From NCBI RefSeq assembly GCF_003702705.1, contig NZ_QZMN01000014.1, positions 1-64,000 of the forward strand: 64,000 nucleotides of DNA. The letters are read 5' to 3'. Positions 1 through 64,000 of this stretch are shown piece by piece (positions within the stretch are counted from its first letter, which is position 1; the number at the start of each line of letters is the position of its first letter). The translations under genes were made by a program, and so were the position numbers. Under the pieces are notes generated by a model. That model was not told the origin of the DNA. It saw only the letters and a list, made by a program, of their open reading frames with translations, and ran no database searches. Source of the stretch: Ornithinimicrobium cerasi. Its GTDB lineage: Bacteria > Actinomycetota > Actinomycetes > Actinomycetales > Dermatophilaceae.

Positions 1-1
1 C

Positions 2-52
2 CAACGCCTCCTCACCAACCCCACCCAGGAGGCCATGGCCGCGACGGGTTGA
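2..52 (+). CDS. C-terminal stub of an upstream gene
   Basis: The first bases read in frame as the last 16 codons of a plus-strand gene (QRLLTNPTQEAMAATG) ending in TGA at 50-52, just before the convergent ABC transporter operon. The composition looks like a genuine protein end, but the fragment is too short to identify a family. The rest lies outside the window. This is inference from a short reading frame only. Confidence 0.4.
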   Translation, partial: QRLLTNPTQEAMAATG

Positions 53-63
53 CACAGGGCTTC

Positions 64-1056
64 TCATCGCTCCTCCTCGCCGTCGCCGGTCGCGGGGTCG
101 GTCAGGTGGTGGTCCTGGTCGTCGGGCCACACCTGGACGTGCGTCGACTCCTTCTCGATCCGCACCCGGTCGTGGAGACCGAGCTGCTGCACGTGCTGCT
201 TCGGGAGCTGGATGCGGCCGGCGCGGTCGATCACGGTGTACTCCCGCGCGACCGTCCGCTCGACCCCGTCCGGCCCGACGACCTTCTGTCGCAGGACCTC
301 GGTGGAGGTGCGACCGTCGCGGATCTGCACCGTCCGGCGGACGTGGTCGGAGACCGTGGGGTCGTGGGTGACGACGAGGACCGTGGTGCCGAGCTCACCG
401 GCCGCCGTCCGCATCGCCTCCAGCACCTGCTCCGACGCCGCGTCGTCGAGCTCGCCGGTCGGCTCGTCGGCGAGGAGCACGGCGGGGGAGTTGGCCAGGG
501 CGGTCGCGATGGCCACCCGCTGCTGCTGACCGCCGGAGAGCTGGGAGGGCCGACGGTCGGCGCAGTCGGCGACCCCGAGGAGCTCCAGCAGCTCGCCGAC
601 CCGGCCGCCGCGCCCCGTCCGGCTGCTGATGACCATGGGCAGGGCGACGTTGTCGGCGGCGGTGAGGAACGGCAGCAGGTTGCGCGAGGTCTGCTGCCAG
701 ACGAAGCCGACGACGTGCCGCTGGTAGTCCACGCGCTGCGCCCGGTTCATCGTGAGGAGGTCGACGCCGGCCACCCGGGCGCGGCCGCCGGTGGGACGGT
801 CGAGCCCGGAGAGGATGCCGAGCAGCGTCGACTTGCCCGAGCCGGACGCCCCGACGAGGGCGACCACGTCACCGGGGTCGACGACGAGGTTGAGACCCTG
901 GAGCGCCTGGACCTCGACACCCTCGGTCGAGTAGATGCGGACGAGGTCCTCGCACCAGATGTCGGGGCCCACGTGGGCCCTGCCGCCCTGCTCCTGCGCC
1001 CGGGCTGGACCCCCGGCGCTGTCGGGCGGTCGCTGGGTGCGGTCGGTCGTGGTCAT
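64..1056 (-). CDS. ABC exporter ATPase with AbrB-like tail
   Basis: Predicted ATPase of a MacB/LolD-type ABC exporter of 330 aa, energising the two FtsX-like permeases encoded just upstream. Walker A GASGSGKST lies at about residues 69-77, the signature LSGGQQQR at 173-180, and Walker B with D-loop (LLADEPTGELD) at 194-204. Residues about 270-311 (core YTVIDRAGRIQLPKQHV) resemble a SpoVT/AbrB swapped-hairpin, which is unusual on this kind of ATPase. The chosen ATG overlaps the permease stop as ATGA and has a GGAGG ribosome site, so the two are translationally coupled. The longer frame upstream is not needed. The substrate is unknown; family members move lipoproteins, peptides or drugs. Confidence 0.88.
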   Translation of the reverse strand: MTTTDRTQRPPDSAGGPARAQEQGGRAHVGPDIWCEDLVRIYSTEGVEVQALQGLNLVVDPGDVVALVGASGSGKSTLLGILSGLDRPTGGRARVAGVDLLTMNRAQRVDYQRHVVGFVWQQTSRNLLPFLTAADNVALPMVISSRTGRGGRVGELLELLGVADCADRRPSQLSGGQQQRVAIATALANSPAVLLADEPTGELDDAASEQVLEAMRTAAGELGTTVLVVTHDPTVSDHVRRTVQIRDGRTSTEVLRQKVVGPDGVERTVAREYTVIDRAGRIQLPKQHVQQLGLHDRVRIEKESTHVQVWPDDQDHHLTDPATGDGEEER

Positions 1057-3884
1057 CGTTCCTCCCCGACGCGCAGGGCCTGCGCGAGGTTGGTCCGCCC
1101 GGCGAGCCAGGCGCTGACGGTGATGGCGAGCAGGACGGTCAGGACGACGGCGGCCAGGACGGCGCCGACGAGGAGCGGGTCGAGGGAGAGCGGGGGTTGG
1201 GCTCGGCCACCGGTGACCCCGGTGAGGTCGAGGGCCCGGACGAGGACCCACGGCACGACGAGGCCGAGCACGGCTCCGACGACGATCGAGGTGAGGACCA
1301 TCGGGGCGAGCTCCCAGGCCGTCAGGGCACGCGTCTGACGCGCGCCCAGGCCGAGGGTGCGCAACACGGCCAGCAGCCGCGCGCGGGCGTCGGCCCCCAT
1401 GAGCTGGACGACGGCGATGGCGAGGACCGTCAGCAGGCCGGTGAGGACGGTCGCCCCCACGAACGCCCGCGTCAGACCCGTCGTCACGGGTGCCGAGGCG
1501 AAGGCGTCCAGCTCCTGCTGGACCGTGGTCACGACGGAGCTGCCGAGGACACCCTCCACCTCACCGGCGACCCGGCCGTGGTCCGCGCCGTCGGCGAGCG
1601 ACACCAGGGCGGTGGTGGCCGCCGGGACGCTCCGGCCCGCACGCTCCCACCTCTCCGCGCTGATCAGCACCCAGCTCCCGGGCGTCCGGAACCCGGGCAG
1701 CTCGGCGGCGTGCCCGAGGACCACCACCTCCCCCACCCCGCGGACCGAGGCCGGGCCGGACCTCGTCGGGGCCGACCCGCCCGCGAGCACCGGGACGGGT
1801 CCTCCCTCGGCGTACAGCCCGGGAGGCGGGCCGGCGGCCGGACCGTCCGCCGGCATGACGGAGGAGAGCTCGGTGTCCGCCAGCAGCACCCGCACCGGCG
1901 TCCGGTCCTCTCCCGCGCTCAGCTCGAACGTCGTCCCGGCGTCCCGGAGCCGCACCACCGCCTCGACCCCCTCGATGCCGCGCAGCGCGGCGACCACCTC
2001 GTCCGTCATCTGCGGCCCGCGGACCCTCACGTCCGCGCCGTTGCGCTCCCAGGCCGCCGCGTCGGCGCCGTGGGTCACGGTCGTGAGCAGCACCGCGCTG
2101 ACCAGCGCCACCGACGTCCCGAGGACGACGGCCAGCGTGGGCACGAGCCCGCCGGCCGGGTCACGCAGGGCCCTGGCCGCACCGAGGAACGGGGTCAGGC
2201 CGCGCCCGGACCGGAGCACCCGGACGAGCGCGGCCAGCGGGAGCGGGTAGAGACGCAGCGCCACGGAGCACGCCACGAGGGCGAGCAGGACGGGGGCGGC
2301 GGCGGCCAGGAGGTCGATGCCCGAGTCGGACGCGGCGTCCCCCCGCGTGTCCCGGTCCAGCAGACGCCAGGTCGCGAGCCCGGCCAGGACGGCCACGGAC
2401 AGCTCGGCCACCCACCGCCACCTGCTGCGGCTGCGTCCTGACAGGTCGCGACGCTCGTGGAGGAGCGAGGCGTCGTCGAGGCTGGCGGCGAGCGCGACGG
2501 CGGGGGTCGCCGCGACGGCGGCGGTCACCAGCCACTCCCACCACCGGCCGGCTCCCGGGACGGCGGCGACCGCCAGGGCGTGACCCAGCAGGGCGGCCGG
2601 GACGCCGAGGGCCAGCCCCTCACCCGCGACGAGCCACCGCACCTGCCGGGGGCTCGCCCCGCGGGCCAGGACCACCGCGAGGGCGGCCCGGCGACGGGAG
2701 ACGACGAGCCGGGCCGCGAGCCCCAGGACCGCCGCCGCGACCCCCAGCGGCCCGGCGGCCACCACCGCCAGCAGGGAGGAGGTGGCTCGCTGCTGGCGCA
2801 CGACCTTGTCGAGCGCGTCGGTCAGGCCCGTGGTGAAGGCCGGGACCTGGTCGCCCTCGAGGGCTGACAGCGCCGGGTCACCTGCGGGCACGAGCACGTG
2901 CTGCTGCGCCAGCATCCCGGTGAGCTGGCGCCGGAGCTCGGCCGTGTCGACGCGCCCCGTGGTGACGGCGGCGGCGTCGACGGGATACCAGACCTCGGTC
3001 CGCACCGCGGTCGGCTGGCCGAGGAAACCCCTGCTCAGCGGGCTGACGAACGCGGTGATCGTGCCCTGCTCGCCACGGTTGGGATCGGCGAGCACGCCCA
3101 TCGTCGTGCCGTTGTCGACGTGCTGCCAGCGGGGGTTGTCGGGGTCGACCGGTCGGTACGTCCCGACCAGCTCGAGCCGTCCGGCGATCTCCTCCCCGAC
3201 CTCCCAGAGCATCTCCGCGGCCGCCTCCTCCAGGACCACGACGGGGACGAGCGGGCCGGAGGGCTGCTGCGGACCCCGGGCGACCGGCCCCTCGGCCTCC
3301 CGGGGGTCGGGGAGCACCGTCTGCTCGAGCTCGGGCCACCCGCCCTCGACGAGCTCGACGTGCTCGGTGAGCCCGGGGTCGGCGCGCACGGTCACCTGGG
3401 CGTTGTAGTAGCCGGACTCCACGGCGGGCACGTGGTCGAGCGCGTTGGTGACGCGCGCCGTCATCTGCGCCTCCTGCAGGACCGTGCGCAGCGGCTCCGG
3501 CTGGGCGGAGCGGACACGCTCGGCCCCCTCCCGGAACGCCTGCCAGGGGTCTAGCGCGGTGGGCTGCCCGTCCTGGTCGACGCTCCCCACCGCCGTCTCC
3601 ACGGTCGTCCCCCAGGCGCCGGTGACGTCGCGCTGCTGCGCGGAGAGGAGCCCGAGGTCCTGCACCAGCTGACGGGCGTTGACGTCCTCCAGCGCGCGGG
3701 GCACGGCGGTCAGCAGGAACGAGACCAGGGCGACGAGGAGCGCGAGCGCGGCGGACACCCACGGGTCCGCCACGAACTGCCGCCACGCCAGACCCGCTCC
3801 GGTATGCCGCCCCGCACCACCGGGAGCCCGGACACCCGTCGTCGCCCCGGTGCCGCGGGGTGTGGCGCGGTGCCGGCCGGTCAC
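1053..3884 (-). CDS. FtsX-like ABC permease (second of pair)
   Basis: Large integral membrane permease of 943 aa. A first transmembrane segment lies near residues 32-54 (WVSAALALLVALVSFLLTA), followed by a long extracytoplasmic region, a central helix cluster, and a final C-terminal group of helices typical of FtsX/MacB permeases. The GTG start overlaps the preceding permease stop as GTGA and follows a GAGGAG ribosome site, which rules out the longer upstream reading. It forms one operon with the permease before it and the ATPase after it. The substrate cannot be read from sequence. Confidence 0.85.
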   Translation of the reverse strand: MTGRHRATPRGTGATTGVRAPGGAGRHTGAGLAWRQFVADPWVSAALALLVALVSFLLTAVPRALEDVNARQLVQDLGLLSAQQRDVTGAWGTTVETAVGSVDQDGQPTALDPWQAFREGAERVRSAQPEPLRTVLQEAQMTARVTNALDHVPAVESGYYNAQVTVRADPGLTEHVELVEGGWPELEQTVLPDPREAEGPVARGPQQPSGPLVPVVVLEEAAAEMLWEVGEEIAGRLELVGTYRPVDPDNPRWQHVDNGTTMGVLADPNRGEQGTITAFVSPLSRGFLGQPTAVRTEVWYPVDAAAVTTGRVDTAELRRQLTGMLAQQHVLVPAGDPALSALEGDQVPAFTTGLTDALDKVVRQQRATSSLLAVVAAGPLGVAAAVLGLAARLVVSRRRAALAVVLARGASPRQVRWLVAGEGLALGVPAALLGHALAVAAVPGAGRWWEWLVTAAVAATPAVALAASLDDASLLHERRDLSGRSRSRWRWVAELSVAVLAGLATWRLLDRDTRGDAASDSGIDLLAAAAPVLLALVACSVALRLYPLPLAALVRVLRSGRGLTPFLGAARALRDPAGGLVPTLAVVLGTSVALVSAVLLTTVTHGADAAAWERNGADVRVRGPQMTDEVVAALRGIEGVEAVVRLRDAGTTFELSAGEDRTPVRVLLADTELSSVMPADGPAAGPPPGLYAEGGPVPVLAGGSAPTRSGPASVRGVGEVVVLGHAAELPGFRTPGSWVLISAERWERAGRSVPAATTALVSLADGADHGRVAGEVEGVLGSSVVTTVQQELDAFASAPVTTGLTRAFVGATVLTGLLTVLAIAVVQLMGADARARLLAVLRTLGLGARQTRALTAWELAPMVLTSIVVGAVLGLVVPWVLVRALDLTGVTGGRAQPPLSLDPLLVGAVLAAVVLTVLLAITVSAWLAGRTNLAQALRVGEER

Positions 3885-6800
3885 CGGATCTCCTCGCGGT
3901 AGTCGCGGTCGACCGCCTGGCGCGCCACCATGACGGCCTGGACGAGGACGACCGCCAGCACGACCACGGCACCCGCGGTGAGGAGGGCGACCCAGGGGCC
4001 GACCTCGAGCCGCAGCGGCGCGGCGAGCGCCACCTGCGCCCGCTGGGTCGTCGACCGCGCCAGCTCGGGCACCACGGCACGGCTGACGAGCCACCCGGCC
4101 GCGAGGCCCATCAGCACCGCGGCCGAGACCACGCCGGCCAGCTCGACGGCGCGCGAGCGCGCCTGGGCCCGCGGCGGCATACCGAGGGCGCGCAGGACCG
4201 CGACCTCCGGGCGGCGTGCACCCAGGAGCGTCGCCGCGACGGCGGCGATGCCGGTGGCCGCCAGCAGCACGGCCCCCGCCGAGGCGACCCGGAAGACGAG
4301 GCGGGCTGCGGTGGTGGCGTCGGTGACCGTGACCGCACCCGGCCCGGTGACCGTGGCCACGTCCGCGCGCCCGGTCAGCTCCTCGACGACGGCGTCCGTG
4401 TCCGCACCGGGTGCCGTGCTGGCCCAGACCTCGGTCGGGTGGGGCAGCGGGCGGTCGAGGTCGGCGAGCACCGCGGCCACCGCGTCGCGGTCCACGAGCG
4501 CGGCCAGCGGGGCCAGGGTGCCGGGGACCGCCGGGACGATCGCCGACACGGTCACCGGCAGGGTGGCGCCGAAGGCCCGGATCTGGGCGGGGGACCCCAC
4601 CGCGAGGTTCGCGGCGCGGGCGGCGGCCGGCGTCAGCGCCACCGGCACGGTGCCCGGCGTCGCCTCGTCGTCCCCCCGCGGGGGCGCGGGCGCGAACGGG
4701 CTGCCCGGGACGGGCTCGCGGTAGCTGGTCCCCGGTGCGACCGTGAGCGACGGGGGGAGGTTGACGTTGGACCTCCCGGCGATCACCCAGGGGGTGGCGC
4801 TCACGTCGAGGCTGGGTGGCACGTAGACCGCGTCGTCGACGGTCAGGACGTGACCCGTCCGCGGGTCGACGTAGGTCCTGATCCCGGGATCACCCTGCGC
4901 CTCCCGCTCGGCCTCCGCCTCGGCGACCACGTCCGGGGGGGCCGCGACCGGCGAGCCCCACCCCGACGCCAGCGCGAGGAGGTCGGTGCCGTCGTCGGTC
5001 CGTGCCGTCAGCGTCAGCCGGACGTCCTGGGGGACCGGGTCGAAGCGGTCGTCGTGCGTCACCGGGATGCGCAGGCGCAGGTCGCGCACCACCAGTCCGG
5101 TGGCCTCCGGGAGGGTGAACGTCACGGTCCCCCCGCCCCCGCCCGCCGCGACCGCGGAGTCCGTGTAGGGCCGCGGTGCCTGCGGCGGCTCGACGGTCGC
5201 CCGCGTCACCTCGACGGGCGCACCGTCCACCGTGCTGATCAGACCGGTCGCGGGGTCGGCGACGGTCATCGAGACGACCCAGTCCTTCACGGCCTCGGCA
5301 CCGGCGGCACGCAGCGGCTCGTCGGTCATGGAGCGCGCCGTGGCGCGGGCCTCCTCCTCGGGCAGCGGCGCCGCGTCCGGGCCGAGGAAGACCTCCCCCT
5401 CGGCCTCGCCGGTGAGCTGGTCGACGAGGGACTCGTAGCCGGCCTGCAGCCTCTCCAGCTCCTCGTCCGGGACCGTGAGCTCGGCCTCGAGGGTGAGCTC
5501 GACGGTCCGGGTCCCGGCCGGTAGGAGCACGCCCTGGCCGGTGAGGTCCGGGCCCCCGCCGGTGAGCTCGGCGACCGGCACGACCGGCCCGGACCCGTCC
5601 GGCAGGTCGGGCTGCGTCACGACGTCGGCGAGCTGAGCGGCGGGGGCCATGGTCACGGCGACCGTGAGGTCGGCGAGGCGGGCGTCCGGGTCGGTCCAGA
5701 CGGCGACCGACGACGCCACGCCGGGGGTGTCGCCGAGGAGGTCAGGCGCCGGTGGGACCACCCCGGGGCCCGTGGTGACCGGGGGCTCGACGAGGACCGC
5801 GCGCACCGGTGCTCCCTGGCCCACCGCGGCCAGGTTGTCCCGCAGGTGGGCGGCCGTGCCGGCGTAGAGGCCGGACAGGGTGGTCGCGCCGACGGCGAGC
5901 ACGGTGAGGACGGCGGGCACGGCATACACCGGGAGGCGGCGGGAGACCTGGGCGGCCGCCAGGTGCCCGGACGCCGCCCGCCCGGGCCGGGTGAGGGCCT
6001 CAGCCAGGCGCCCGGCCGGGCCCAGCAGGGCCATGGCGACCACCGCCGCGGCGGCCAGGAGCAGCGCCGGTGCCGCTCCGGCGAGGAGGTCGGTGCCGAG
6101 GGAACCGTCCGCCCGGACGAGGACCGGGGACCCTGCCCGCCGCAGCTGCCACCACGCCACGCCGGCCGCCCCCAGGACGAGCACGACGGTCGCCAGCGCC
6201 GTCGCCGCACGCGCCCGGCCCGACAGGTCGGCGGTGGCCGTCCCGCCACCGGTGAGGCGGCGCACCTGGGCCGTGGCGACGACGGCGAGCACGAGCAGGA
6301 CGAGGAGCCCGCTCACCGCCGCGACCCCTGCCACGGTGGTGCCCTGGGCGTCACCGGCGGGCACGGCCCGCAGGACGAGGCCGGCGGCCAGGGCCCCGAG
6401 CGCCGTGCCGAGCAGGGCCACGAGCGCCGCCTCCCCGACCGTGCCGACGAGCACCTGCGTCCGTGTGGCTCCGCGGGCCACGAGCAGCTGGGCCTGCGCG
6501 TCGCGGGTGGTGGCGAGGAGCCGGGCCAGCTGGACGACGGCGAGCATCGTGACGAGCACGAGGACCGACAGCGGGATGACCCCCAGCGCCCGGGCGGTCG
6601 CGAGGTTGGTGGACGCCGCCGCGGCGGTCGGGGCGAGGTCACCGTCGACCGTCACCCCCCGGACGTCCACCTCGGGCACCTTGAGCGAGGCCTGCAGGCT
6701 GGCCGCCGCGGAGGCCAGCCGGGCCAGGTCGTCGGGCTGGATCCGGCTGGCGTCCGGCTGCACCGTCCAGCGCACGAACGGCGCGTCCACCAGGGTGGTC

Positions 6801-7453
6801 AGCGTCGACGGGGGGACGACCAGGGGGCCGCGGTCGGACCCGTCGGCGCCGGCAGCCACCAGCCGGTCGCCGAACCAGTACGCGTCCGCGGCGTCCACCG
6901 GACGCCAGGTGCCGACGATGGCGACCGGTGTGCCGTCGACCTCGAGGGTGTCGCCGACGCCGACCTCCCACTCCCCGGCCGTCGCCGCGTGCAGCATCCC
7001 CTGGACCGGGTCGGTCGCGTCGACGGGCCAGGACCCCTCGGTCAGCGACACCCGGTCGGCCGCACCCGGGTCGGCCGGGGTGAGGGAGCCGCTGGCGAGC
7101 ACCACGAGACGCCCCGGCAGCGCGGTGCCGCCGAGCGTGACGGGACGCGGCTCGCTGACGAGCGTGCGCTGGACGCTGATCGGCGCCGGCGTGAACGCCG
7201 CGTCGATGCGGCTCCGGGCGGCGACGTCCTGCGCCTGCGGGTCCTCGCCCTGACGCGTCTGCACGCGGATGCCGGCCTGGTCGGGCGGCGCGTCGGTGAG
7301 GGCCGAGCGGGCGGCCGTGGTCGCGGCCGCGCTGGAGTAGCCCACAGCCCCCGCGAGGATCGCGGTGGTCACGGTCACGAGGGCGAGCAGGGTCAGCAGC
7401 AGACCCGTCGAGGCGCGGGCCCGCCGGAGGGCCCACCCCCACCAGGTCGTCAT
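3881..7453 (-). CDS. FtsX-like ABC permease, 1190 aa (first of pair)
   Basis: First gene of the exporter operon. The N-terminus MTTWWGWALRRARASTGLLL gives a cytoplasmic positive patch followed by a transmembrane helix. A large extracytoplasmic domain and two clusters of hydrophobic helices follow, around residues 300-520 and 1040-1180. The family pairs an FtsX-type permease with an ABC ATPase for mechanotransmission or export from the outer membrane leaflet. At about 1190 residues it is longer than simple MacB. A TAGGGT box 6 nt before the ATG suggests a leaderless transcript. Confidence 0.85.
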   Translation of the reverse strand: MTTWWGWALRRARASTGLLLTLLALVTVTTAILAGAVGYSSAAATTAARSALTDAPPDQAGIRVQTRQGEDPQAQDVAARSRIDAAFTPAPISVQRTLVSEPRPVTLGGTALPGRLVVLASGSLTPADPGAADRVSLTEGSWPVDATDPVQGMLHAATAGEWEVGVGDTLEVDGTPVAIVGTWRPVDAADAYWFGDRLVAAGADGSDRGPLVVPPSTLTTLVDAPFVRWTVQPDASRIQPDDLARLASAAASLQASLKVPEVDVRGVTVDGDLAPTAAAASTNLATARALGVIPLSVLVLVTMLAVVQLARLLATTRDAQAQLLVARGATRTQVLVGTVGEAALVALLGTALGALAAGLVLRAVPAGDAQGTTVAGVAAVSGLLVLLVLAVVATAQVRRLTGGGTATADLSGRARAATALATVVLVLGAAGVAWWQLRRAGSPVLVRADGSLGTDLLAGAAPALLLAAAAVVAMALLGPAGRLAEALTRPGRAASGHLAAAQVSRRLPVYAVPAVLTVLAVGATTLSGLYAGTAAHLRDNLAAVGQGAPVRAVLVEPPVTTGPGVVPPAPDLLGDTPGVASSVAVWTDPDARLADLTVAVTMAPAAQLADVVTQPDLPDGSGPVVPVAELTGGGPDLTGQGVLLPAGTRTVELTLEAELTVPDEELERLQAGYESLVDQLTGEAEGEVFLGPDAAPLPEEEARATARSMTDEPLRAAGAEAVKDWVVSMTVADPATGLISTVDGAPVEVTRATVEPPQAPRPYTDSAVAAGGGGGTVTFTLPEATGLVVRDLRLRIPVTHDDRFDPVPQDVRLTLTARTDDGTDLLALASGWGSPVAAPPDVVAEAEAEREAQGDPGIRTYVDPRTGHVLTVDDAVYVPPSLDVSATPWVIAGRSNVNLPPSLTVAPGTSYREPVPGSPFAPAPPRGDDEATPGTVPVALTPAAARAANLAVGSPAQIRAFGATLPVTVSAIVPAVPGTLAPLAALVDRDAVAAVLADLDRPLPHPTEVWASTAPGADTDAVVEELTGRADVATVTGPGAVTVTDATTAARLVFRVASAGAVLLAATGIAAVAATLLGARRPEVAVLRALGMPPRAQARSRAVELAGVVSAAVLMGLAAGWLVSRAVVPELARSTTQRAQVALAAPLRLEVGPWVALLTAGAVVVLAVVLVQAVMVARQAVDRDYREEIR

Positions 7454-7459
7454 GAGCCG

Positions 7460-7465
7460 ACCCTA
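7460..7465 (-). promoter_or_regulatory. -10 box of ABC exporter operon (leaderless)
   Basis: On the minus strand TAGGGT ends 6 nt before the permease ATG. This is the spacing expected when transcription begins at the A of the start codon. There is no ribosome-binding sequence in front of this start. Confidence 0.6.
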
Positions 7466-7529
7466 GGGAGTGTCCCCGACACACGTCGACCCTGTGTCCG
7501 GACGGGACCTGATCGGGACCGCGTCGGGC

Positions 7530-8846
7530 TCAGCCTTCCTCCCGCCGGTCCACGATCCGGCGGGCCTTGCCGACCGAGCGCTCGATGCCGCCCTCGCCGA
7601 GGATCACGACCTGCGCACTCGTGCCGATGCGCGACTTGACCTGGTGCGAGACCTCCCGGGCGAGCGCGTCATACCGCGCGGGGTCCAGGCCGGGGGCGGC
7701 CTCGACGTTGACGGTCAGCTGGTCCATCCGTCCGGGCCGGGTGAGGATGCACTGGAAGTGCGGGGTCAGCCCCTCGACCTTCAGCACGATCTCCTCGATC
7801 TGCGTCGGGAAGACGTTGACCCCGCGCACGATCATCAGGTCGTCGGAGCGACCGGTGATCTTGGCCATCCGGCGCATCGCCGGCCGGGCGGTGCCGGGCA
7901 GCAGGCGGGTGAGGTCGCGGGTACGGTAGCGCAGCACCGGCATCGCCTCGCGGGTGATCGCGGTGAGGACCAGCTCGCCCTCCTCGCCGTCGGGCACCGG
8001 CTCCTCGGTGATCGGGTCGATGATCTCGGGGAGGAAGTGGTCCTCCCACAGCGTCAGCCCGTCCTTGGTCTCGACGCACTCCTGCGCCACGCCGGGCCCC
8101 ATCATCTCGCTCAGCCCGAAGATGTCGGTCGCGTGCATCTGGCAGGTCTGCTCGATCTCCTCACGCATCGCCTGGGTCCAGGGCTCGGCGCCGAACACCC
8201 CGATCCGCAACGAGGTCTCCGCGGGGTCCAGGCCCAGCTCCTTGACGTGGTCGACCAGCGCCAGGAAGTAGGACGGCGTCACCATGATGACGTCCGGGCG
8301 GAAGTCCTGGACGAGCTGGATCTGCTTCTCGGTCTGGCCACCGCTCATCGGGACGACCGTGCAGCCCAGCCGCTCCGCGCCGTAGTGCGCGCCGAGGCCG
8401 CCGGTGAACAGGCCGTAGCCGTAGGCGACGTGCACCATGTCGCCCGGTCGCACTCCGGCGCCGCGCAGGGAGCGCGCGACCAGCCCGGCCCACGTGTCGA
8501 TGTCCTGCTGGGTGTAGCCGACGACCGTCGGCCGGCCGGTCGTCCCCGAGCTCGCGTGGAGACGCACGCACCGCTCGCGGGGGACGGCGAGCATCCCGAA
8601 GGGGTAGTTGTCGCGCAGCGTCGCCTTGGTCGTGAACGGCAGCAGCCGGACGTCGTCGAGGCTGCGGATGTCGTCGGGGTGCAGGTCGCGCCCCTCCATC
8701 TCGCGCCGGTAGTGCGGCACGCCGTCGTAGGCGCGCCGCACGCACGACCGCAGCCGGGTGAGCTGCTCGGCGCGCAGCTGGTCCATCGACCATCGCTCGG
8801 CGTCGTCGTAGAGCTCCGGTGCGGGTGTGATCTCCGGCAGCGACAT
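7530..8846 (-). CDS. paaK: phenylacetate-CoA ligase
   Basis: AMP-forming ligase of 438 aa that converts phenylacetate, ATP and CoA to phenylacetyl-CoA, the entry step of the aerobic phenylacetate pathway. The AMP-binding P-loop SSGTTGRPT is at about residues 99-107, and the conserved region GRSDDLMIVRGVNVFPTQIE marks the C-terminal subdomain that swings during thioesterification. The length fits PaaK (about 430-440 aa). A strong AGGAGG precedes the ATG. The gene lies at the end of a minus-strand PAA group with a thioesterase and a hydroxyacyl-CoA dehydrogenase upstream, but has its own promoter. Confidence 0.95.
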   Translation of the reverse strand: MSLPEITPAPELYDDAERWSMDQLRAEQLTRLRSCVRRAYDGVPHYRREMEGRDLHPDDIRSLDDVRLLPFTTKATLRDNYPFGMLAVPRERCVRLHASSGTTGRPTVVGYTQQDIDTWAGLVARSLRGAGVRPGDMVHVAYGYGLFTGGLGAHYGAERLGCTVVPMSGGQTEKQIQLVQDFRPDVIMVTPSYFLALVDHVKELGLDPAETSLRIGVFGAEPWTQAMREEIEQTCQMHATDIFGLSEMMGPGVAQECVETKDGLTLWEDHFLPEIIDPITEEPVPDGEEGELVLTAITREAMPVLRYRTRDLTRLLPGTARPAMRRMAKITGRSDDLMIVRGVNVFPTQIEEIVLKVEGLTPHFQCILTRPGRMDQLTVNVEAAPGLDPARYDALAREVSHQVKSRIGTSAQVVILGEGGIERSVGKARRIVDRREEG

Positions 8847-8879
8847 CGGTGTCTCCTCCTGGGCTCCTGCTCTGGGGGC

Positions 8880-8889
8880 AGGGTATGCC
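8880..8889 (-). promoter_or_regulatory. GGCATACCCT promoter of paaK
   Basis: Minus-strand GGCATACCCT contains the -10 hexamer TACCCT about 33 nt before the paaK start, so this transcript would have a short leader carrying the AGGAGG site. The same decamer or close variants precede deoD, a uvrA-like gene and others in this window. Confidence 0.55.
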
Positions 8890-8917
8890 GTCCCGCACCC
8901 GGGCGGGGCGCTGCCCC

Positions 8918-9400
8918 TCAGCGGGGCGGCAGCGACCTGCTCCGGCCGCGGAACTCCGCGACGACGGCCCCGTCGGCCTCGCGCGTGACGGTGACGTCGG
9001 TGAGGCCGCTGCGGCCGTAGGTGAGGCGCTCGCGGGCGTCCGCCACCAGGACGTCACCGAGGCGGGCCGAGGTGACGAAGGTGATGTCGCAGCCCGCGGC
9101 CACAGTCAGCCGGCCGGTGGCGTTGCAGGCCAGGGCGAAGGTGGAGTCGGCCAGCGTGAAGATGTAGCCGCCGTGCATGATGTCGTGGCCGTTCACCATC
9201 GTCGCGACGACGGGCATGCGGGTGCGGGCGAGGCCGACGGGCGGCTCGCCCGTGGTGTCGACGGAGACCTCGAGCAGCTCGATGCCGAGCGCGCCCGAGG
9301 CCCTGTCGTCCGCCCACATGGTGCGCACGTGGGTGAGGTCGGGCTCGGGCTGCGCGTCGGGGCCCGGTGTCGCGCCGGGCCGGGGTGCCCCGGTGCTCAC
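8918..9400 (-). CDS. paaI: PaaI-type hotdog thioesterase
   Basis: Acyl-CoA thioesterase of 160 aa. The motif NGHDIMHGGYIFTLADSTFA holds the HGG and downstream acidic residue of the PaaI hotdog fold. The family hydrolyses ring-hydroxylated phenylacetyl-CoA or similar dead-end thioesters and frees CoA. The GTG start overlaps the stop of the upstream dehydrogenase as GTGA, showing translational coupling; the longer upstream frame is low-complexity and rejected. Its place between paaH-like and paaK genes supports a role in phenylacetate breakdown. Confidence 0.9.
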   Translation of the reverse strand: MSTGAPRPGATPGPDAQPEPDLTHVRTMWADDRASGALGIELLEVSVDTTGEPPVGLARTRMPVVATMVNGHDIMHGGYIFTLADSTFALACNATGRLTVAAGCDITFVTSARLGDVLVADARERLTYGRSGLTDVTVTREADGAVVAEFRGRSRSLPPR

Positions 9401-10701
9401 AGCGCCTCGCTCGGGCGGTAGCGGCCCCCGGGGTAGATCTCGTCCAGCTCGAGCAGCTGGGCCCGGACCTCGGCGGCTCCGATCTCCTCGAGCCACTCGA
9501 ACGGACCCCTGGGGTAGTTCGTGCCGAGCCGCATCGCGGTGTCGACGTCCTCGGCGCTCGCCTCCCCGCGGTGGACGAGGTCGACGCCCTCGTTGACGAG
9601 CATCGCCAGCGTCCTCGCCACCGGGTCGGTGACGAGCGGCCCGCCGACGAGCCGGCCCGCGAGGTCCTGGTCGGGGGTGGCGTCGACCGCGGTGCCGGAC
9701 TCGTCATAGCGGAAGACGCCGTGCCCGGTCTTGCGCCCGAGCCGGCCGGCGCGCACGAGGTCGCGCTGGTATGCCGTGGGCGCGTAGCGGGGGTCCTCGC
9801 CGGTCTGGTGCCACACCGACTCGCCGACCGCAAGGTTGACGTCCTGCCCGATGAGGTCGGTCAGCTCGAACGGGCCCATGCGGAAGCCGGCGGAGCGCAG
9901 GGCGAGGTCCAGGGTGGCGGGGTCGGCGATGCCCTCGGCGGCCATCCGCTGGGCCTCGCCGTAGTAGGGGCGGGCGACGCGGTTGACGATGAAGCCGGGG
10001 GTCGAGGTGCACCGGACGGGGGTCTTGCCCCAGCGACGCATCAGCGCGCAGGCGTCGTCGAGGACGGCCGGGTCGGTGGCGAGGCCCGTGACGACCTCCA
10101 CCAGCCGCATCAGCGGGGGCGGGTTGAAGAAGTGCAGCCCCAGCACCTGTCCTGGCCGGGCCATGGCGGGCGAGACCCCCCCGTGGAGCGCGGCGTCGTG
10201 ACCGGTGGTCGCCTCGCCCGTGATCGCGTCGATCGACAGGCTCGAGGTGTTGGTGGCCAGGACGGTCGTGGGTGGCTGCGTCTCCTCGAGCTGGCGGAAG
10301 ATGACCCGCTTCACGTCGAGGTGCTCGACCACGGCCTCGATGACCAGGCCGGCAGGGGGGACCGCGCGCATGTCCGCGGTGGTGAGGGTGGACAGGTGCG
10401 AGACGGTGGCCTCCGCCTCGTCCGCGGTGACCCTGCCCTTGGCGGCGAGGGTGGCCAGGGTGGCGGCGATGTCGTCGCGCGCCCGGTCGGCCGCCCCCGG
10501 CTGGCTGTCGACGAGGACCACCGGGTGGCCGGCCTGCGCCGCGACCTGGGCGATCCCCCGGCCCATCGCCCCGGCCCCGATCACCGCGACCGTGACGCCA
10601 CCGGGGTCACCGAGGAGGGTGGTGCCGGCTTGGGTGGTGCCGGCGTGGGTGGGCGCCGGTCGGCTGGCGTCGGCGCTGGGGGCGTCCTGCGGCTGCGTCA
10701 T
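9397..10701 (-). CDS. paaH: 3-hydroxyacyl-CoA dehydrogenase (PaaH type)
   Basis: NAD-dependent dehydrogenase, 434 aa from the ATG. The Rossmann motif GAGAMGRGIAQVAAQAG lies near residues 40-56 after an Ala/Thr-rich leader. A 3HCDH C-terminal domain follows with the LHFFNPPPLMRLVEVV signature, and a second C-terminal 3HCDH-like repeat (GRKTGHGVFRYDESG) is present. In the PAA pathway it would oxidise 3-hydroxyadipyl-CoA to 3-oxoadipyl-CoA. Clustering with paaK and the thioesterase supports that assignment over general fatty acid oxidation. A CAGAGT box 7 nt before this ATG favours it over the GTG three codons earlier. Confidence 0.87.
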   Translation of the reverse strand: MTQPQDAPSADASRPAPTHAGTTQAGTTLLGDPGGVTVAVIGAGAMGRGIAQVAAQAGHPVVLVDSQPGAADRARDDIAATLATLAAKGRVTADEAEATVSHLSTLTTADMRAVPPAGLVIEAVVEHLDVKRVIFRQLEETQPPTTVLATNTSSLSIDAITGEATTGHDAALHGGVSPAMARPGQVLGLHFFNPPPLMRLVEVVTGLATDPAVLDDACALMRRWGKTPVRCTSTPGFIVNRVARPYYGEAQRMAAEGIADPATLDLALRSAGFRMGPFELTDLIGQDVNLAVGESVWHQTGEDPRYAPTAYQRDLVRAGRLGRKTGHGVFRYDESGTAVDATPDQDLAGRLVGGPLVTDPVARTLAMLVNEGVDLVHRGEASAEDVDTAMRLGTNYPRGPFEWLEEIGAAEVRAQLLELDEIYPGGRYRPSEAL

Positions 10702-10708
10702 GGCGCCC

Positions 10709-10714
10709 ACTCTG
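10709..10714 (-). promoter_or_regulatory. -10 box of paaH-paaI (leaderless)
   Basis: Minus-strand CAGAGT ends 7 nt before the ATG at 10701. The spacing is like other leaderless starts here, but the hexamer lacks the initial T of TANNNT. Confidence 0.4.
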
Positions 10715-10797
10715 GCACGCGGCTAAAGGCACCCATGCGCGTCCTCGCTCGCCTCGACCCCTCGCCCCCTTGCCCATCGCTGTGGTCACGTCACCTC

Positions 10798-10868
10798 GTC
10801 CCGTAGAAGAGGGTCCCGTGGAAGTGCGGCGCTCTGCCTCATTCCCACGGGACGCTCTTTCACGGGAC
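10798..10868. repeat. palindrome 1L flanking AbiEi-DUF559 gene 1
   Basis: A 71-bp imperfect palindrome. The arms at 10798-10823 and 10842-10868 pair almost throughout and each contains two GTCCCGTG/CACGGGAC words. It lies upstream of the AbiEi-DUF559 gene. Its reverse complement matches the copy at 12045-12116 in about 62 of 72 positions (hand alignment); in direct orientation the match is poorer. As RNA or single-stranded DNA it would fold into a long hairpin. Confidence 0.8.
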
Positions 10869-10983
10869 CGGTGGGGACGCGGTCGGCACGCGGTTGGCAC
10901 CCGTGCCCTGTGGACGACGGGCCAGCTCGGCACCCGCCGCGTGGCAGCCTCAGGGTCGGTGGAGATGGGGTAGGGGGCACGAG

Positions 10984-12024
10984 GTGGCTGGAGGCCAGAT
11001 GCACGGTGGTGGGCCGGCGGGTGGTGGGCGCTCGGGTGGGGACTCCGGGCGTCGCATCTGGGCACCGACGTCGGCCAGCCGGCTGGCACGGCTGACCGCG
11101 ATCGGGGACCGTGTCGCCGCCCGGTACTCCGGGGTGGCGCGTCGGGGGGACCTGCTCGCGGCCGGCCTGACGCGGGACGACGTGGACGGCCAGTTGCGAC
11201 GAGGTGCCTGGCACCGCGCCGGCGTCCGCACCATCTGCGTCGACGGCCGCACGCCGCGGGGCCAGGGTCTGCTCTGGCAGGCGTTGTGGGAGTCGGGGCC
11301 GCGCTCCGTCCTCGACGGACCGTCCGCCCTCATCGCCGCAGGGCTGACCTCCTGGACGGAGGCGGAGGTCCACGTGTCCGTGCCGAGGAACGCCACCGTC
11401 CGTCCGCTCGACGGGGTCCGGCACCACATCCTGCGGGACGTCGGGCCCGCGATCCGGACGGGTCTGCGGCGGACCCGGCCCGAGGTCGCCCTCGTCCGCG
11501 CGGCGGAGTGGGCCAGGACGGACCGCGCCGCCGCCACCATCCTCGCCATGGCCGTGCAGCAGCGTCTCGTCTCGACCTCCGCGCTCCTCGACCGGTGGCG
11601 AGGAGTAGGACGCTCACGACGACGCCGGACCCTCGACGGGGTCATCGGGGACATCTGCGACGGCGCCCACTCGATCAACGAGCTCGACGTCGTGGACGTG
11701 TGCCGGGCCCGTGGCCTGCCGACGCCGTCACGTCAGGTGGTGCGGACCGGTCCGGACGGGCGGGTGTATCTCGACCTCCTCTGGGACGACGAGGGGGTGC
11801 ATGCCGAGGTCCAGGGAGCGCATCACTTCGTCGGCCTCACGCTCGTCAGGGACGCGCTTCGGCTGAACAGCCTGTCGATCTCCAGCCCCACGACGATCAG
11901 CCTGCAGATCCCGGTCCTCGGATGGCGCGTCGACCCCGAGCCGTTCGTGCAGCAGATCGCGATGGCCCTGGCCGAGGGGCGACGACGCCGACTGGACCAC
12001 GGCCTAGGGCGTCCCACGACCTAG
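10984..12024 (+). CDS. AbiEi-like/DUF559 nuclease-like protein 1
   Basis: Protein of 346 aa from a GTG with a TAGGGG box 7 nt upstream; an ATG at 10999 with GGAGG is an alternative start. The region RLARLTAIGDRVAARYSGVA onward resembles the AbiEi N-terminal winged helix, ending in the GAWHRAGVRTICVDG strand. The C-terminus (about residues 258-335) is a DUF559/Vsr-like nuclease fold with D264 and E275. The usual E-x-(D/K) is E-x-Q here, followed by HH, so activity is uncertain. It is flanked by palindromes 1L and 1R. Two paralogues occur at 28.2 and 35.6 kb. Function unknown; an antitoxin-like regulator or a nuclease are both possible. Confidence 0.75.
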   Translation: MAGGQMHGGGPAGGGRSGGDSGRRIWAPTSASRLARLTAIGDRVAARYSGVARRGDLLAAGLTRDDVDGQLRRGAWHRAGVRTICVDGRTPRGQGLLWQALWESGPRSVLDGPSALIAAGLTSWTEAEVHVSVPRNATVRPLDGVRHHILRDVGPAIRTGLRRTRPEVALVRAAEWARTDRAAATILAMAVQQRLVSTSALLDRWRGVGRSRRRRTLDGVIGDICDGAHSINELDVVDVCRARGLPTPSRQVVRTGPDGRVYLDLLWDDEGVHAEVQGAHHFVGLTLVRDALRLNSLSISSPTTISLQIPVLGWRVDPEPFVQQIAMALAEGRRRRLDHGLGRPTT

Positions 12025-12044
12025 CGGTCCCACCGCGTCAGGGT

Positions 12045-12116
12045 GTCCCTTGAAAAGAGCGTCCCGTGAAAGTGAGCCAGAACGCCTCACTCCCACGGGA
12101 CCCTCTTCCACGGGAC
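12045..12116. repeat. palindrome 1R flanking AbiEi-DUF559 gene 1
   Basis: A 72-bp imperfect palindrome starting 20 bp after the stop of the AbiEi-DUF559 gene. Arms GTCCCTTGAAAAGAGCGTCC and CCCACGGGACCCTCTTCCAC pair closely. It is an inverted copy of the element at 10798-10868. It could double as a transcription terminator for the nuclease-like gene, but has no T-run. Confidence 0.8.
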
Positions 12117-12208
12117 GGTGGCCGGAGGCGACCACGCTGGCCACGGGACACCCGCCGCAGGGCACAAAGGAGTGGACTCCGCCACCTCCACCTGCCACCC
12201 TCGCTCCC

Positions 12209-13924
12209 GTGGGGCACGTCGAGCTGAGCCAGATCTCCTACGTCCTGCCGGACGGCCGTCCGCTGCTGGACGAGGTCGGCTTCCGCGTCGGCGAGGGCGA
12301 GAAGGTCGCGCTCATCGGCCCCAACGGCACCGGCAAGACGACCCTCCTGCGCATCGTCGCCGGTGACCTCGACCCGCACGGGGGCAGCGTCACCCGCACC
12401 GGCGGGCTCGGCGTCATGCGGCAGTTCATCGGGTCGCTGCGCGACGACTCCACCGTCCGCGACCTGCTCGTCTCCGTCGCGCCGGAGCGGATCGTCACCG
12501 CCGCACGGGCCCTCGACACCTCCGAGCTCGCCATGATGGAGGTCGACGACGAGCCGGCGCAGATGGCCTACGCCCAGGCGCTCGCGGACTGGGGCGACGT
12601 CGGCGGCTACGAGCAGGAGACCCGCTGGGACGAGGTCACCACCGCGGCGATCGGCATCCCCTACGAGCGGGCCCAGTGGCGCCGCGTCTCCACCCTCTCC
12701 GGCGGGGAGCAGAAGCGCGTCGTCCTCGAGGCGCTGCTCCGCGGACCGGACGAGGTGCTGCTGCTCGACGAGCCGGACAACTACCTCGACGTCCCGGGGA
12801 AGCGCTGGCTCGAGGACCAGCTGCGCGCCACGCCCAAGACCGTCCTGCTCGTCAGCCACGACCGCGAGCTGCTCAGTCGGGCGGCCACCCGCGTGGTCAC
12901 CCTCGAACCGGGTGCGGCGGGGGCCTCGGCCTGGACGCATGCCGGCTCCTTCGCCACCTGGCACCAGGCCCGGGCCGAGCGCAACGCCCGGCTGGAGGAG
13001 TCGCTGCGACGCTGGGAGGAGGAGCACGCCAAGCTGCGCCGGCTCATGCTCCTCTACAAGCAGAAGGCCTCGTACAACGCCGACATGGCCGCCCGCTACC
13101 AGGCCGCCCAGACCCGGCTGCGCCGCTTCGAGGAGGCCGGGCCCCCGGAGAAGGTCGCCCGCGACCAGAACGTCACCATGCGCCTCACCGGCGGTCGCAC
13201 GGCCAAGCGCGCGGTGATCTGCGAGCGGCTCGAGCTGCTCGCGCCCGGACCCGCCACCGGTCCGTCCGTCGACCCGCTCATGCACCCCTTCGACCTGGAG
13301 ATCTGGTATGGCGAGCGCGTCGCCGTGCTCGGGTCGAACGGGTCGGGCAAGTCGCACCTCCTGCGGCTGCTGGCGGCCGGGGGCAGCGACCCCGACCTCG
13401 AGCACCAGCCGGTGGGGGACACCCCGCCGGCGCCGGTGCGGCATACCGGGTCCGCCCGGCTCGGCTCGCGGGTGCGCCCCGGCTGGTTCGCGCAGACCCA
13501 CGAGGGGCACGGCCTCGCGGGTCGCACGCTGCTGGAGATCCTGCACCGCGGGGACGACCACCGGCGGGGTCGCACCCGCGAGGAGGCCTCCCGGGTGCTC
13601 GACCGCTACGAGCTGGCCCACCAGGCCGAGCAGACCTTCGACACGCTCTCCGGCGGGCAGCAGGCGCGGTTCCAGATCCTCCTGCTCGAGCTGTCCGGCG
13701 CGACCCTGCTGCTGCTCGACGAGCCGACGGACAACCTCGACCTCGACTCCGCCGAGGCGCTGGAGGAGGGGTTGCGCACGTTCGACGGCACGGTCGTCGC
13801 GGTCACCCACGACCGGTGGTTCGCCCGCGGCTTCGACCGGTTCCTCGTGCTGGGCGCCGACGGCGAGGTCTACGAGGCGGACGAGCCGGTCTGGGACGAG
13901 GAGCGCGTGCGGCGACGGCGTTGA
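12209..13924 (+). CDS. ABC-F family ATPase
   Basis: Soluble protein of 571 aa with two ABC domains and no membrane segments, hence ABC-F. The first domain has GPNGTGKTT, LSGGEQKRV and LLLDEPDNYLD. A charged linker rich in Arg/Glu follows (about residues 245-325). The second domain has GSNGSGKSH, LSGGQQARF and LLLDEPTDNLDLD. The family acts on the ribosomal E-site, as translation factors or antibiotic-protection proteins. DEPDNYLD replaces the usual DEPTNHLD in domain 1, and the second Walker A ends in GKSH. The start is chosen at GTG because the preceding 53 codons are low-complexity and overlap palindrome 1R; CACCCT lies 7 nt upstream. Confidence 0.88.
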   Translation: MGHVELSQISYVLPDGRPLLDEVGFRVGEGEKVALIGPNGTGKTTLLRIVAGDLDPHGGSVTRTGGLGVMRQFIGSLRDDSTVRDLLVSVAPERIVTAARALDTSELAMMEVDDEPAQMAYAQALADWGDVGGYEQETRWDEVTTAAIGIPYERAQWRRVSTLSGGEQKRVVLEALLRGPDEVLLLDEPDNYLDVPGKRWLEDQLRATPKTVLLVSHDRELLSRAATRVVTLEPGAAGASAWTHAGSFATWHQARAERNARLEESLRRWEEEHAKLRRLMLLYKQKASYNADMAARYQAAQTRLRRFEEAGPPEKVARDQNVTMRLTGGRTAKRAVICERLELLAPGPATGPSVDPLMHPFDLEIWYGERVAVLGSNGSGKSHLLRLLAAGGSDPDLEHQPVGDTPPAPVRHTGSARLGSRVRPGWFAQTHEGHGLAGRTLLEILHRGDDHRRGRTREEASRVLDRYELAHQAEQTFDTLSGGQQARFQILLLELSGATLLLLDEPTDNLDLDSAEALEEGLRTFDGTVVAVTHDRWFARGFDRFLVLGADGEVYEADEPVWDEERVRRRR

Positions 13925-13969
13925 GCCCGCCGGCGCGCGGCATACCTGCGCGTCCCGCAGGATGGGCCG

Positions 13970-14905
13970 GTGCAGACCTTCCTCCCCGTCGCGGACTTCG
14001 GGGCGAGCGCCCGGCTCCTGGACCCGGCCCGCCTGGGCAAGCAGCGGGTGGAGACGCTGCAGGTGCTGCGCGCCCTGGAGCTGCCGGACTACGGGTGGGC
14101 GGCGCACCCGGCCGTGCGGATGTGGCGGGGGCGGACACCCGCGCTCGTCGCCTACGGGCTGGCCACCGTGCGCGCCTGGCGGGACGTCGGGCACGCGGAC
14201 AGCACCGGGCCGCAGATCGCCGAGTTCGCCCCCCAGGTGGTGGGGATGACGCAGGAGGAGCTGGACCGGGCCGGTCTGCTGCCGAGCTGGCTCGGGGACG
14301 AGGCCCTCCACCGCTCGCACCGGTCCAACCTCCTCGCCAAGGACCCCGCCTACTACCGGCCCCGGTTCGAGGCCGAGTTCGGGCTGGAGCCCGACGACCT
14401 GCCCTACGTCTGGCCGGAGGGTGACGACCTCCCCGCGGACGAGCCTCCCGAGGGGGTGCGGGTGTGGGTGGTGCGGCCGAAGGGGGACGGCGAGCTCGGG
14501 GTATGCCTGGGGGCGGGGGTCGTGGGGCTGGACGCCCGGTCGGGGGTCGAGGTCGACGCCGACGGCCTGCGGCCGGAGGAGCTGAGTGCTCTTGCGCGCG
14601 AGCGCACCGGCCGGCGGCCGGCCAAGGACCTGCGGCAGCTGTCGACGTTCCTGGACGAGGTGAGCCCGGGCGACGTCGTGGCGGTGCCGGTCGAGGACGG
14701 CACCGGGCTGCTGCTGGGCGAGGTGGTCGGTGGCTACCTCTTCGCCGGGGGCGACGGGCCGCTGCCGCACCGGCGGCAGGTGCGGTGGAGGCAGGTCGTG
14801 CCCCGCTCGGCCGCGCTGCGGCCGTTCACGCTGCAGGACCCACGGGGGCTGTTCGCCGTGGTGCTCGATCCTGCGCAGGTCGGACCTGTCAGCAGCGCTG
14901 GTTAG
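13970..14905 (+). CDS. Pyr_excise-like DNA glycosylase fused to Mrr-N/PUA-like domain
   Basis: Protein of 311 aa with two parts. Residues 1-150 (MQTFLPVADF, LLDPARLGKQRVE, WAAHPAVRMWRG) match the MSMEG_6728/Pyr_excise family, related to T4 pyrimidine-dimer glycosylase; the early Thr and the LGKQRVE motif are typical. Residues about 162-300 (VWVVRPKGDGELG, LSTFLDEVSPGDVV, GEVVGGYLF, HRRQVRW) fit the small PUA/EVE-like reader domain seen at the N-terminus of Mrr-type restriction proteins. I infer a repair or modified-base-recognising enzyme. GTG start with CAGGAT 6 nt upstream, so probably leaderless. Confidence 0.75.
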   Translation: MQTFLPVADFGASARLLDPARLGKQRVETLQVLRALELPDYGWAAHPAVRMWRGRTPALVAYGLATVRAWRDVGHADSTGPQIAEFAPQVVGMTQEELDRAGLLPSWLGDEALHRSHRSNLLAKDPAYYRPRFEAEFGLEPDDLPYVWPEGDDLPADEPPEGVRVWVVRPKGDGELGVCLGAGVVGLDARSGVEVDADGLRPEELSALARERTGRRPAKDLRQLSTFLDEVSPGDVVAVPVEDGTGLLLGEVVGGYLFAGGDGPLPHRRQVRWRQVVPRSAALRPFTLQDPRGLFAVVLDPAQVGPVSSAG

Positions 14906-14908
14906 GCT
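14903..14908 (+). promoter_or_regulatory. -10 box of paaN (leaderless)
   Basis: TAGGCT ends 6 nt before the paaN ATG, overlapping the stop region of the glycosylase-like gene. No ribosome site precedes the start. Confidence 0.6.
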
Positions 14909-14914
14909 GACGTC

Positions 14915-16627
14915 ATGCCGAACACCGCAACGCTGCCGTCGACGCACCCGCTCCTCGAGGCCCACCGTGAGACCCTCGACGCCGCCGCCCGCGCGCTGCG
15001 CGAGCGCAGCTACTACAGCCGCTACCCGGAGTCCCCGAGCCCGCGGGTCTACGGCGAGACCGCGCCCCAGGACGGGCAGGCGGCGCACGAGGCGACCCTG
15101 AACAAGGACTTCGAGGCCCTTGCCGGCCAGCCCTCGACCGGTGCGGTCGTCGGCTCGGAGGTGAGCCCCTTCGGCCCCCGGCTCGGCGTCCGCTACCCCC
15201 AGCTCGACGTGCCGCGCGCGATGGAGGCGGCCCTGGCCGCCATGCCCGCCTGGCGGGACGCCGGTGCCGAGGTGCGGGCCGCCGTCTGCACCGAGATCAT
15301 CGAGCGGATCAACCGTCGGTCCCACGAGATGGCGCACGCCGTGATGCACACCAGCGGCCAGCCCTTCGTCATGTCCTTCCAGGCGGGCGGACCGCACGCC
15401 CAGGACCGCGCGCTGGAGGCTGTCGTCGCGGCGCTCGAGGAGCAGCGTCGGTTCCCGGCGTCGGTGGTGTGGGAGAAGCCGGCCAAGGGGGAGCCGGTGC
15501 GGATGCAGAAGGACTACCGGGTGGTCCCGCGCGGGGTCGCGCTGGTCATCGGCTGCAACACCTTCCCGACCTGGAACGCCTATCCCGGCCTCTTCGCCAG
15601 CCTCGCCACCGGCAACCCGGTGATCGTCAAGCCCCACCCCCGGGCGGTCCTGCCGCTCGCCCTCACCGTGGCCATCGCCCGGGAGGTGCTGGCCGAGGCG
15701 GGCTTCGACAGGGCACTGGTCCAGCTCGCCGCCGAGGACGACGGGGGCACCCTCGCCAAGGACCTGGCGCTGGACGACGCCGTGAAGATCATCGACTACA
15801 CCGGCGGTCCCGGTTTCGGAGGCTGGCTGGAGACCGAGGCGGCCGCCCGGGGCAAGCTCGTCTACACCGAGAAGGCCGGGCTCAACAGCGTCGTCGTCGA
15901 CTCCACCGACGACCTGCGCGGGACGCTGGGCAACCTCGCCTTCTCCTTCTCCCTCTACTCCGGCCAGATGTGCACCGCGCCGCAGAACGTCTTCGTGCCC
16001 GCGACCGGCGTCGGGACCGACGAGGGCCACCTGAGCGCCGAGGAGTTCACCGGGCGGCTCGCCGAGGCGATCAGCCGCTTCACCGCCGACGACGCACGGG
16101 CCGTGGAGATCCTCGGGGCCACGGTCAACGACGACGTCCGCGGCCGGGCCACCGACGTGCCGGCCCTCGCCGAGCGGCTGGGGGGCGAGGTCGTCCTCGA
16201 CTCCCGCGCGGTGACGCACGCGGCATACCCCGACGCGGTGGTGCGCACCCCCGCCCTCGTCGCGGTCGACGCGGGCAACGCGACGGCCTACACCCAGGAG
16301 TGCTTCGGCCCCGTCGCGTTCGTGGTCCGCACCGCCGACACCGGGGAGTCGCTGCGCATCTTCGCCGACACGGTGCGCGAGCACGGCGGCATGACGGCGG
16401 CCGTCTACTCCTCCGACGAGCAGGTGCTCGAGGCGGCGCGCGACGCCGCCGCGGAGGCGGGCGTGGCGCTCTCGGAGAACCTCACCGGCCAGGTGTTCGT
16501 CAACCAGACCGCGGCGTTCTCCGACCTGCACGGCACGGGCGCCAACCCGGCCGCCAACGCCGCCTACGCCGACGCCGCGTTCGTGGCGAACCGGTTCCGC
16601 GTCATCACCAGCCGCCGGCACGTCTGA
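14915..16627 (+). CDS. paaN: phenylacetic acid degradation protein PaaN (ALDH family)
   Basis: Aldehyde-dehydrogenase-fold enzyme of 570 aa. The cofactor region VALVIGCNTFPTWNAYPGLF, the glutamate-type motif EKAGLNSVVV and the cysteine motif SLYSGQMCTAPQNVFVPA are visible. It resembles actinobacterial PaaN, which acts after oxepin-CoA ring cleavage to oxidise the open-chain semialdehyde. Unlike E. coli PaaZ it has no fused MaoC-type hydratase domain, so ring hydrolysis would need a separate hydratase. It stands apart from the other PAA genes on the opposite strand and has its own leaderless promoter. Confidence 0.9.
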   Translation: MPNTATLPSTHPLLEAHRETLDAAARALRERSYYSRYPESPSPRVYGETAPQDGQAAHEATLNKDFEALAGQPSTGAVVGSEVSPFGPRLGVRYPQLDVPRAMEAALAAMPAWRDAGAEVRAAVCTEIIERINRRSHEMAHAVMHTSGQPFVMSFQAGGPHAQDRALEAVVAALEEQRRFPASVVWEKPAKGEPVRMQKDYRVVPRGVALVIGCNTFPTWNAYPGLFASLATGNPVIVKPHPRAVLPLALTVAIAREVLAEAGFDRALVQLAAEDDGGTLAKDLALDDAVKIIDYTGGPGFGGWLETEAAARGKLVYTEKAGLNSVVVDSTDDLRGTLGNLAFSFSLYSGQMCTAPQNVFVPATGVGTDEGHLSAEEFTGRLAEAISRFTADDARAVEILGATVNDDVRGRATDVPALAERLGGEVVLDSRAVTHAAYPDAVVRTPALVAVDAGNATAYTQECFGPVAFVVRTADTGESLRIFADTVREHGGMTAAVYSSDEQVLEAARDAAAEAGVALSENLTGQVFVNQTAAFSDLHGTGANPAANAAYADAAFVANRFRVITSRRHV

Positions 16628-16647
16628 GCGGCCGGGGAGACGGGGGT

Positions 16648-17463
16648 ATGCCCTCGGGCGGGCCGCGCACCCCCGGCACCACGGCGGTGGCGCCGGGGGT
16701 GGCGGCGCTGACCGGCCTGTCGTCGCTGCCCCCGGCCGAGGCGGAGGCGGTCTTGGTGGTGGGTGCACTCGTGCAGGAGGCCTTCGCCGCGGGTCACCAC
16801 CGGGTGGAGGCGGAGGTGGACGCCGACGACGCGGGGACCCGGCGGGTGCTGCAGCGTGCCGGGCTGCGGCCGGAGGGCCGCGCTCGCGGCCGCGGGCTCG
16901 ACGGGAGCGGGAGGGTCGACCTGCTGCGGCTGGCGCGGCTGGTAGAGGACCCCGAGCCGGGCACCCCCGCGGCCTTCCTCGGCATGCTCGACGCGACGCT
17001 GCCGCTCAAGCGGGTCATCGTGCAGGGCCTGATCCACGACGGGGACGGTCGGGTGCTGCTCTGCGAGCTCACCTACAAGAAGGACTGGGACCTCGTCGGC
17101 GGTGTCGCCGAGCCGGCGGAGTCCCCGGTCGACTCGCTCCTGCGCGAGGTCCGTGAGGAGCTGGGCGTCGACCTGCCGGTGGGCGAGCTCCTCGCGGTCG
17201 ACTGGCTGCCGCCCTACCGTCAGTGGCGGGACGCGCTGCTGCTGGTCTTCGACCTGGGCGTGCACCCTGACCTCGCGCAGCGGGTGGTGCTCCAGCCCAG
17301 CGAGCTGACCGCGGTGCGCTGGTGCACGGTCGAGGAGGCGGAGGGACGTGTGGCGCCCTACGTCCACCGGCTGCTGGTCTCGCTGCGGGCTGCCCTCCGT
17401 GACGGCGGGAGCACGGTGTTCCTCGAGGACGGCGTCCCCCTCCGGACCGCCCGGTCCCTCTAG
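16648..17463 (+). CDS. NUDIX hydrolase with GNAT-like N-terminal remnant
   Basis: Protein of 271 aa. Residues about 130-260 form a NUDIX domain with the box GGVAEPAESPVDSLLREV followed by REELGV, so the catalytic Glu residues are present. The first 100 residues (VEAEVDADDAGTRRVLQRAG) resemble the C-terminal half of a GNAT acetyltransferase without an acetyl-CoA loop. The substrate is unknown; relatives hydrolyse nucleoside diphosphate derivatives. The ATG at 16648 lies 20 bp after the paaN stop with GGGGA upstream, so it may be read from the same transcript. Confidence 0.82.
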   Translation: MPSGGPRTPGTTAVAPGVAALTGLSSLPPAEAEAVLVVGALVQEAFAAGHHRVEAEVDADDAGTRRVLQRAGLRPEGRARGRGLDGSGRVDLLRLARLVEDPEPGTPAAFLGMLDATLPLKRVIVQGLIHDGDGRVLLCELTYKKDWDLVGGVAEPAESPVDSLLREVREELGVDLPVGELLAVDWLPPYRQWRDALLLVFDLGVHPDLAQRVVLQPSELTAVRWCTVEEAEGRVAPYVHRLLVSLRAALRDGGSTVFLEDGVPLRTARSL

Positions 17464-17635
17464 TCGCCCGGCAGCCCGTGCGCAGGCTTGCCCCCCGTGG
17501 CCAAGCACAGCACCCCCTCCTCCGCCGGGTGCCTTCGTGCTGCGCGACCCGCGCGAGCTGCCCCGGGTCCTCGTCGATGTCGTCGCCCGCCGCGCCCCCT
17601 GACAGGCGGACTCACCGGCTGGCAGGATGCGCGCC

Positions 17636-18667
17636 ATGACCATCGACGCGCGTTCCGTCCGGACCGACCGGCTCTCCACCTTCGTCCGTGAGGCGGGGGA
17701 CCCCTCCGCGCCGGTCCTGCTCCTCGTCCACGGCAACGTCAGCTCCTCGGTGTTCTTCGAGGAGCTCATGGAGGACCTCGCCGCCGACTTCCACCTCATC
17801 GCCCCGGACTACCGCGGCTACGGCGACTCCGAGCGCAAGGTCGTCGACGCCACCCGCGGGATGGCCGACTTCTCCGACGACCTCGCCGCCCTGCTGGACA
17901 CCCTCGGCGTCGAGGGACCGGTGGACGTGCTCGGCTGGTCGGCCGGCGGCAACATCGCGCTGCAGCTGGCGATCGACCACCCCGGGAGGGTGCGCCGGAT
18001 CGTGCTGGAGGCCTCCGGCAGCCCCTACGGCTTCGGCGGCACGACCGGGCTCGAGGGTCGCCCGGTCGCCGCCGACTTCGCCGGGTCGGGCGGGGGCACG
18101 GCCAACCCGGAGTTCTGCCGGGCGATCGCCGAGGGGGACCGTGGGGACGGGCCCACCAGCCCCCGGACGACGCTGCGCTCCTTCTACGTCCGGCCGGGGT
18201 TCACCTTCGCCCCGGACGTGGAGGAGAAGTACGTCGACGGGATGCTGCGGATGTCGATCGGCGAGGACGTCTACCCGGGCGACCTCACCCCCACCGACAC
18301 CTGGCCCGGCGTCGCGCCCGGCACCACCGGGACGAACAACGCCCTGTCCCCGAAGTACCTGGACCAGTCGGTCTTCGCCCGCCTCGACCCCGTCCCGCCG
18401 GTGCTGTGGATCCGCGGCGCGGACGACCAGATCGTCTCCGACACCTCGATGTTCGACCTCGCGCAGCTCGGCAGGCTGGGCGTGGTGCCGGGCTACCCCG
18501 GCGAGGAGGTCTGTCCCACGCAGCCGATGGTCTCGCAGCTGCGGGCGGTCCTGCAGGCGGGCGGGGGCGAGGTCACCGAGATCATCTACGAGGAGTGCGG
18601 TCACAGCCCCCACCTGGAGCACCGGGAGCGCTTCGCGACCGACGTGCGGGAGTTCCTGCTCCGCTGA
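17636..18667 (+). CDS. alpha/beta hydrolase
   Basis: Alpha/beta hydrolase of 343 aa. It has the oxyanion HGN segment (LLLVHGNVSSS), the nucleophile elbow GWSAGGN, a likely acid in GADDQIV, and the catalytic His in CGHSPHLEHRERF. An insertion of about 100 residues before the acid (YVRPGFTFAPDVEEKYVDGM) forms the cap. The ATG at 17636 is preferred to that at 17627 because CAGGAT ends 7 nt before it. The substrate is not deducible; an esterase, lactonase or haloalkane-type enzyme would all fit. Confidence 0.85.
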   Translation: MTIDARSVRTDRLSTFVREAGDPSAPVLLLVHGNVSSSVFFEELMEDLAADFHLIAPDYRGYGDSERKVVDATRGMADFSDDLAALLDTLGVEGPVDVLGWSAGGNIALQLAIDHPGRVRRIVLEASGSPYGFGGTTGLEGRPVAADFAGSGGGTANPEFCRAIAEGDRGDGPTSPRTTLRSFYVRPGFTFAPDVEEKYVDGMLRMSIGEDVYPGDLTPTDTWPGVAPGTTGTNNALSPKYLDQSVFARLDPVPPVLWIRGADDQIVSDTSMFDLAQLGRLGVVPGYPGEEVCPTQPMVSQLRAVLQAGGGEVTEIIYEECGHSPHLEHRERFATDVREFLLR

Positions 18668-18710
18668 GGACGCGGCACCCGCCCAGCGACCGTGCGCAGG
18701 TCACCCGCCT

Positions 18711-18758
18711 GAGTGGCTGGTGCACGCCAGGACGGGTAGGCGCGGGCAGGCGCCACTC
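18711..18758. repeat. intergenic palindrome, first of tandem pair
   Basis: GAGTGGC at 18711-18717 pairs with GCCACTC at 18752-18758 at the ends of a 48-bp unit. The unit resembles the next palindrome (18765-18812): both read, on the minus strand, CGTGAGTGGCGC, then TACCCG, then a CGTGC word. It lies between the convergent hydrolase and deoD genes. Confidence 0.6.
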
Positions 18759-18764
18759 ACGAGA

Positions 18765-18812
18765 GTGAGTCGGGCACGTCCTGTGCGGGTATGGCGTGCC
18801 CGCGCCACTCAC
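18765..18812. repeat. intergenic palindrome, second of tandem pair
   Basis: GTGAGTCGGGCACG and CGTGCCCGCGCCACTCAC form arms. CGGGCACG (18771-18778) and CGTGCCCG (18795-18802) pair perfectly, as do the outer GTGAGT and ACTCAC. Between convergent genes it could terminate both transcripts, yet the tandem duplication suggests a REP-like element. Confidence 0.65.
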
Positions 18813-18831
18813 GTGGGTTGCGCGCGCCCGG

Positions 18832-19551
18832 TCAGGCGGGCAGCGGGGTCGCCAGCATCGCCTCGAGCGCAACGGTGACCATGTCGCCGAAGGTCTGTTC
18901 GCGCTCCTGGGCCGTCGTCTCCTCGCCCGTGACGATGTGGTCGGAGACGGTCATCACCCCCAGCGCCTGCCGACCGTGCCGCGCCGCCAGCGTGTAGATC
19001 TCGGCCGCCTCCATCTCCACCGCCAGCACGCCGTACTCGACGACGTTCGCGGTCAGCTCCGCGCGCGAGTGGTAGAAGCTGTCGGAGCTGAAGACGGTGC
19101 CGACCTGGTGGCGGACCCCGGCGCGCTCGGCGGCCTCGACGGCGTTGCGCAGGAGCGCGAACGTCGCGGTGGGCGGGAAGTGGTAGCCCTGGAAACGCAG
19201 GGTGTTCATCGAGCTGTCGGTGGCGGCCGCCTGGGCGATGACGACGTCCCGGACCCTCAGCCCCTCCGCGAGCGCCCCGCAGGAACCGACCCGCACGAGC
19301 TGCTGCGCGTCATACTCGCGGATGAGCTCGTTGACGTAGATCGAGGCGGACGGCTGGCCCATCCCGGTGCCCTGCACCGAGACCGGCTCACCGCGGTAGG
19401 TGCCGGTGAAGCCGAGCATCCCGCGCACCTCGCTGTAGCACTCCGACCCCTCCAGGAACGTCTCGGCGATCCACCGGGCCCGCAGGGGGTCGCCGGGGAG
19501 GAGGACTCGGGGGGCGACCTGGCCGGGCTGGGCGGCGATGTGCGTGCTCAC
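18832..19551 (-). CDS. deoD: purine-nucleoside phosphorylase, DeoD type
   Basis: Hexameric-type purine nucleoside phosphorylase of 239 aa, reversibly splitting purine nucleosides with phosphate in salvage. The N-terminus STHIAAQ aligns with the start of E. coli DeoD. Motifs include [54 protein letters not shown] and TVSDHI. The GTG is chosen because GGCATACCCT lies 8 nt upstream and because it matches the family start; the TTG three codons earlier is inside that promoter. It follows a glycosyltransferase gene on the same strand. Confidence 0.95.
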
Positions 19552-19559
19552 GGGGGACA

Positions 19560-19569
19560 AGGGTATGCC
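19560..19569 (-). promoter_or_regulatory. GGCATACCCT promoter of deoD (leaderless)
   Basis: Minus-strand GGCATACCCT ends 8 nt before the deoD GTG, making TACCCT the -10 hexamer. It sits between the upstream glycosyltransferase stop and deoD, so deoD need not depend on the upstream operon promoter. Confidence 0.6.
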
Positions 19570-19580
19570 GTGCCGTGCGC

Positions 19581-20771
19581 CTACGCCCGCAGCGCCGCCT
19601 CGATCGCCGTCGCCGCGGCCCCGGCACCGTCCTCCTGCGCCACCGCGGCGGCCTCCTCGCGGGCCCGGCGGACCACCTCGGGAGCGAAGGCGCGCTCCAG
19701 AGCGGTTCGCAGTGCGGGGGTGCTGACCCGGGGGGCCGGTACGGGAGGGGCGGCGACGCCGATCTCGTGCAGCCGGCGGGCGAAGAACGGCTGGTCCATG
19801 GTGAACGGCACGACGACCTCCGGCCGGCCCGAGAGCAGCGCCGAGGCCGTGGTGCCGGCGCCCCCGTGGTGGACGACGGCGCTGGTCCGGGGCAGGAGCA
19901 GGGCGTGCGGCACGTCGTTCACGGGCCGGACCAGCGTGGGGTCGAGGCCGTCCTCGAGCCCCGAGCCGGCCTGGAGCACGACCCGCATGCCCAGCTCTCC
20001 GGCCGCCCGCACCGACGCCTCGAGCACCTGGCGCACGGCCGGCAGCGTGTGGGAGCCCATGCCGACGTAGACCGGGGGCTCACCCTCGTCGAGCCACGCG
20101 GCCAGCGGCCCGGGCAGCGCGGCTCCCGGAGGGAGGTCCGGGAAGGGGTAGCCGACGCAGCGCACCTGCCGCCCGGCGACCCGCCCCGTGGCGACGAGCC
20201 GGGGGGTGTGGGCGACGAAGGCGCGCGTGCTCGCCATCCCGAGCAGGGCCCGGGGGTGCGGCGCGACGAGCCGTACGGCGGTGGGGAGCGCGCCGAGCGC
20301 GGCCCGGAGGTTGCGCCAGGATCGCCCCTCCACGACGGAGAACAGGCTGGCGTCGCCGCGCAGGCTCGGGAGCGCGGGCACGAACATCATCAGCACGGGA
20401 CGGACCCGCCAGCCGCTCAGCCCCGGCCAGCCGGCGGTCATGGCGGTCGTGACCACGCCGTCGTAGGACCCCCGCATCTGGTGCAGCCGGTCGAGCACCG
20501 CGGGCGCCATGTGATGCGCCAGGCCCTGCAGCATCCGCAGCTGGGGGCGCAGTTCCACGGGCATCCCGTGCCGCGCGAGGTGCTCGCGGTAGTAGGCCAT
20601 GGCGTCCACGTGGACGAGCTCGGCCTGCAGGCCGGCGGAGGTGACGAGGTCGGCATACTCGCGGGTGGCGGTGACGCCGACGTCGTGGCCGCGGGCCGCC
20701 AGCCGTCGCCCGACCGCGACGACCGGCTGGTAGTCGCCGCGGCTGCCCGCAGCGAGGAGGGCTATCCGCAT
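19581..20771 (-). CDS. GT1/MGT-type glycosyltransferase
   Basis: GT-B fold glycosyltransferase of 396 aa. The N-terminal acceptor domain begins [20 protein letters not shown] and the C-terminal donor domain has the nucleotide-sugar motif [20 protein letters not shown] with [13 protein letters not shown]. This pattern is that of sterol, macrolide or lipid glucosyltransferases using UDP- or TDP-sugars. The start overlaps the MscS gene stop by 10 bp, so it is translationally coupled. The acceptor is unknown. Confidence 0.87.
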
Positions 20772-21634
20772 GGCGAGCCGTCGCCCGACCCGTCCTCGGG
20801 CCGGAGCAACCGGGCCAGCCGGGGTCCGGCGTCGATGGTGACGACGTCCGAGCCGGCGGCGACCCCGTGCTCGGCGAACGCGCGCAGGACCGCGACCACG
20901 ACGGCGTGCGTGGCCTCCTTCGTCTCGAGCTGGCGGGCGCCGGACCAGAACCGCAGCTCCATCTGCACGGTCGCCGTGCCGACGGAGGTGAGGAAGGCCT
21001 CGGGGGCGGGCTCGTCAAGGACCTGCGGCGCCGCGTGCATGGCGGCGACCGCGACCTCGGCCGCCCGGTCGAGGTCGCCGTCGTCGGCCAGGTCGACCAC
21101 GACCGAGCTGCGCACATGCTCGAAACCGGTCTGGACGGTGACGATCTCCGAGTGCAGGGTGCCGTTGGGGACCAGCACCAGCCGACCGTCGAAGGTCCGG
21201 ACCGAGGTGCTCGTCAGCCCCATGTCGACGACGGTGCCCCGGTGGTCGAGGACCGAGATCTGGTCGCCCACGCGGAACCGGTCGCGGGTGAGGATGACGA
21301 TGCCGGCGAACATGTTGCCCAGGACCGTCTGGAAGGCGATGCCGGCCGCGATCGAGATGACCCCGAGCCCGCCGAGGACGTTGACGGGCCGGATGCTCGG
21401 GAAGGTGACGGCCAGGGCGACGCCCACGGCGAGCGCACCGACCAGCCAGGAGACCAGCCGCCCGAAGACCCGGGCGGAGCTCTCGCTGCGCCCCCGCCAC
21501 GACAGCCAGCGGCTGACCGCCGTCCTGACGAGCTGCCCGAGGAGCAGGCCCACCAGGAGCACCCCCAGCCCGAGCCCCGCACCGAGCCAGGTGACCGGGG
21601 GGAGCTCCAGGGCGTGCAGCGGGCCGCTCACCAC
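20762..21634 (-). CDS. small-conductance mechanosensitive channel (MscS family)
   Basis: Membrane protein of 290 aa. An N-terminal helix (about 16-36) is followed by a second (about 60-80) and the pore helix region PVNVLGGLGVISIAAGIAFQ, then the MscS beta domain with FRVGDQISVLDHRGTVVDMG and RTFDGRLVLVPNGTL. The family opens under membrane tension to release osmolytes. It overlaps the DUF2254 gene upstream by 7 bp and the glycosyltransferase downstream by 10 bp, so the three form one coupled operon, perhaps concerned with the cell envelope. Confidence 0.9.
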   Translation of the reverse strand: MVSGPLHALELPPVTWLGAGLGLGVLLVGLLLGQLVRTAVSRWLSWRGRSESSARVFGRLVSWLVGALAVGVALAVTFPSIRPVNVLGGLGVISIAAGIAFQTVLGNMFAGIVILTRDRFRVGDQISVLDHRGTVVDMGLTSTSVRTFDGRLVLVPNGTLHSEIVTVQTGFEHVRSSVVVDLADDGDLDRAAEVAVAAMHAAPQVLDEPAPEAFLTSVGTATVQMELRFWSGARQLETKEATHAVVVAVLRAFAEHGVAAGSDVVTIDAGPRLARLLRPEDGSGDGSPCG

Positions 21635-22980
21635 GGCGACTCCTCGTCCGCCCGCCCGACCGACGCCTCCGCGCGCCCGAGCCAGGTCCGCAGGTGGGGG
21701 CGGTGCGCGGGCAGGGACGCGGTGAGCAGGTCCTCGACCATCGACACCACCCGGCGCGGCACCTGACGGGCGTCGCGGCCGTAGTGCAGCGGCTCGGTGA
21801 GCGCGAGGTCGACGAGCTGCTCGACGCGCTGGGGGCGGTGCACCAGGCGCACCGCACCGTCCTGCGTGACGACGGCCGGGAGGTCCGCCCGGGTGACGGT
21901 GAGCCGCAGCACGCGGTGCAGCTCGTCGAGAGCCTGCACGGCCGTGGTGGGGTCGTTGATGCCGGGGGAGAGAGCCCGCTCGGCGATGTCGACGAGCTTG
22001 CGGATCCCGAAGCCCGGGTCCTGGGTGAACCAGCGGTCCTGGGCGACCACGACCATGCGGCGGGGTCGGCGGAGCTCGTCCTCCTCCAGCGCGGGGGCCG
22101 CGCGGTCACGCCATACCCGCAGCGCCGGGGCACCCTCGGGGATGAAGGTGCCCACCTGCGGCAGCACCTCCACAACGGCCCCGTGCTCGGCCGCCCACGA
22201 CACCAGCCCGTGGTGGTCGACCTCGACGACCGCACCGTGCTCCTGGGCGGGGACCGTCGTCGGGACCAGGCCGTCGTCCGGCTGCCACGTCTGCGCACCC
22301 AGGCGCGCACCGGACGCCCCCGCCTCGGGCAGGTAGCGCCCGACCACGTCGACCGTCCCGTCACCCAGGTGCGAGACGATCGAGGACACCTGGATGGAGT
22401 TGGTGATGTGGTGGATGAAGGCCAGGAACATCCCCACGCTCGCCAGCACGAGCAGGAAGCTGAGGGTGACCGAGACCTGCGGGACGAAGGCGCCCCCCTC
22501 GCCGCTGTCCCCCTCGACCGAGCGCAGCACGGTGAGCGCGTAGGTGAAGCTGGCGGCGAAGATGCCGAGCGTCACCTGCGTGACCCGGCTGGAGAGGAAG
22601 TCACCGAGGACGCGCGGGGAGTACTGGCTGCTGGCGAGCTGGACGACCACCATGGTGATGGAGAAGACGAGGCCGGTGACCGAGATCATCGCCCCGGCGA
22701 TGGTGCCCAGGAGGTCGCGGGCCCCGCTCGGGCCGCCGGGGAAGACGAAGGGCAGCTGCTCCCCGAGGGTGCGGTCGAGCTCCGGCATGAGGTAGCCGGC
22801 CAGCAGCGCGACGATGACCACGACCATCGGCAGCACCCAGAAGGGCCGCCACACCCGGTCCCAGCGGCTCGTCCGGTTGGTCCTGGGCAGTGCCCCGAGG
22901 TCCTCGCCGTCGGCCGCGTCCGCGGAGGTGGCCCCGGTCCCCCTGTGCGGCTCGGTCCGGTCGGGGGGCGGGCTCGGCAT
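21628..22980 (-). CDS. DUF2254 membrane protein
   Basis: Protein of 450 aa with four predicted membrane helices in the first half (starting VWRPFWVLPMVVVIVALLAG) and the family signatures TMVVVQLASSQYSPRVLGDF, QVTLGIFAASFTYAL and RSPGINDPTTA-like SPGINDPTTAVQALDELHR. The C-terminal half is soluble. DUF2254 has no established biochemical role. It heads the operon with mscS, GT1 and possibly deoD. Its ATG is 24 bp from the divergent GT2 start, with TAGGGT 6 nt upstream, so both transcripts are probably leaderless. Confidence 0.88.
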   Translation of the reverse strand: MPSPPPDRTEPHRGTGATSADAADGEDLGALPRTNRTSRWDRVWRPFWVLPMVVVIVALLAGYLMPELDRTLGEQLPFVFPGGPSGARDLLGTIAGAMISVTGLVFSITMVVVQLASSQYSPRVLGDFLSSRVTQVTLGIFAASFTYALTVLRSVEGDSGEGGAFVPQVSVTLSFLLVLASVGMFLAFIHHITNSIQVSSIVSHLGDGTVDVVGRYLPEAGASGARLGAQTWQPDDGLVPTTVPAQEHGAVVEVDHHGLVSWAAEHGAVVEVLPQVGTFIPEGAPALRVWRDRAAPALEEDELRRPRRMVVVAQDRWFTQDPGFGIRKLVDIAERALSPGINDPTTAVQALDELHRVLRLTVTRADLPAVVTQDGAVRLVHRPQRVEQLVDLALTEPLHYGRDARQVPRRVVSMVEDLLTASLPAHRPHLRTWLGRAEASVGRADEESPW

Positions 22981-22986
22981 CCCGTC

Positions 22987-22996
22987 ACCCTACGCT
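22987..22996. promoter_or_regulatory. overlapping back-to-back -10 boxes
   Basis: The ten bases ACCCTACGCT read as TAGGGT on the minus strand (6 nt before the DUF2254 ATG) and TACGCT on the plus strand (8 nt before the GT2 ATG). The two -10 boxes share the central TA. The start codons are separated by only 24 bp, so both mRNAs should be leaderless and the two polymerases would compete for one site. Confidence 0.6.
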
Positions 22997-23004
22997 GGGC
23001 GGTC

Positions 23005-25026
23005 ATGACGAGCGCGCAGGTCACGACGCCGGAGCCGCCGAGGGCCGAGCCGCCCCGGGCCGAGCTGGCGCGGGCCGAGCCGCCCCGGGCCGAGCTGGCG
23101 CGGGCCGAGCTGGCCCTGGGCAGGACCGCCGACCGGCTGCAGGCAGTCGCGCTGCGCAGCCGGCACGAGGCGGTCCTGGGGGCACTGGCCGACGCGGCCG
23201 GGATGCCGGCCGAGCCGCGGGCGCTGGTGGGGCGCCTGCTGGCGGGCGCGCCGCTGCCCCGGCGCTCGCTCGTACCCCGCCGGACGCTGCCGTTCACCCT
23301 CTCCCTCGCGACCGCCTGGGCGGGGATGGCGCGGGAGGACGCGGAGCGGTCGGCGGCCGTCGAGGTGTACCGCCAGGTGCTGGCCGAGCACGGGCCCCGG
23401 GGGTTGCGGCGCCTCGAGCAGAGGCACTACCTCCAGGCCGCCTTCCTCGCCGGCCGGCACGACCTGGTGCGGGAGGGTCTGGGCCTGCTCGACGGGGTCA
23501 GCGGCGACGTGACCGCGGGGCTGCGCGCCGACCTGGCGAACCCGCATGCGCTGCAGGACGGGCGCCCGGTGGTCGGTGCGGCGCCCGAGGACCACCGCCG
23601 GTGGGTGGAGCTGCTCGGGTCGCGGTTCGTCGAGCGCGGGCTCGCTGCGCCACAGGTCGACCCGGAGGCCTCCCCGGCCCTCGACGGGCTCTCCCTGGCT
23701 CCCGGCAGGTCGGTCGACGGACCGCTGGTGACGGTGGTGGTGCCGGCGTGGCGGCCCGGCCCGGAGCTGCTGACCTCGGTGCGCTCGGTCCTGGCCCAGA
23801 GCTACGGCCACCTCGAGGTGCTCCTCGTCGACGACGCCTCCGGGCCGGAGCACGAGGCGGTGCTGGCGGCGTGCGAGGCGCTCGACCCACGGGTGCGGCT
23901 GCTCCGGCAGCCGGTCAACGGCGGGTCCTACCTCGCCCGCAACGCCGCGCTCGCGCTCGCCCGCGGCGCCTTCGTCACCACCCAGGACGCCGACGACTGG
24001 TCCCACCCGGAGCGCGTCGCGGCGCAGGTGACCGCGCTCGACGAGCGCCCCGACGCGGTCGCCAGCCGCAGCGTCGCGATCCGTGCGCGGCCCGACCTGA
24101 CGCGGCAGTGGTTCGGCTACCGCCCGGAACGGATGAACGCCAGCTCGCTGCTGCTGCGCCGGGAGGTGCTCGACCGGGTGGGGCCGTTCGACGGCATCCG
24201 CAAGGGGGCCGACTCGGAGATGACCGAGCGGCTGCGCCTCGTCGGCGAGGTGGTCGACGTGGTCCGGCCGCTCGCGATCACCCGGCTCGCGGCCGGCTCG
24301 CTCTCCCGCGCCGACTTCAGCTGGGGCTGGCACCACCCCGACCGGGTCCTGTTCCGCAGCTCCTACCGCGACTGGCACCGCAGGGTCGCCGACGGGGCCG
24401 GTCCGGCCTCCCTGCCGCTGACGCGCGAGGGGAGGCACCCGTATGTCGTGCCACGCGCCTTCGTGCGCGGGCTCCCCCCGGCCGGGTCCGACCCGGTGCC
24501 GCGGACGGCATACCCGCTGCTGCTCCTCGCGGACGCCGCGGACCCGGTGCCCGCCGCCACCGGCCTGACGATCGACGGGCTGGCCGCCACGGTCGACCGG
24601 CTGGCGGTGCTGGGGCGCGAGGACCTGACCCTGGCCCGCGTGGAGCAGCCCGAGCACGCGACGGAGCTGCTCGGGGCCGCCCGGGAGGCTCGTGTCGACC
24701 TGCTCACCGACGCCGACGAGGTCGAGGCGGCCGTGCTGCTGGTGCTGGAGCCGTCCCTCCTCGCGCTGCCTGCGCTCCCGCTGCCGAGGCTGCGCGGGCG
24801 CGAGGTGGTGGTCGCCGCGGTGCCGCCCGGTCAGCACGAGCGCCCCCGGGATCTCGAGGCCGCCGGGTCCACCGCCCGCGCCCTGTCCGGTCGTGCACCG
24901 CGGTGGTGCGCACGGGACGCGGCGGAGCAGCAGGTGTGGCGGACCGAGGGCTGGGAGCTGCCGCTCCTGGGGGAGGTGCTCCGAGAGGTCCTGCCCGGGC
25001 AGGCGAGCGTCAGGGGCGCGGGGTGA
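23005..25026 (+). CDS. GT2 glycosyltransferase, large
   Basis: Protein of 673 aa. After a repeat-rich N-terminus (EPPRAELARA units) and a helical region of about 200 residues comes a GT-A domain (about 240-440). It shows TVVVPAWRPGPELLTSVRSV, EVLLVDDASG, GGSYLARNAAL and the metal-binding TTQDADDWSHP. The C-terminal 200 residues have no family that I recognise. There is no transmembrane segment, so it is likely cytoplasmic and may build a surface polysaccharide or teichoic-type polymer. The end overlaps the convergent sugar dehydrogenase by 17 bp. Confidence 0.85.
   Translation: MTSAQVTTPEPPRAEPPRAELARAEPPRAELARAELALGRTADRLQAVALRSRHEAVLGALADAAGMPAEPRALVGRLLAGAPLPRRSLVPRRTLPFTLSLATAWAGMAREDAERSAAVEVYRQVLAEHGPRGLRRLEQRHYLQAAFLAGRHDLVREGLGLLDGVSGDVTAGLRADLANPHALQDGRPVVGAAPEDHRRWVELLGSRFVERGLAAPQVDPEASPALDGLSLAPGRSVDGPLVTVVVPAWRPGPELLTSVRSVLAQSYGHLEVLLVDDASGPEHEAVLAACEALDPRVRLLRQPVNGGSYLARNAALALARGAFVTTQDADDWSHPERVAAQVTALDERPDAVASRSVAIRARPDLTRQWFGYRPERMNASSLLLRREVLDRVGPFDGIRKGADSEMTERLRLVGEVVDVVRPLAITRLAAGSLSRADFSWGWHHPDRVLFRSSYRDWHRRVADGAGPASLPLTREGRHPYVVPRAFVRGLPPAGSDPVPRTAYPLLLLADAADPVPAATGLTIDGLAATVDRLAVLGREDLTLARVEQPEHATELLGAAREARVDLLTDADEVEAAVLLVLEPSLLALPALPLPRLRGREVVVAAVPPGQHERPRDLEAAGSTARALSGRAPRWCARDAAEQQVWRTEGWELPLLGEVLREVLPGQASVRGAG
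23041..23100 (+). repeat. two 30-bp tandem repeats in GT2 gene
   Basis: Units 23041-23070 and 23071-23100 differ at one base and each encodes ten residues of the form RAEPPRAELA. A further partial unit follows. Such in-frame repeats can vary in copy number without breaking the gene. Confidence 0.9.
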
Positions 25027-26308
25027 CCCGGAGGACCACGTCGTCCTCACCGTCCGAGCTGGTCACCCAGAGCGCCCCCTCGTCGTCGAGGGTCAGCGAG
25101 CGCAGCCGGCCGTGGGTCCCGTCGAGCTCGGGCACCCGCTCCTCGGCGACGACCGTGGTGCCGTCCACCGTCAGCACGGTGACCCCGCTCCCCTTGAGCT
25201 CGGCGACGGCCAGGGCACCAGCCCAGGCGCCCCACTGCTCGCCCTCGAGGAAGACCGCCCCGCTCGTGGCGTGCGTCGGCGTCCCGCTGGACCAGGCCGC
25301 CTCCACGGCGTCCGGGAACGCCTCCAGGTCGGTCATCGGGACCGACTCGTCGTAGCCGGGCACCGGGTCCCAGCCGTAGTTGCCGCCGGGCACGAGCACG
25401 TTGACCTCGTCGTCGACGTCCGGGCCGTGCTCCACCTCCCAGACCGCGCCGGTGCCGGGCTGCTCCGCGAGGCCCTGCACGTTGCGGTGGCCGTGGGTGA
25501 GGACGCGGGGGTCGGCGCCCTTGACGTGCCCGTCCGGGTCGGCGGGTGCGCCGTCGAGCGTGAGGGCCAGCACCTTGCCGCCGAGCGAGCCGAGGTCCTG
25601 CGGGTGCGTGCCCACCGCCGCGTCGCCGGTGCCGACGAGGAGGGTGCCGTCACCGGTGACGAGGAGCCGGCAGCCGCTGTGCCGTCCGGAGCTGAGCGGC
25701 AGCCCGGTGACGAGGGTGGTGTCCACCGCCGCCCGGGTGACCGCCTCGTCCAGCCGCAGGCGGGTGACCCGCACGTCGGGTGCCTCACCCGTCGGGTGCG
25801 CCGCGTGGCAGACGAGGACGGACCGGTCGTCCTCGAACGTCGGCGACACGGCCAGGCCCATGAGCCCCGCCTCGCTGCCGACGAACAGCCCGTCCAGCTC
25901 GAGGTCCAGCTCACGGACGGCGCCGCCGTCGGGGTCGACCGCCAGCAGTCGGCCGCCGCGCTCGGTCACCAGGGCCGTCCCGTCAGGGAGCAGCTGGACG
26001 TCCCACGGCAGCGCCAGCCCGTCCGCGACGACCTCGACGTCCAGCGCCGGGGCCTCGTCCGAGGGAGCGTCGTCGGGTGCGGAGGTGGCCGGGGTCGAGG
26101 AGGTGCCGCCCTCGGGAGCGCCGTCCTCGGTCGGACCGGCCGCACCGTCCTCGGTCGGGCCGTCCTCACCGTCGTCCGGGCTGCCGGTGGCGGGCGCGGA
26201 GGCCGGGGACGCGCCGTCGCCGGGCACCTCCGCGTCCGTCCCGACGCTGCACCCGAGGAGGGCCAGGGACAGGAGCGCGGGCACGACGACCGGTCGTGGG
26301 AGCCTCAT
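25010..26308 (-). CDS. PQQ-dependent sugar (glucose/sorbosone-type) dehydrogenase lipoprotein
   Basis: Lipoprotein of 432 aa with signal MRLPRPVVVPALLSLALLGC (lipobox LLGC, Cys20). A low-complexity Glu/Ala/Gly/Pro-rich spacer runs to about residue 88. A soluble aldose-dehydrogenase beta-propeller follows, with LALPWDVQLLPDGTALVTER, GLMGLAVSPTF, GNYGWDPVPGYDESVP and GHRNVQGLAEQPG. Relatives oxidise sugars at the cell surface with PQQ, but no pqq genes are in this window. TACAGT lies 8 nt before the ATG. Confidence 0.88.
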   Translation of the reverse strand: MRLPRPVVVPALLSLALLGCSVGTDAEVPGDGASPASAPATGSPDDGEDGPTEDGAAGPTEDGAPEGGTSSTPATSAPDDAPSDEAPALDVEVVADGLALPWDVQLLPDGTALVTERGGRLLAVDPDGGAVRELDLELDGLFVGSEAGLMGLAVSPTFEDDRSVLVCHAAHPTGEAPDVRVTRLRLDEAVTRAAVDTTLVTGLPLSSGRHSGCRLLVTGDGTLLVGTGDAAVGTHPQDLGSLGGKVLALTLDGAPADPDGHVKGADPRVLTHGHRNVQGLAEQPGTGAVWEVEHGPDVDDEVNVLVPGGNYGWDPVPGYDESVPMTDLEAFPDAVEAAWSSGTPTHATSGAVFLEGEQWGAWAGALAVAELKGSGVTVLTVDGTTVVAEERVPELDGTHGRLRSLTLDDEGALWVTSSDGEDDVVLRVTPRP

Positions 26309-26316
26309 GCCGATCC

Positions 26317-26322
26317 ACTGTA
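26317..26322 (-). promoter_or_regulatory. -10 box of sugar dehydrogenase gene
   Basis: Minus-strand TACAGT ends 8 nt before the start codon, without a ribosome site between. Confidence 0.5.
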
Positions 26323-26376
26323 GGTCGCGCGTCCGAGCCGTGCGTGTTGGTGGGCGCCCGCCGCCATGGCGCTGAA

Positions 26377-26382
26377 TAGGGT
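26377..26382 (+). promoter_or_regulatory. -10 box of 225-aa membrane protein (leaderless)
   Basis: TAGGGT ends 6 nt before the ATG at 26389. Confidence 0.6.
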
Positions 26383-26388
26383 GGCGCG

Positions 26389-27066
26389 ATGGTGCTGGAC
26401 ACGCGGGGGCTGCGGTGGTGGACGCTCACGCTCCTCGTCGTGACGGGGCTCCTGGCCGCCGCGTCGGTGCTGCTGCACCTCAGGGTGCGGGGCACCGCGG
26501 CCAACGACCTCTTCAGCTACTTCCACCTGGGGTCGGAGGTCGGCCTCTCCGCGTACTGGAACGCCCTCCTCCTCGGGCTGGTGGCCGCCTGCGCGCTGTT
26601 CAGCGGGTTCGTGACCCGGGCGAGGTCACGGCGGTGGGGCTGGTTCGTCGTGGCGGCCGTGACCCTCTTCCTCAGCCTCGACGAGGCGACCCGGCTGCAC
26701 GAGCGCACCGCCGCGTTGGTCACGACCAACCCGCTCCCGACGTACACGTGGGTGGTCGCAGGCATCCCGCTCGCCGCGCTGATGGTCGGCGTCCTCTGGT
26801 TCGCCACCCGCAGCCTGCCCACCGTCCTGCGACGTCGGCTGGGGATCGCGCTCGCGGTCTACATCGTCGGGGCGCTCGGCTTCGAGGCGCTGAGCGGGGT
26901 GGCCTGGCGCCAGCAGCGTCCCGACCTGTCCGAGGCCCTGGGCACCGTCGAGGAGGTGCTCGAGATGGTGGCCTGCGTCTACGCCGTCCACGTGCTGGTG
27001 CAGTCCTGGCTGCCCCTGCGCCTGGAGGTGCGCTCGACGCCGGCCGGGGTCTCAGACCGCGTCTGA
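26389..27066 (+). CDS. multi-pass membrane protein, unknown function
   Basis: Protein of 225 aa with about six hydrophobic helices (LTLLVVTGLLAAASVLLHL, YWNALLLGLVAACALFSGFV, WFVVAAVTLFLSL and others). Conserved-looking polar motifs lie at helix ends: LSLDEATRLHER near residue 100 and TVEEVLEMVACVYAVHVLVQ near the C-terminus. I have seen this LDE-LHE plus EE-EM pattern in hypothetical membrane proteins with no assigned role. The gene overlaps the convergent patatin gene by 15 bp. Confidence 0.8.
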   Translation: MVLDTRGLRWWTLTLLVVTGLLAAASVLLHLRVRGTAANDLFSYFHLGSEVGLSAYWNALLLGLVAACALFSGFVTRARSRRWGWFVVAAVTLFLSLDEATRLHERTAALVTTNPLPTYTWVVAGIPLAALMVGVLWFATRSLPTVLRRRLGIALAVYIVGALGFEALSGVAWRQQRPDLSEALGTVEEVLEMVACVYAVHVLVQSWLPLRLEVRSTPAGVSDRV

Positions 27067-27963
27067 GGTGATCCCGAGGAACTCCCGGATCGCCGGCAGC
27101 TCGCGCCGCGCCTGGGCGAGCCCGGCCTCGTGGCTGGCCCGCAGCCGCGCCACGCTGCGCTCGCCGTTGCCGACCGGCATCACCTCGGGGACGAACAGGT
27201 AGGCCGCCCCGGCCCTCTCCAGCTCCCACAGCTCCTCACGGGTCGCGTTGTAGCGGGCAGGGCGGTCCCGCAGCGCGTCGGCGACCGTCGGCAGGCGGCG
27301 GTACCACCGGCGCAGCAGCCAGTCGTTGCGCAGCGGCTCCTTGACGTAGGCGCGGGGCTGGGTCAGCACGACGAGGAACCGCTGCCACCCGTCCGCCCGT
27401 GCCGCGTCGAGGGGTATGCCGCCCGCCGGACCGAGCGCCCCGTCCACGTAGACCTCCCCGTCGATGGTCACCGGCGGCATCACCACCGGCATGGTCGAGG
27501 AGGCCCGTACCCGCACCATCAGGTCGGCCAGCGTCGGTGTGTCCTCGCGCCCCCAGTGCACCTGCACCCCGCGGGTCGCGTTGAACGCGCCGATCCGCCA
27601 ACGGGTGCTGACCGAGGCGGCCGAGAAGGTGTCCCAGTCGAAGGGCAGCGCCTGACCCGGCAGCCCGGTCTCCTCGTAGATGTACCGCGCGTTGAACAGC
27701 CCCTGCCCGCGGGCGAACGTGCGCCAGTCCCCGAACTGCGGATCGGCGGCAAAGTCGGTGAAGCTGTGCCGCGCCCTCCAGGGGTCGCGGGAGAGGTAGT
27801 TGACGGCGTTGCTCGACCCGGCCGAGATCCCGCCGACCCAGTCCAGGTGCAGCCCCGCCTCCAGGAGGGCGACCAGCAGGCCCGACGTGTAGGAGGCGCG
27901 CATGCCGCCGCCCTCGAACAGCAGCGCCGTGCCGGTCACGGTCGGGTGCAGCGGGGCGCTCAC
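27052..27963 (-). CDS. patatin-like phospholipase
   Basis: Serine lipid hydrolase of 303 aa with the patatin dyad. The oxyanion loop FEGGGMRASYTSG is near the N-terminus, the nucleophile elbow GISAGS near residue 48, and the aspartate in VDGALGPAGGIPLD. It is most like the YjjU/RssA bacterial patatins and has no signal peptide. The GTG start has TACCGT 6 nt upstream and matches the beginning of the domain; the longer upstream frame is rejected. A rare ATA codon is used in the GGIPLD stretch, where the DNA reads GGCATACCC. Confidence 0.9.
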   Translation of the reverse strand: MSAPLHPTVTGTALLFEGGGMRASYTSGLLVALLEAGLHLDWVGGISAGSSNAVNYLSRDPWRARHSFTDFAADPQFGDWRTFARGQGLFNARYIYEETGLPGQALPFDWDTFSAASVSTRWRIGAFNATRGVQVHWGREDTPTLADLMVRVRASSTMPVVMPPVTIDGEVYVDGALGPAGGIPLDAARADGWQRFLVVLTQPRAYVKEPLRNDWLLRRWYRRLPTVADALRDRPARYNATREELWELERAGAAYLFVPEVMPVGNGERSVARLRASHEAGLAQARRELPAIREFLGITSDAV

Positions 27964-27969
27964 GACCAC

Positions 27970-27979
27970 ACGGTATGCC
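27970..27979 (-). promoter_or_regulatory. GGCATACCGT promoter of patatin gene (leaderless)
   Basis: Minus-strand GGCATACCGT places TACCGT 6 nt before the GTG start. A second GGCATACC on the plus strand follows at 27987, giving a close inverted pair. Confidence 0.6.
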
Positions 27980-28097
27980 GTCGCGCGGCATACCCCCCTC
28001 CCTCCCCTGGACGACCACCTCCGCTCCACCGGGCCTCCCGTCCCCCGCTCCCACTGGCCGCCCGTCCCCCCTCCGCCTGGCCGCCCCTCCGTGTCAA

Positions 28098-28149
28098 GGT
28101 GCGGTCACCTTGCCGGGACCTTCATCACCCTGTAGCGCGATGAAGGTCC
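28098..28149. repeat. palindrome 2L flanking AbiEi-DUF559 gene 2
   Basis: A 52-bp element made of GGTGCGGTCACC (28098-28109), a 6-nt gap, and a perfect 11-bp inverted repeat: GGACCTTCATC at 28116-28126 and GATGAAGGTCC at 28139-28149. It matches the element at 29227-29278 at about 41 of 52 positions with the same internal spacing. It lies 26 bp beyond the 3' end of the minus-strand AbiEi-DUF559 gene. Confidence 0.85.
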
Positions 28150-28175
28150 GGCGGAGGCGATTGCACCACGTGGGG

Positions 28176-29132
28176 TCAGCCCGCGCGTCGTGCCGTGGCC
28201 AGCGCGGCCCCGACGAGCGACCGCACCCGCTCGGGACGGGAGAGGTCCGACCAGATGAGGCGGACGACGACGTACCCGGCCCGCTGCAGCCGTATCTCGC
28301 GACGCTTCTCGCGCACGAGCGCGTCGGGGGACGCGTACTTGACCATGCCGTCGAACTCGACGATGACCCTCGTCCCCTGCAGCAGGAAGTCCACCCTGCC
28401 GATGACCGCACCGAGCTCGTCCCGGATGACGACCTGCGGCACCGGGGTGTATCCGAGCCCACGGAGCAGCAGCCTGCTCAGGGTCTCCCCGGGTGACTCG
28501 GTCCGCGCGTCCATGAGGTCGATGGCCCGCACGAACGTGGCGTGCACGGGATGGTGCGGTCGGGTGACCACGGCCGTGCGCAGGGCGTCGTGGGTGACCA
28601 GCTGCCGGTGCAGGGCGGCGTCCCCCACGACGACGGCCTCGTCGCGCCCGCGCAGCTGCGCCACCCCCATCACGACGAGGACCGGCTCCAGGACCTCGAC
28701 ACCGTGCACGGTGGTGTGCCGAGCGTCGGTGTAGCCGGTGTGGATGGTCGAGCCGGCCCGCCGGCGGTGCTGCCCGGCGCCCCGCCGGCACCCGTGGACC
28801 CGGTCGGGGACGACGGTGAGCGGCAGGCCGTGCATCAGCGCGGCGCTCGTGTGGCTCACCAGGACGTCAGGCGGCCAGGTCCTGGCGACCGCGGTCGCCC
28901 GCAGGACGTGCCGGCCGGCTGGGTCGGCACGCTCGTGACGGTCGCCGTCGACGAAGGCGGACCGGCCCACCCGACGGAGGACGCCCGCGGCCACGAGCCG
29001 GCGCACGCCGTCCGGTCCTACGCCGAGACGGTGCAGGTCGGCGCTCGTCACCGTGCCGGCGTGGAGCCGCAGCTCACGACGCACCAGGTCCAGCTGGCCG
29101 GGCGGAAGGCGGAGATCGTGGGAGGACGTCAC
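28176..29132 (-). CDS. AbiEi-like/DUF559 nuclease-like protein 2
   Basis: Protein of 318 aa. The N-terminal AbiEi-type winged helix runs from LDLVRRELRLHAGTVTSADL to VGRSAFVD, and a middle region is shared with abortive-infection antitoxins (VSHTSAALMHGLPL). The C-terminal DUF559/Vsr-like domain has D248, E259, D261 and K265 (VDFLLQ, VEFDGMVKY), then EKRREIRLQRAGYVVVRLIW. The residues needed by PD-(D/E)XK nucleases look present. The GTG at 29132 has CACAGT 7 nt upstream and fits the domain start. It lies on the same strand just after a uvrA-like gene and is flanked by palindromes 2L and 2R. Function unknown. Confidence 0.82.
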   Translation of the reverse strand: MTSSHDLRLPPGQLDLVRRELRLHAGTVTSADLHRLGVGPDGVRRLVAAGVLRRVGRSAFVDGDRHERADPAGRHVLRATAVARTWPPDVLVSHTSAALMHGLPLTVVPDRVHGCRRGAGQHRRRAGSTIHTGYTDARHTTVHGVEVLEPVLVVMGVAQLRGRDEAVVVGDAALHRQLVTHDALRTAVVTRPHHPVHATFVRAIDLMDARTESPGETLSRLLLRGLGYTPVPQVVIRDELGAVIGRVDFLLQGTRVIVEFDGMVKYASPDALVREKRREIRLQRAGYVVVRLIWSDLSRPERVRSLVGAALATARRAG

Positions 29133-29226
29133 CCGGTCCACTGTGCCGAAGCCAGCCCCGGTCCTGACCGCGTTGTCCACAGGCTGCGTCCTGGGCCTGA
29201 ATGGCCCGACCACAACCCTTCACCCA

Positions 29227-29278
29227 GGTGCGGTCACCACGATGGGACCTCCATCACGCTGGAGGGTGATGGAGGTCG
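29227..29278. repeat. palindrome 2R flanking AbiEi-DUF559 gene 2
   Basis: GGTGCGGTCACC (29227-29238), a 6-nt gap, then a perfect 12-bp inverted repeat: GACCTCCATCAC at 29246-29257 and GTGATGGAGGTC at 29266-29277 with an 8-nt loop. It is the upstream partner of palindrome 2L and separates the nuclease-like gene from the uvrA-like gene. Confidence 0.88.
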
Positions 29279-29325
29279 GCCGGGGGTGAGCGCACTCCGC
29301 AGGCCGGACTCGGACGCGACCACCC

Positions 29326-31815
29326 TCAGCCGGTCCGTGGCCCCGACGCCACCACCCGCCCACCCTCGTCGCCGGCTCCGGGCCCGACCTCGACGAGCCA
29401 GTCCGCGGTCGCGACGGCCGCCGGGTCGTGCTCGGCCAGCAGCACCGTGTGGCCGGCGTCGACGAGGGCGTGCAGGACCGACAGCAGCCGGTGCACGTCG
29501 GCGGGGTGCAACCCGGAGGTCGGCTCGTCGAGGACGTAGAGGGTCGGTGCGCGGCGCTCCTTCTGCAGCTCGGTGGCGAGCTTGATCCGCTGCGCCTCGC
29601 CGCCGGAGAGCTCGGTGGCCGGCTGGCCGAGGGTCAGGTAGCCCAGGCCCAGGGCCTGCAGGGCCTCCAGCGCGCGCCGCGCCGCGGGCAGCTCGCGGAG
29701 CACCTCCAGGGCCTCGGACACGCTGCGCCGCAACAGGTCCGCGACGGTCAACCCGTGCCAGCGCACCTCCAGCGTCTGCGGGCCGAAGCGGTCGCCCCGG
29801 CAGTCGGGGCACAGCGAGTAGGTCCCGGGCAGGAAGAGCAGCTCGACGGACACTGCCCCCTCGCCCTGGCAGGTCGGACACCGCCCGGCCGCGGTGTTGA
29901 AGCTGAACCGGCTCGCCCGGAATCCGCGCTCGCGCGCGTCGGGGGTCGCGGCGTAGGCCGCCCGGACGGCGTCCCACAAGCCGGTGTAGGTCGCCAGGGT
30001 GGAGCGGGGTGACCGCCCGATCGGCTTCTGGGTGATCCGCACGACCCGGGTCGGTATGCCGTCCCCGCTCGCCCGGGCGCGCGCCGCGCCCCCGCCGCCC
30101 CGCTCCTCCCGGCCGGTGCCCTCGTCCGCCGCGGCGTCGTCCTCGTCCTCGAGCTCCGCCTCGTCCTCGACGCTGGCCAGCCGTTCACCCACGACGTCGT
30201 GCACCGCGTCGAGCAGGCTGGTCTTGCCCGACCCGGAGATCCCGGTGACGACGATGAGGGCACCGAGCGGCAGGTCGAGGTCGGCGCCGCGCACGGTGTG
30301 ACGGCTCAGCGCGGAGAGCGCAAGGGTGCCGGTCCCGCGGCGCGGCGGTCCCTCCCGGACCTCCTCGGGATGGACGGGCCGGGAGAGGTAGCGGGCGGTG
30401 ACGGACCCCGCGGCACGGGGAAGCCCGTCCAGCACCCCGGACCACAGCACGCTGCCGCCCTCGTCCCCGGCCCCCGGACCGACGTCCACCACCCAGTCGC
30501 ACCCGGCCACGACCCCCATGTCGTGCTCGACGACGATCACCGTGTTGCCGGCGGCGACCAGGCCGCGCAGGAGGGCGACGAGCCGCTCGGTGTCCTGCGG
30601 GTGCAGCCCCGCGGACGGCTCGTCGAGCACGTAGACGACCCCGAACAGCCCCGACCGCAGCGCCGTCGCCAGCCGGAGCCGCTGCAGCTCGCCCGACGAC
30701 ACGGTCGTCGTCCCCCGACCGAGCGAGAGGTGGCCCAGGCCGAGGTCGACCATGAGCGAGAGGCGCCCGACGAGGTCCTCGAGCAGCACCCGCTCGGCCT
30801 CCTCCCGGGCGCTCGGCCCCGCTGGCACCACCGACCCTCCGGTCCGTCCGCGCGGACCCGCCGGTGGTGGGAGGGCGAGCTGCGCGAGACGGGCGCCGAG
30901 CAGGTCGAGCAGGTCGGTGACGGGGAGGGCGGACGCCTCGTCGACCGCGAGCCCCTCCCAGGTCACGGCCAGCGCGTCCGGGCGCAGGCGCCGACCCGCG
31001 CAGACCTCGCAGGGGTGCGTCTCGACATACCGGAGGGCGCGGCGGCGCTGGGAGACCGAGCGGGTCTCGGCGAGGGTGCGCAGGACGTAGCGGGAGGCGG
31101 AGGAGAAGGTGCCCCGGTAGGGGCGGGAGATGCGCTCCGGGTCACGGGTGGGCACGACCGTGACGACCGGCTGCTCGTCGGTGAACAGGACCCACTCGCG
31201 GGTGGCCGCCGGCAGGTCGCGCCACGGGACGTCGACGTCGTGACCCAGGGTCGAGACGATGTCGCGGTAGTTCTTGCCCAGCCACGCCCCGGGCCACGCC
31301 GCCACCGCCCCGTCGGCGATCGAGCGCGACGGGTCGGGGACCATCGCAGCCTCGGTGGGCAGGTGCCGCACGCCCAGGCCCCCGCAGCCCGGGCAGGCGC
31401 CGACGGCCGTGTTGGCGGAGAAGTGGTCGGAGTCCATCGGCGCCACGCCGTCCGGGTAGTCGCCGCAGCGCGACCACAGCATCCGCAGCGTGCTGCCCGC
31501 GGTGGTCGCCGTGCCGACGCTGGAGCGTGTCGAGGCGCCGCCGCGGCCCTGCTCGAGCGCGACGGTCGGCGGCAGTCCCTGGACGTCACCGACCTGCGGG
31601 TCGACCGCCGCATGGATGAGGCGGCGGGCGAACGGGGCGACCGAGTCGAGGTAGCGGCGCTGCGCCTCGCCGTGGATCGTGCCGAACGCCAGGCTCGACT
31701 TGCCCGACCCGGACACCCCGGTCACCGCGACGAGCGCGTCGCGGGGCAGGTCGACGTCGACGTCGCGCAGGTTGTGCAGGCGCGCGCCCCTGACGCGGAT
31801 GGAGTGCTCGCTCAC
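29326..31815 (-). CDS. UvrA-like ABC ATPase (short UvrA paralogue) 1
   Basis: Protein of 829 aa, shorter than housekeeping UvrA (about 950), as in UvrA paralogues lacking the UvrB-interaction domain and in DrrC-type drug-resistance proteins. The first Walker A GVSGSGKSS is at about 33-41, with zinc-type pairs CPGCGG and CEVCAG and the signature VSSGELQRLRLATAL. The second half has GISGSGKTS, CPTCQG, CPDCRG, LSGGEAQRIKLATEL and LDEPTSGLHPADV. An acidic and glycine-rich insert of about 40 residues follows the second Walker A. It likely binds DNA, in repair or intercalator resistance. GTG start with TACCCT 7 nt upstream; the longer frame overlaps the next gene. Confidence 0.87.
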   Translation of the reverse strand: MSEHSIRVRGARLHNLRDVDVDLPRDALVAVTGVSGSGKSSLAFGTIHGEAQRRYLDSVAPFARRLIHAAVDPQVGDVQGLPPTVALEQGRGGASTRSSVGTATTAGSTLRMLWSRCGDYPDGVAPMDSDHFSANTAVGACPGCGGLGVRHLPTEAAMVPDPSRSIADGAVAAWPGAWLGKNYRDIVSTLGHDVDVPWRDLPAATREWVLFTDEQPVVTVVPTRDPERISRPYRGTFSSASRYVLRTLAETRSVSQRRRALRYVETHPCEVCAGRRLRPDALAVTWEGLAVDEASALPVTDLLDLLGARLAQLALPPPAGPRGRTGGSVVPAGPSAREEAERVLLEDLVGRLSLMVDLGLGHLSLGRGTTTVSSGELQRLRLATALRSGLFGVVYVLDEPSAGLHPQDTERLVALLRGLVAAGNTVIVVEHDMGVVAGCDWVVDVGPGAGDEGGSVLWSGVLDGLPRAAGSVTARYLSRPVHPEEVREGPPRRGTGTLALSALSRHTVRGADLDLPLGALIVVTGISGSGKTSLLDAVHDVVGERLASVEDEAELEDEDDAAADEGTGREERGGGGAARARASGDGIPTRVVRITQKPIGRSPRSTLATYTGLWDAVRAAYAATPDARERGFRASRFSFNTAAGRCPTCQGEGAVSVELLFLPGTYSLCPDCRGDRFGPQTLEVRWHGLTVADLLRRSVSEALEVLRELPAARRALEALQALGLGYLTLGQPATELSGGEAQRIKLATELQKERRAPTLYVLDEPTSGLHPADVHRLLSVLHALVDAGHTVLLAEHDPAAVATADWLVEVGPGAGDEGGRVVASGPRTG

Positions 31816-31822
31816 CCGCCCG

Positions 31823-31832
31823 AGGGTATGCC
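31823..31832 (-). promoter_or_regulatory. GGCATACCCT promoter of uvrA-like gene 1 (leaderless)
   Basis: Minus-strand GGCATACCCT puts the -10 hexamer TACCCT 7 nt before the GTG start. Confidence 0.6.
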
Positions 31833-31855
31833 GTGGGCTCGTCGGGTGCGCCCGC

Positions 31856-33100
31856 TCAGACCGTGGTGCCCGGCTCGAGCCGGCCCCCGGCCTCCACGAC
31901 GCGCCCGCCCCCGACCCGGCTGTCGCGACCGACGAGGGTGATCGCCTCGTCGGTGAGCAGGGTGCCCGCAGGCGCGGCGCCGACGCTGGCCCCGCGGCCC
32001 ACCCGGGAGCCCTCGTCGACGACCGCGGTGCGCACGGTCGCACCGGCCTCCACCACGACGTCGCCCAGGAGCACGCTGTCCTCGACGACCGCCCCGCTCC
32101 CCACCTCGACGCGGGGGCCGAGGACGCTGCGCCGCACCGTCCCGCGCACCCGGCTGCCGGGGCCGACCATCGAACCGCTGACCCGGGCCTCGTCGTCGAA
32201 CCACGCTGGCGGGTCCGGGATGCTCGGGGCGAGGACCGGGCGGAGGGGGTGGTCGAAGACGTCGACGCGTCCGGCGAGCAGGTCGCGGTGAGCCTGCAGG
32301 TAGGCCTTCGGCCGGCCGACGTCCCGCCAGTAGCCGGGGAGCGGGTCGGCATACACCCTGCCGCGGTCGACGAGGGCGGGCAGCAGGTGCTCGCCGAAGT
32401 CACCCAGCCCGGTGTCGCCGTGCTCCGTCGCGTCCTGGTGCAGCAGGACGCGCAGCCGCTCCAGCTCGGCGACGAGGACGGCGGGCTCGTAGAGGAAGAT
32501 CTCGACCGCCACGGTGCCGGTCCGGGTGGAGGAGGGCTTGTAGTCGACGGCGGACACCAGGCCCTCGGCGTCGGCGTGGACGACCATGTTGTGGACGGCC
32601 TCCCGCACGCCGACCTCGGCCGTGACGACGGTGCACTCCGCTCCGCGCTCGAGGTGCCGGCTGACCATCGGGCGCAGGTCGGCGGAGAAGACGTGGTCGG
32701 CGGAGAGGACGAGGAGGACGTCGGGGTCGAAGGCCAGGATCTCGTCGCGCAGCCGGAACAGCCCGTCGGCGTTGCCGTGGCTGAAGCCGTCGTCCTGCGC
32801 CGGGCCGGAGCCCTGCTCGGGCGTGATCCTCCGGAAGCCGCCGTGGGTGCGGTCGAGGTCCCACGGGCGCCCGCCGGCCAGGTAGGTGTCCAGGGTGCTC
32901 GACTGGTACTGCACGCTCACCCAGACGTCCGTGACCCCGCTCGCGACGAGCGAGGAGAGGGGGAAGTCGACGAGGGCGTGCGTCCCGGCGAAGGGGAGCG
33001 CCGGCTTGGCACGCTCGCGCGTCAGCACGTCCATGCGGCTGCCCGCACCGCCCGCCTGCACGATCGCGAGGGTCCGCAGCCCCACCGGCAGAGTCGTCAC
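31856..33100 (-). CDS. GlgC-like sugar-phosphate nucleotidyltransferase
   Basis: Protein of 414 aa, the usual size for actinobacterial GlgC. The N-terminal nucleotidyltransferase motif AGGAGSRMDVLTRERAKPAL deviates from GGxGxRLxPLTxxRAKPA at the RLxP part. LSADHVFSAD carries the metal-binding Asp, and GYWRDVGRPKAYLQAH is typical of ADP-glucose pyrophosphorylase. The last 110 residues form left-handed beta-helix repeats (VGPGSRVRGTVRRSVLGPRV). It could make ADP-glucose for glycogen or maltosyl transfer, but the altered motif leaves the substrate open. GTG start with TACACT 7 nt upstream. Confidence 0.82.
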   Translation of the reverse strand: MTTLPVGLRTLAIVQAGGAGSRMDVLTRERAKPALPFAGTHALVDFPLSSLVASGVTDVWVSVQYQSSTLDTYLAGGRPWDLDRTHGGFRRITPEQGSGPAQDDGFSHGNADGLFRLRDEILAFDPDVLLVLSADHVFSADLRPMVSRHLERGAECTVVTAEVGVREAVHNMVVHADAEGLVSAVDYKPSSTRTGTVAVEIFLYEPAVLVAELERLRVLLHQDATEHGDTGLGDFGEHLLPALVDRGRVYADPLPGYWRDVGRPKAYLQAHRDLLAGRVDVFDHPLRPVLAPSIPDPPAWFDDEARVSGSMVGPGSRVRGTVRRSVLGPRVEVGSGAVVEDSVLLGDVVVEAGATVRTAVVDEGSRVGRGASVGAAPAGTLLTDEAITLVGRDSRVGGGRVVEAGGRLEPGTTV

Positions 33101-33107
33101 CCGGGGG

Positions 33108-33113
33108 AGTGTA
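33108..33113 (-). promoter_or_regulatory. -10 box of GlgC-like gene (leaderless)
   Basis: The minus strand reads GGCATACACT, so TACACT ends 7 nt before the GTG start at 33100. Confidence 0.55.
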
Positions 33114-33256
33114 TGCCGCCCCCCCTCATCCCTGTCGGCCGGTCGGGACCGGCGCGCTGGGGGACCCGCGCGGTGGCCTCGTCACGGGTGCGTGTCGCCG
33201 GTGTGTGATGGCTCACGGTGCGAAATAGATGACGGTTCAACCGAGTTGGACAGGTC

Positions 33257-33787
33257 ATGAAGATCGGCATCGTCATCAGCACCACCCGTCCCTCGCGCAT
33301 CGGCCACCGCGTCGCCGGGTGGATCGCCTCCCAGGCGCCCGAGGGCGTCACCGCGGAGGTCGTGGACCTCGCAGAGGTGGCCCTGCCGTTCTTCGCGGAC
33401 AGCGCCCACCCGAAGCTGGGCCGCTACACCGAGCCCGCGACGATCGCCTGGGCCGAGCGGGTCTCCGGCTACGACGCGATGATCTTCACCGTCGCCGAGT
33501 ACAACGGCGGCTACCCCGCCCCGCTGAAGAACGCCATCGACGCCCTCTACCCCGAGTGGAACGACCTTCCGGTCGGTGTCGTCGGCTACGGCTGGGGCGG
33601 CGCCGGTCGCGCCGTCACCGCCCTGCGCCCCGTGCTGGAGAACATCAAGGCCGTCCGCGTCGACGGCCCGGCCCTCACCTTCGGCACCCACCTCACGCCC
33701 GAGGGCGAGTTCCTCACCGACGCGCGCGACCTGGCCGTCCCCGCGCTCTACGCCGACCTCGCCGCCCGGGTGCCCGCCCGCGTCTGA
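33257..33787 (+). CDS. NADPH-dependent FMN reductase
   Basis: Flavodoxin-fold reductase of 176 aa. The N-terminus MKIGIVISTTRPSRIGHRVA carries the phosphate-binding STTRPSR loop of the SsuE/ArsH/chromate reductase group, and YDAMIFTVAEYNGGYPAPLK is the flavin-binding signature PEYNGG in variant form (AEYNGG). It reduces FMN or quinones with NADPH and is cytoplasmic. GGACAGG in front of the ATG could serve as a ribosome site. It is divergent from the GlgC-like gene. Confidence 0.9.
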   Translation: MKIGIVISTTRPSRIGHRVAGWIASQAPEGVTAEVVDLAEVALPFFADSAHPKLGRYTEPATIAWAERVSGYDAMIFTVAEYNGGYPAPLKNAIDALYPEWNDLPVGVVGYGWGGAGRAVTALRPVLENIKAVRVDGPALTFGTHLTPEGEFLTDARDLAVPALYADLAARVPARV

Positions 33788-33867
33788 CCGCCCCCGCGCT
33801 CCCCGACCGCCGCATCCAGGGCCGGCCGGGAGCGGGTCGTGCTCGGATCAGGCGAGGCGCCACCGCA

Positions 33868-33873
33868 TACCCT
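33868..33873 (+). promoter_or_regulatory. -10 box of pseudo-hydrolase gene (leaderless)
   Basis: GCATACCCT: the hexamer TACCCT ends 6 nt before the GTG at 33880. Confidence 0.6.
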
Positions 33874-33879
33874 GCCCCT

Positions 33880-34530
33880 GTGAGCCAGCCAGCACCTGAC
33901 GCGACGCCCCTCGTCCTCCTCCACGGCACCGGCCAGGCGCCCATGGCGTGGGAGGACGTCGTGGTGGCGCTCTACGGGTCCCGGCGGCTGCTGACCCCGT
34001 GGGTCCCCGGGCTGAAGCCGACCGACAGGCGCTCGCTGCCGCTCGACCAGGCGGCCGCCGCGCTCGACACCCAGCTCATGCTCGAGGGGATGGAGCAGGC
34101 CGACGTGTGCGGTCTCGGGCTGGGGGCGATGGTCGCGGCCCAGCTCGCCGCGGACCACCCGGGGCGGGTCCGCAGGCTGGTGCTCGTGGGCGGGCAGGTC
34201 AGGCCCTCCCGCGCCGCGCTGCGGATGCAGTCGGGGCTGGTCAGGCTGGCCCCCGCCGCACGCCTGGCCGACGCGGGTCTGTCCAAGAACCGGCTGCTCG
34301 AGGCGCTCTCGGTGGCTCGCGACCTCGACCTCACCCTGGTCCTCCCGAGGATCACGGCGCCGACGCTCGTCGTCGTCGGCGGCACCGACCGGGCGGGGCA
34401 GCTGGGTGCCCGCGCGCTGGTCGACGGGATCGCGGGGGCCCGGCTGCGGGCGGTCCCCGGGTCGGGTCCTGCGGTCAACGTGGACGCGCCCGCCGAGCTG
34501 GTGACCGTGCTGCGGGAGTTCCTCGACTGA
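33880..34530 (+). CDS. alpha/beta-hydrolase-fold protein lacking the catalytic dyad
   Basis: Protein of 216 aa with the overall pattern of an alpha/beta hydrolase: PLVLLHGTGQAPMAWEDVV, a helix after the elbow AMVAAQLAADHPGRVRRLVL, and VVVGGTDRAG before the C-terminal helix. The nucleophile elbow normally written GxSxG reads GLGLG, so the serine is glycine. The position of the general-base His reads SGPAVN instead of GH. The gene looks otherwise intact, so it probably lost hydrolysis and became a binding protein. This is inference from two positions. Confidence 0.78.
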   Translation: MSQPAPDATPLVLLHGTGQAPMAWEDVVVALYGSRRLLTPWVPGLKPTDRRSLPLDQAAAALDTQLMLEGMEQADVCGLGLGAMVAAQLAADHPGRVRRLVLVGGQVRPSRAALRMQSGLVRLAPAARLADAGLSKNRLLEALSVARDLDLTLVLPRITAPTLVVVGGTDRAGQLGARALVDGIAGARLRAVPGSGPAVNVDAPAELVTVLREFLD

Positions 34531-34565
34531 CGGGGGTCGGTCGGTCCCGGTCGGGGTGCCCGACC

Positions 34566-35336
34566 TCAGCGGCCCGGGAGGCCGGTCCGGTCAAGCCGCG
34601 CCAGGAGGGCGAGCTGGGTGCGGCGCTCGCGCGCCAGGGTCAGGTATGCCGGTGCCGTCACCGCTCCGTCGAGCAGCCGCTTGGCCCTCGCCACGGCCCG
34701 GGGGTCGTGCCGCACGACCTGGGACACCAGCTCGTCCGCCACGGCCGCAGCGTCGACGGCGACCCGCGTCGCCAGGCCGAGCCGCACCGCCTCGGTGCCG
34801 TCCACCGACCTGGCGGTCAGCGTCAGGTCCTTGGCGACGTCGAGGCCGACGACCTCGGTGAGCGTGCGGGTCCCGCCCATGTCCGGCACCAGCCCCCAGC
34901 GCACCTCGCGCACCGACCACTGCGCGTCCGGGGTCGTCACCCGCAGGTCCGCGCCGAGCGCGAGCTGGAGTCCGGCGCCGAGGCAGTGACCGTGCACGAC
35001 CGCGACCACCGGCACGGGCAGCCGGCGCCAGGCCCAGCAGGCCTCCTGGAACACGTTGGTGCCCGTCCACGGACGTGGGACGAAGCGTGCGGCGATCCCG
35101 CCCGGCCGCCGCAGCGCAGCCCGCAGGTCGAGCCCGGCGCAGAACGTCTCGCCCTCGCCCGACAGCAGCACGGCCCGGACCGACCGGTCCCGGCGCAGCG
35201 ATCGTGCGGTCGCGACCAGCTCGTCGAGCATCTCCAGCGTCAGCGCGTTGAGCTTGTCGGGCCGGGCGAGGCGCACCCGCGCCACCCCCTCCGCGACCTC
35301 GCAGGTGACCGTCCCCGCCAGCGTGAGCGCCGTCAT
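34566..35336 (-). CDS. enoyl-CoA hydratase/isomerase family protein
   Basis: Crotonase-fold protein of 256 aa. The oxyanion region GETFCAGLDLRAAL and the turn VVHGHCLGAGLQLALGADLR are clear. The active-site segment WSVREVRWGLVPDMGGTRTL has Glu and Asp near the usual acid positions. It hydrates or isomerises 2-enoyl-CoA esters; the exact substrate is open. It is not adjacent to the PAA genes. The ATG at 35336 with CATGCT 7 nt upstream is preferred; one at 35348 adds four residues. Confidence 0.88.
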   Translation of the reverse strand: MTALTLAGTVTCEVAEGVARVRLARPDKLNALTLEMLDELVATARSLRRDRSVRAVLLSGEGETFCAGLDLRAALRRPGGIAARFVPRPWTGTNVFQEACWAWRRLPVPVVAVVHGHCLGAGLQLALGADLRVTTPDAQWSVREVRWGLVPDMGGTRTLTEVVGLDVAKDLTLTARSVDGTEAVRLGLATRVAVDAAAVADELVSQVVRHDPRAVARAKRLLDGAVTAPAYLTLARERRTQLALLARLDRTGLPGR

Positions 35337-35428
35337 ACGCGCGAGCATGCCACGGACGCGCCCGCCACCGACCGGGCAGCCCGACGCCTACGCCGCCCAA
35401 CGTCCACCGCCTCCGCCTGCCTCACGCT

Positions 35429-35500
35429 CGACTCACGACCGTCTTCTGTTCTGTGCGTCGGATGGATCGGACTCTCAGCACAGAACCTGGTCGCGAGTGG
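35429..35500. repeat. palindrome 3L flanking AbiEi-DUF559 gene 3
   Basis: A 72-bp nested palindrome. The outer arms are CGACTCACGACC (35429-35440) and GGTCGCGAGTGG (35489-35500); the inner perfect 9-bp arms are GTTCTGTGC (35448-35456) and GCACAGAAC (35478-35486). It matches the 72-bp element at 36515-36586 at 60 of 72 positions in direct orientation without gaps. Confidence 0.9.
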
Positions 35501-35587
35501 CCGCCGCAGTCATCTCGCCGTGAAGTTGTCCACAGGCCGTCGCCCGCTGGACGGTGACAGGAGCAGTTCCGGCTCAGACTGGCGGCC

Positions 35588-36511
35588 ATGGATCCGCGAG
35601 TGCGCAGCCACCTCGACAGCTTCTCCGGCGTGCTCTCGACGAGGGCGGCGGTCAGGCTCGGGCTGACGGCCAACGACCTCCGGGCGATGGTCGCCGCCGG
35701 CGAGCTCGTCCGGGTGGCGCACGGTGCCTACCTCGACGCCGCCCTGCTGGTCGGCGCGACGCCGGAGGAGGACCACCGGCTCCGAGTGACCGCGATCGTC
35801 CTGGCCAAGGGTGGGTCGGTCGCCGCGAGCCACCACAGCGCCGCGGTGCTGCACGGGCTGCCGGTCCTGCGCGAGGCCCTCGGCTCGATCAGGGTGGCTC
35901 ACACGCGGTCACGGTCGAACACCCGGAGGCGCCCCACCTTCACCCTGCACCGGTGCCCGGGCGAGGACGCGTTCGGCAGTGTCGGCCCGGTCGCGACGGT
36001 CGTCCCGGCGCTCGCCGTGATCGGCACCGCGGTGCTCGTGGGCGTGCGGTCGGGGTTGATGGCTGCCGACGCGGCGCTGCGCGGTGAGCTGACGACCCGC
36101 GATGAGATGGCGAGCTGGCTCGTCCGGTGGTCCCGCGTGCCCGGCGTCGACCGCGCCAGGCACGTCGTGGACCTGATGTCCCCGCTGGCGGAGTCGCCCG
36201 CCGAGTCGCTCCTGCGCCTCGCGCTCATCGCGCTGCGGCTCGACTTCGTTGAGCAGCACCCGCTCGAGCTGGAGGGCTGGACCGCGCGCGTCGACTTCTA
36301 CCTTCCTGCGCTGGGTGTCGTGGTCGAGATGGACGGCATGTGCAAGTACGAGGGGAGCACCGGTTCGTTGAACCTCGCGGCCGAGAAGAGGCGGGAGGAC
36401 CAGATTCGCGCTCGTGGCTACGGGGTCGCGAGGATCGAGTGGGCCGACCTCTTCAGGCCCCAGCGCATCCACGCGAAGATCAGGGCTGCTGCGCTGACCT
36501 CCCGCGTCTGA
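35588..36511 (+). CDS. AbiEi-like/DUF559 nuclease-like protein 3
   Basis: Protein of 307 aa. The N-terminal AbiEi-type winged helix begins VRSHLDSFSGVLSTRAAVRLG and ends VRVAHGAYLDAAL. The middle part has VAASHHSAAVLHGLPVL. The C-terminal DUF559/Vsr-like nuclease domain has D236, E247, D249 and K253 (RVDFYLPALGVVVEMDGMCK), then EKRREDQIRARGYGVARIEW. D to E spacing is 11 residues, as in the other two paralogues. CAGACT lies 7 nt before the ATG. It is flanked by palindromes 3L and 3R, and a uvrA-like gene follows. Its biochemical role is unknown. Confidence 0.83.
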   Translation: MDPRVRSHLDSFSGVLSTRAAVRLGLTANDLRAMVAAGELVRVAHGAYLDAALLVGATPEEDHRLRVTAIVLAKGGSVAASHHSAAVLHGLPVLREALGSIRVAHTRSRSNTRRRPTFTLHRCPGEDAFGSVGPVATVVPALAVIGTAVLVGVRSGLMAADAALRGELTTRDEMASWLVRWSRVPGVDRARHVVDLMSPLAESPAESLLRLALIALRLDFVEQHPLELEGWTARVDFYLPALGVVVEMDGMCKYEGSTGSLNLAAEKRREDQIRARGYGVARIEWADLFRPQRIHAKIRAAALTSRV

Positions 36512-36514
36512 GGT

Positions 36515-36586
36515 CGACTCACGACCGGCTTGTGTCCTGTGAGTCGGATCGATCAGACTCACACGGCAGAACCAGGTCGTGAGTGG
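36515..36586. repeat. palindrome 3R flanking AbiEi-DUF559 gene 3
   Basis: A 72-bp nested palindrome beginning 3 bp after the stop codon. Outer arms CGACTCACGACC and GGTCGTGAGTGG pair at 11 of 12 positions. GTGAGTCGGATCGATCAGAC forms part of the inner stem. It is the direct partner of 3L and may also end transcription of the nuclease-like gene. Confidence 0.9.
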
Positions 36587-36626
36587 GGACGTGTCCGACG
36601 CCCCTGGCCGACCCGTCAGGCGGGTG

Positions 36627-36632
36627 TAGTTT
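36627..36632 (+). promoter_or_regulatory. -10 box of uvrA-like gene 2 (leaderless)
   Basis: TAGTTT ends 7 nt before the GTG at 36640. It decides the start against the frame that begins inside palindrome 3R at 36583. Confidence 0.6.
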
Positions 36633-36639
36633 TCTGCGG

Positions 36640-39003
36640 GTGACGACGCCGGTGCACCCAGCAGACTCCCACGACCTCATCCGCGTGCGCGGGGCCCGGG
36701 AGAACAACCTCCGCGACGTCAGCGTCGACCTGCCCAAGCGGCGGCTCACGGTGTTCACCGGGGTGTCTGGCTCCGGGAAGAGCTCGCTCGTCTTCGCCAC
36801 CATCGCCGCCGAGTCGCAGCGGATGATCAACGAGACGTACTCGACGTTCGTGCAGGGCTTCATGCCCACCCTGGCGCGCCCTGACGTCGACCTGCTGGAG
36901 GGGTTGACGACGGCGATCATCGTCGACCAGGAGCGGATGGGCGCCAACATCCGCTCGACCGTGGGGACGGCGACGGACGCCAACGCCATGCTGCGCATCC
37001 TCTTCAGCAGGTTGGGCCGGCCGCACATCGGCACCGCGAAGGCGTTCTCCTTCAACGTCGCGTCGATGTCGGGTGCGGGGGCGGTGACCCTGGAGAAAGG
37101 TGGGCAGCAGGTCAAGGAGCGGCGGGAGTTCAGCGTCCAGGGCGGCATGTGCCCCCGCTGCGAGGGCACCGGCCACGTGACGGACTTCGACCGGAGCGCG
37201 CTCTACGACGAGGAGCGGTCCATCAGCGAGGGCGCGCTGACGATCCCGGGCTACACCATGGACGGGTGGTACGGCCGGATCTTCCGGAGCACCGGGCTCT
37301 TCGACGCCGACAAGCCGATCAAGGACTTCACCCAGCGCGAGCTGCGGGCCCTGCTCTACCAGGAGCCGACCAAGCTCAAGGTCGACGGCATCAACGTCAC
37401 CTTCGAGGGCCTGATCCCGAAGATCCAGAAGAGCTTCCTGGCCAAGGACCGCGAGGCGATGCAGCCGCACATCCGGGCCTTCGTCGACCGGGCGGTGACC
37501 TTCGCGACCTGCCCCGACTGCGACGGGACGCGGCTCAACGAGGCGGCACGGTCCTCCAAGATCGACGGCACCAGCATCGCCGACGCCTGCCGCATGCAGA
37601 TCAGCGACCTGGCCCGGTGGATCCGTGGGTTGGAGGAGCCGTCGGTGGCGCCGCTGCTCCAGGGGCTGCGGGAGACCCTCGACTCGTTCGTGGAGATCGG
37701 GCTCGGCTACCTGTCCCTCGACCGGCCCTCCGGCACCCTGTCCGGCGGTGAGGCGCAGCGCACGAAGATGATCCGGCACCTCGGTTCCTCCCTCACCGAC
37801 GTGACCTACGTCTTCGACGAGCCGAGCATCGGGCTGCACCCGCACGACATCCAGCGGATGAACAGCCTGCTCCTGCGCCTGCGGGACAAGGGCAACACGG
37901 TGCTCGTGGTGGAGCACAAGCCGGAGATGATCGCGGGCGCCGACCACGTCGTGGACCTCGGCCCGGGCGCCGGCACCGCGGGTGGGGGGATCGTCTACGA
38001 GGGCAGCCTGGAGGGACTGCGCGGCAGCGGCACCCTCACCGGGCAGCACCTCGACGACCGGGCCAGGCTCAAGGAGACGCTGCGCCCGGCGACGGGTGTC
38101 CTGCAGATCCGCGGCGCGTCCACGAACAACCTCCAGGACGTCGACGTCGACGTGCCCACCGGTGTCCTCGTCGCCGTGACCGGCGTCGCGGGCAGCGGCA
38201 AGAGCTCGCTCATCCACGGCTCGCTCGCCCGCGAGGACGGCGTCGTGGTCATCGACCAGGGCGCCATCAAGGGGTCACGGCGCAGCAACCCGGCCACCTA
38301 CACCGGTCTCCTCGAGCCGATCCGCAAGGCCTTCGCCAAGGCCAACGGGGTCAAGCCGGCCCTGTTCAGCCCGAACTCCGAGGGGGCCTGCCCGACCTGC
38401 AACGGCGCCGGCGTCGTCTACATGGACCTGGCGATGATGGCGGGCGTGGCCACCACCTGCGACGAGTGCGAGGGCCGTCGCTTCCAGGCGTCGGTGCTGG
38501 AGTTCACGCTCGGCGGCAAGGACATCAGCCAGGTGCTGTCGATGCCCATCGCCGAGGCGGAGGACTTCTTCGAGACCGGAGAGGCCCGCATCCCGGCCGC
38601 GCACAAGATCCTCGTCCGGCTCGAGGACGTGGGGCTCGGTTACGTCACCCTGGGCCAGCCGCTCACCACGCTGTCCGGCGGCGAGCGGCAGCGTCTCAAG
38701 CTGGCCGCCCAGATGGGTGACAAGGGCAAGGTCTACATCCTGGACGAGCCGACCACCGGCCTCCACCTCGCCGACGTGCAGAACCTGCTGGGACTGCTCG
38801 ACCGCCTGGTCGACGCGGGCCGGTCGGTCATCGTGATCGAGCACCACCAGGCCGTCATGGCGCACGCCGACTGGATCATCGACCTGGGTCCGGGCGCGGG
38901 GCACGACGGCGGTCGCGTGGTCTTCGAGGGCACCCCGGCCGACCTCGTCACCGGGCGCGCCACCCTCACCGGGCAGCACCTCGCCGAGTATGTCGCCCGC
39001 TGA
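36640..39003 (+). CDS. UvrA-like ABC ATPase (DrrC-type paralogue) 2
   Basis: Protein of 787 aa, close to the length of DrrC-type UvrA paralogues and too short to carry the UvrB-binding insertion of housekeeping UvrA. First Walker A GVSGSGKSS at about 41-49; EGLTTAIIVDQERMGANIRS is typical of this paralogue group. Zinc-type pairs CPRCEG and CPDCDG, signature LSGGEAQRTKMIRHL. Second Walker A GVAGSGKSS at about 515, CPTCNG, CDECEG, LSGGERQRLKLAAQM, LDEPTTGLHLADV. Likely confers tolerance to DNA-binding drugs or acts in DNA damage sensing. It clearly differs in sequence from the copy at 29.3-31.8 kb. Confidence 0.88.
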   Translation: MTTPVHPADSHDLIRVRGARENNLRDVSVDLPKRRLTVFTGVSGSGKSSLVFATIAAESQRMINETYSTFVQGFMPTLARPDVDLLEGLTTAIIVDQERMGANIRSTVGTATDANAMLRILFSRLGRPHIGTAKAFSFNVASMSGAGAVTLEKGGQQVKERREFSVQGGMCPRCEGTGHVTDFDRSALYDEERSISEGALTIPGYTMDGWYGRIFRSTGLFDADKPIKDFTQRELRALLYQEPTKLKVDGINVTFEGLIPKIQKSFLAKDREAMQPHIRAFVDRAVTFATCPDCDGTRLNEAARSSKIDGTSIADACRMQISDLARWIRGLEEPSVAPLLQGLRETLDSFVEIGLGYLSLDRPSGTLSGGEAQRTKMIRHLGSSLTDVTYVFDEPSIGLHPHDIQRMNSLLLRLRDKGNTVLVVEHKPEMIAGADHVVDLGPGAGTAGGGIVYEGSLEGLRGSGTLTGQHLDDRARLKETLRPATGVLQIRGASTNNLQDVDVDVPTGVLVAVTGVAGSGKSSLIHGSLAREDGVVVIDQGAIKGSRRSNPATYTGLLEPIRKAFAKANGVKPALFSPNSEGACPTCNGAGVVYMDLAMMAGVATTCDECEGRRFQASVLEFTLGGKDISQVLSMPIAEAEDFFETGEARIPAAHKILVRLEDVGLGYVTLGQPLTTLSGGERQRLKLAAQMGDKGKVYILDEPTTGLHLADVQNLLGLLDRLVDAGRSVIVIEHHQAVMAHADWIIDLGPGAGHDGGRVVFEGTPADLVTGRATLTGQHLAEYVAR

Positions 39004-39061
39004 CCTGCGCGGGCGCCGGGCCAGATCCGTGCTCGCGCCCGGTGGCGGGCGTACGAGCGCC

Positions 39062-39496
39062 ATGCACGGCGCCGCTCCGCGGGGCGTCGTTGGTCTCGCC
39101 GCCGCCTTCCTCGCCTCCGGGACCCTGCACCTCGTGCGTCCGGAGCTGTTCGAGCCGATCGTGCCCCGGTTCCTCCCGGCACCCCGTGAGCTCGTGCTCG
39201 CCTCCGGCGTCGCCGAGCTGGTCTGCGGGGCGGGCCTGCTCCACCCGCGGACCAGGCCGGTCGCCGGCGCCGCGAGCGCGGCGCTCCTGGTCGCGGTCTT
39301 CCCGGCGAACGTGCAGATGAGCCTGTCGCACGGCCGTCGCGCGGCACGGACACGACAGCCGGCGCACGGCCTCGCATTCGCGGCCACGGTCGCCAGGCTG
39401 CCGCTGCAGTGGCCGCTGGTGCGGGTGGCGCTCCGGGCCGCCCGCGCCCAGGACGGGGCGCAGCCGCCGGCGCGCCGCGCTCAGGCCGCGGGGTAG
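39062..39496 (+). CDS. DoxX-like small membrane protein
   Basis: Protein of 144 aa with about four hydrophobic stretches. The pattern SGTLHLVRPELFEPIVPRFL then LVLASGVAELVCGAGLLHPR is that of DoxX-family proteins, whose C-terminal segment here (RQPAHGLAFAATVARLPLQW) also fits. The family is membrane-bound and linked loosely to redox or sulphur metabolism; the role here is unknown. The start at 39062 is chosen because the preceding 24 codons overlap the uvrA-like gene end. It overlaps the convergent oxidoreductase gene by 16 bp. Confidence 0.75.
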   Translation: MHGAAPRGVVGLAAAFLASGTLHLVRPELFEPIVPRFLPAPRELVLASGVAELVCGAGLLHPRTRPVAGAASAALLVAVFPANVQMSLSHGRRAARTRQPAHGLAFAATVARLPLQWPLVRVALRAARAQDGAQPPARRAQAAG

Positions 39497-40104
39497 CCCT
39501 CCCGGCGCAGCAGCCGCGCCAGGTGTGCAGCGTTGGCCGCCAGGGTCTTCGTCGCCGACGCGGTGACCTCCGGCGTCTCGTCGAGGTCCTTGTAGTCGAC
39601 CGTGTGCATCGCCTCTCCGTTCCAGTACGTCACGCCGTGCGCCGGGATCGTGAAGCCGACGTCGTTGAGCGCCTGGAAGAGGATGGCCGAGATGTGGTGC
39701 GCACCGTCCTCGTTGCCGACGACGACGGCGACCGCGACCTTGCCGAAGGTCAGCAGCCGCCCCTCGTCGTCCTCCTCCGACAGCTCGGCGTCCAGCCGCT
39801 CCAGGACGCGCTGCGCGACGCTGGAGTGCTGACCCATCCACGTGGGCGTGCCGAGGACGAGGATGTCGGCAGCCATCACCTGCTCGCGGATCCCGGGCCA
39901 GGCGTCGCCGTCACCCATGTCCAGCTCGACGCCGGGCCGCACGTCGTGGTCGACGACGCGCACCTGCGACCCGGTGACGCCGTGCGTCGCCAGCGCGTCG
40001 AGCACCTGCTGCCCGAGCAGCCCGGTGCTGGACTCCGCGGGCGAGGGGCTGAGGGTGCAGTTGAGGACGAGGGCGGTCAGGGGGACGTCACCGGAGAAGG
40101 CCAT
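39481..40104 (-). CDS. flavodoxin-fold NAD(P)H-dependent oxidoreductase
   Basis: Protein of 207 aa. LTALVLNCTLSPSPAESST supplies the phosphate-binding loop and ADILVLGTPTWMGQHSSVAQ the flavin-ring loop of the NADPH-dependent FMN reductase/WrbA group. AVVVGNEDGAHHI is the third flavin-contact segment. It is predicted to be cytoplasmic with FMN as cofactor; the electron acceptor is not known. TACCGT within GGCATACCGT lies 6 nt before the ATG. Confidence 0.87.
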   Translation of the reverse strand: MAFSGDVPLTALVLNCTLSPSPAESSTGLLGQQVLDALATHGVTGSQVRVVDHDVRPGVELDMGDGDAWPGIREQVMAADILVLGTPTWMGQHSSVAQRVLERLDAELSEEDDEGRLLTFGKVAVAVVVGNEDGAHHISAILFQALNDVGFTIPAHGVTYWNGEAMHTVDYKDLDETPEVTASATKTLAANAAHLARLLRREGYPAA

Positions 40105-40110
40105 CCCGGC

Positions 40111-40120
40111 ACGGTATGCC
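40111..40120 (-). promoter_or_regulatory. GGCATACCGT promoter of flavodoxin-like gene (leaderless)
   Basis: The minus strand reads GGCATACCGT, with the -10 hexamer TACCGT 6 nt before the ATG at 40104. Confidence 0.6.
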
Positions 40121-40206
40121 GCGTGCCGGCGCCGCGCACCCGCAGAGGCCCGCGGCGCTCAGCGGCCGTGGTGACGCAGGTCATGGCAGCCCGGCGCCGG
40201 GGGGCC

Positions 40207-40212
40207 TAGCCT
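40207..40212 (+). promoter_or_regulatory. -10 box of AMIN-like lipoprotein gene (leaderless)
   Basis: TAGCCT ends 7 nt before the ATG at 40220. Confidence 0.6.
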
Positions 40213-40219
40213 GGGGTCC

Positions 40220-40939
40220 ATGAGGCGCGCGCTCGGCGCAACGGTGGTGGCCCTCCTCGTCCTGTCGGGGTGCGAGTCGGCGGGGGACGACGACGGACAG
40301 AGCCCGCCCACCACGACGACCGGCACCTCCGCACCGGCCGAGACGTCCTCCGAGGGGCCCACGTCGGAGGACCCGTCGTCGGAGGAGCCCACGTCCGACG
40401 ACGCGACGGACGAGCCGACCGAGACGTCGTCCGGAACCGGTGACGCGACCTCCACGGGTGACACCGGCGACATACCGTCCGAGCCCGACCCCGACCGGTA
40501 CCCGTGGGTCGGCGGCCCGGTGGAGGAGGAGACCCGGGCGGGTGCCGAGGGTCAGGAGATCACCGACGTGCGCACGGGGCTGCACGAGGGCTACGACCGG
40601 GTCGTCCTCGACCTGACGGGTGAGGAGCCGGCGCTGGGCTGGTTCGTCAGCTTCGTCGACGAGGCGGTCGAGGACCCGAGCGGCCTGCCGCTCGACGTCG
40701 ATGGGGACGCGTTCCTGCAGGTGGTCGTGCGCGGCATCGACTGGACCACGGAGTCCCCCGAGCGCTACGACGGCGACCCCGTGGAGGGTGCCGGCACCGA
40801 GGTCGTGACGGAGGTCGTCCTCGGCGGGCTCTTCGAGGGTCAGCAGCAGATCGTCATCGGCCTGACGCAGGAGACGGCGTTCCGGGTGTTCTCCCTGCCG
40901 GACCCGGCCCGGATCGTCATCGACGTCCAGCACCCCTGA
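40220..40939 (+). CDS. AMIN-like domain lipoprotein
   Basis: Lipoprotein of 239 aa with signal MRRALGATVVALLVLSGC (lipobox LSGC, Cys18). A Ser/Thr/Glu/Asp-rich spacer runs from about residue 25 to 90. The C-terminal 140 residues (EITDVRTGLHEGYDRVVLDL, GLTQETAFRVFSLPDPARIV) match the AMIN-like fold of actinobacterial lipoproteins, which probably bind cell-wall components outside the membrane. The role is inferred from the fold only. Confidence 0.82.
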   Translation: MRRALGATVVALLVLSGCESAGDDDGQSPPTTTTGTSAPAETSSEGPTSEDPSSEEPTSDDATDEPTETSSGTGDATSTGDTGDIPSEPDPDRYPWVGGPVEEETRAGAEGQEITDVRTGLHEGYDRVVLDLTGEEPALGWFVSFVDEAVEDPSGLPLDVDGDAFLQVVVRGIDWTTESPERYDGDPVEGAGTEVVTEVVLGGLFEGQQQIVIGLTQETAFRVFSLPDPARIVIDVQHP

Positions 40940-40989
40940 TGCCCTGAGCCCCAGCCCGGCCCACGGTCGTCGGCTGAGCGCGAGGCAGC

Positions 40990-41015
40990 TGTAGGTTCTC
41001 GGACGACCTGTCGGA
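40990..41015 (+). repeat. putative left end of Tn7-like remnant
   Basis: TGTAGG followed 13 bp later by TGTCGG, matching the layout of the right end. Another TGTCGGAA word occurs at about 41074, which may be a second transposase-binding site. The rest of 40940-41189 shows no gene or other feature that I can name. Confidence 0.35.
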
Positions 41016-41189
41016 AGAGCAGTCGCGTGACCTGCAGAGGGACAGTCCTTGAGCCGCCGTCCGTCTCCTTAACTTGTCGGAATCCTCACGCCGGGGTCGC
41101 TGATCCAATGCCGGTTCACCGTCCCCATTCCGTCGAGCGGGCCGACATTCTCTTTGTCTGGGGGAGGGTCAACCAGGCAGGTCATGTGG

Positions 41190-41630
41190 TTAGTTAGGGG
41201 GCGTCTCATGCGCTGGCGCGCATTTGTCCAGACCGGAGACATACCACCACTTACCAGATCTGGCTAGTCGCAGGATGTGGCTCGCTCGACCGTCCGCGCC
41301 TACCCTGACCCAGACACCCGCAGACACCTCGCTGTCCTTGCCGGCAGGCAGTCCTTCGAGGGTGGCGAAGTTCCGGATTGCCTGCGCCGGATCTTCTGCG
41401 GCGCCTGGGCCGGTAGCCGCCCCGCCATCCCCCGCGACCACAATGTCGCTACCCTCCCACTGATCGCACCCCAGCGTCGAGTGCTCCACCGGGCGGTCGG
41501 TAACCGCCGCCCCCTCACCCGTCGTTCCCGGTGCTGGGTCGGACCCGGCGCAGGCTCCCAGCCCAACCGCTAACGCGACAGTCGCGGTCACTACTGCGAA
41601 CCGTCGCCCCCTGCTGCGCCTCGGACCCAT
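41190..41630 (-). CDS. small lipoprotein in transposon scar
   Basis: Protein of 146 aa. The start ATG follows AGGAGT by 5 nt. The signal MGPRRSRGRRFAVVTATVAL ends in a lipobox LGAC. The mature part is acidic and Gly-rich, ending VRVGADGRASHILRLARSGKWWYVSGLDKCAP. No family that I recognise. The longer frame reaching 42455 is an artefact of joining the frameshifted tnsA, the tnsB stub and this gene. It may be transposon cargo or a chromosomal gene joined by deletion. Confidence 0.6.
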   Translation of the reverse strand: MGPRRSRGRRFAVVTATVALAVGLGACAGSDPAPGTTGEGAAVTDRPVEHSTLGCDQWEGSDIVVAGDGGAATGPGAAEDPAQAIRNFATLEGLPAGKDSEVSAGVWVRVGADGRASHILRLARSGKWWYVSGLDKCAPAHETPPN

Positions 41631-41711
41631 CCTGACTCCTAGTCGTAAGCCGCCTCTGTTGTGTGAATGTCGTGCGTTCCTAACGTTCGCCAGTACGTCG
41701 AGCCTAGTTCG

Positions 41712-41759
41712 AAACCAGACACGGGCTCCGACGTACAGCTCTACCACCGCGGCACTCAT
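41712..41759 (-). pseudogene. tnsB: tnsB start fragment
   Basis: The ATG overlaps the tnsA stop as ATGA, the normal tnsA-tnsB junction. The first 16 codons MSAAVVELYVGARVWF match the beginning of actinobacterial TnsB-like DDE transposases. After that the frame turns into unrelated sequence and the lipoprotein gene, so nearly all of tnsB is deleted. Confidence 0.6.
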
Positions 41760-42455
41760 GTCCTGCCTGCCCTGACACTGATCATCGACGTGCTGTCGAC
41801 AGGCGTGGTCATGTCCACCGCCCAGTCGCCGCGCCACAGCAAGCTCAGCAGGGCAAGCCGCCCGCCAGGCTTTCCCGAAGCTGCCAGGAGGTCCTCGACC
41901 TGACCGATGGTCATGCCCGTGCGTCCGGCAGCGGAGGCGGCCGCCAGCTCGGCCGTTCCAACACCGCGGCGGGCGACGGCGAACGTCTGGATGTTCGCCA
42001 GGGTGACCGGGTCGGCGCCGGACCATACCTCGTACCGGACGCCTTTGGCCTGGCACAGACGTGCGGTCGACGAACTCGGCGGGCTTGACGTCCACGACCG
42101 TCATAACGCCACGCCTGTCGGTCAGCAGCAGGTCCGGCGCGTGCCGCCGTAGGACTCCCTCGTCCGATCCGCCGAACCACATCGGCTGGGCGGCGATCCA
42201 GTGCACATCAGCGTCGAAGTCGGCCAGCCACAGCCGATCCAGCTCCAACCGACTCTCATAGGGCACGTGCGCACCCGTAGTCGCCGACCAGAACAGGCCT
42301 GAGTAGTGACGTTGGCGGACATGCGACTTCAGCCGACGCACCGGCAACGCGGTGGATGCGCGCTTGAGGTCCAGCTGCCGAAGCGACGTCGTGACCGACT
42401 CGCCGTCGGCGTAGCGAACCTCCGTGTCCAAGGGGTTCGTCGCGCCCAGGGCCAC
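41756..42455 (-). pseudogene. tnsA: frameshifted TnsA-like endonuclease
   Basis: The first 131 codons give a TnsA N-terminal nuclease domain: RHYSGLFWSATTGAHVPYES, HWIAAQPMWF, RRHAPDLLL, VVDVKPAEFVD. The catalytic set E67, D108 and K124 is present. At about 42062 the frame breaks. The C-terminal part continues in another frame (LCQAKGVRYEVWSGADPVTL, FAVARRGVGTAEL, LLSLLWRGDWAVDMTTPVDS) to TGA at 41756-41758. About ten residues normally between FVD and LCQAKG appear missing, so a small out-of-frame deletion is likely. TnsA cuts the 5' transposon ends; this copy should be dead. Confidence 0.72.
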
Positions 42456-42467
42456 CAGCGTCCTACC

Positions 42468-42542
42468 AGGACACGAAATCGGGACTCAGGACACGCGCGG
42501 GACACGAAACTGGGATCGGGACAAGAAATTCGGGTTCCTACA
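42468..42542 (-). repeat. transposase-binding repeats at right end of Tn7-like remnant
   Basis: Three similar words follow one another: AGGACACGAAATCGGGA (from about 42470), GGGACACGAAACTGGGA (from 42499) and GGGACAAGAAATTCGGG (from 42518), then CCTACA at the end. Closely spaced repeats inside the end are typical TnsB-binding arrays. No other function is visible. Confidence 0.55.
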
Positions 42543-42596
42543 GACGTCCTGAACCTCCCACGACCCAGGAGCGGGAACAACCCCGCGTCGGCAAGA

Positions 42597-42617
42597 GTTG
42601 AGCCTGATGAACTCAAC
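42597..42617. promoter_or_regulatory. HAIR operator 1 upstream of dnaK
   Basis: GTTGAGC, 7 nt, ACTCAAC: a nearly complete HspR-associated inverted repeat (consensus CTTGAGT-N7-ACTCAAG). It lies just upstream of the dnaK -35 box. HspR bound here would block transcription until heat shock. Confidence 0.85.
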
Positions 42618-42633
42618 TTCGCTGAGCGCCGGT

Positions 42634-42662
42634 TTGACAACACGACGGCCGTTCCGCAAGGT
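42634..42662 (+). promoter_or_regulatory. dnaK operon promoter
   Basis: The -35 box TTGACA (42634-42639), a 17-bp spacer and the -10-like CAAGGT (42657-42662) form a vegetative-type promoter between the two HAIR sites. The -10 box abuts HAIR 2. Confidence 0.6.
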
Positions 42663-42681
42663 TGAGCCCAGACGTGTCAAC
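42661..42681. promoter_or_regulatory. HAIR operator 2 upstream of dnaK (degenerate)
   Basis: GTTGAGC, 7 nt, TGTCAAC: the left half fits the HAIR consensus and the right half has two changes. It overlaps the -10 region, a position suited to repression. Confidence 0.65.
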
Positions 42682-42735
42682 CCGCGTCCCGCCCGTCCGG
42701 GGTGAGGCGCACCGCATACCAAGGAGAGCACCCAC

Positions 42736-44639
<1,904 letters not shown>

Positions 44640-44643
<4 letters not shown>

Positions 44644-45401
44644 CGGCCGACGAGACCGCCCGCACCGGCGGCCCCGGTGAGGACGAGGCCGTCGGCCGGG
44701 GACCGGTGATCCGGGACAAGCGGCGCATCGACCCGGAGACGGGCGAGGCCCGCAGGGCGCCCGCGGCGGAGCCCGACCGGGGCGACGTCGACGGCGGGTC
44801 CGACGACGCACCGGCCGAGCCGGGCGGCGCCGCCCAGACGGGCGCCGCGGACCAGTCGGGCGCCGCGGACCAGTCGGGCGCCCCCTCCGAGCCGGGCCCC
44901 GCCGAGCCGGGCCCGGTCCTCGACGGTGCGGTCCCGGCCGACGGGCCCCACCCCGACACGCTCCTGGCGGCCGAGCGCCTCGAGGAGATGCGCCGGATGC
45001 AGGCGGAGTTCGTCAACTTCCGCAACCGCACCCAGCGGGACCGCGAGGGCGACCGCGCCCGCGCGACCGGTGCCGTGGTGGAGTCGCTCCTGCCGGTGCT
45101 CGACGACATCCACTGGGCCCGCGAGCACGGCGACCTCGTCGAGGGCACGCCCCTCGCCGCGATCTCCGAGAAGATCGAGCAGGCCCTGGGCCGGTTCGGC
45201 GTGGAGCGCGTCGGCGAGGTGGGCGAGGTGTTCGACCCGACCGTCCACGAGGCGCTGATGCACATGCCGGCGGACAGTCCCGACGTCGAGATGCCCGAGG
45301 GCGCGACGGAGATGACGGTCGTCCAGGTCATGCAGCCGGGCTTCCGGATCGGCGAGCAGGTCGTCCGGGCCGCGCGCGTAGCGGTGGCCGACCCGGCCTG
45401 A
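44640..45401 (+). CDS. grpE: nucleotide exchange factor GrpE
   Basis: Exchange factor of 253 aa that releases ADP from DnaK. The GTG start overlaps the dnaK stop as GTGA. The first 105 residues are disordered and Gly/Ala/Pro/Asp-rich with a repeated GAADQS unit. The conserved GrpE coiled coil begins [20 protein letters not shown], followed by the beta domain with [20 protein letters not shown] and [19 protein letters not shown]. The N-terminal tail is longer than in E. coli GrpE, as is common in actinobacteria. Confidence 0.97.
44840..44875 (+). repeat. two perfect 18-bp repeats in grpE
   Basis: GGGCGCCGCGGACCAGTC at 44840-44857 and again at 44858-44875, with a partial third copy. Each encodes GAADQS in the disordered N-terminal tail. 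Confidence 0.92.
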
Positions 45402-45497
45402 GGACGGACCCGGCCGGGCGCGCGGGGGTGAGCTTCGACATACCCCCCGCGCGCCCCGGTCCCGGGGGACAATGGACACCCGAGGAGGTGAGGAACG

Positions 45498-46565
45498 ATG
45501 GTCAGCCAGGACTGGATGGACAAGGACTTCTACGCGATCCTCGGCGTCAGCAAGGACGTCGACCCCAAGACGCTGAAGAAGACCTACCGCAAGCTCGCAC
45601 GCGAGTGGCACCCCGACTCCAAGCCGGGTGACAAGGCTGCCGAGCAGAAGTTCAAGGACATCGGCGAGGCCTACGCCGTCCTCTCCGACCCCGAGCAGCG
45701 CAAGCAGTACGACGCCGTCCGTGCGATGGGCGGCGGCGCCCGCTTCACCGCCGGGGCCGGCGGCGCCGGCGGCGCGGGCGGTTTCGAGGACGTCTTCGCC
45801 CAGATGTTCGGCGGGGCCGGCGGCGCGCAGAACGTCCGCTTCTCCACCGGATCTGGCGGAGGCGTCGGCGGCCTGGACCTGGAGGACCTGCTCGGCGCGT
45901 TCGGCGGCGCCGGCGGGTTCCAGCCCGGCGGGCAGGGTTTCCCGGGAGGCGGCCAGGGGTTCCCCGGCGGCTTCGGCGGCGCGCGCGGGGGCTCCGGGGG
46001 TATGCGTGACGTGCGCGGCCAGGACGTCGAGGCCCGCACCTCCCTCGACTTCCGCTCGGCCGCCCACGGTGACACGGTCACCCTGAGCAGCCCGGACGGC
46101 GGCCGCATCACGACCAGGATCCCGGCCGGGGTCAAGGACGGGCAGAAGATCCGCCTGCGCGGCAAGGGCATGCCCTCCCCGGTGCAGGGCGGGGAGCGCG
46201 GCGACATGTACCTCCACGTCAGCGTGACCCCGGACAAGGTCTTCGGCCGCGACGGGGACAACCTCACCCTCGACCTCCCGGTCACCTTCTCCGAGGCCGC
46301 GCTCGGCGCGACCGTCGCGGTGCCGACGCTCGACGGCGACACCGTCAAGGTCCGGATCGCCCCCGGCACACCCTCCGGACGTGTCCTGCGCGTCAAGGAG
46401 CGAGGCATCCGGACGAGCAAGCGCACCGGCGACCTGCTCGTGCGGGTCCAGGTGGTCGTCCCGCAGAAGCTGTCCGACAAGGCGCGCGAGGCGGTCGAGG
46501 TGCTGCGGGCCGAGGAGGCCGGGGCCGACCCGCGCGCGGACCTGCACCGCCAGACGGGGGTGTGA
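45498..46565 (+). CDS. dnaJ: DnaJ co-chaperone without zinc finger
   Basis: Protein of 355 aa. The J domain (about 1-78) carries the HPD motif at 38-40 (LAREWHPDSKPGD). A long Gly/Phe/Ala-rich region (about 80-180) follows, then C-terminal substrate domains (SLDFRSAAHGDTVTLSSPDG, PAGVKDGQKIRLRGKGMPSP) and the dimerisation end. None of the four CxxCxGxG zinc motifs of classical DnaJ is present, so this is a type II (CbpA-like) Hsp40 in the dnaK operon. AGGAGGTGAGGAACG before the ATG is a strong ribosome site. There is a 96-bp gap after grpE. Confidence 0.93.
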   Translation: MVSQDWMDKDFYAILGVSKDVDPKTLKKTYRKLAREWHPDSKPGDKAAEQKFKDIGEAYAVLSDPEQRKQYDAVRAMGGGARFTAGAGGAGGAGGFEDVFAQMFGGAGGAQNVRFSTGSGGGVGGLDLEDLLGAFGGAGGFQPGGQGFPGGGQGFPGGFGGARGGSGGMRDVRGQDVEARTSLDFRSAAHGDTVTLSSPDGGRITTRIPAGVKDGQKIRLRGKGMPSPVQGGERGDMYLHVSVTPDKVFGRDGDNLTLDLPVTFSEAALGATVAVPTLDGDTVKVRIAPGTPSGRVLRVKERGIRTSKRTGDLLVRVQVVVPQKLSDKAREAVEVLRAEEAGADPRADLHRQTGV

Positions 46566-46571
46566 GGCACC

Positions 46572-47012
46572 GTGGTCGACCGTGACACGCCCGTCTACGT
46601 GATCTCGGTGGCCGCCGAGCTGGCCGGGATGCACGCGCAGACCCTGCGGCAGTACGACCGTCTCGGACTCGTCGTGCCCTCCCGCACCCGCGGCGGCGGC
46701 CGGCGCTACTCCTCGCGCGACATCGACCGGCTGCGCGAGGTGCAGGCGCTCTCCGCCGAGGGGGTCAGCCTCGTCGGGATCCAGCGCATCCTCGACCTCG
46801 AGCTGCAGGTGGAGGCCCTGCGCTCGCGGCTCGCGCAGGTGCTCGCCGAGAACGAGCAGCTGCGCAACCGCGCGGGCCAGGGCCAGCGCGTCTTCGCGGC
46901 CGACCTCGCCGGCGAGGTCGTGCCTCTGCGCTTCGGCCGCCGCCCCGGTGCCCGCTCGGCCTCGACCGCGCTGGCGCTCTGGCGGCCCGAGGGCTGGCCC
47001 TTCGGCGGCTGA
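46572..47012 (+). CDS. hspR: heat-shock repressor HspR (MerR family)
   Basis: MerR-type regulator of 146 aa. The winged helix starts PVYVISVAAELAGMHAQTLR, then QYDRLGLVVPSRTRGGGRRY, with a C-terminal coiled coil (LEAQVEALRSRL-like LQVEALRSRLAQVLAENEQL). HspR binds HAIR repeats, often with DnaK as corepressor, and represses dnaK, clpB and related genes. It lies 6 bp after dnaJ. HAIR matches upstream of dnaK and clpB in this window fit its role. Confidence 0.95.
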   Translation: MVDRDTPVYVISVAAELAGMHAQTLRQYDRLGLVVPSRTRGGGRRYSSRDIDRLREVQALSAEGVSLVGIQRILDLELQVEALRSRLAQVLAENEQLRNRAGQGQRVFAADLAGEVVPLRFGRRPGARSASTALALWRPEGWPFGG

Positions 47013-47023
47013 CGCCCCCTTCC

Positions 47024-47096
47024 CAACTCACAAGCGCGAACACCTTCCTCCAGGCGGATGCATGCGGGGGTCAGCAGGGCTCGGGCCTGTGAGTTG
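47024..47096. repeat. solo palindrome after hspR
   Basis: CAACTCACAAGC (47024-47035) pairs with GCCTGTGAGTTG (47085-47096) at 11 of 12 positions, enclosing about 49 nt. The total of 73 bp is close to the palindromes flanking the AbiEi-DUF559 genes, and the ACTCAC/GTGAGT ends resemble element 3. No nuclease gene is next to it. It may also terminate the dnaK operon. Confidence 0.6.
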
Positions 47097-47112
47097 CGCG
47101 ATGCTGGGCGGC

Positions 47113-48096
47113 ATGGATCACCCGGGAACCGACCAGCTGCCGACCTACGCCGACGTGGAGGCGGCCGCCGCCGTGATCGAGGGGATCGCGCACCGCACCC
47201 CCGTGCTGCGCTCCCGGCGTCTCGACGCGTTGGCGGGCTGCGAGGTCCACCTCAAGGCGGAGCACCTGCAACGGGTCGGGGCGTTCAAGTTCCGCGGTGC
47301 CCTCACCGCACTGTCGGCCTTCGACGCGGCGCAGCGCCGTGGGGGCGTGGTCGCCTACTCCTCCGGCAACCACGCCCAGGCGGTCGCGCTCGCCGCCCGG
47401 GAGCTCGGCATCCCCGCCGTCATCGTCATGCCCCACGACGCGCCGGAGCTCAAGGTGGAGGCGACGCTCGGCTACGGCGCGCAGGTGGTGCGCTACGACC
47501 GCTACACCCAGGACCGCGAGGCCATCGGCGCGGAGATCGCAGGAGAGCGCGGTATGACGCTCGTCCCGCCCTACGACCACCCGCACGTCATCGCCGGGCA
47601 GGGCACGGCCGTGAAGGAGCTGCTCGAGGACGCGGGGGCGCTGGACGTGGTCGTGACGCCGCTGGGGGGCGGTGGCCTGCTGTCGGGCTCGGTCCTCGCC
47701 GCCCGGGCGCTCGCGCCGGCGGCCCGCCTCTACGGGGTCGAGCCCGCCGCGGGCGACGACGGCCGGCGCTCCCTCGAGGAGGGGCGCATCGTGCACATCG
47801 ACCCACCGCGCACGATCGCCGACGGTGCCCAGACCCTGCACCTGGGAGAGCTCACCTTCCCGATCATCCGCGACGGCGTCGCGGCCGTGCTCACGGCGAC
47901 GGACGAGGAGCTCGTCGCCTCGATGCGTCTCGTGGCCGCCACGCTCAAGCAGGTCGTGGAGCCGACCGGCGTGCTCGCGCTCGCCGCGGTGCTCTCGGGG
48001 GCCGTCCCGGACGTCGCCGGACGGCGGGTGGGGGTCGTGCTCTCGGGCGGCAACGTGGACCTCGGGCGGTTCGCCACGCTTGTCGGTGACGACTGA
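47113..48096 (+). CDS. threonine dehydratase (PLP, catabolic type)
   Basis: Fold-type II PLP enzyme of 327 aa. The PLP lysine is K59 in GAFKFRGA, the substrate loop is SSGNHAQA, and the glycine-rich phosphate clamp is PLGGGGLLSG. There is no C-terminal ACT domain, so it resembles the short catabolic TdcB or serine/threonine dehydratases rather than full-length IlvA. It converts threonine to 2-oxobutyrate and ammonia. The ATG at 47113 has GATGCT 7 nt upstream, favouring it over the ATG at 47101. Confidence 0.88.
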   Translation: MDHPGTDQLPTYADVEAAAAVIEGIAHRTPVLRSRRLDALAGCEVHLKAEHLQRVGAFKFRGALTALSAFDAAQRRGGVVAYSSGNHAQAVALAARELGIPAVIVMPHDAPELKVEATLGYGAQVVRYDRYTQDREAIGAEIAGERGMTLVPPYDHPHVIAGQGTAVKELLEDAGALDVVVTPLGGGGLLSGSVLAARALAPAARLYGVEPAAGDDGRRSLEEGRIVHIDPPRTIADGAQTLHLGELTFPIIRDGVAAVLTATDEELVASMRLVAATLKQVVEPTGVLALAAVLSGAVPDVAGRRVGVVLSGGNVDLGRFATLVGDD

Positions 48097-48128
48097 TAGA
48101 ACGGGGCATCGCCCCGGGCAGGGATAAC

Positions 48129-48165
48129 AGATGTAACAACGGCCCGGAGATGTAACAGATGTAAC
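48129..48165 (+). promoter_or_regulatory. triple AGATGTAAC repeat, putative operator
   Basis: AGATGTAAC occurs at 48129-48137, 48148-48156 and 48157-48165, the last two adjacent. The A/T-rich words stand out in this GC-rich setting just before the ATPase gene and its GAGGAGGG ribosome site. They may bind a regulator, possibly the winged-helix-like C-terminus of the encoded protein. Confidence 0.5.
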
Positions 48166-48180
48166 GCGAGAGGAGGGCCG

Positions 48181-49290
48181 ATGGCCACGGGCAACCCGTT
48201 CCGACCCAGCTTCGGCGTGTCCCCGCGCGTCCTCGCGGGACGGGAGGATCTCCTCCAGGACTTCGACGTCGCCCTCGACGAGGGGCCAGGGTCACCGCTG
48301 CGCTCGCTCCTGGTCAGCGGGGCGAGAGGGATGGGCAAGACGGTGGTGCTCAACGAGCTCGAGGACATCGCCCGCACCCGCGGCTGGCTCGTGCTCCGCC
48401 TTCCCGAGGGGGACCGGATGCTCGAGGAGCTGGAGTCCTCGACCGTCCCCGCGCTGCTGGCCGAGCACGACGTGGCCGCGGTGCGGCGGCGTCTCACCGG
48501 GGGCGGCCTCGGCCCGGTGGGATCAGTCTCCACCTCGGTCGAGGACCGCTACCCCGTCCGTCACTCCCTCACCCGGCTGCTGGCCCGGCTCTCCGACGTC
48601 CTCGCCATGCACGAGACCGGGATGCTCTTCACCCTCGACGAGGTCCAGGCCGCCACGCCGGACCTCGTGGGGGAGTTCGCCGCGATCTACCAGCACCTCG
48701 TGCGCGACGACCGCGAGGTCGCCTTCACCGCCGCGGGGCTCCCGACCGGCATCGACGCGCTGCTGCGGCAGGCGGGGACGACCTTCCTGCGACGGGCCGA
48801 GCGGGTCCACCTCCGGGCGCTCGCCGACGAGGAGGTCGCGACCGCCGCCCGGGCGACCGTCGAGGACACCGGCCGGACCATCGGCGACGCCGCCCTCGAG
48901 CAGTTCGTCGACATCGTCCACGGCTACCCCTACCTGCTCCAGCTGGTCGGCTACCACGCCTGGCGCGTCGACCCGGCGCGCACCGAGGTGACCCTCGACG
49001 ACGTCGGGAGCACGCTGCCGGTCGTCGTGGAACGCATGGGGCGCCTCGTCCACGCCCCGGCGCTCGCCGGCGTACCCGAGCGGCAGCGGGGCTACCTGCG
49101 CGCCATGGCCGTGGACGACGGCCCCGCGGCCACCAGGGAGGTCGCCCGCCGCATGGGCGTGACGATGTCCGAGCAGAACGTCTACCGGGCCCGCCTCATC
49201 GACCGGGAGCTCGTCGTGGCAGCCGGCCACGGTTACGTCGACTTCGCGCTCCCCTACCTCCGCGAGCACCTCCGTGCCCGGACCCGCTGA
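48181..49290 (+). CDS. AAA ATPase of archaeal-STAND type
   Basis: Protein of 369 aa. Walker A GARGMGKT is at 47-54, Walker B LFTLDEVQ near 145, and GLPTGIDALLRQAGTTFLRR resembles the sensor region of the ATPase_2/STAND group. The last 80 residues (QRGYLRAMAVDDGPAATREV, VTMSEQNVYRARLIDRELVV) form a winged-helix-like domain. The NPFRPSFGVSPRVLAGRED start is typical of this family, whose functions are mostly unknown (possible DNA-linked switch). ATG with a good Shine-Dalgarno. Confidence 0.85.
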   Translation: MATGNPFRPSFGVSPRVLAGREDLLQDFDVALDEGPGSPLRSLLVSGARGMGKTVVLNELEDIARTRGWLVLRLPEGDRMLEELESSTVPALLAEHDVAAVRRRLTGGGLGPVGSVSTSVEDRYPVRHSLTRLLARLSDVLAMHETGMLFTLDEVQAATPDLVGEFAAIYQHLVRDDREVAFTAAGLPTGIDALLRQAGTTFLRRAERVHLRALADEEVATAARATVEDTGRTIGDAALEQFVDIVHGYPYLLQLVGYHAWRVDPARTEVTLDDVGSTLPVVVERMGRLVHAPALAGVPERQRGYLRAMAVDDGPAATREVARRMGVTMSEQNVYRARLIDRELVVAAGHGYVDFALPYLREHLRARTR

Positions 49291-49304
49291 GCCGCGCCCC
49301 GGGC

Positions 49305-50546
49305 GTGGAGCCGCGAGACCGCATACCCCGGGAGATCTGGATCCTCGTCGGGTCGGCGTTCGTCATCGCCGTCGGCTTCGGTCTGGTCTCCCCCGTGCTG
49401 CCCGCGTTCGCGCGGTCCTTCGACGTCGGCGTCGCCGCGGCGACCGTCGTCGTCTCGATCTTCGCGCTCTTCCGCCTCGTCTTCGCCCCGGCCGGCGGCG
49501 CCCTCGTCGAGCGGCTGGGCGAGCGGCCCGTCTACCTCACCGGGCTGCTCGTCGTGGCGGTCTCCTCGCTGGCCACAGCGTTCGCGCAGAGCTACTGGCA
49601 GCTCCTCGTCTTCCGGGGTCTGGGCGGGATCGGGTCGACGATGTTCACCATCTCCTCGATGGCGCTCCTCGTCCGGCTCTCGCCCCCGCGCGCCCGGGGC
49701 CGGGTGTCGTCCGCCTACGCCTCGTCCTTCCTCGTGGGCAGCATGGTCGGCCCGGTCCTGGGGGGTCTGCTCGCCGAGTGGGGGCTGCGCGCGCCGTTCA
49801 TCGTGTATGCCGTCGCGCTCCTCGTCGCGGCGGCGGTGGTCGCGGTCGGGCTGGGTGGGGCCAGGCTGCGCCCGGCGACGACCGGGGGCCAGCCCCGGGC
49901 GCTGCTCACCGTGGGCGAGGCGTGGGGGGACCCGGCGTTCCGGGCCCTGCTGGTGGCGGCGGTGGCGAACGGCTGGGTGAGCTTCGGTGCCCGCATCGCC
50001 GTGCTCCCGCTGCTCGCCGCGGCCGTGCTCGACCGCCCGTGGGTCGCCGGCGCCGCCCTGGCCGTCGGGGCCGTCGGCACGGCGCTGACCCTGCAGGTGT
50101 CGGGACGTCTCGCGGACCGGGTCGGCCGACGTCCGTTGATCCTCGTCGGCCTGGCGGTCATGGGCCTCTCGGTCGGGGTGATCGGCCTGGCCCGGCATCC
50201 CGCGCTGTCCGTGACCACCGGGGTGGCCGTGCTGCTCGCGCTGTCCGCGGTGTCGGGGGTGGGCGCAGGTCTGGTCGGGCCGGCGTCCCAGGCCTCGCTC
50301 GCCGACGTCGTGGGCCACGAGCGCAACGGCGGCAAGGTCCTCGCGGCGTTCTCGATGGCGCAGGACCTCGGCACGATCGTCGGCCCGGTGCTCATCGGGG
50401 TGGCGGCCGACCGCTTCGGGTTCGAGGTGGCGTTCGCGCTGTGCGGCGTGGTCTGCCTCGTGGCGTTCCTGGCGTGGTTGCGGGCACCGGAGACCATCGG
50501 CAGGCCCGACGCCTCGGGCGCCGTCCGGGCGACCCCGGGGGCCTGA
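49305..50546 (+). CDS. MFS transporter
   Basis: Major facilitator of 413 aa with about 12 membrane helices. The N-half signature between helices 2 and 3 reads GGALVERLGERPVYLTGLLV, and a second copy of this loop in the C-half reads SGRLADRVGRRPLILVG. It resembles drug:proton antiporters of the EmrD/TetA-like group. The GTG start is 14 bp after the ATPase stop, so it may be co-transcribed. The substrate is unknown. Confidence 0.88.
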   Translation: MEPRDRIPREIWILVGSAFVIAVGFGLVSPVLPAFARSFDVGVAAATVVVSIFALFRLVFAPAGGALVERLGERPVYLTGLLVVAVSSLATAFAQSYWQLLVFRGLGGIGSTMFTISSMALLVRLSPPRARGRVSSAYASSFLVGSMVGPVLGGLLAEWGLRAPFIVYAVALLVAAAVVAVGLGGARLRPATTGGQPRALLTVGEAWGDPAFRALLVAAVANGWVSFGARIAVLPLLAAAVLDRPWVAGAALAVGAVGTALTLQVSGRLADRVGRRPLILVGLAVMGLSVGVIGLARHPALSVTTGVAVLLALSAVSGVGAGLVGPASQASLADVVGHERNGGKVLAAFSMAQDLGTIVGPVLIGVAADRFGFEVAFALCGVVCLVAFLAWLRAPETIGRPDASGAVRATPGA

Positions 50547-50661
50547 GACGGGACCGTTACCCGGTCGACACCGGTTGGCCGCCGGAGCGATACCGGTGGG
50601 CTGCACGGTGGTCGGACCACGGGGGTCACCCAGACCACCGACGACCGGGAGGACCGGATCG

Positions 50662-50934
50662 ATGGACCCGACCAGGAACCACGCAGGACACCGCACGGCA
50701 GCGCTCGCGGCGCTCATGCTGGCGGGCAGCCTCAGCCTCGCCGCCTGCGGCGAGGAGATCGCCACCGACGACGCGCAGCAGGTCGAGGCCCCGACGCCCG
50801 CGCCCGACGCGACCCGGTTCGAGCCGGGCGGGCCGGGCCGGCCGGCCACGCACCACACCGGGATCCCCCGGGCCGAGATGACGGCGAGGACGACCCCCGA
50901 GCCGGCGAACAGGTTCGAGCGTCACCCCGAGTGA
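50662..50934 (+). CDS. small lipoprotein, unknown function
   Basis: Peptide of 90 aa. The ATG follows a GGGAGG site by 9 nt. Signal sequence TAALAALMLAGSLSLAAC has the lipobox LAAC; the mature 60 residues are Pro/Thr/Ala-rich (EAPTPAPDATRFEPGGPGRP) without a recognisable fold. It is probably anchored outside the membrane. Codon use fits the surroundings, but no homologue comes to mind. Confidence 0.6.
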   Translation: MDPTRNHAGHRTAALAALMLAGSLSLAACGEEIATDDAQQVEAPTPAPDATRFEPGGPGRPATHHTGIPRAEMTARTTPEPANRFERHPE

Positions 50935-50944
50935 CGTGCGCCGC

Positions 50945-51535
50945 TCAGCCCTGGCGGGCCGCCCGCCAGTCCGGCTCCAGGACCGCCATCAGGTGCGCGT
51001 CGACCCAGCCGTCGCCATACCTCAGCGCCTCGCGCCGGGTGCCCTCGAGGACGAACCCGACCTTCTCGTAGACCCGCCTCGCCCGGGGGTTGAAGGCGTA
51101 GACCTCGAGCTCCACCCGGTGCGCACCGAGAGTGGCGAAGGCGTGGTCGACGGCCAGCCGGGTCACCTCGGTCCCCAGCCCGCGATCGCGGGCCCCGCTG
51201 ATCCACAGGCGGTAGCCGAGGGACCGGTTGGCGGGGTCGTGGTCCAGGAGGAGAGCCTCCCCGACCGTCGCGCCGGTGGACCTCTCGACGATCACCCAGA
51301 CGATGCGGTCCTCGGCGGCCGCCCACCGGTCGTAGACCTCGGCCAGCCGGTCCGCGGACCAGGACGGCCCGGCGTCCGCCGGGTCGTCGCCGTGGGTCGA
51401 CCCGGTCAGGCGACCCACCTCGGGGTCCGCCATCAGCGCGTGCAGGCGCGCGGCGTCGCGCCCGTCCGCGGGGCGCAGCTCGACAAGCTCCCCGGTCAGG
51501 CGGGCGGGAGAGGTGAAGGGGTCCACGCGTCGCAT
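50945..51535 (-). CDS. GNAT N-acetyltransferase (RimJ/RimL type)
   Basis: Acetyltransferase of 196 aa. GELVELRPADGRDAARLHAL opens the fold; GYRLWISGARDRGLGTEVTR is the acetyl-CoA loop (R-x-x-G-x-G/A as RDRGLG), and NPRARRVYEKVGFVLEGTRR is motif B, as in RimJ/RimL-type enzymes that acetylate protein N-termini or small amines. The start at 51535 is preferred to the upstream frame, which is Ala/Gly-rich and runs into the promoter of the divergent gene. Confidence 0.87.
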   Translation of the reverse strand: MRRVDPFTSPARLTGELVELRPADGRDAARLHALMADPEVGRLTGSTHGDDPADAGPSWSADRLAEVYDRWAAAEDRIVWVIVERSTGATVGEALLLDHDPANRSLGYRLWISGARDRGLGTEVTRLAVDHAFATLGAHRVELEVYAFNPRARRVYEKVGFVLEGTRREALRYGDGWVDAHLMAVLEPDWRAARQG

Positions 51536-51588
51536 CCTGGCAGGTCCGCCGCCCCCCGCGCCTGCTGCCGTCCGGCGGTGCGACGGCA

Positions 51589-51594
51589 TACCCT
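51589..51594 (+). promoter_or_regulatory. -10 box of RraB-like gene (leaderless)
   Basis: GGCATACCCT: the hexamer TACCCT ends 6 nt before the GTG at 51601. Confidence 0.6.
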
Positions 51595-51600
51595 CAGCAG

Positions 51601-51921
51601 GTGACGACCACCGGGCGCCCCCACACGGGCAGCGAGCACCTCATCATCCTGCCCGACCGCGCGGCGGCCGAGGGCCTGGCCGAGGAGCTGGCCGAGGAGG
51701 GGTTCGAGCACGTGCGGGTCGTCCGCGAGGCGGCGCGCAACCAGGAGCACGGGGAGGACGACCACGAGGTGGAGTGGGCCGTCTACGTGCTCGACACGCG
51801 CCTGCCCGACACCGAGGGCGGCGGTGCCTACGAGGGACTGCGCGTGCGGTTCACCGAGGTCGCGCGTGAGCACGACGGGTGGTACGACGAGCCCGGGGAC
51901 CCCCGTCCGCCCGCGCCCTGA
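51601..51921 (+). CDS. RraB-like (ribonuclease E inhibitor family) protein
   Basis: Small acidic protein of 106 aa with the RraB-type pattern: LAEELAEEGFEHVRVVREAA, then a WAVYVLDTRLPD strand and YEGLRVRFTEVAREHDGWYD near the end. In enterobacteria RraB binds RNase E and lowers its activity; actinobacterial members are mostly uncharacterised. GTG start, probably leaderless. It precedes the CYTH-CHAD gene on the same strand, 20 bp away. Confidence 0.7.
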   Translation: MTTTGRPHTGSEHLIILPDRAAAEGLAEELAEEGFEHVRVVREAARNQEHGEDDHEVEWAVYVLDTRLPDTEGGGAYEGLRVRFTEVAREHDGWYDEPGDPRPPAP

Positions 51922-51941
51922 CCGGCACCACAATGGCAGGT

Positions 51942-53444
51942 ATGAGGCAGGTCGAGTCGGAGCGCAAGTTCGACATCGGGGTGGATGACCCGCTGCCGGC
52001 CCTGGGGGGGCTGCTGGGCGTGGGGCAGGCCCGCGAGCACCGCCTGCGGGCGGTGTACCTGGACACGCGTGACCTGCTCCTCGTGCGCCACCGCATCACC
52101 CTGCGCCGTCGCGAGGGAGGCGCCGACGAGGGGTGGCACCTCAAGCTCCCCCGACCCGACGGGTCACGTCTGGAGGTGCACGCGCCTCTCGACGCCGGTC
52201 CGGGGAGGCTTCTCGTGCCCGCCACGCTGCGCGAGGAGATCACCGGGGTCCTGGGAGAGGAGTGGCCGGGCGGGGTCGACGGGGTGCTGCTGCCCGCCGC
52301 CACGCTCTCCACCCACCGGATCGAGGTCGATCTCCTCGACCCGCAGGGTCGGGTGCTCGCCCAGCTCTGCGACGACACCGTGACCGCGTCGCCTGCGGGG
52401 TCCACGTGGCGCGAGCTCGAGGTCGAGCTGGTCGAGGGCGAGGAGGAGCTGCTGGACCGGGTGGTCGACGTCCTCGCCGAGCAGGGGGTGACCCTGGCGG
52501 ATGCGCCCTCCAAGCTCGCCCGGGCGCTGGGGGACCGGCCACGGCGGGTTGCGGAGGGGGAGACGGCGAGCCGGACGGGACCGGCGGCCGACGTGCTGCA
52601 CGACGACCTGGCCAAGCAGGTGGCCGTCATCCTCGGACGGGAGGCCGACGTTCGCGCCGACGCGCCGGACGCCGTGCACAAGACCCGGGTGGCGACGCGG
52701 AGGCTGCGCAGCACGCTGCGCACCTTCCGCCGCCTCCTCGACCGCGAGGTCACCGACCCCCTGCGGGAGGAGCTCCGGTGGTTCGCCGCCGCCCTCGGGG
52801 AGCCTCGCGACGCCGAGGTCATGAAGGAACGGCTCCTCGCCGCGCTGGACGACCTGCCGGCGGACCAGCTGGTGGGTCCGGTCCGGGAGCGGGTCGGTCG
52901 CGAGCTCGACCGACGCCACGCCGCCGCGCACGCGGCGCTGGTGCAGGTGCTCGACTCGGACCGTCACCGCGCGCTGGTGGACCGCCTGCTCGAGCTGCTC
53001 GCCATGACGCCGTGGCGCGGCAGGGCCCGCAAGGGTGCCGTCAAGGTGCTCCCCCCGCTGGTGGCCCGGGCGGCCGACCGGGCCGAGCTCGAGTGGGCGG
53101 CGGCCACGGAGGCGGAGGGCGAGGAGCGTCTGCACCTGCTTCACGAGACCCGCAAGCGGGCCAAGGCGGTGCGCTACGCGTGCGAGGCGCTGGAGCCGTC
53201 GTTCGGCGAGGGCGCGGCACGGCAGGCGGAGGCGTGGGAGAGCGTGACGGAGACCCTCGGCGCGCTCCAGGACTCCGCGGTCGGGACCCGGTGGCTGCGT
53301 GAGCTGGAGCGGGCCGCCGACGAGGCGGGCGAGCCCACGTTCACCTACGGGGTGCTCGTGGGTGGGGAGAGGGCGCGGGCCCGTGAGGACGAGCAGGGCG
53401 GTCTGAGACTGGTCGAGCAGGCGCTGGAGAGCACGACGAGGTGA
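51942..53444 (+). CDS. CYTH and CHAD domain protein
   Basis: Protein of 500 aa. The CYTH domain begins with the ExExK motif (E5, E7, K9 in VESERKFD) and continues RAVYLDTRDLLLVRHRITLR and HLKLPRP. The CHAD domain occupies about 210-500 with HKTRVATRRLRSTLRTFRRL, LGEPRDAEVMKERL and HETRKRAKAVRYACEAL, whose His/Arg/Lys pattern binds polyphosphate. The pair is linked to triphosphate hydrolysis and polyphosphate granules, which suits the pst operon that follows. CACAAT lies 7 nt before the ATG. Confidence 0.9.
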   Translation: MRQVESERKFDIGVDDPLPALGGLLGVGQAREHRLRAVYLDTRDLLLVRHRITLRRREGGADEGWHLKLPRPDGSRLEVHAPLDAGPGRLLVPATLREEITGVLGEEWPGGVDGVLLPAATLSTHRIEVDLLDPQGRVLAQLCDDTVTASPAGSTWRELEVELVEGEEELLDRVVDVLAEQGVTLADAPSKLARALGDRPRRVAEGETASRTGPAADVLHDDLAKQVAVILGREADVRADAPDAVHKTRVATRRLRSTLRTFRRLLDREVTDPLREELRWFAAALGEPRDAEVMKERLLAALDDLPADQLVGPVRERVGRELDRRHAAAHAALVQVLDSDRHRALVDRLLELLAMTPWRGRARKGAVKVLPPLVARAADRAELEWAAATEAEGEERLHLLHETRKRAKAVRYACEALEPSFGEGAARQAEAWESVTETLGALQDSAVGTRWLRELERAADEAGEPTFTYGVLVGGERARAREDEQGGLRLVEQALESTTR

Positions 53445-53457
53445 ACGCCGGGTGACC
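53440..53457 (-). promoter_or_regulatory. PHO box upstream of pstS
   Basis: Read on the minus strand, GGTCACC and GTTCACC are spaced 11 bp start to start, matching the direct-repeat units (GTTCACC) bound by actinobacterial PhoP. It overlaps the end of the CYTH-CHAD gene and lies about 140 bp before pstS. Confidence 0.65.
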
Positions 53458-53458
53458 A

Positions 53459-53480
53459 GGGGGTAGATCCTCGTACCCCC
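53459..53480. terminator. hairpin after CYTH-CHAD gene
   Basis: GGGGGTA (53459-53465) and TACCCCC (53474-53480) form a perfect 7-bp stem with an 8-nt loop, 15 bp after the stop codon. No T-run follows, so a terminator role is only likely. Confidence 0.45.
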
Positions 53481-53599
53481 AAGCGTCACCTGCCGGACAG
53501 GAACGGGCCGTAGGACATTCATGTCGTTCCTCTTCCATGGGGTTGCTGGCACCGCCAGCAGCGGACACCGCTCCGCGATCCGGTACGAAAGGAATCCCC

Positions 53600-54622
53600 G
53601 TGTCCCTTCGGCACAACACCCTGGCCCGCGCCTCCGTCGTGGCCGCCGCCCTCCTGGCGCTGACCGCCTGCGGCGACGACGCGGACGGCGCGACCGACGA
53701 GACCACCTCTGCCGCCGCGGGATCGGAGGACGGCGCCGACGAGGAGTCGGAGGGCGGCATGGCCCTCGCCGGCGACATCGCCATCGACGGCTCGTCCACC
53801 GTGACGCCCCTGACCGAGCCCGCCGCCGAGCTGTTCATGCAGGAGAACCCCGACGTGCGCATCGCCGTCGGCACCTCCGGCACCGGTGGCGGCTTCGAGA
53901 AGTTCTGCGCCGGCGAGACCGACATCTCGATGGCGTCCCGCCAGATCGACGAGGAGGAGATCGCCGCCTGTGAGGAGGCCGGGATCACCTTCGAGGAGCT
54001 CGGAGTCGCCAACGACGGCCTGGCTGTCGTCGTCAACCCCGAGAACGACTGGGCCACCTGCCTCACGGTGGATGAGCTCAACGCTGCGTGGAGGGACGGT
54101 TCGACCGTCCAGTCCTGGTCCGACATCAACCCGGAGTTCCCGGACGAGGCGATCGCCCTGTACGGCCCCGGCACCGACTCCGGCACCTTCGACTACTTCA
54201 CGGACGCCATCAACGGGGAGGAGGGCAACATCCGCCAGGACTACAACGACATCGGCGAGGACGACAACGCCGCGGTCACCGGCGTGTCCGGGGAGGTCGG
54301 CGCGATGGCGTTCATCCCGCTCTCCTTCGTCCTCGAGGCAGGCGACCAGGTCAAGGCCATCGAGGTCGAGAACGAGGCCGGCGAGTGCGTCGCCCCCACC
54401 AACGAGACCGTCCAGGCGGGCGACTACAACCCGCTCGGCCGTGAGCTCTTCATCTACCCCAAGGGTGAGTCCATCGCGGACAAGCCGGAGGTCAAGGCCT
54501 TCGCGGAGTTCTACGTGAACAACTCCGACGAGATCGCCGAGGCGGCCGGGTTCATCGCGCTGACCGAGGAGCAGAAGGCGGAGGCGCTCGAGCAGATCGC
54601 CACCCTCGGCGGCGGTCGCTGA
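53600..54622 (+). CDS. pstS: phosphate ABC transporter substrate-binding lipoprotein PstS (copy 1)
   Basis: Lipoprotein of 340 aa. Signal peptide LARASVVAAALLALTAC (lipobox LTAC) is followed by an acidic spacer. The phosphate-binding segments are IDGSSTVTPLTEPAAELF, VGTSGTGGGFEKFC, DISMASRQID and YGPGTDSGTFDYF. It captures orthophosphate outside the membrane and hands it to PstC/PstA. The GTG with GGAAT upstream fits the signal peptide; the longer frame does not. First gene of pstSCAB, with a PHO box upstream. Confidence 0.95.
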   Translation: MSLRHNTLARASVVAAALLALTACGDDADGATDETTSAAAGSEDGADEESEGGMALAGDIAIDGSSTVTPLTEPAAELFMQENPDVRIAVGTSGTGGGFEKFCAGETDISMASRQIDEEEIAACEEAGITFEELGVANDGLAVVVNPENDWATCLTVDELNAAWRDGSTVQSWSDINPEFPDEAIALYGPGTDSGTFDYFTDAINGEEGNIRQDYNDIGEDDNAAVTGVSGEVGAMAFIPLSFVLEAGDQVKAIEVENEAGECVAPTNETVQAGDYNPLGRELFIYPKGESIADKPEVKAFAEFYVNNSDEIAEAAGFIALTEEQKAEALEQIATLGGGR

Positions 54623-54654
54623 AGCACCCACGACCAGGACCGAGGAGGCCCCCG

Positions 54655-55635
54655 ATGACCACCACCGCACGCGCACCGTCGGCGCGCGTCGACAACCCCC
54701 TCCCCACGGTGTCGCTGAGCAAGAGCTCGCCACGCCACGGTGAGAAGGTCGTCGTCGGCTGGCTGTTCCTCTGTGCGGCCTTCTCGGTCCTGGTCACGGT
54801 CGGGATCGTGCTCTCGCTGATCCCGCCCACGATCGAGTTCTTCAACCGCGTCGCGCCGGCTGACTTCTTCTCCACGGACTTCTGGGCGCCCACGAACTCC
54901 GGCAACCCCGGCTTCGGCGTCCTGCGGCTCATCGTCGGCACCCTGAACGTCACCCTGTGGGCGCTGCTCATCGCCATCCCGGCGGGGCTGGGGGCGGCCA
55001 TCTACCTCAGCGAGTATGCCGGCCGCACGTCCCGCAAGATCCTCAAGCCCGTGCTGGAGGTCCTCGAGGGCGTCCCCACCGTGGCCTACGGGTTCTTCGC
55101 GCTGACCTTCGTCACACCGATCCTCCGGGAGATCTGGCCGACCTTCCTGCCGGGCAGGCTCGGTGAGCCGCCCGGCATCTTCTCCGCCGCCTCGGCGGGT
55201 CTCGTCATGGGGGTGATGATCATCCCGACCGTCGCCTCCATCTCCCAGGACGCGATGTCCGCCGTCCCCTCCGGCCTGCGCCAGGCCGCCTACGGCCTCG
55301 GGAGCACCCGGATGCAGGTGGCGACGAGGGTCGTGGTGCCCGCAGCGATGTCGGGCATCGTCGCCAGCTTCGTGCTCGGCGTCTCGCGAGCCATCGGCGA
55401 GACGATGATCGTGCTGCTGGCGGCCGGGGCCGCGGCCAACCTCACGATGTGGCCGAACGACTCGGTGCTGACGATGACCACGTTCATCGCACGGACCTCC
55501 ACCGGCGACATCGGCACGGGCACGACCACGTACTACACGATCTTCGCGGTCGGCTCGGTGCTCTTCGTCATGACCTTCCTCATGAACATGGTCAGCATCG
55601 CGCTGGTCCGACGCTTCCGGGAGACCTACGAATGA
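54655..55635 (+). CDS. pstC: phosphate ABC transporter permease PstC (copy 1)
   Basis: Permease of 326 aa with six membrane helices and the binding-protein-dependent transport EAA loop (RQAAYGLGSTRMQVATRVVV). VLEGVPTVAYGFFALTFVTP is the PstC-typical helix pair and SRAIGETMIVLLAAGAAANL follows the EAA loop. GAGGAGG precedes the ATG. It forms the inner-membrane channel with PstA. Confidence 0.96.
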   Translation: MTTTARAPSARVDNPLPTVSLSKSSPRHGEKVVVGWLFLCAAFSVLVTVGIVLSLIPPTIEFFNRVAPADFFSTDFWAPTNSGNPGFGVLRLIVGTLNVTLWALLIAIPAGLGAAIYLSEYAGRTSRKILKPVLEVLEGVPTVAYGFFALTFVTPILREIWPTFLPGRLGEPPGIFSAASAGLVMGVMIIPTVASISQDAMSAVPSGLRQAAYGLGSTRMQVATRVVVPAAMSGIVASFVLGVSRAIGETMIVLLAAGAAANLTMWPNDSVLTMTTFIARTSTGDIGTGTTTYYTIFAVGSVLFVMTFLMNMVSIALVRRFRETYE

Positions 55636-56555
55636 ACGGTGCGAACCGCGTCGCGGTGGCCGGTGCCCGCCGCACCACCGAGCTCCGTCTGGACGGCAGC
55701 GGCCGGGGCGGCAGGTGGAAGGGCGAGGTCTTCCGCGCCCTGCTGATCTTCTGCCTGGTGATCGCCTTCGTCACCCTGCTGGCCGTCATCGTCCAGGCGT
55801 CCGTGCGCGGGATGCCCCGCATCGACCTCAACCTCATCACCCAGATGCCCTCCACGCTCGACCGGGAGACCTCGGGCATGCAGTCGGCCATCTTCGGCAC
55901 GATCTACGTGATGGTCGGCCTGATCGTGACGGTGGTGCCCATCGGCGTGTCCGCGGCCATCTTCCTCGAGGAGTTCGCCGACGGCACGAAGTGGTGGGTG
56001 CGCTTCATCGAGCTCAACGTCCAGAACCTGGCCGCCGTCCCCTCGATCGTCTTCGGCATCCTCGGCCTGGCCTTCATCGTCCGCGGGCCCCTCGACCTCG
56101 GGACCGTCGCCTACGCCGGCTCGCTGACCCTGGCCCTGCTGGTGCTGCCCACCGTGATCCTCGCCTCGCGCGAGGCCATCCGGGCCGTCCCCACCAGCCT
56201 GCGGCAGGCCTCGCTCGGGCTGGGGGCCACGAAGTGGCAGACGATCTGGCACCACGTCCTGCCGTCGGCGGTCCCGGGGATCGTCACCGGCACCATCCTC
56301 GCCCTCTCCCGCGCCATCGGCGAGACCGCGCCGCTGCTGCTCGTGGGGGCCACGGTGTTCGTCACCTACAACCCGGACGGCTTCTTCGAGGGGGCCTACA
56401 CCGTGCTGCCGGTCCAGATCTTCCAGTGGGCCGTCCGGCCCCAGGAGGAGTTCCGCATCCTCGCCGCCGCCGGGATCATCCTGCTCCTCGCCGTCCTGCT
56501 GGTGATGAACTCCATCGCCATCTGGATCCGCAACAAGTACACCCGTGACGCATGA
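55632..56555 (+). CDS. pstA: phosphate ABC transporter permease PstA (copy 1)
   Basis: Permease of 307 aa with six helices. Motifs are [37 protein letters not shown] and the EAA loop [20 protein letters not shown] followed by [15 protein letters not shown]. The ATG overlaps the pstC stop as ATGA, giving tight coupling. The longer frame upstream is inside pstC and not used. Confidence 0.96.
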
Positions 56556-56586
56556 CCGCCGCGTCCCCTTCCCTCAAGGACCTGCC

Positions 56587-57426
56587 ATGACCGAGCCCAG
56601 CGTGACGCACCCCTACACGCCGCAGCAGGAGCTCCCCGACCACCCGGTGCCGGTGATGCAGACCCGCAGCCTCAACGTCTTCTACGGCGGGTTCCACGCC
56701 GTCCACGACGTCGACCTGGCCTTCGGCCACCACGAGATCACGGCGTTGATCGGACCCTCCGGGTGCGGCAAGTCGACGGTGCTGCGCTGCCTCAACCGGA
56801 TGAACGACCTCGTGCCGTCGGCGCGGGTCGAGGGCGAGGTCCTCTACCACGACCAGGACGTCTACGCCCCGTCCGTGGACCCCATCGAGGTCCGTCGCCA
56901 CATCGGCATGGTCTTCCAGAAGGCCAACCCCTTCCCCAAGTCTATCTACGACAACGTCGCCTACGGCCCTCGTGTCACCGGGATGAAGGTCGACAGCATG
57001 GACGACCACGTGGAGAGGTGCCTGCGCGGGGCGGCGCTCTGGGACGAGGTCAAGGACAAGCTCAAGGAGTCGGGCTACAGCCTCTCCGGCGGCCAGCAGC
57101 AGCGCCTGTGCATCGCCCGCGCCATCGCCACCGAGCCGGACGTCATCCTCATGGACGAGCCGTGCTCGGCCCTGGACCCGATCGCGACCGCCGCCATCGA
57201 GGACCTCATGCTGCAGCTGCGCGAGCAGTACACGATCGTCATCGTCACCCACAACATGCAGCAGGCGGCCAGGGTGTCGGACCGCACCGCCTTCTTCACC
57301 GCGCGCCCCGACGAGACCACCGGCAACCGGACCGGTCTCCTCGTCGAGTTCGACAAGACGTCGACCATCTTCGAGAACCCCTCGGACCAGCGCACCGAGG
57401 ACTACATCTCCGGCCGCTTCGGCTGA
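56587..57426 (+). CDS. pstB: phosphate ABC transporter ATPase PstB
   Basis: ATPase of 279 aa. Walker [10 protein letters not shown], PstB-typical [27 protein letters not shown], the signature [15 protein letters not shown], and Walker [13 protein letters not shown]. It drives phosphate uptake with PstC/PstA. The ATG at 56587 follows AAGGA and gives the normal PstB length. Its 3' end overlaps the convergent macro-domain gene by 25 bp. No phoU follows. Confidence 0.97.
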
Positions 57427-57944
57427 CCGGGACCCAGGGCCGCCTCGAACTCCCGCAGGACGTCGGGGCTGAACAGCACGAACCGGACGTCCGTCACCGA
57501 GGGGTGCAGGTCCGCCGCGCCCCGCACGGTGGCCACCGCCACGCGCGCGACCTCCGCCGGGTCCCACCCGTAGATCCCCGCGCTCACCGCAGGGAAGGCG
57601 ACGGAGGTGGCACCGACCTGCGCGGCCTCCTCCAGGCTGCGGCGGAAGCAGGACGCCAGCAGCGCCGGGTCGGTCTGGCCCCGGTGGCGGTCGGGACCGA
57701 CGGTGTGCACGACCCAGCGCGCGGGCAGTCTCCCGGCCCCGGTGACCACCGCCTCCCCGACCGGCAGCCCGCCGGGCCAGCGGTCCGCCCGCACCCGGCG
57801 GCACTCCGCGAGCAGGTCCGGCCCCGCGGCCCGGTGGATCGCACCGTCGACGCCACCGCCGCCCAGGAGCGATGGGTTGGCGGCGTTGACGACGGCGTCG
57901 ACCCGCTCGGTGGTGATGTCGCCCAGGCGGCAGGTGATGCGCAT
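57402..57944 (-). CDS. macro-domain protein (O-acetyl-ADP-ribose deacetylase type)
   Basis: Macro-domain protein of 180 aa. [34 protein letters not shown] and [15 protein letters not shown] are the ADP-ribose-binding loops, including the Asn-Ala-Ala-Asn motif and the GIYG loop of MacroD/YmdB enzymes. Such proteins remove ADP-ribose or hydrolyse O-acetyl-ADP-ribose. It is convergent with pstB, so the two may interfere when both are transcribed. Confidence 0.92.
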
Positions 57945-58053
57945 ACCGCCAGCCTGTCACCCGTCGGGGCGAGAGGGTGCGCACGGCGTCCCGCCGCTGC
58001 TGCACAATTCCCTCCTGGGCCGCTCCGCTGCGACCGGGACGAGGAGGTATGCC

Positions 58054-58866
58054 GTGACGCTCGCCTTCGTGGTCGCCCTGCTCGCCGGCCTGTCCACCGT
58101 CGTGGGCGGCTGGCTGGGCACCCGGGACGGCCTGCTGCGCCGCGACCTGCTCGCCTCCGCCCTTGCCTTCGCCGCCGGGCTGATGATCACGATCTCGGTG
58201 GTCGAGATCGCCCCGGCGGCGCTGCGGTCGTTGTCCGACGTCGTCGGGACGCAGGGTGCGCTGGCGTGGGTGGGCGGCGCGGGGGTCGTGGGGGTGCTGG
58301 CGGTGGTGGCGATCGACAGGGTCATCCCCCACGACGTCAACCCGGCCGAGCTCGAGGGCGGCGAGCAGCTCGGGCGGATCGCGGAGGGGCAGGTCGACGG
58401 GCGGCTGCTGCGCAGCGGGGTGCTGCTGGCCGCCGTCGTCGGGCTGCACAACCTGCCGGAGGGGCTGGCGACGTTCGTCGCGACGCTCGAGCAGCCGACC
58501 GGCGGGATCACCCTGGCCGTGGCCATCGCGATCCACAACGTCCCCGAGGGCCTGGCCGTCGCGGCCCCCATCTACGCCGCGACCCGGAGCCGTGTGCAGG
58601 CGCTGACCTGGGCCACCATCTCCGGGCTCGCCGAGCCGTTCGGGGCGATCGTGGGCTACCTCCTGCTGCGCGCGGTGCTCCCTGAGGAGTGGCTGATCCT
58701 CTCCCTCGCGCTCGTCGCCGGGATGATGCTCGCCGTGAGCTTCCTCGAGCTGCTGCCGGCGGCGCGGCGCTACGAGACCCACTACACGCAGTCGCTCGTC
58801 GGCTTCTTCCTCGGCGCCGTGGTCATGGTCCTCTCGCTCCAGCTGCTCGCCGGGCCGCTCGCCTGA
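58054..58866 (+). CDS. ZIP family metal transporter (ZupT-like)
   Basis: Transporter of 270 aa with eight hydrophobic helices. The paired metal-site motifs are HNLPEGLATFV in helix 4 and HNVPEGLAVAAPIY in helix 5, as in ZupT-type ZIP proteins that import zinc, iron or manganese. A His/Asp/Glu-containing loop (VIPHDVNPAELEGGEQ) lies between helices 3 and 4. The GTG follows GAGGAGG by 6 nt; the frame extending upstream is not supported. Confidence 0.92.
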   Translation: MTLAFVVALLAGLSTVVGGWLGTRDGLLRRDLLASALAFAAGLMITISVVEIAPAALRSLSDVVGTQGALAWVGGAGVVGVLAVVAIDRVIPHDVNPAELEGGEQLGRIAEGQVDGRLLRSGVLLAAVVGLHNLPEGLATFVATLEQPTGGITLAVAIAIHNVPEGLAVAAPIYAATRSRVQALTWATISGLAEPFGAIVGYLLLRAVLPEEWLILSLALVAGMMLAVSFLELLPAARRYETHYTQSLVGFFLGAVVMVLSLQLLAGPLA

Positions 58867-58880
58867 CGTCCGAAGCCGCA

Positions 58881-58914
58881 GTGGCGATTCTCGTGCGATC
58901 TGTCGGGTCGCCAC
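58881..58914. terminator. hairpin after ZIP gene
   Basis: GTGGCGA (58881-58887) and TCGCCAC (58908-58914) form a perfect 7-bp stem with a 20-nt loop, 14 bp after the stop. There is no T-run. Confidence 0.35.
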
Positions 58915-58930
58915 CACCGCCCATAGTCAA

Positions 58931-58990
58931 CGAGTGCACCAGATACTGCCGGGATCTCGAGCTGGGGCGCGCACATCCGGTGCACTCGTG
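58931..58990. repeat. solo palindrome between ZIP gene and clpB
   Basis: ACGAGTGCACC (58931-58941) pairs perfectly with GGTGCACTCGT (58980-58990), and the pairing continues inward (CAGAT with ATCCG, one mismatch), total 60 bp. It is similar in size to the nuclease-flanking palindromes but has its own sequence. No nuclease gene is near. Confidence 0.7.
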
Positions 58991-59056
58991 GCCTCGTTCC
59001 CCCTCGAGGATGTTTTCGGCGGGTACTGGTCACCCTGCATCACCGACGAGCGCAAA

Positions 59057-59077
59057 GTTGAGCGGAATACACTCAAC
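59057..59077. promoter_or_regulatory. HAIR operator upstream of clpB
   Basis: GTTGAGC, 7 nt, ACTCAAC: an almost complete HspR-associated inverted repeat, extended to AAAGTTGAG and CTCAACTTT by flanking bases. It lies about 66 bp before the clpB ATG. It matches HAIR 1 upstream of dnaK in both half-sites. Confidence 0.88.
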
Positions 59078-59142
59078 TTTGCACCGGTTGCACAGAGCAG
59101 AAGAGACCCAGCCGACCGAACGTCATACCCGAAGGGGAATCG

Positions 59143-61704
<2,562 letters not shown>

Positions 61705-61769
61705 GCCCAGGGGCGGCCGACCGGTCAACCCTCGCCCGGCGTCGGGCCGGTGAAGACTCGGGGCGCCTT

Positions 61770-61807
61770 GTTCACCCGTTGTTCACCCAGGTGACGACAG
61801 GGTGACA
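61770..61807 (+). promoter_or_regulatory. PHO box upstream of second pstS
   Basis: GTTCACC at 61770-61776 and 61781-61787 are spaced 11 bp. A further GGTGACG/GGTGACA pair (61790-61796, 61801-61807; the complement of GTCACC units) has the same spacing. Four half-sites in a row make a strong candidate for PhoP binding. A -10-like TACCGT follows at 61819-61824. Confidence 0.85.
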
Positions 61808-61901
61808 CCGAGGTGTCCTACCGTCAGGCTCGGCCAGCGGTGTCCGCGCAGACGGGTCGTGCTCGGCTGCGGCCTCCCGCCCCCGTCCAGAGAGGACCCC
61901 C

Positions 61902-62987
61902 GTGCTGCCCAGCCGGCTTCCCGCCGCCCTCGCCCTGACCCTGACGCTTCCCCTCCTCGCCGCGTGCGGCAACGACGACCCGACGGGTGCTCTCGCCGCT
62001 GCCGAGGGCGGGCTGCTCACGGGTGACATCAAGGCGTCGGGCTCCTCGGCGCAGGAAGCCGCGATGACTGCCTGGATCGCCGGCTACCAGTCGCACCAGC
62101 CGGGGGTGCTCGTGCAGTACGACGCGATCGGCTCCGGGGGCGGGCGCGAGAACCTCATCGCCGGCGCGACGGACCTGGGCGGGACCGACGCGTTCCTGGA
62201 CGAGAAGGAGCGGGAGGCGGTCGAGGCGTCGTGCGGCCCCGGCGGCGCCCTGCACGTGCCGGTCTACATCTCACCGATCGCCCTGCCCTACAACCTCCCC
62301 GGGGTGGAGGGGCTGCAGCTGAGGCCGGCGACCATCGCGGGGATCATGGACCTGCGGATCACGAGCTGGGACGACCCGGCGATCCAGGAGGACAACCCGG
62401 GCACCGACCTCCCCGCCACGGACATCACCGTCGTGCACCGCTCGGACGACTCCGGCACCACGGAGAACTTCCTGGAGTACCTCACCGCGGCCGCGCCCGA
62501 GGCGTGGCCCCACGAGGTCGACAAGGCGTGGCCGGTCCCCGCCGAGGCCGCCCCCCAGAACACGGGCGTCATCCAGGTCGTCGAGTCGACCGAGGGGGCC
62601 ATCGGCTACGCCGACGCCTCCGTCGTCACCGGGTCGTCGGTGGCGGTCGGGGTCGGCGGGGAGTTCGTGACCTTCTCGCCCGAGGCCGCCGCCCGCGTGG
62701 TCGACGCCTCCGAGCCGGTCGTCACCGGCGTCCCCGGTGACCTCGCCCTGGACCTCGCCCGCGACACCACAGCCTCCGGGGCCTACCCCATCGTCCTCGT
62801 GTCCTACCACGTCGCGTGCACCTCCTACGAGCGGGCGTCGAGGGCGGAGCTGGTCAAGGACTTCCTCCACTACGTCGTCTCCGAGGAGGGTCAGGCGACG
62901 GCCGCGGAGGCGGCCGGGTCCTCGCCGATCTCGGACTCCCTCCGGGAGCAGGCGGACTCGCTCATCGACACCATCGACGCCGGTTGA
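61902..62987 (+). CDS. pstS: phosphate-binding lipoprotein PstS (copy 2)
   Basis: Lipoprotein of 361 aa with signal MLPSRLPAALALTLTLPLLAAC (lipobox LAAC). Phosphate-contact segments are KASGSSAQEAAMTAWIAGYQ, GSGGGRENLIAGATDLGGTD and VHRSDDSGTTENFLEYL. It is clearly divergent from copy 1 and closer to the PstS of Streptomyces/Mycobacterium type with the LPYNLPG motif. The GTG start follows GAGAGGACCC. It heads a second pst operon with a strong PHO box. Confidence 0.95.
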   Translation: MLPSRLPAALALTLTLPLLAACGNDDPTGALAAAEGGLLTGDIKASGSSAQEAAMTAWIAGYQSHQPGVLVQYDAIGSGGGRENLIAGATDLGGTDAFLDEKEREAVEASCGPGGALHVPVYISPIALPYNLPGVEGLQLRPATIAGIMDLRITSWDDPAIQEDNPGTDLPATDITVVHRSDDSGTTENFLEYLTAAAPEAWPHEVDKAWPVPAEAAPQNTGVIQVVESTEGAIGYADASVVTGSSVAVGVGGEFVTFSPEAAARVVDASEPVVTGVPGDLALDLARDTTASGAYPIVLVSYHVACTSYERASRAELVKDFLHYVVSEEGQATAAEAAGSSPISDSLREQADSLIDTIDAG

Positions 62988-63012
62988 GCACCCGGCCGAC
63001 CCGAAGGACTCC

Positions 63013-63954
63013 ATGACGACCTCGACCAGACCTGCCCGCCGGAGGCCGGCGGCCCCCCGGCGGCCGGGCGACCTGGCGTTCGCCGGCCTCTCGCTCGGGT
63101 CGGCGAGCCTGATCCTCCTCGTGCTGGCCGGGGTGGCCTTCTTCCTCGCGCGGGAGGGGGTGCCCGCGCTCACCGCGGACCCGGAGGAGGTGACCGGCGG
63201 GGCCGGGTTCGGCCGCTACGTCCTGCCGCTGGTCATCGGCACGGTCATCAGCTCGGTCATCGCGATGGTCGTGGCCACCCCGGTGGCGGTCGGCATCGCG
63301 CTGTTCATCTCGCACTACGCGCCCCGGCGGGTCGGGACGGCCGTCGGCTTCGTGGTGGACCTCCTCGCCGCCGTCCCGTCCGTGGTGTTCGGGATGTGGG
63401 GGCTGGCGGTGCTCGCCCCCCAGCTCGGCCCGCTCTTCGGCTGGCTCGAGCGCAACCTCGGCTTCCTTCCGTTCTTCGGCGAGGCGTCAGCGACCGGCCG
63501 CACCCTGCTGACCGCCTCGATCGTGCTGGCCGTGATGATCCTGCCGATCATCACGTCCGTCTCCCGGGAGGTCTTCCTCCAGACCCCGCGCCTGCACGAG
63601 GAGGCGGCCCTGGCCCTCGGCGCCACCAAGTGGGAGATGATCCGCACCGCCGTGCTCCCGTTCGGGACCCCCGGCGTGGTGGGCGGCACGATGCTGGGCC
63701 TGGGCCGGGCCCTCGGCGAGACGATGGCCGTCGCCATCATCCTCGCCCCCGGCGCCCTGAGCTGGAACCTGCTGGGCAGCGGGAACAAGACCATCCCCTC
63801 CGAGATCGCCCTCAACTTCCCCGAGGCCGCGGGCCTGCGGCTCTCGGAGCTGATCGCCGCGGGCCTGGTCCTCTTCCTCATCACGCTCGCCGTCAACCTC
63901 GTCGCCCGGTGGATCGTCGCGCGCCGGGCCGCGTTCTCGGGAGCCGGCGGATGA
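63013..63954 (+). CDS. pstC: phosphate permease PstC (copy 2)
   Basis: Permease of 313 aa with six helices. After an Arg/Pro-rich N-terminus (RPARRRPAAPRRPGDLAFAG) come FISHYAPRRVGTAVGFVVDL, LLAAVPSVVFGMWGLAVLAP and the EAA loop EEAALALGATKWEMIRTAVL followed by GRALGETMAVAIILAPG. It lies 25 bp after pstS copy 2 with a GAAGGA site. Confidence 0.95.
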   Translation: MTTSTRPARRRPAAPRRPGDLAFAGLSLGSASLILLVLAGVAFFLAREGVPALTADPEEVTGGAGFGRYVLPLVIGTVISSVIAMVVATPVAVGIALFISHYAPRRVGTAVGFVVDLLAAVPSVVFGMWGLAVLAPQLGPLFGWLERNLGFLPFFGEASATGRTLLTASIVLAVMILPIITSVSREVFLQTPRLHEEAALALGATKWEMIRTAVLPFGTPGVVGGTMLGLGRALGETMAVAIILAPGALSWNLLGSGNKTIPSEIALNFPEAAGLRLSELIAAGLVLFLITLAVNLVARWIVARRAAFSGAGG

Positions 63955-64000
63955 GCGCCCCCCTCCGGCCGGCCCCGCCCGTCGTGCCACCGCCGCCCCC
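63951..64000 (+). CDS. pstA: start of pstA (copy 2), cut by window end
   Basis: The ATG overlaps the pstC stop as ATGA. The 16 visible codons (MSAPLRPAPPVVPPPP) are Pro-rich, too few to show helices. PstA is inferred from the gene order and coupling only. Confidence 0.6.
   Translation, partial: MSAPLRPAPPVVPPPP

Follow-up and report, generated by a model that had tools for sequence, protein, structure and literature searches.

Palindromes paired with AbiEi-type nuclease genes in actinobacteria suggest a previously undescribed kind of mobile DNA

The window, the whole stretch of 64,000 nucleotides analysed here, belongs to a genome of 3.83 Mb in 87 contigs (G000, the window genome) and carries three genes that are each bracketed by two diverged copies of their own 68–72 nt palindrome. 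Gene 1 (10984..12024, + strand) lies between an upstream copy of palindrome type T1 (10798..10868), located by a repeat finder and a genome-wide T1 search, and a downstream copy (12045..12116) that best matches the upstream one when inverted (86%). Gene 2 (28176..29132, − strand) has palindrome type T5, the WIN2 type, downstream at 28097..28167 and upstream at 29226..29297, and gene 3 (35588..36511, + strand) has type T3 upstream at 35431..35498 and downstream at 36517..36584; these four copies come from the repeat finder and from T5 and T3 searches. No strand is assigned to the palindromes. With the start codons of the earlier note, the palindrome edge is 115, 93 and 89 nt from the start of genes 1, 2 and 3, and the downstream palindrome follows the stop codon by 20, 8 and 5 nt. 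The repeat finder aligns pair 1 as inverted arms of 94 nt (77% complementary) or directly over 62 nt (81%), pair 2 directly over 70 nt (77%) and pair 3 directly over 73 nt (84%). It thereby bears out the earlier note, made from this DNA alone, which had described a flanking pair at all three genes and pairs that differ among themselves: the three types are distinct from one another.

The upstream and downstream flanks of the three genes align to each other with scores of 61, 44.5 and 50, compared with a mean of 21.4 (sd 4.7) and a maximum of 31 for 43 other window genes. The window pairs are beyond chance because all three scores exceed this control maximum. By Pfam, the six neighbours of the three genes encode a 3HCDH protein, an ABC ATPase, a patatin, a UvrA-like protein, an enoyl-CoA hydratase and a second ABC ATPase; AAA_21 matches among them are ABC/UvrA-type proteins.

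The AbiEi and nuclease domains that the earlier note had assigned to the genes are recovered to different extents. Gene 2 matches both AbiEi_4 (3.9e-7) and DUF559 (3.1e-5) in Pfam, and its AF2 model has a pLDDT of 94.4. Gene 3 matches AbiEi_4 only (2.4e-6), and its nuclease region was recognised by alignment with gene 2 and relatives; in its numbering, the invariant acidic residues are D236 and E247. Gene 1 has a Pfam match to neither AbiEi_4 nor DUF559, and its assignment as an AbiEi-like reader with a Vsr/EDxHD-like domain comes from a predicted fold of moderate confidence (pLDDT 77.9). The N-terminal part of the family is AbiEi-type by Pfam, PADLOC and fold, and the best solved-structure match of the nuclease domain is the homing endonuclease I-Bth0305I. 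Taken with the predicted folds, the family proteins are modelled as an AbiEi-type DNA reader fused to a Vsr/EDxHD nuclease domain. PF04480 and PF13338 match at 6 and 10 places in the window genome, and a search with the gene 3 protein gave 141 matches spread over all 32 genomes of our genus collection (Ornithinimicrobium and Serinicoccus species, order Micrococcales), with between 1 and 9 in each. Carriage by plasmids or phages is weakly disfavoured, as the gene 3 protein had no tblastn match at 1e-5 in plasmid and phage collections that omit much actinobacterial DNA. The Y1 transposase family PF01797 is the driver of REP elements. This family is missing from 32/32 genus genomes and present in 5/14 control genomes, and we rejected RAYT/IS200-type mobilisation on this search, in which PF01797 was the sole transposase family covered.

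For the wider family, we took 80 of the 141 gene 3 relatives, chiefly the top-ranking matches, together with 4 kb of sequence to each side; they represent 27 genomes. A flank pair was called at a score of at least 40. Pairs are indeed commoner near family genes than near other genes, as the earlier note had supposed: they were called for 50/80 same-genus relatives versus 1/406 other genes within the same loci. The sole control exception (L119, score 113) lies between the downstream palindrome of a family gene and a third copy of the same type. When the upstream flank of one locus was compared with the downstream flank of another, 18/800 comparisons scored at least 40, which is expected because orthologous loci share palindromes. 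Typically, the upstream copy lies 60–290 nt ahead of where the match begins and the downstream copy between −30 and +220 nt relative to the stop, and the two may be in direct or inverted order. Outside the genus, a scan of named genomes found a pair at 7/10 related loci, in Janibacter hoylei, Rhodococcoides fascians, Dermacoccus abyssi, Nostocoides, Phycicoccus, Curtobacterium and Williamsia, with flanking copies identical at 67/67 positions in D. abyssi and 65/66 in R. fascians. An ungapped hairpin test separates family loci from controls when both flanks must score at least 30 (17/88 versus 0/406); the downstream flank alone does not separate them (32/88 versus 79/406) because the controls share spacers with family genes. 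Two observations count against the explanation that we favour below: 30/80 relatives have no pair at the threshold used, and four loci (L051, L074, L100 and L107) have one flank copy and another a few kb off.

Dispersed solo copies of these palindromes are a new finding of this analysis. The genome-wide search proposed in the earlier note recovered them for all five types searched (T1, T3, T5 and the D. abyssi and R. fascians types). Type T5, for which the query was taken from L077 and is the type of window gene 2, occurs at 16 places in G012, where 14 solo copies accompany one T5 gene locus flanked by the other 2. It is found at 7 places in the window genome (2 flanking gene 2), at 4 in G016, at 3 in G031 (one beside its own gene L092) and at 1 each in G020 and G013, whose related genes L084 and L101 have another palindrome; 26 other genomes have none. 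The T5 copies of G016 are the most diverged set, with a mean mutual identity of 0.729 (n=6 pairs), and the corresponding values are 0.774 in the window genome and 0.878 in G012. A search sensitive to T5-type genes at 1e-35 found none in G016, which again weighs against the favoured explanation. Type T3 occurs at 6 places in the window genome and at 2 in G031, which carries a gene 76% identical to gene 3, and at none in the 30 others. Type T1 occurs at 6 places in the window genome, 8 in G001 and 6 in G023, with weaker or partial matches in 11 further genomes (E up to 0.01). Away from the gene, 8 copies of the D. abyssi type and 3 of the R. fascians type were found, and five other genomes lacked both types.

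Solo copies lie outside called genes at 44/49 loci examined, compared with 15% of random positions, where gene calls were made from ORF length and codon bias only. Among these 44 copies, 19 are between convergent genes and 1 is between divergent genes. By eye, no duplication shared by the flanks of solo copies was visible, and a by-eye look at palindrome ends and flanks found no shared GTAG/CGTC tag. The T5 solo copies appear by eye to share CCCG...CGGG flanks, which are absent from T1 and T3.

Palindrome type and gene type are matched. The T1 query consisted of non-coding DNA only, and this palindrome alone led to the cognate gene in six genomes other than the window genome. Two of them, G001 and G023, each have a pair of T1 matches separated by 1.2–1.3 kb that encloses a gene with 73% and 71% identity to gene 1, respectively, and among 20 other T1 loci read, those in G021, G028, G003 and G020 adjoin relatives of gene 1 with 61–64% identity. 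For 7 of the 14 genomes with T1 matches, the loci read beside the copies contain no cognate gene, a further point against the favoured explanation. Gene 2, L077 and L092 are 59–69% identical and share one palindrome type amid unrelated neighbours. Non-syntenic pairs share a palindrome in 3/16 cases at protein identities of at least 60%, in 5/170 cases at 50–60% and in 9/3434 cases below. Judged by the 5/170 figure, palindromes diverge fast, which also counts against the favoured explanation. We rejected the idea that palindrome similarity simply tracks protein identity, the overall trend being weak (Spearman 0.055).

We then compared orthologous spacers that do or do not hold a family gene. 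The spacer between a ROK-family kinase gene and an IMP dehydrogenase gene (by Pfam), which we take to be ppgK and guaB, contains a family gene in 10/30 genomes read, and in G016 it contains a broken family gene with both palindromes. There is no gene in 19/30, and the spacer measures 6–890 bp in the 16 of these 19 that were measured. Solo palindromes are found here in G019 (L057 type, score 64) and G026 (L095 type, score 80), and the palindrome score is at most 24 in eight other spacers tested (33–662 bp). Occupants of this spacer are 36–59% identical across groups and their neighbours 75–94%. The family gene is inverted in G011, and further in-place inversions involve L094, L083/L089 and gene 3 compared with L047.

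The spacer between map, a methionine-aminopeptidase-like gene (M24), and infA, named by motif, shows three states of one site: empty, palindrome only and palindrome–gene–palindrome. It is 86–230 bp long in 27/30 genomes. Only in G030 does it contain a family gene (L057) with a palindrome pair; in the related G019 it is 301 bp long and has an L057-type palindrome (score 42), and in G012 it has a T5 solo copy (score 109). With the three types tested, every remaining spacer scores 22 or less, and the 835 bp read for G024 probably reflects a misplaced stop. At the WIN3 locus, the gene is present in 2/27 loci read, in opposite orientations; the gene-free loci were rejected as strict empty sites because the upstream neighbours differ in the rest. 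The earlier note had envisaged a mobile palindrome–nuclease module that would leave empty sites with clean joins in relatives. Part of that picture stands, namely pairing above controls, solo copies for every type searched and gene-free orthologous spacers. The exact insertion joins could not be placed because the spacers of related species are too diverged, and no target-site duplication was resolved either; both points count against the favoured explanation.

The palindrome arms have a regular internal architecture. Across 25 types, arm self-identity shows a single sharp peak at a shift of 19 nt (0.408 versus 0.267 for shuffles that keep pairing, z 8.4), and every other shift from 8 to 28 is within z 1.5. 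The repeated part is mostly the outer 8–10 nt of the arm. T1 deviates with a repeat at 15, and several types are without a clear repeat; internal repeats had been noticed by eye beforehand in T1, T3, T5 and the D. abyssi and R. fascians types, all of which belong to the 25 types tested. The peak at 19 recurs (0.383) in 54 family hairpins that were collected automatically. The hairpin control, 66 hairpins that peaked equally (0.395), failed because 49 of the 60 distinct ones lie near family genes, within 450 bp. The 11 far hairpins peak at 19 (0.414, z 4.3) with a second peak at 22 (z 3.8), and 6 of them match the family-gene palindrome of their own locus (scores 62–97). Shuffling is the sole clean control for the 19-nt signal. 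A best-shared-k-mer repeat test (mean 5.88 versus 2.77 shuffled), in which 3/25 types score zero and many are individually non-significant, was superseded by the autocorrelation test. We read the 19-nt repeat as what may be two binding positions per half-site.

These results suggest that the actinobacterial palindromes and their nuclease genes are a so far undescribed kind of mobile DNA. We think it fairly probable that REP-like palindromes are here spread by a non-HUH, homing-type nuclease, as a two-part selfish gene–palindrome system. The palindrome, ∼58–72 nt with two half-sites and an outer motif repeated 19 nt inwards, would be the protein's cognate DNA site; two or more protein copies would read it together through their AbiEi-type N-terminal parts, and nicking or cutting there would fall to the C-terminal Vsr/EDxHD domain. 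Repair or recombination at the cuts would copy the palindrome to new intergenic places and so generate solo copies. Sometimes the gene between two palindromes would be copied too, giving gene-bearing loci, in-place inversions and the replacement of one family member by another, and solo copies would decay once the gene was lost. We infer binding, cutting and a role of the nuclease in driving copying from the genomic patterns. Because nucleases of this fold have no known strand-transfer activity by themselves, copying has to rely on host repair, a dependence that we count against the explanation. The protein may be a homing-type nuclease whose site became the mobile unit. More tentatively, and with slightly less than even confidence, we propose a new class of selfish DNA in Actinomycetes, in which the symmetric ∼70 bp site is the replicating unit, AbiEi reads it, Vsr/EDxHD cuts it, host repair copies palindromes and occasionally the gene between two, and mutually exclusive gene–palindrome pairs diversify.

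Other explanations fit parts of the data. The family protein might be a DNA-binding regulator, and possibly a defence nuclease, with the upstream palindrome as its operator and the downstream and dispersed copies as other sites of control or insulation that are not selfish. The 19-nt repeat does resemble a platform for several protomers, and both S. agalactiae AbiEi and Rv2827c are reported to autoregulate by binding inverted repeats of 23 bp that lie upstream of their own genes (PMC7319586). A regulon of this kind is nevertheless unlikely given the second copy after the stop codon, the presence or absence of copies at orthologous sites and the preference of solo copies for convergent over divergent spacers, which is the reverse of what operators should show. 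Slightly less probable is an LTR-like element that inserts as a whole palindrome–gene–palindrome unit, leaves solo copies as scars of recombination between its ends and has palindromes that are immobile by themselves. This model would account for the solo and gene-bearing states at the same spacer in the sister species G019 and G030, the gene and pair between map and infA in G030 only, and the near-identical flanking copies in D. abyssi and R. fascians, where solo copies are less similar. It does not readily accommodate the 14 T5 solo copies that accompany a single T5 gene locus in G012, and the two copies of a T1, T3 or T5 pair resemble each other no more than they resemble solo copies.

It is improbable that the nuclease gene is a passenger that homes into palindromes as tolerated sites while another enzyme moves them in trans. 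The enzyme activity of the family is inferred and the transposase search covered a single family, which leaves room for such an enzyme, but across genomes, genera and loci the palindrome type goes with the type of the gene. Ordinary bidirectional terminators or chance hairpins are very improbable as a general account. At −31 to −51.5 kcal/mol the copies form strong hairpins, intergenic and often convergent, as terminators would be, but no T-run follows the palindrome on either strand in any of the six window copies, and we rejected terminators for these six; the full explanation by terminators against which the earlier note had set its proposal is therefore not upheld. The excess of repeat pairs at family genes, the type-specific dispersal and the 19-nt signal also argue against it.

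Spread of palindromes by a homing-type nuclease thus remains our preferred reading. No title or abstract start found by our searches of open-licence literature describes the pairing of an AbiEi–DUF559 gene with flanking palindromes, and the pairing is not described in the accessible parts of PMC3733652, PMC12306157, PMC7319586, PMC3943268, PMC4478555 and PMC8266576. The spread of many bacterial palindromic repeats is unresolved outside the RAYT case, for example for the CGTC REPs as presented in the accessible part of PMC3733652, and for the dispersed palindrome family found here there is a candidate mover that belongs to an unrelated class of enzymes. If the preferred reading is true, it would provide a function for the AbiEi–DUF559 proteins, which are present in 32/32 genus genomes and otherwise have antitoxin or unknown-function names only, and would show that amplification of hairpin DNA may be brought about by a nuclease that lacks strand-transfer chemistry. 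Dozens of natural gene–palindrome pairs are on hand for specificity tests.

Several known systems share features with the one described here. The AbiE type IV toxin–antitoxin systems have an AbiEi-type N-terminal part in common with it, and the AbiEi family binds inverted repeats. As far as the window neighbours show, this is not an AbiE system: none of the six has a Pfam match to the DUF1814 nucleotidyltransferase toxin, the protein has an additional nuclease domain, and its palindromes lie on both sides of the gene and are dispersed. The EDxHD homing endonuclease I-Bth0305I has the same catalytic-domain fold, whereas the gene here interrupts no coding target, has an AbiEi reader and has a candidate target that is dispersed. 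Mobile GC clusters of yeast mitochondria, for which the accessible part of PMC4478555 gives intron endonucleases as proposed movers, are also dispersed mobile palindromes, but they are organellar and that text mentions no cognate flanked gene, so that they are a parallel only. The CGTC-tagged REPs, compared here by description, are dispersed palindromes said to lack a dedicated transposase, and the accessible part of PMC3733652 does not connect them with AbiEi/DUF559 genes. The system also resembles REP/REPIN elements and their RAYT (TnpA-REP), which likewise consist of short, dispersed intergenic palindromes of a type tied to one chromosomal gene flanked by copies. REPs are 20–40 nt long (PMC3733652, accessible part), whereas the palindromes here are ∼58–72 nt with a 19-nt internal repeat. 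RAYT is a Y1 HUH transposase (PF01797), and the partner here is a protein of predicted AbiEi and Vsr/EDxHD fold in genomes where PF01797 is absent. The gene–palindrome system therefore works like REP/RAYT yet is not a member of it, with the Y1 family absent and a partner of another fold.

An additional imperfect long palindrome lies within the window at 18743-18830, and its ends (CCACTCACG...CACTCACGTGG) resemble the outer motif of the palindrome type that encloses the third nuclease gene (35588-36511, + strand); it is possibly a diverged solo copy of this type. Four loci of the genus set (L051, L074, L100 and L107) have no scoring flank pair (similarity score of 40 or more), but each retains one flank palindrome, and another palindrome of that type lies a few kilobases away. 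A further AbiEi-type gene of the window's genome (L013, contig C22, about 88.9 kb) has, in place of a single palindrome, inverted arrays on its two sides (80/103) that are built of units resembling CACCGAGGCCACGGTGTGC; repeat pairs are also present at L007, L014 and L015.

In genome G016, the 662-bp ppgK-guaB spacer (L161) contains a family gene that is broken into pieces, with 86% identity to locus L064, and is still enclosed by two palindromes. Six ACCATGGCGGTTGATCC units stand in tandem in the corresponding G019 spacer. Where the family gene is absent from this spacer, in G024, G005, G006, G007, G002 and G017 (the L172-L186 group), we observed short REPIN-like units, either inverted or repeated, such as GGTTTCGTAG / CGAAACC.
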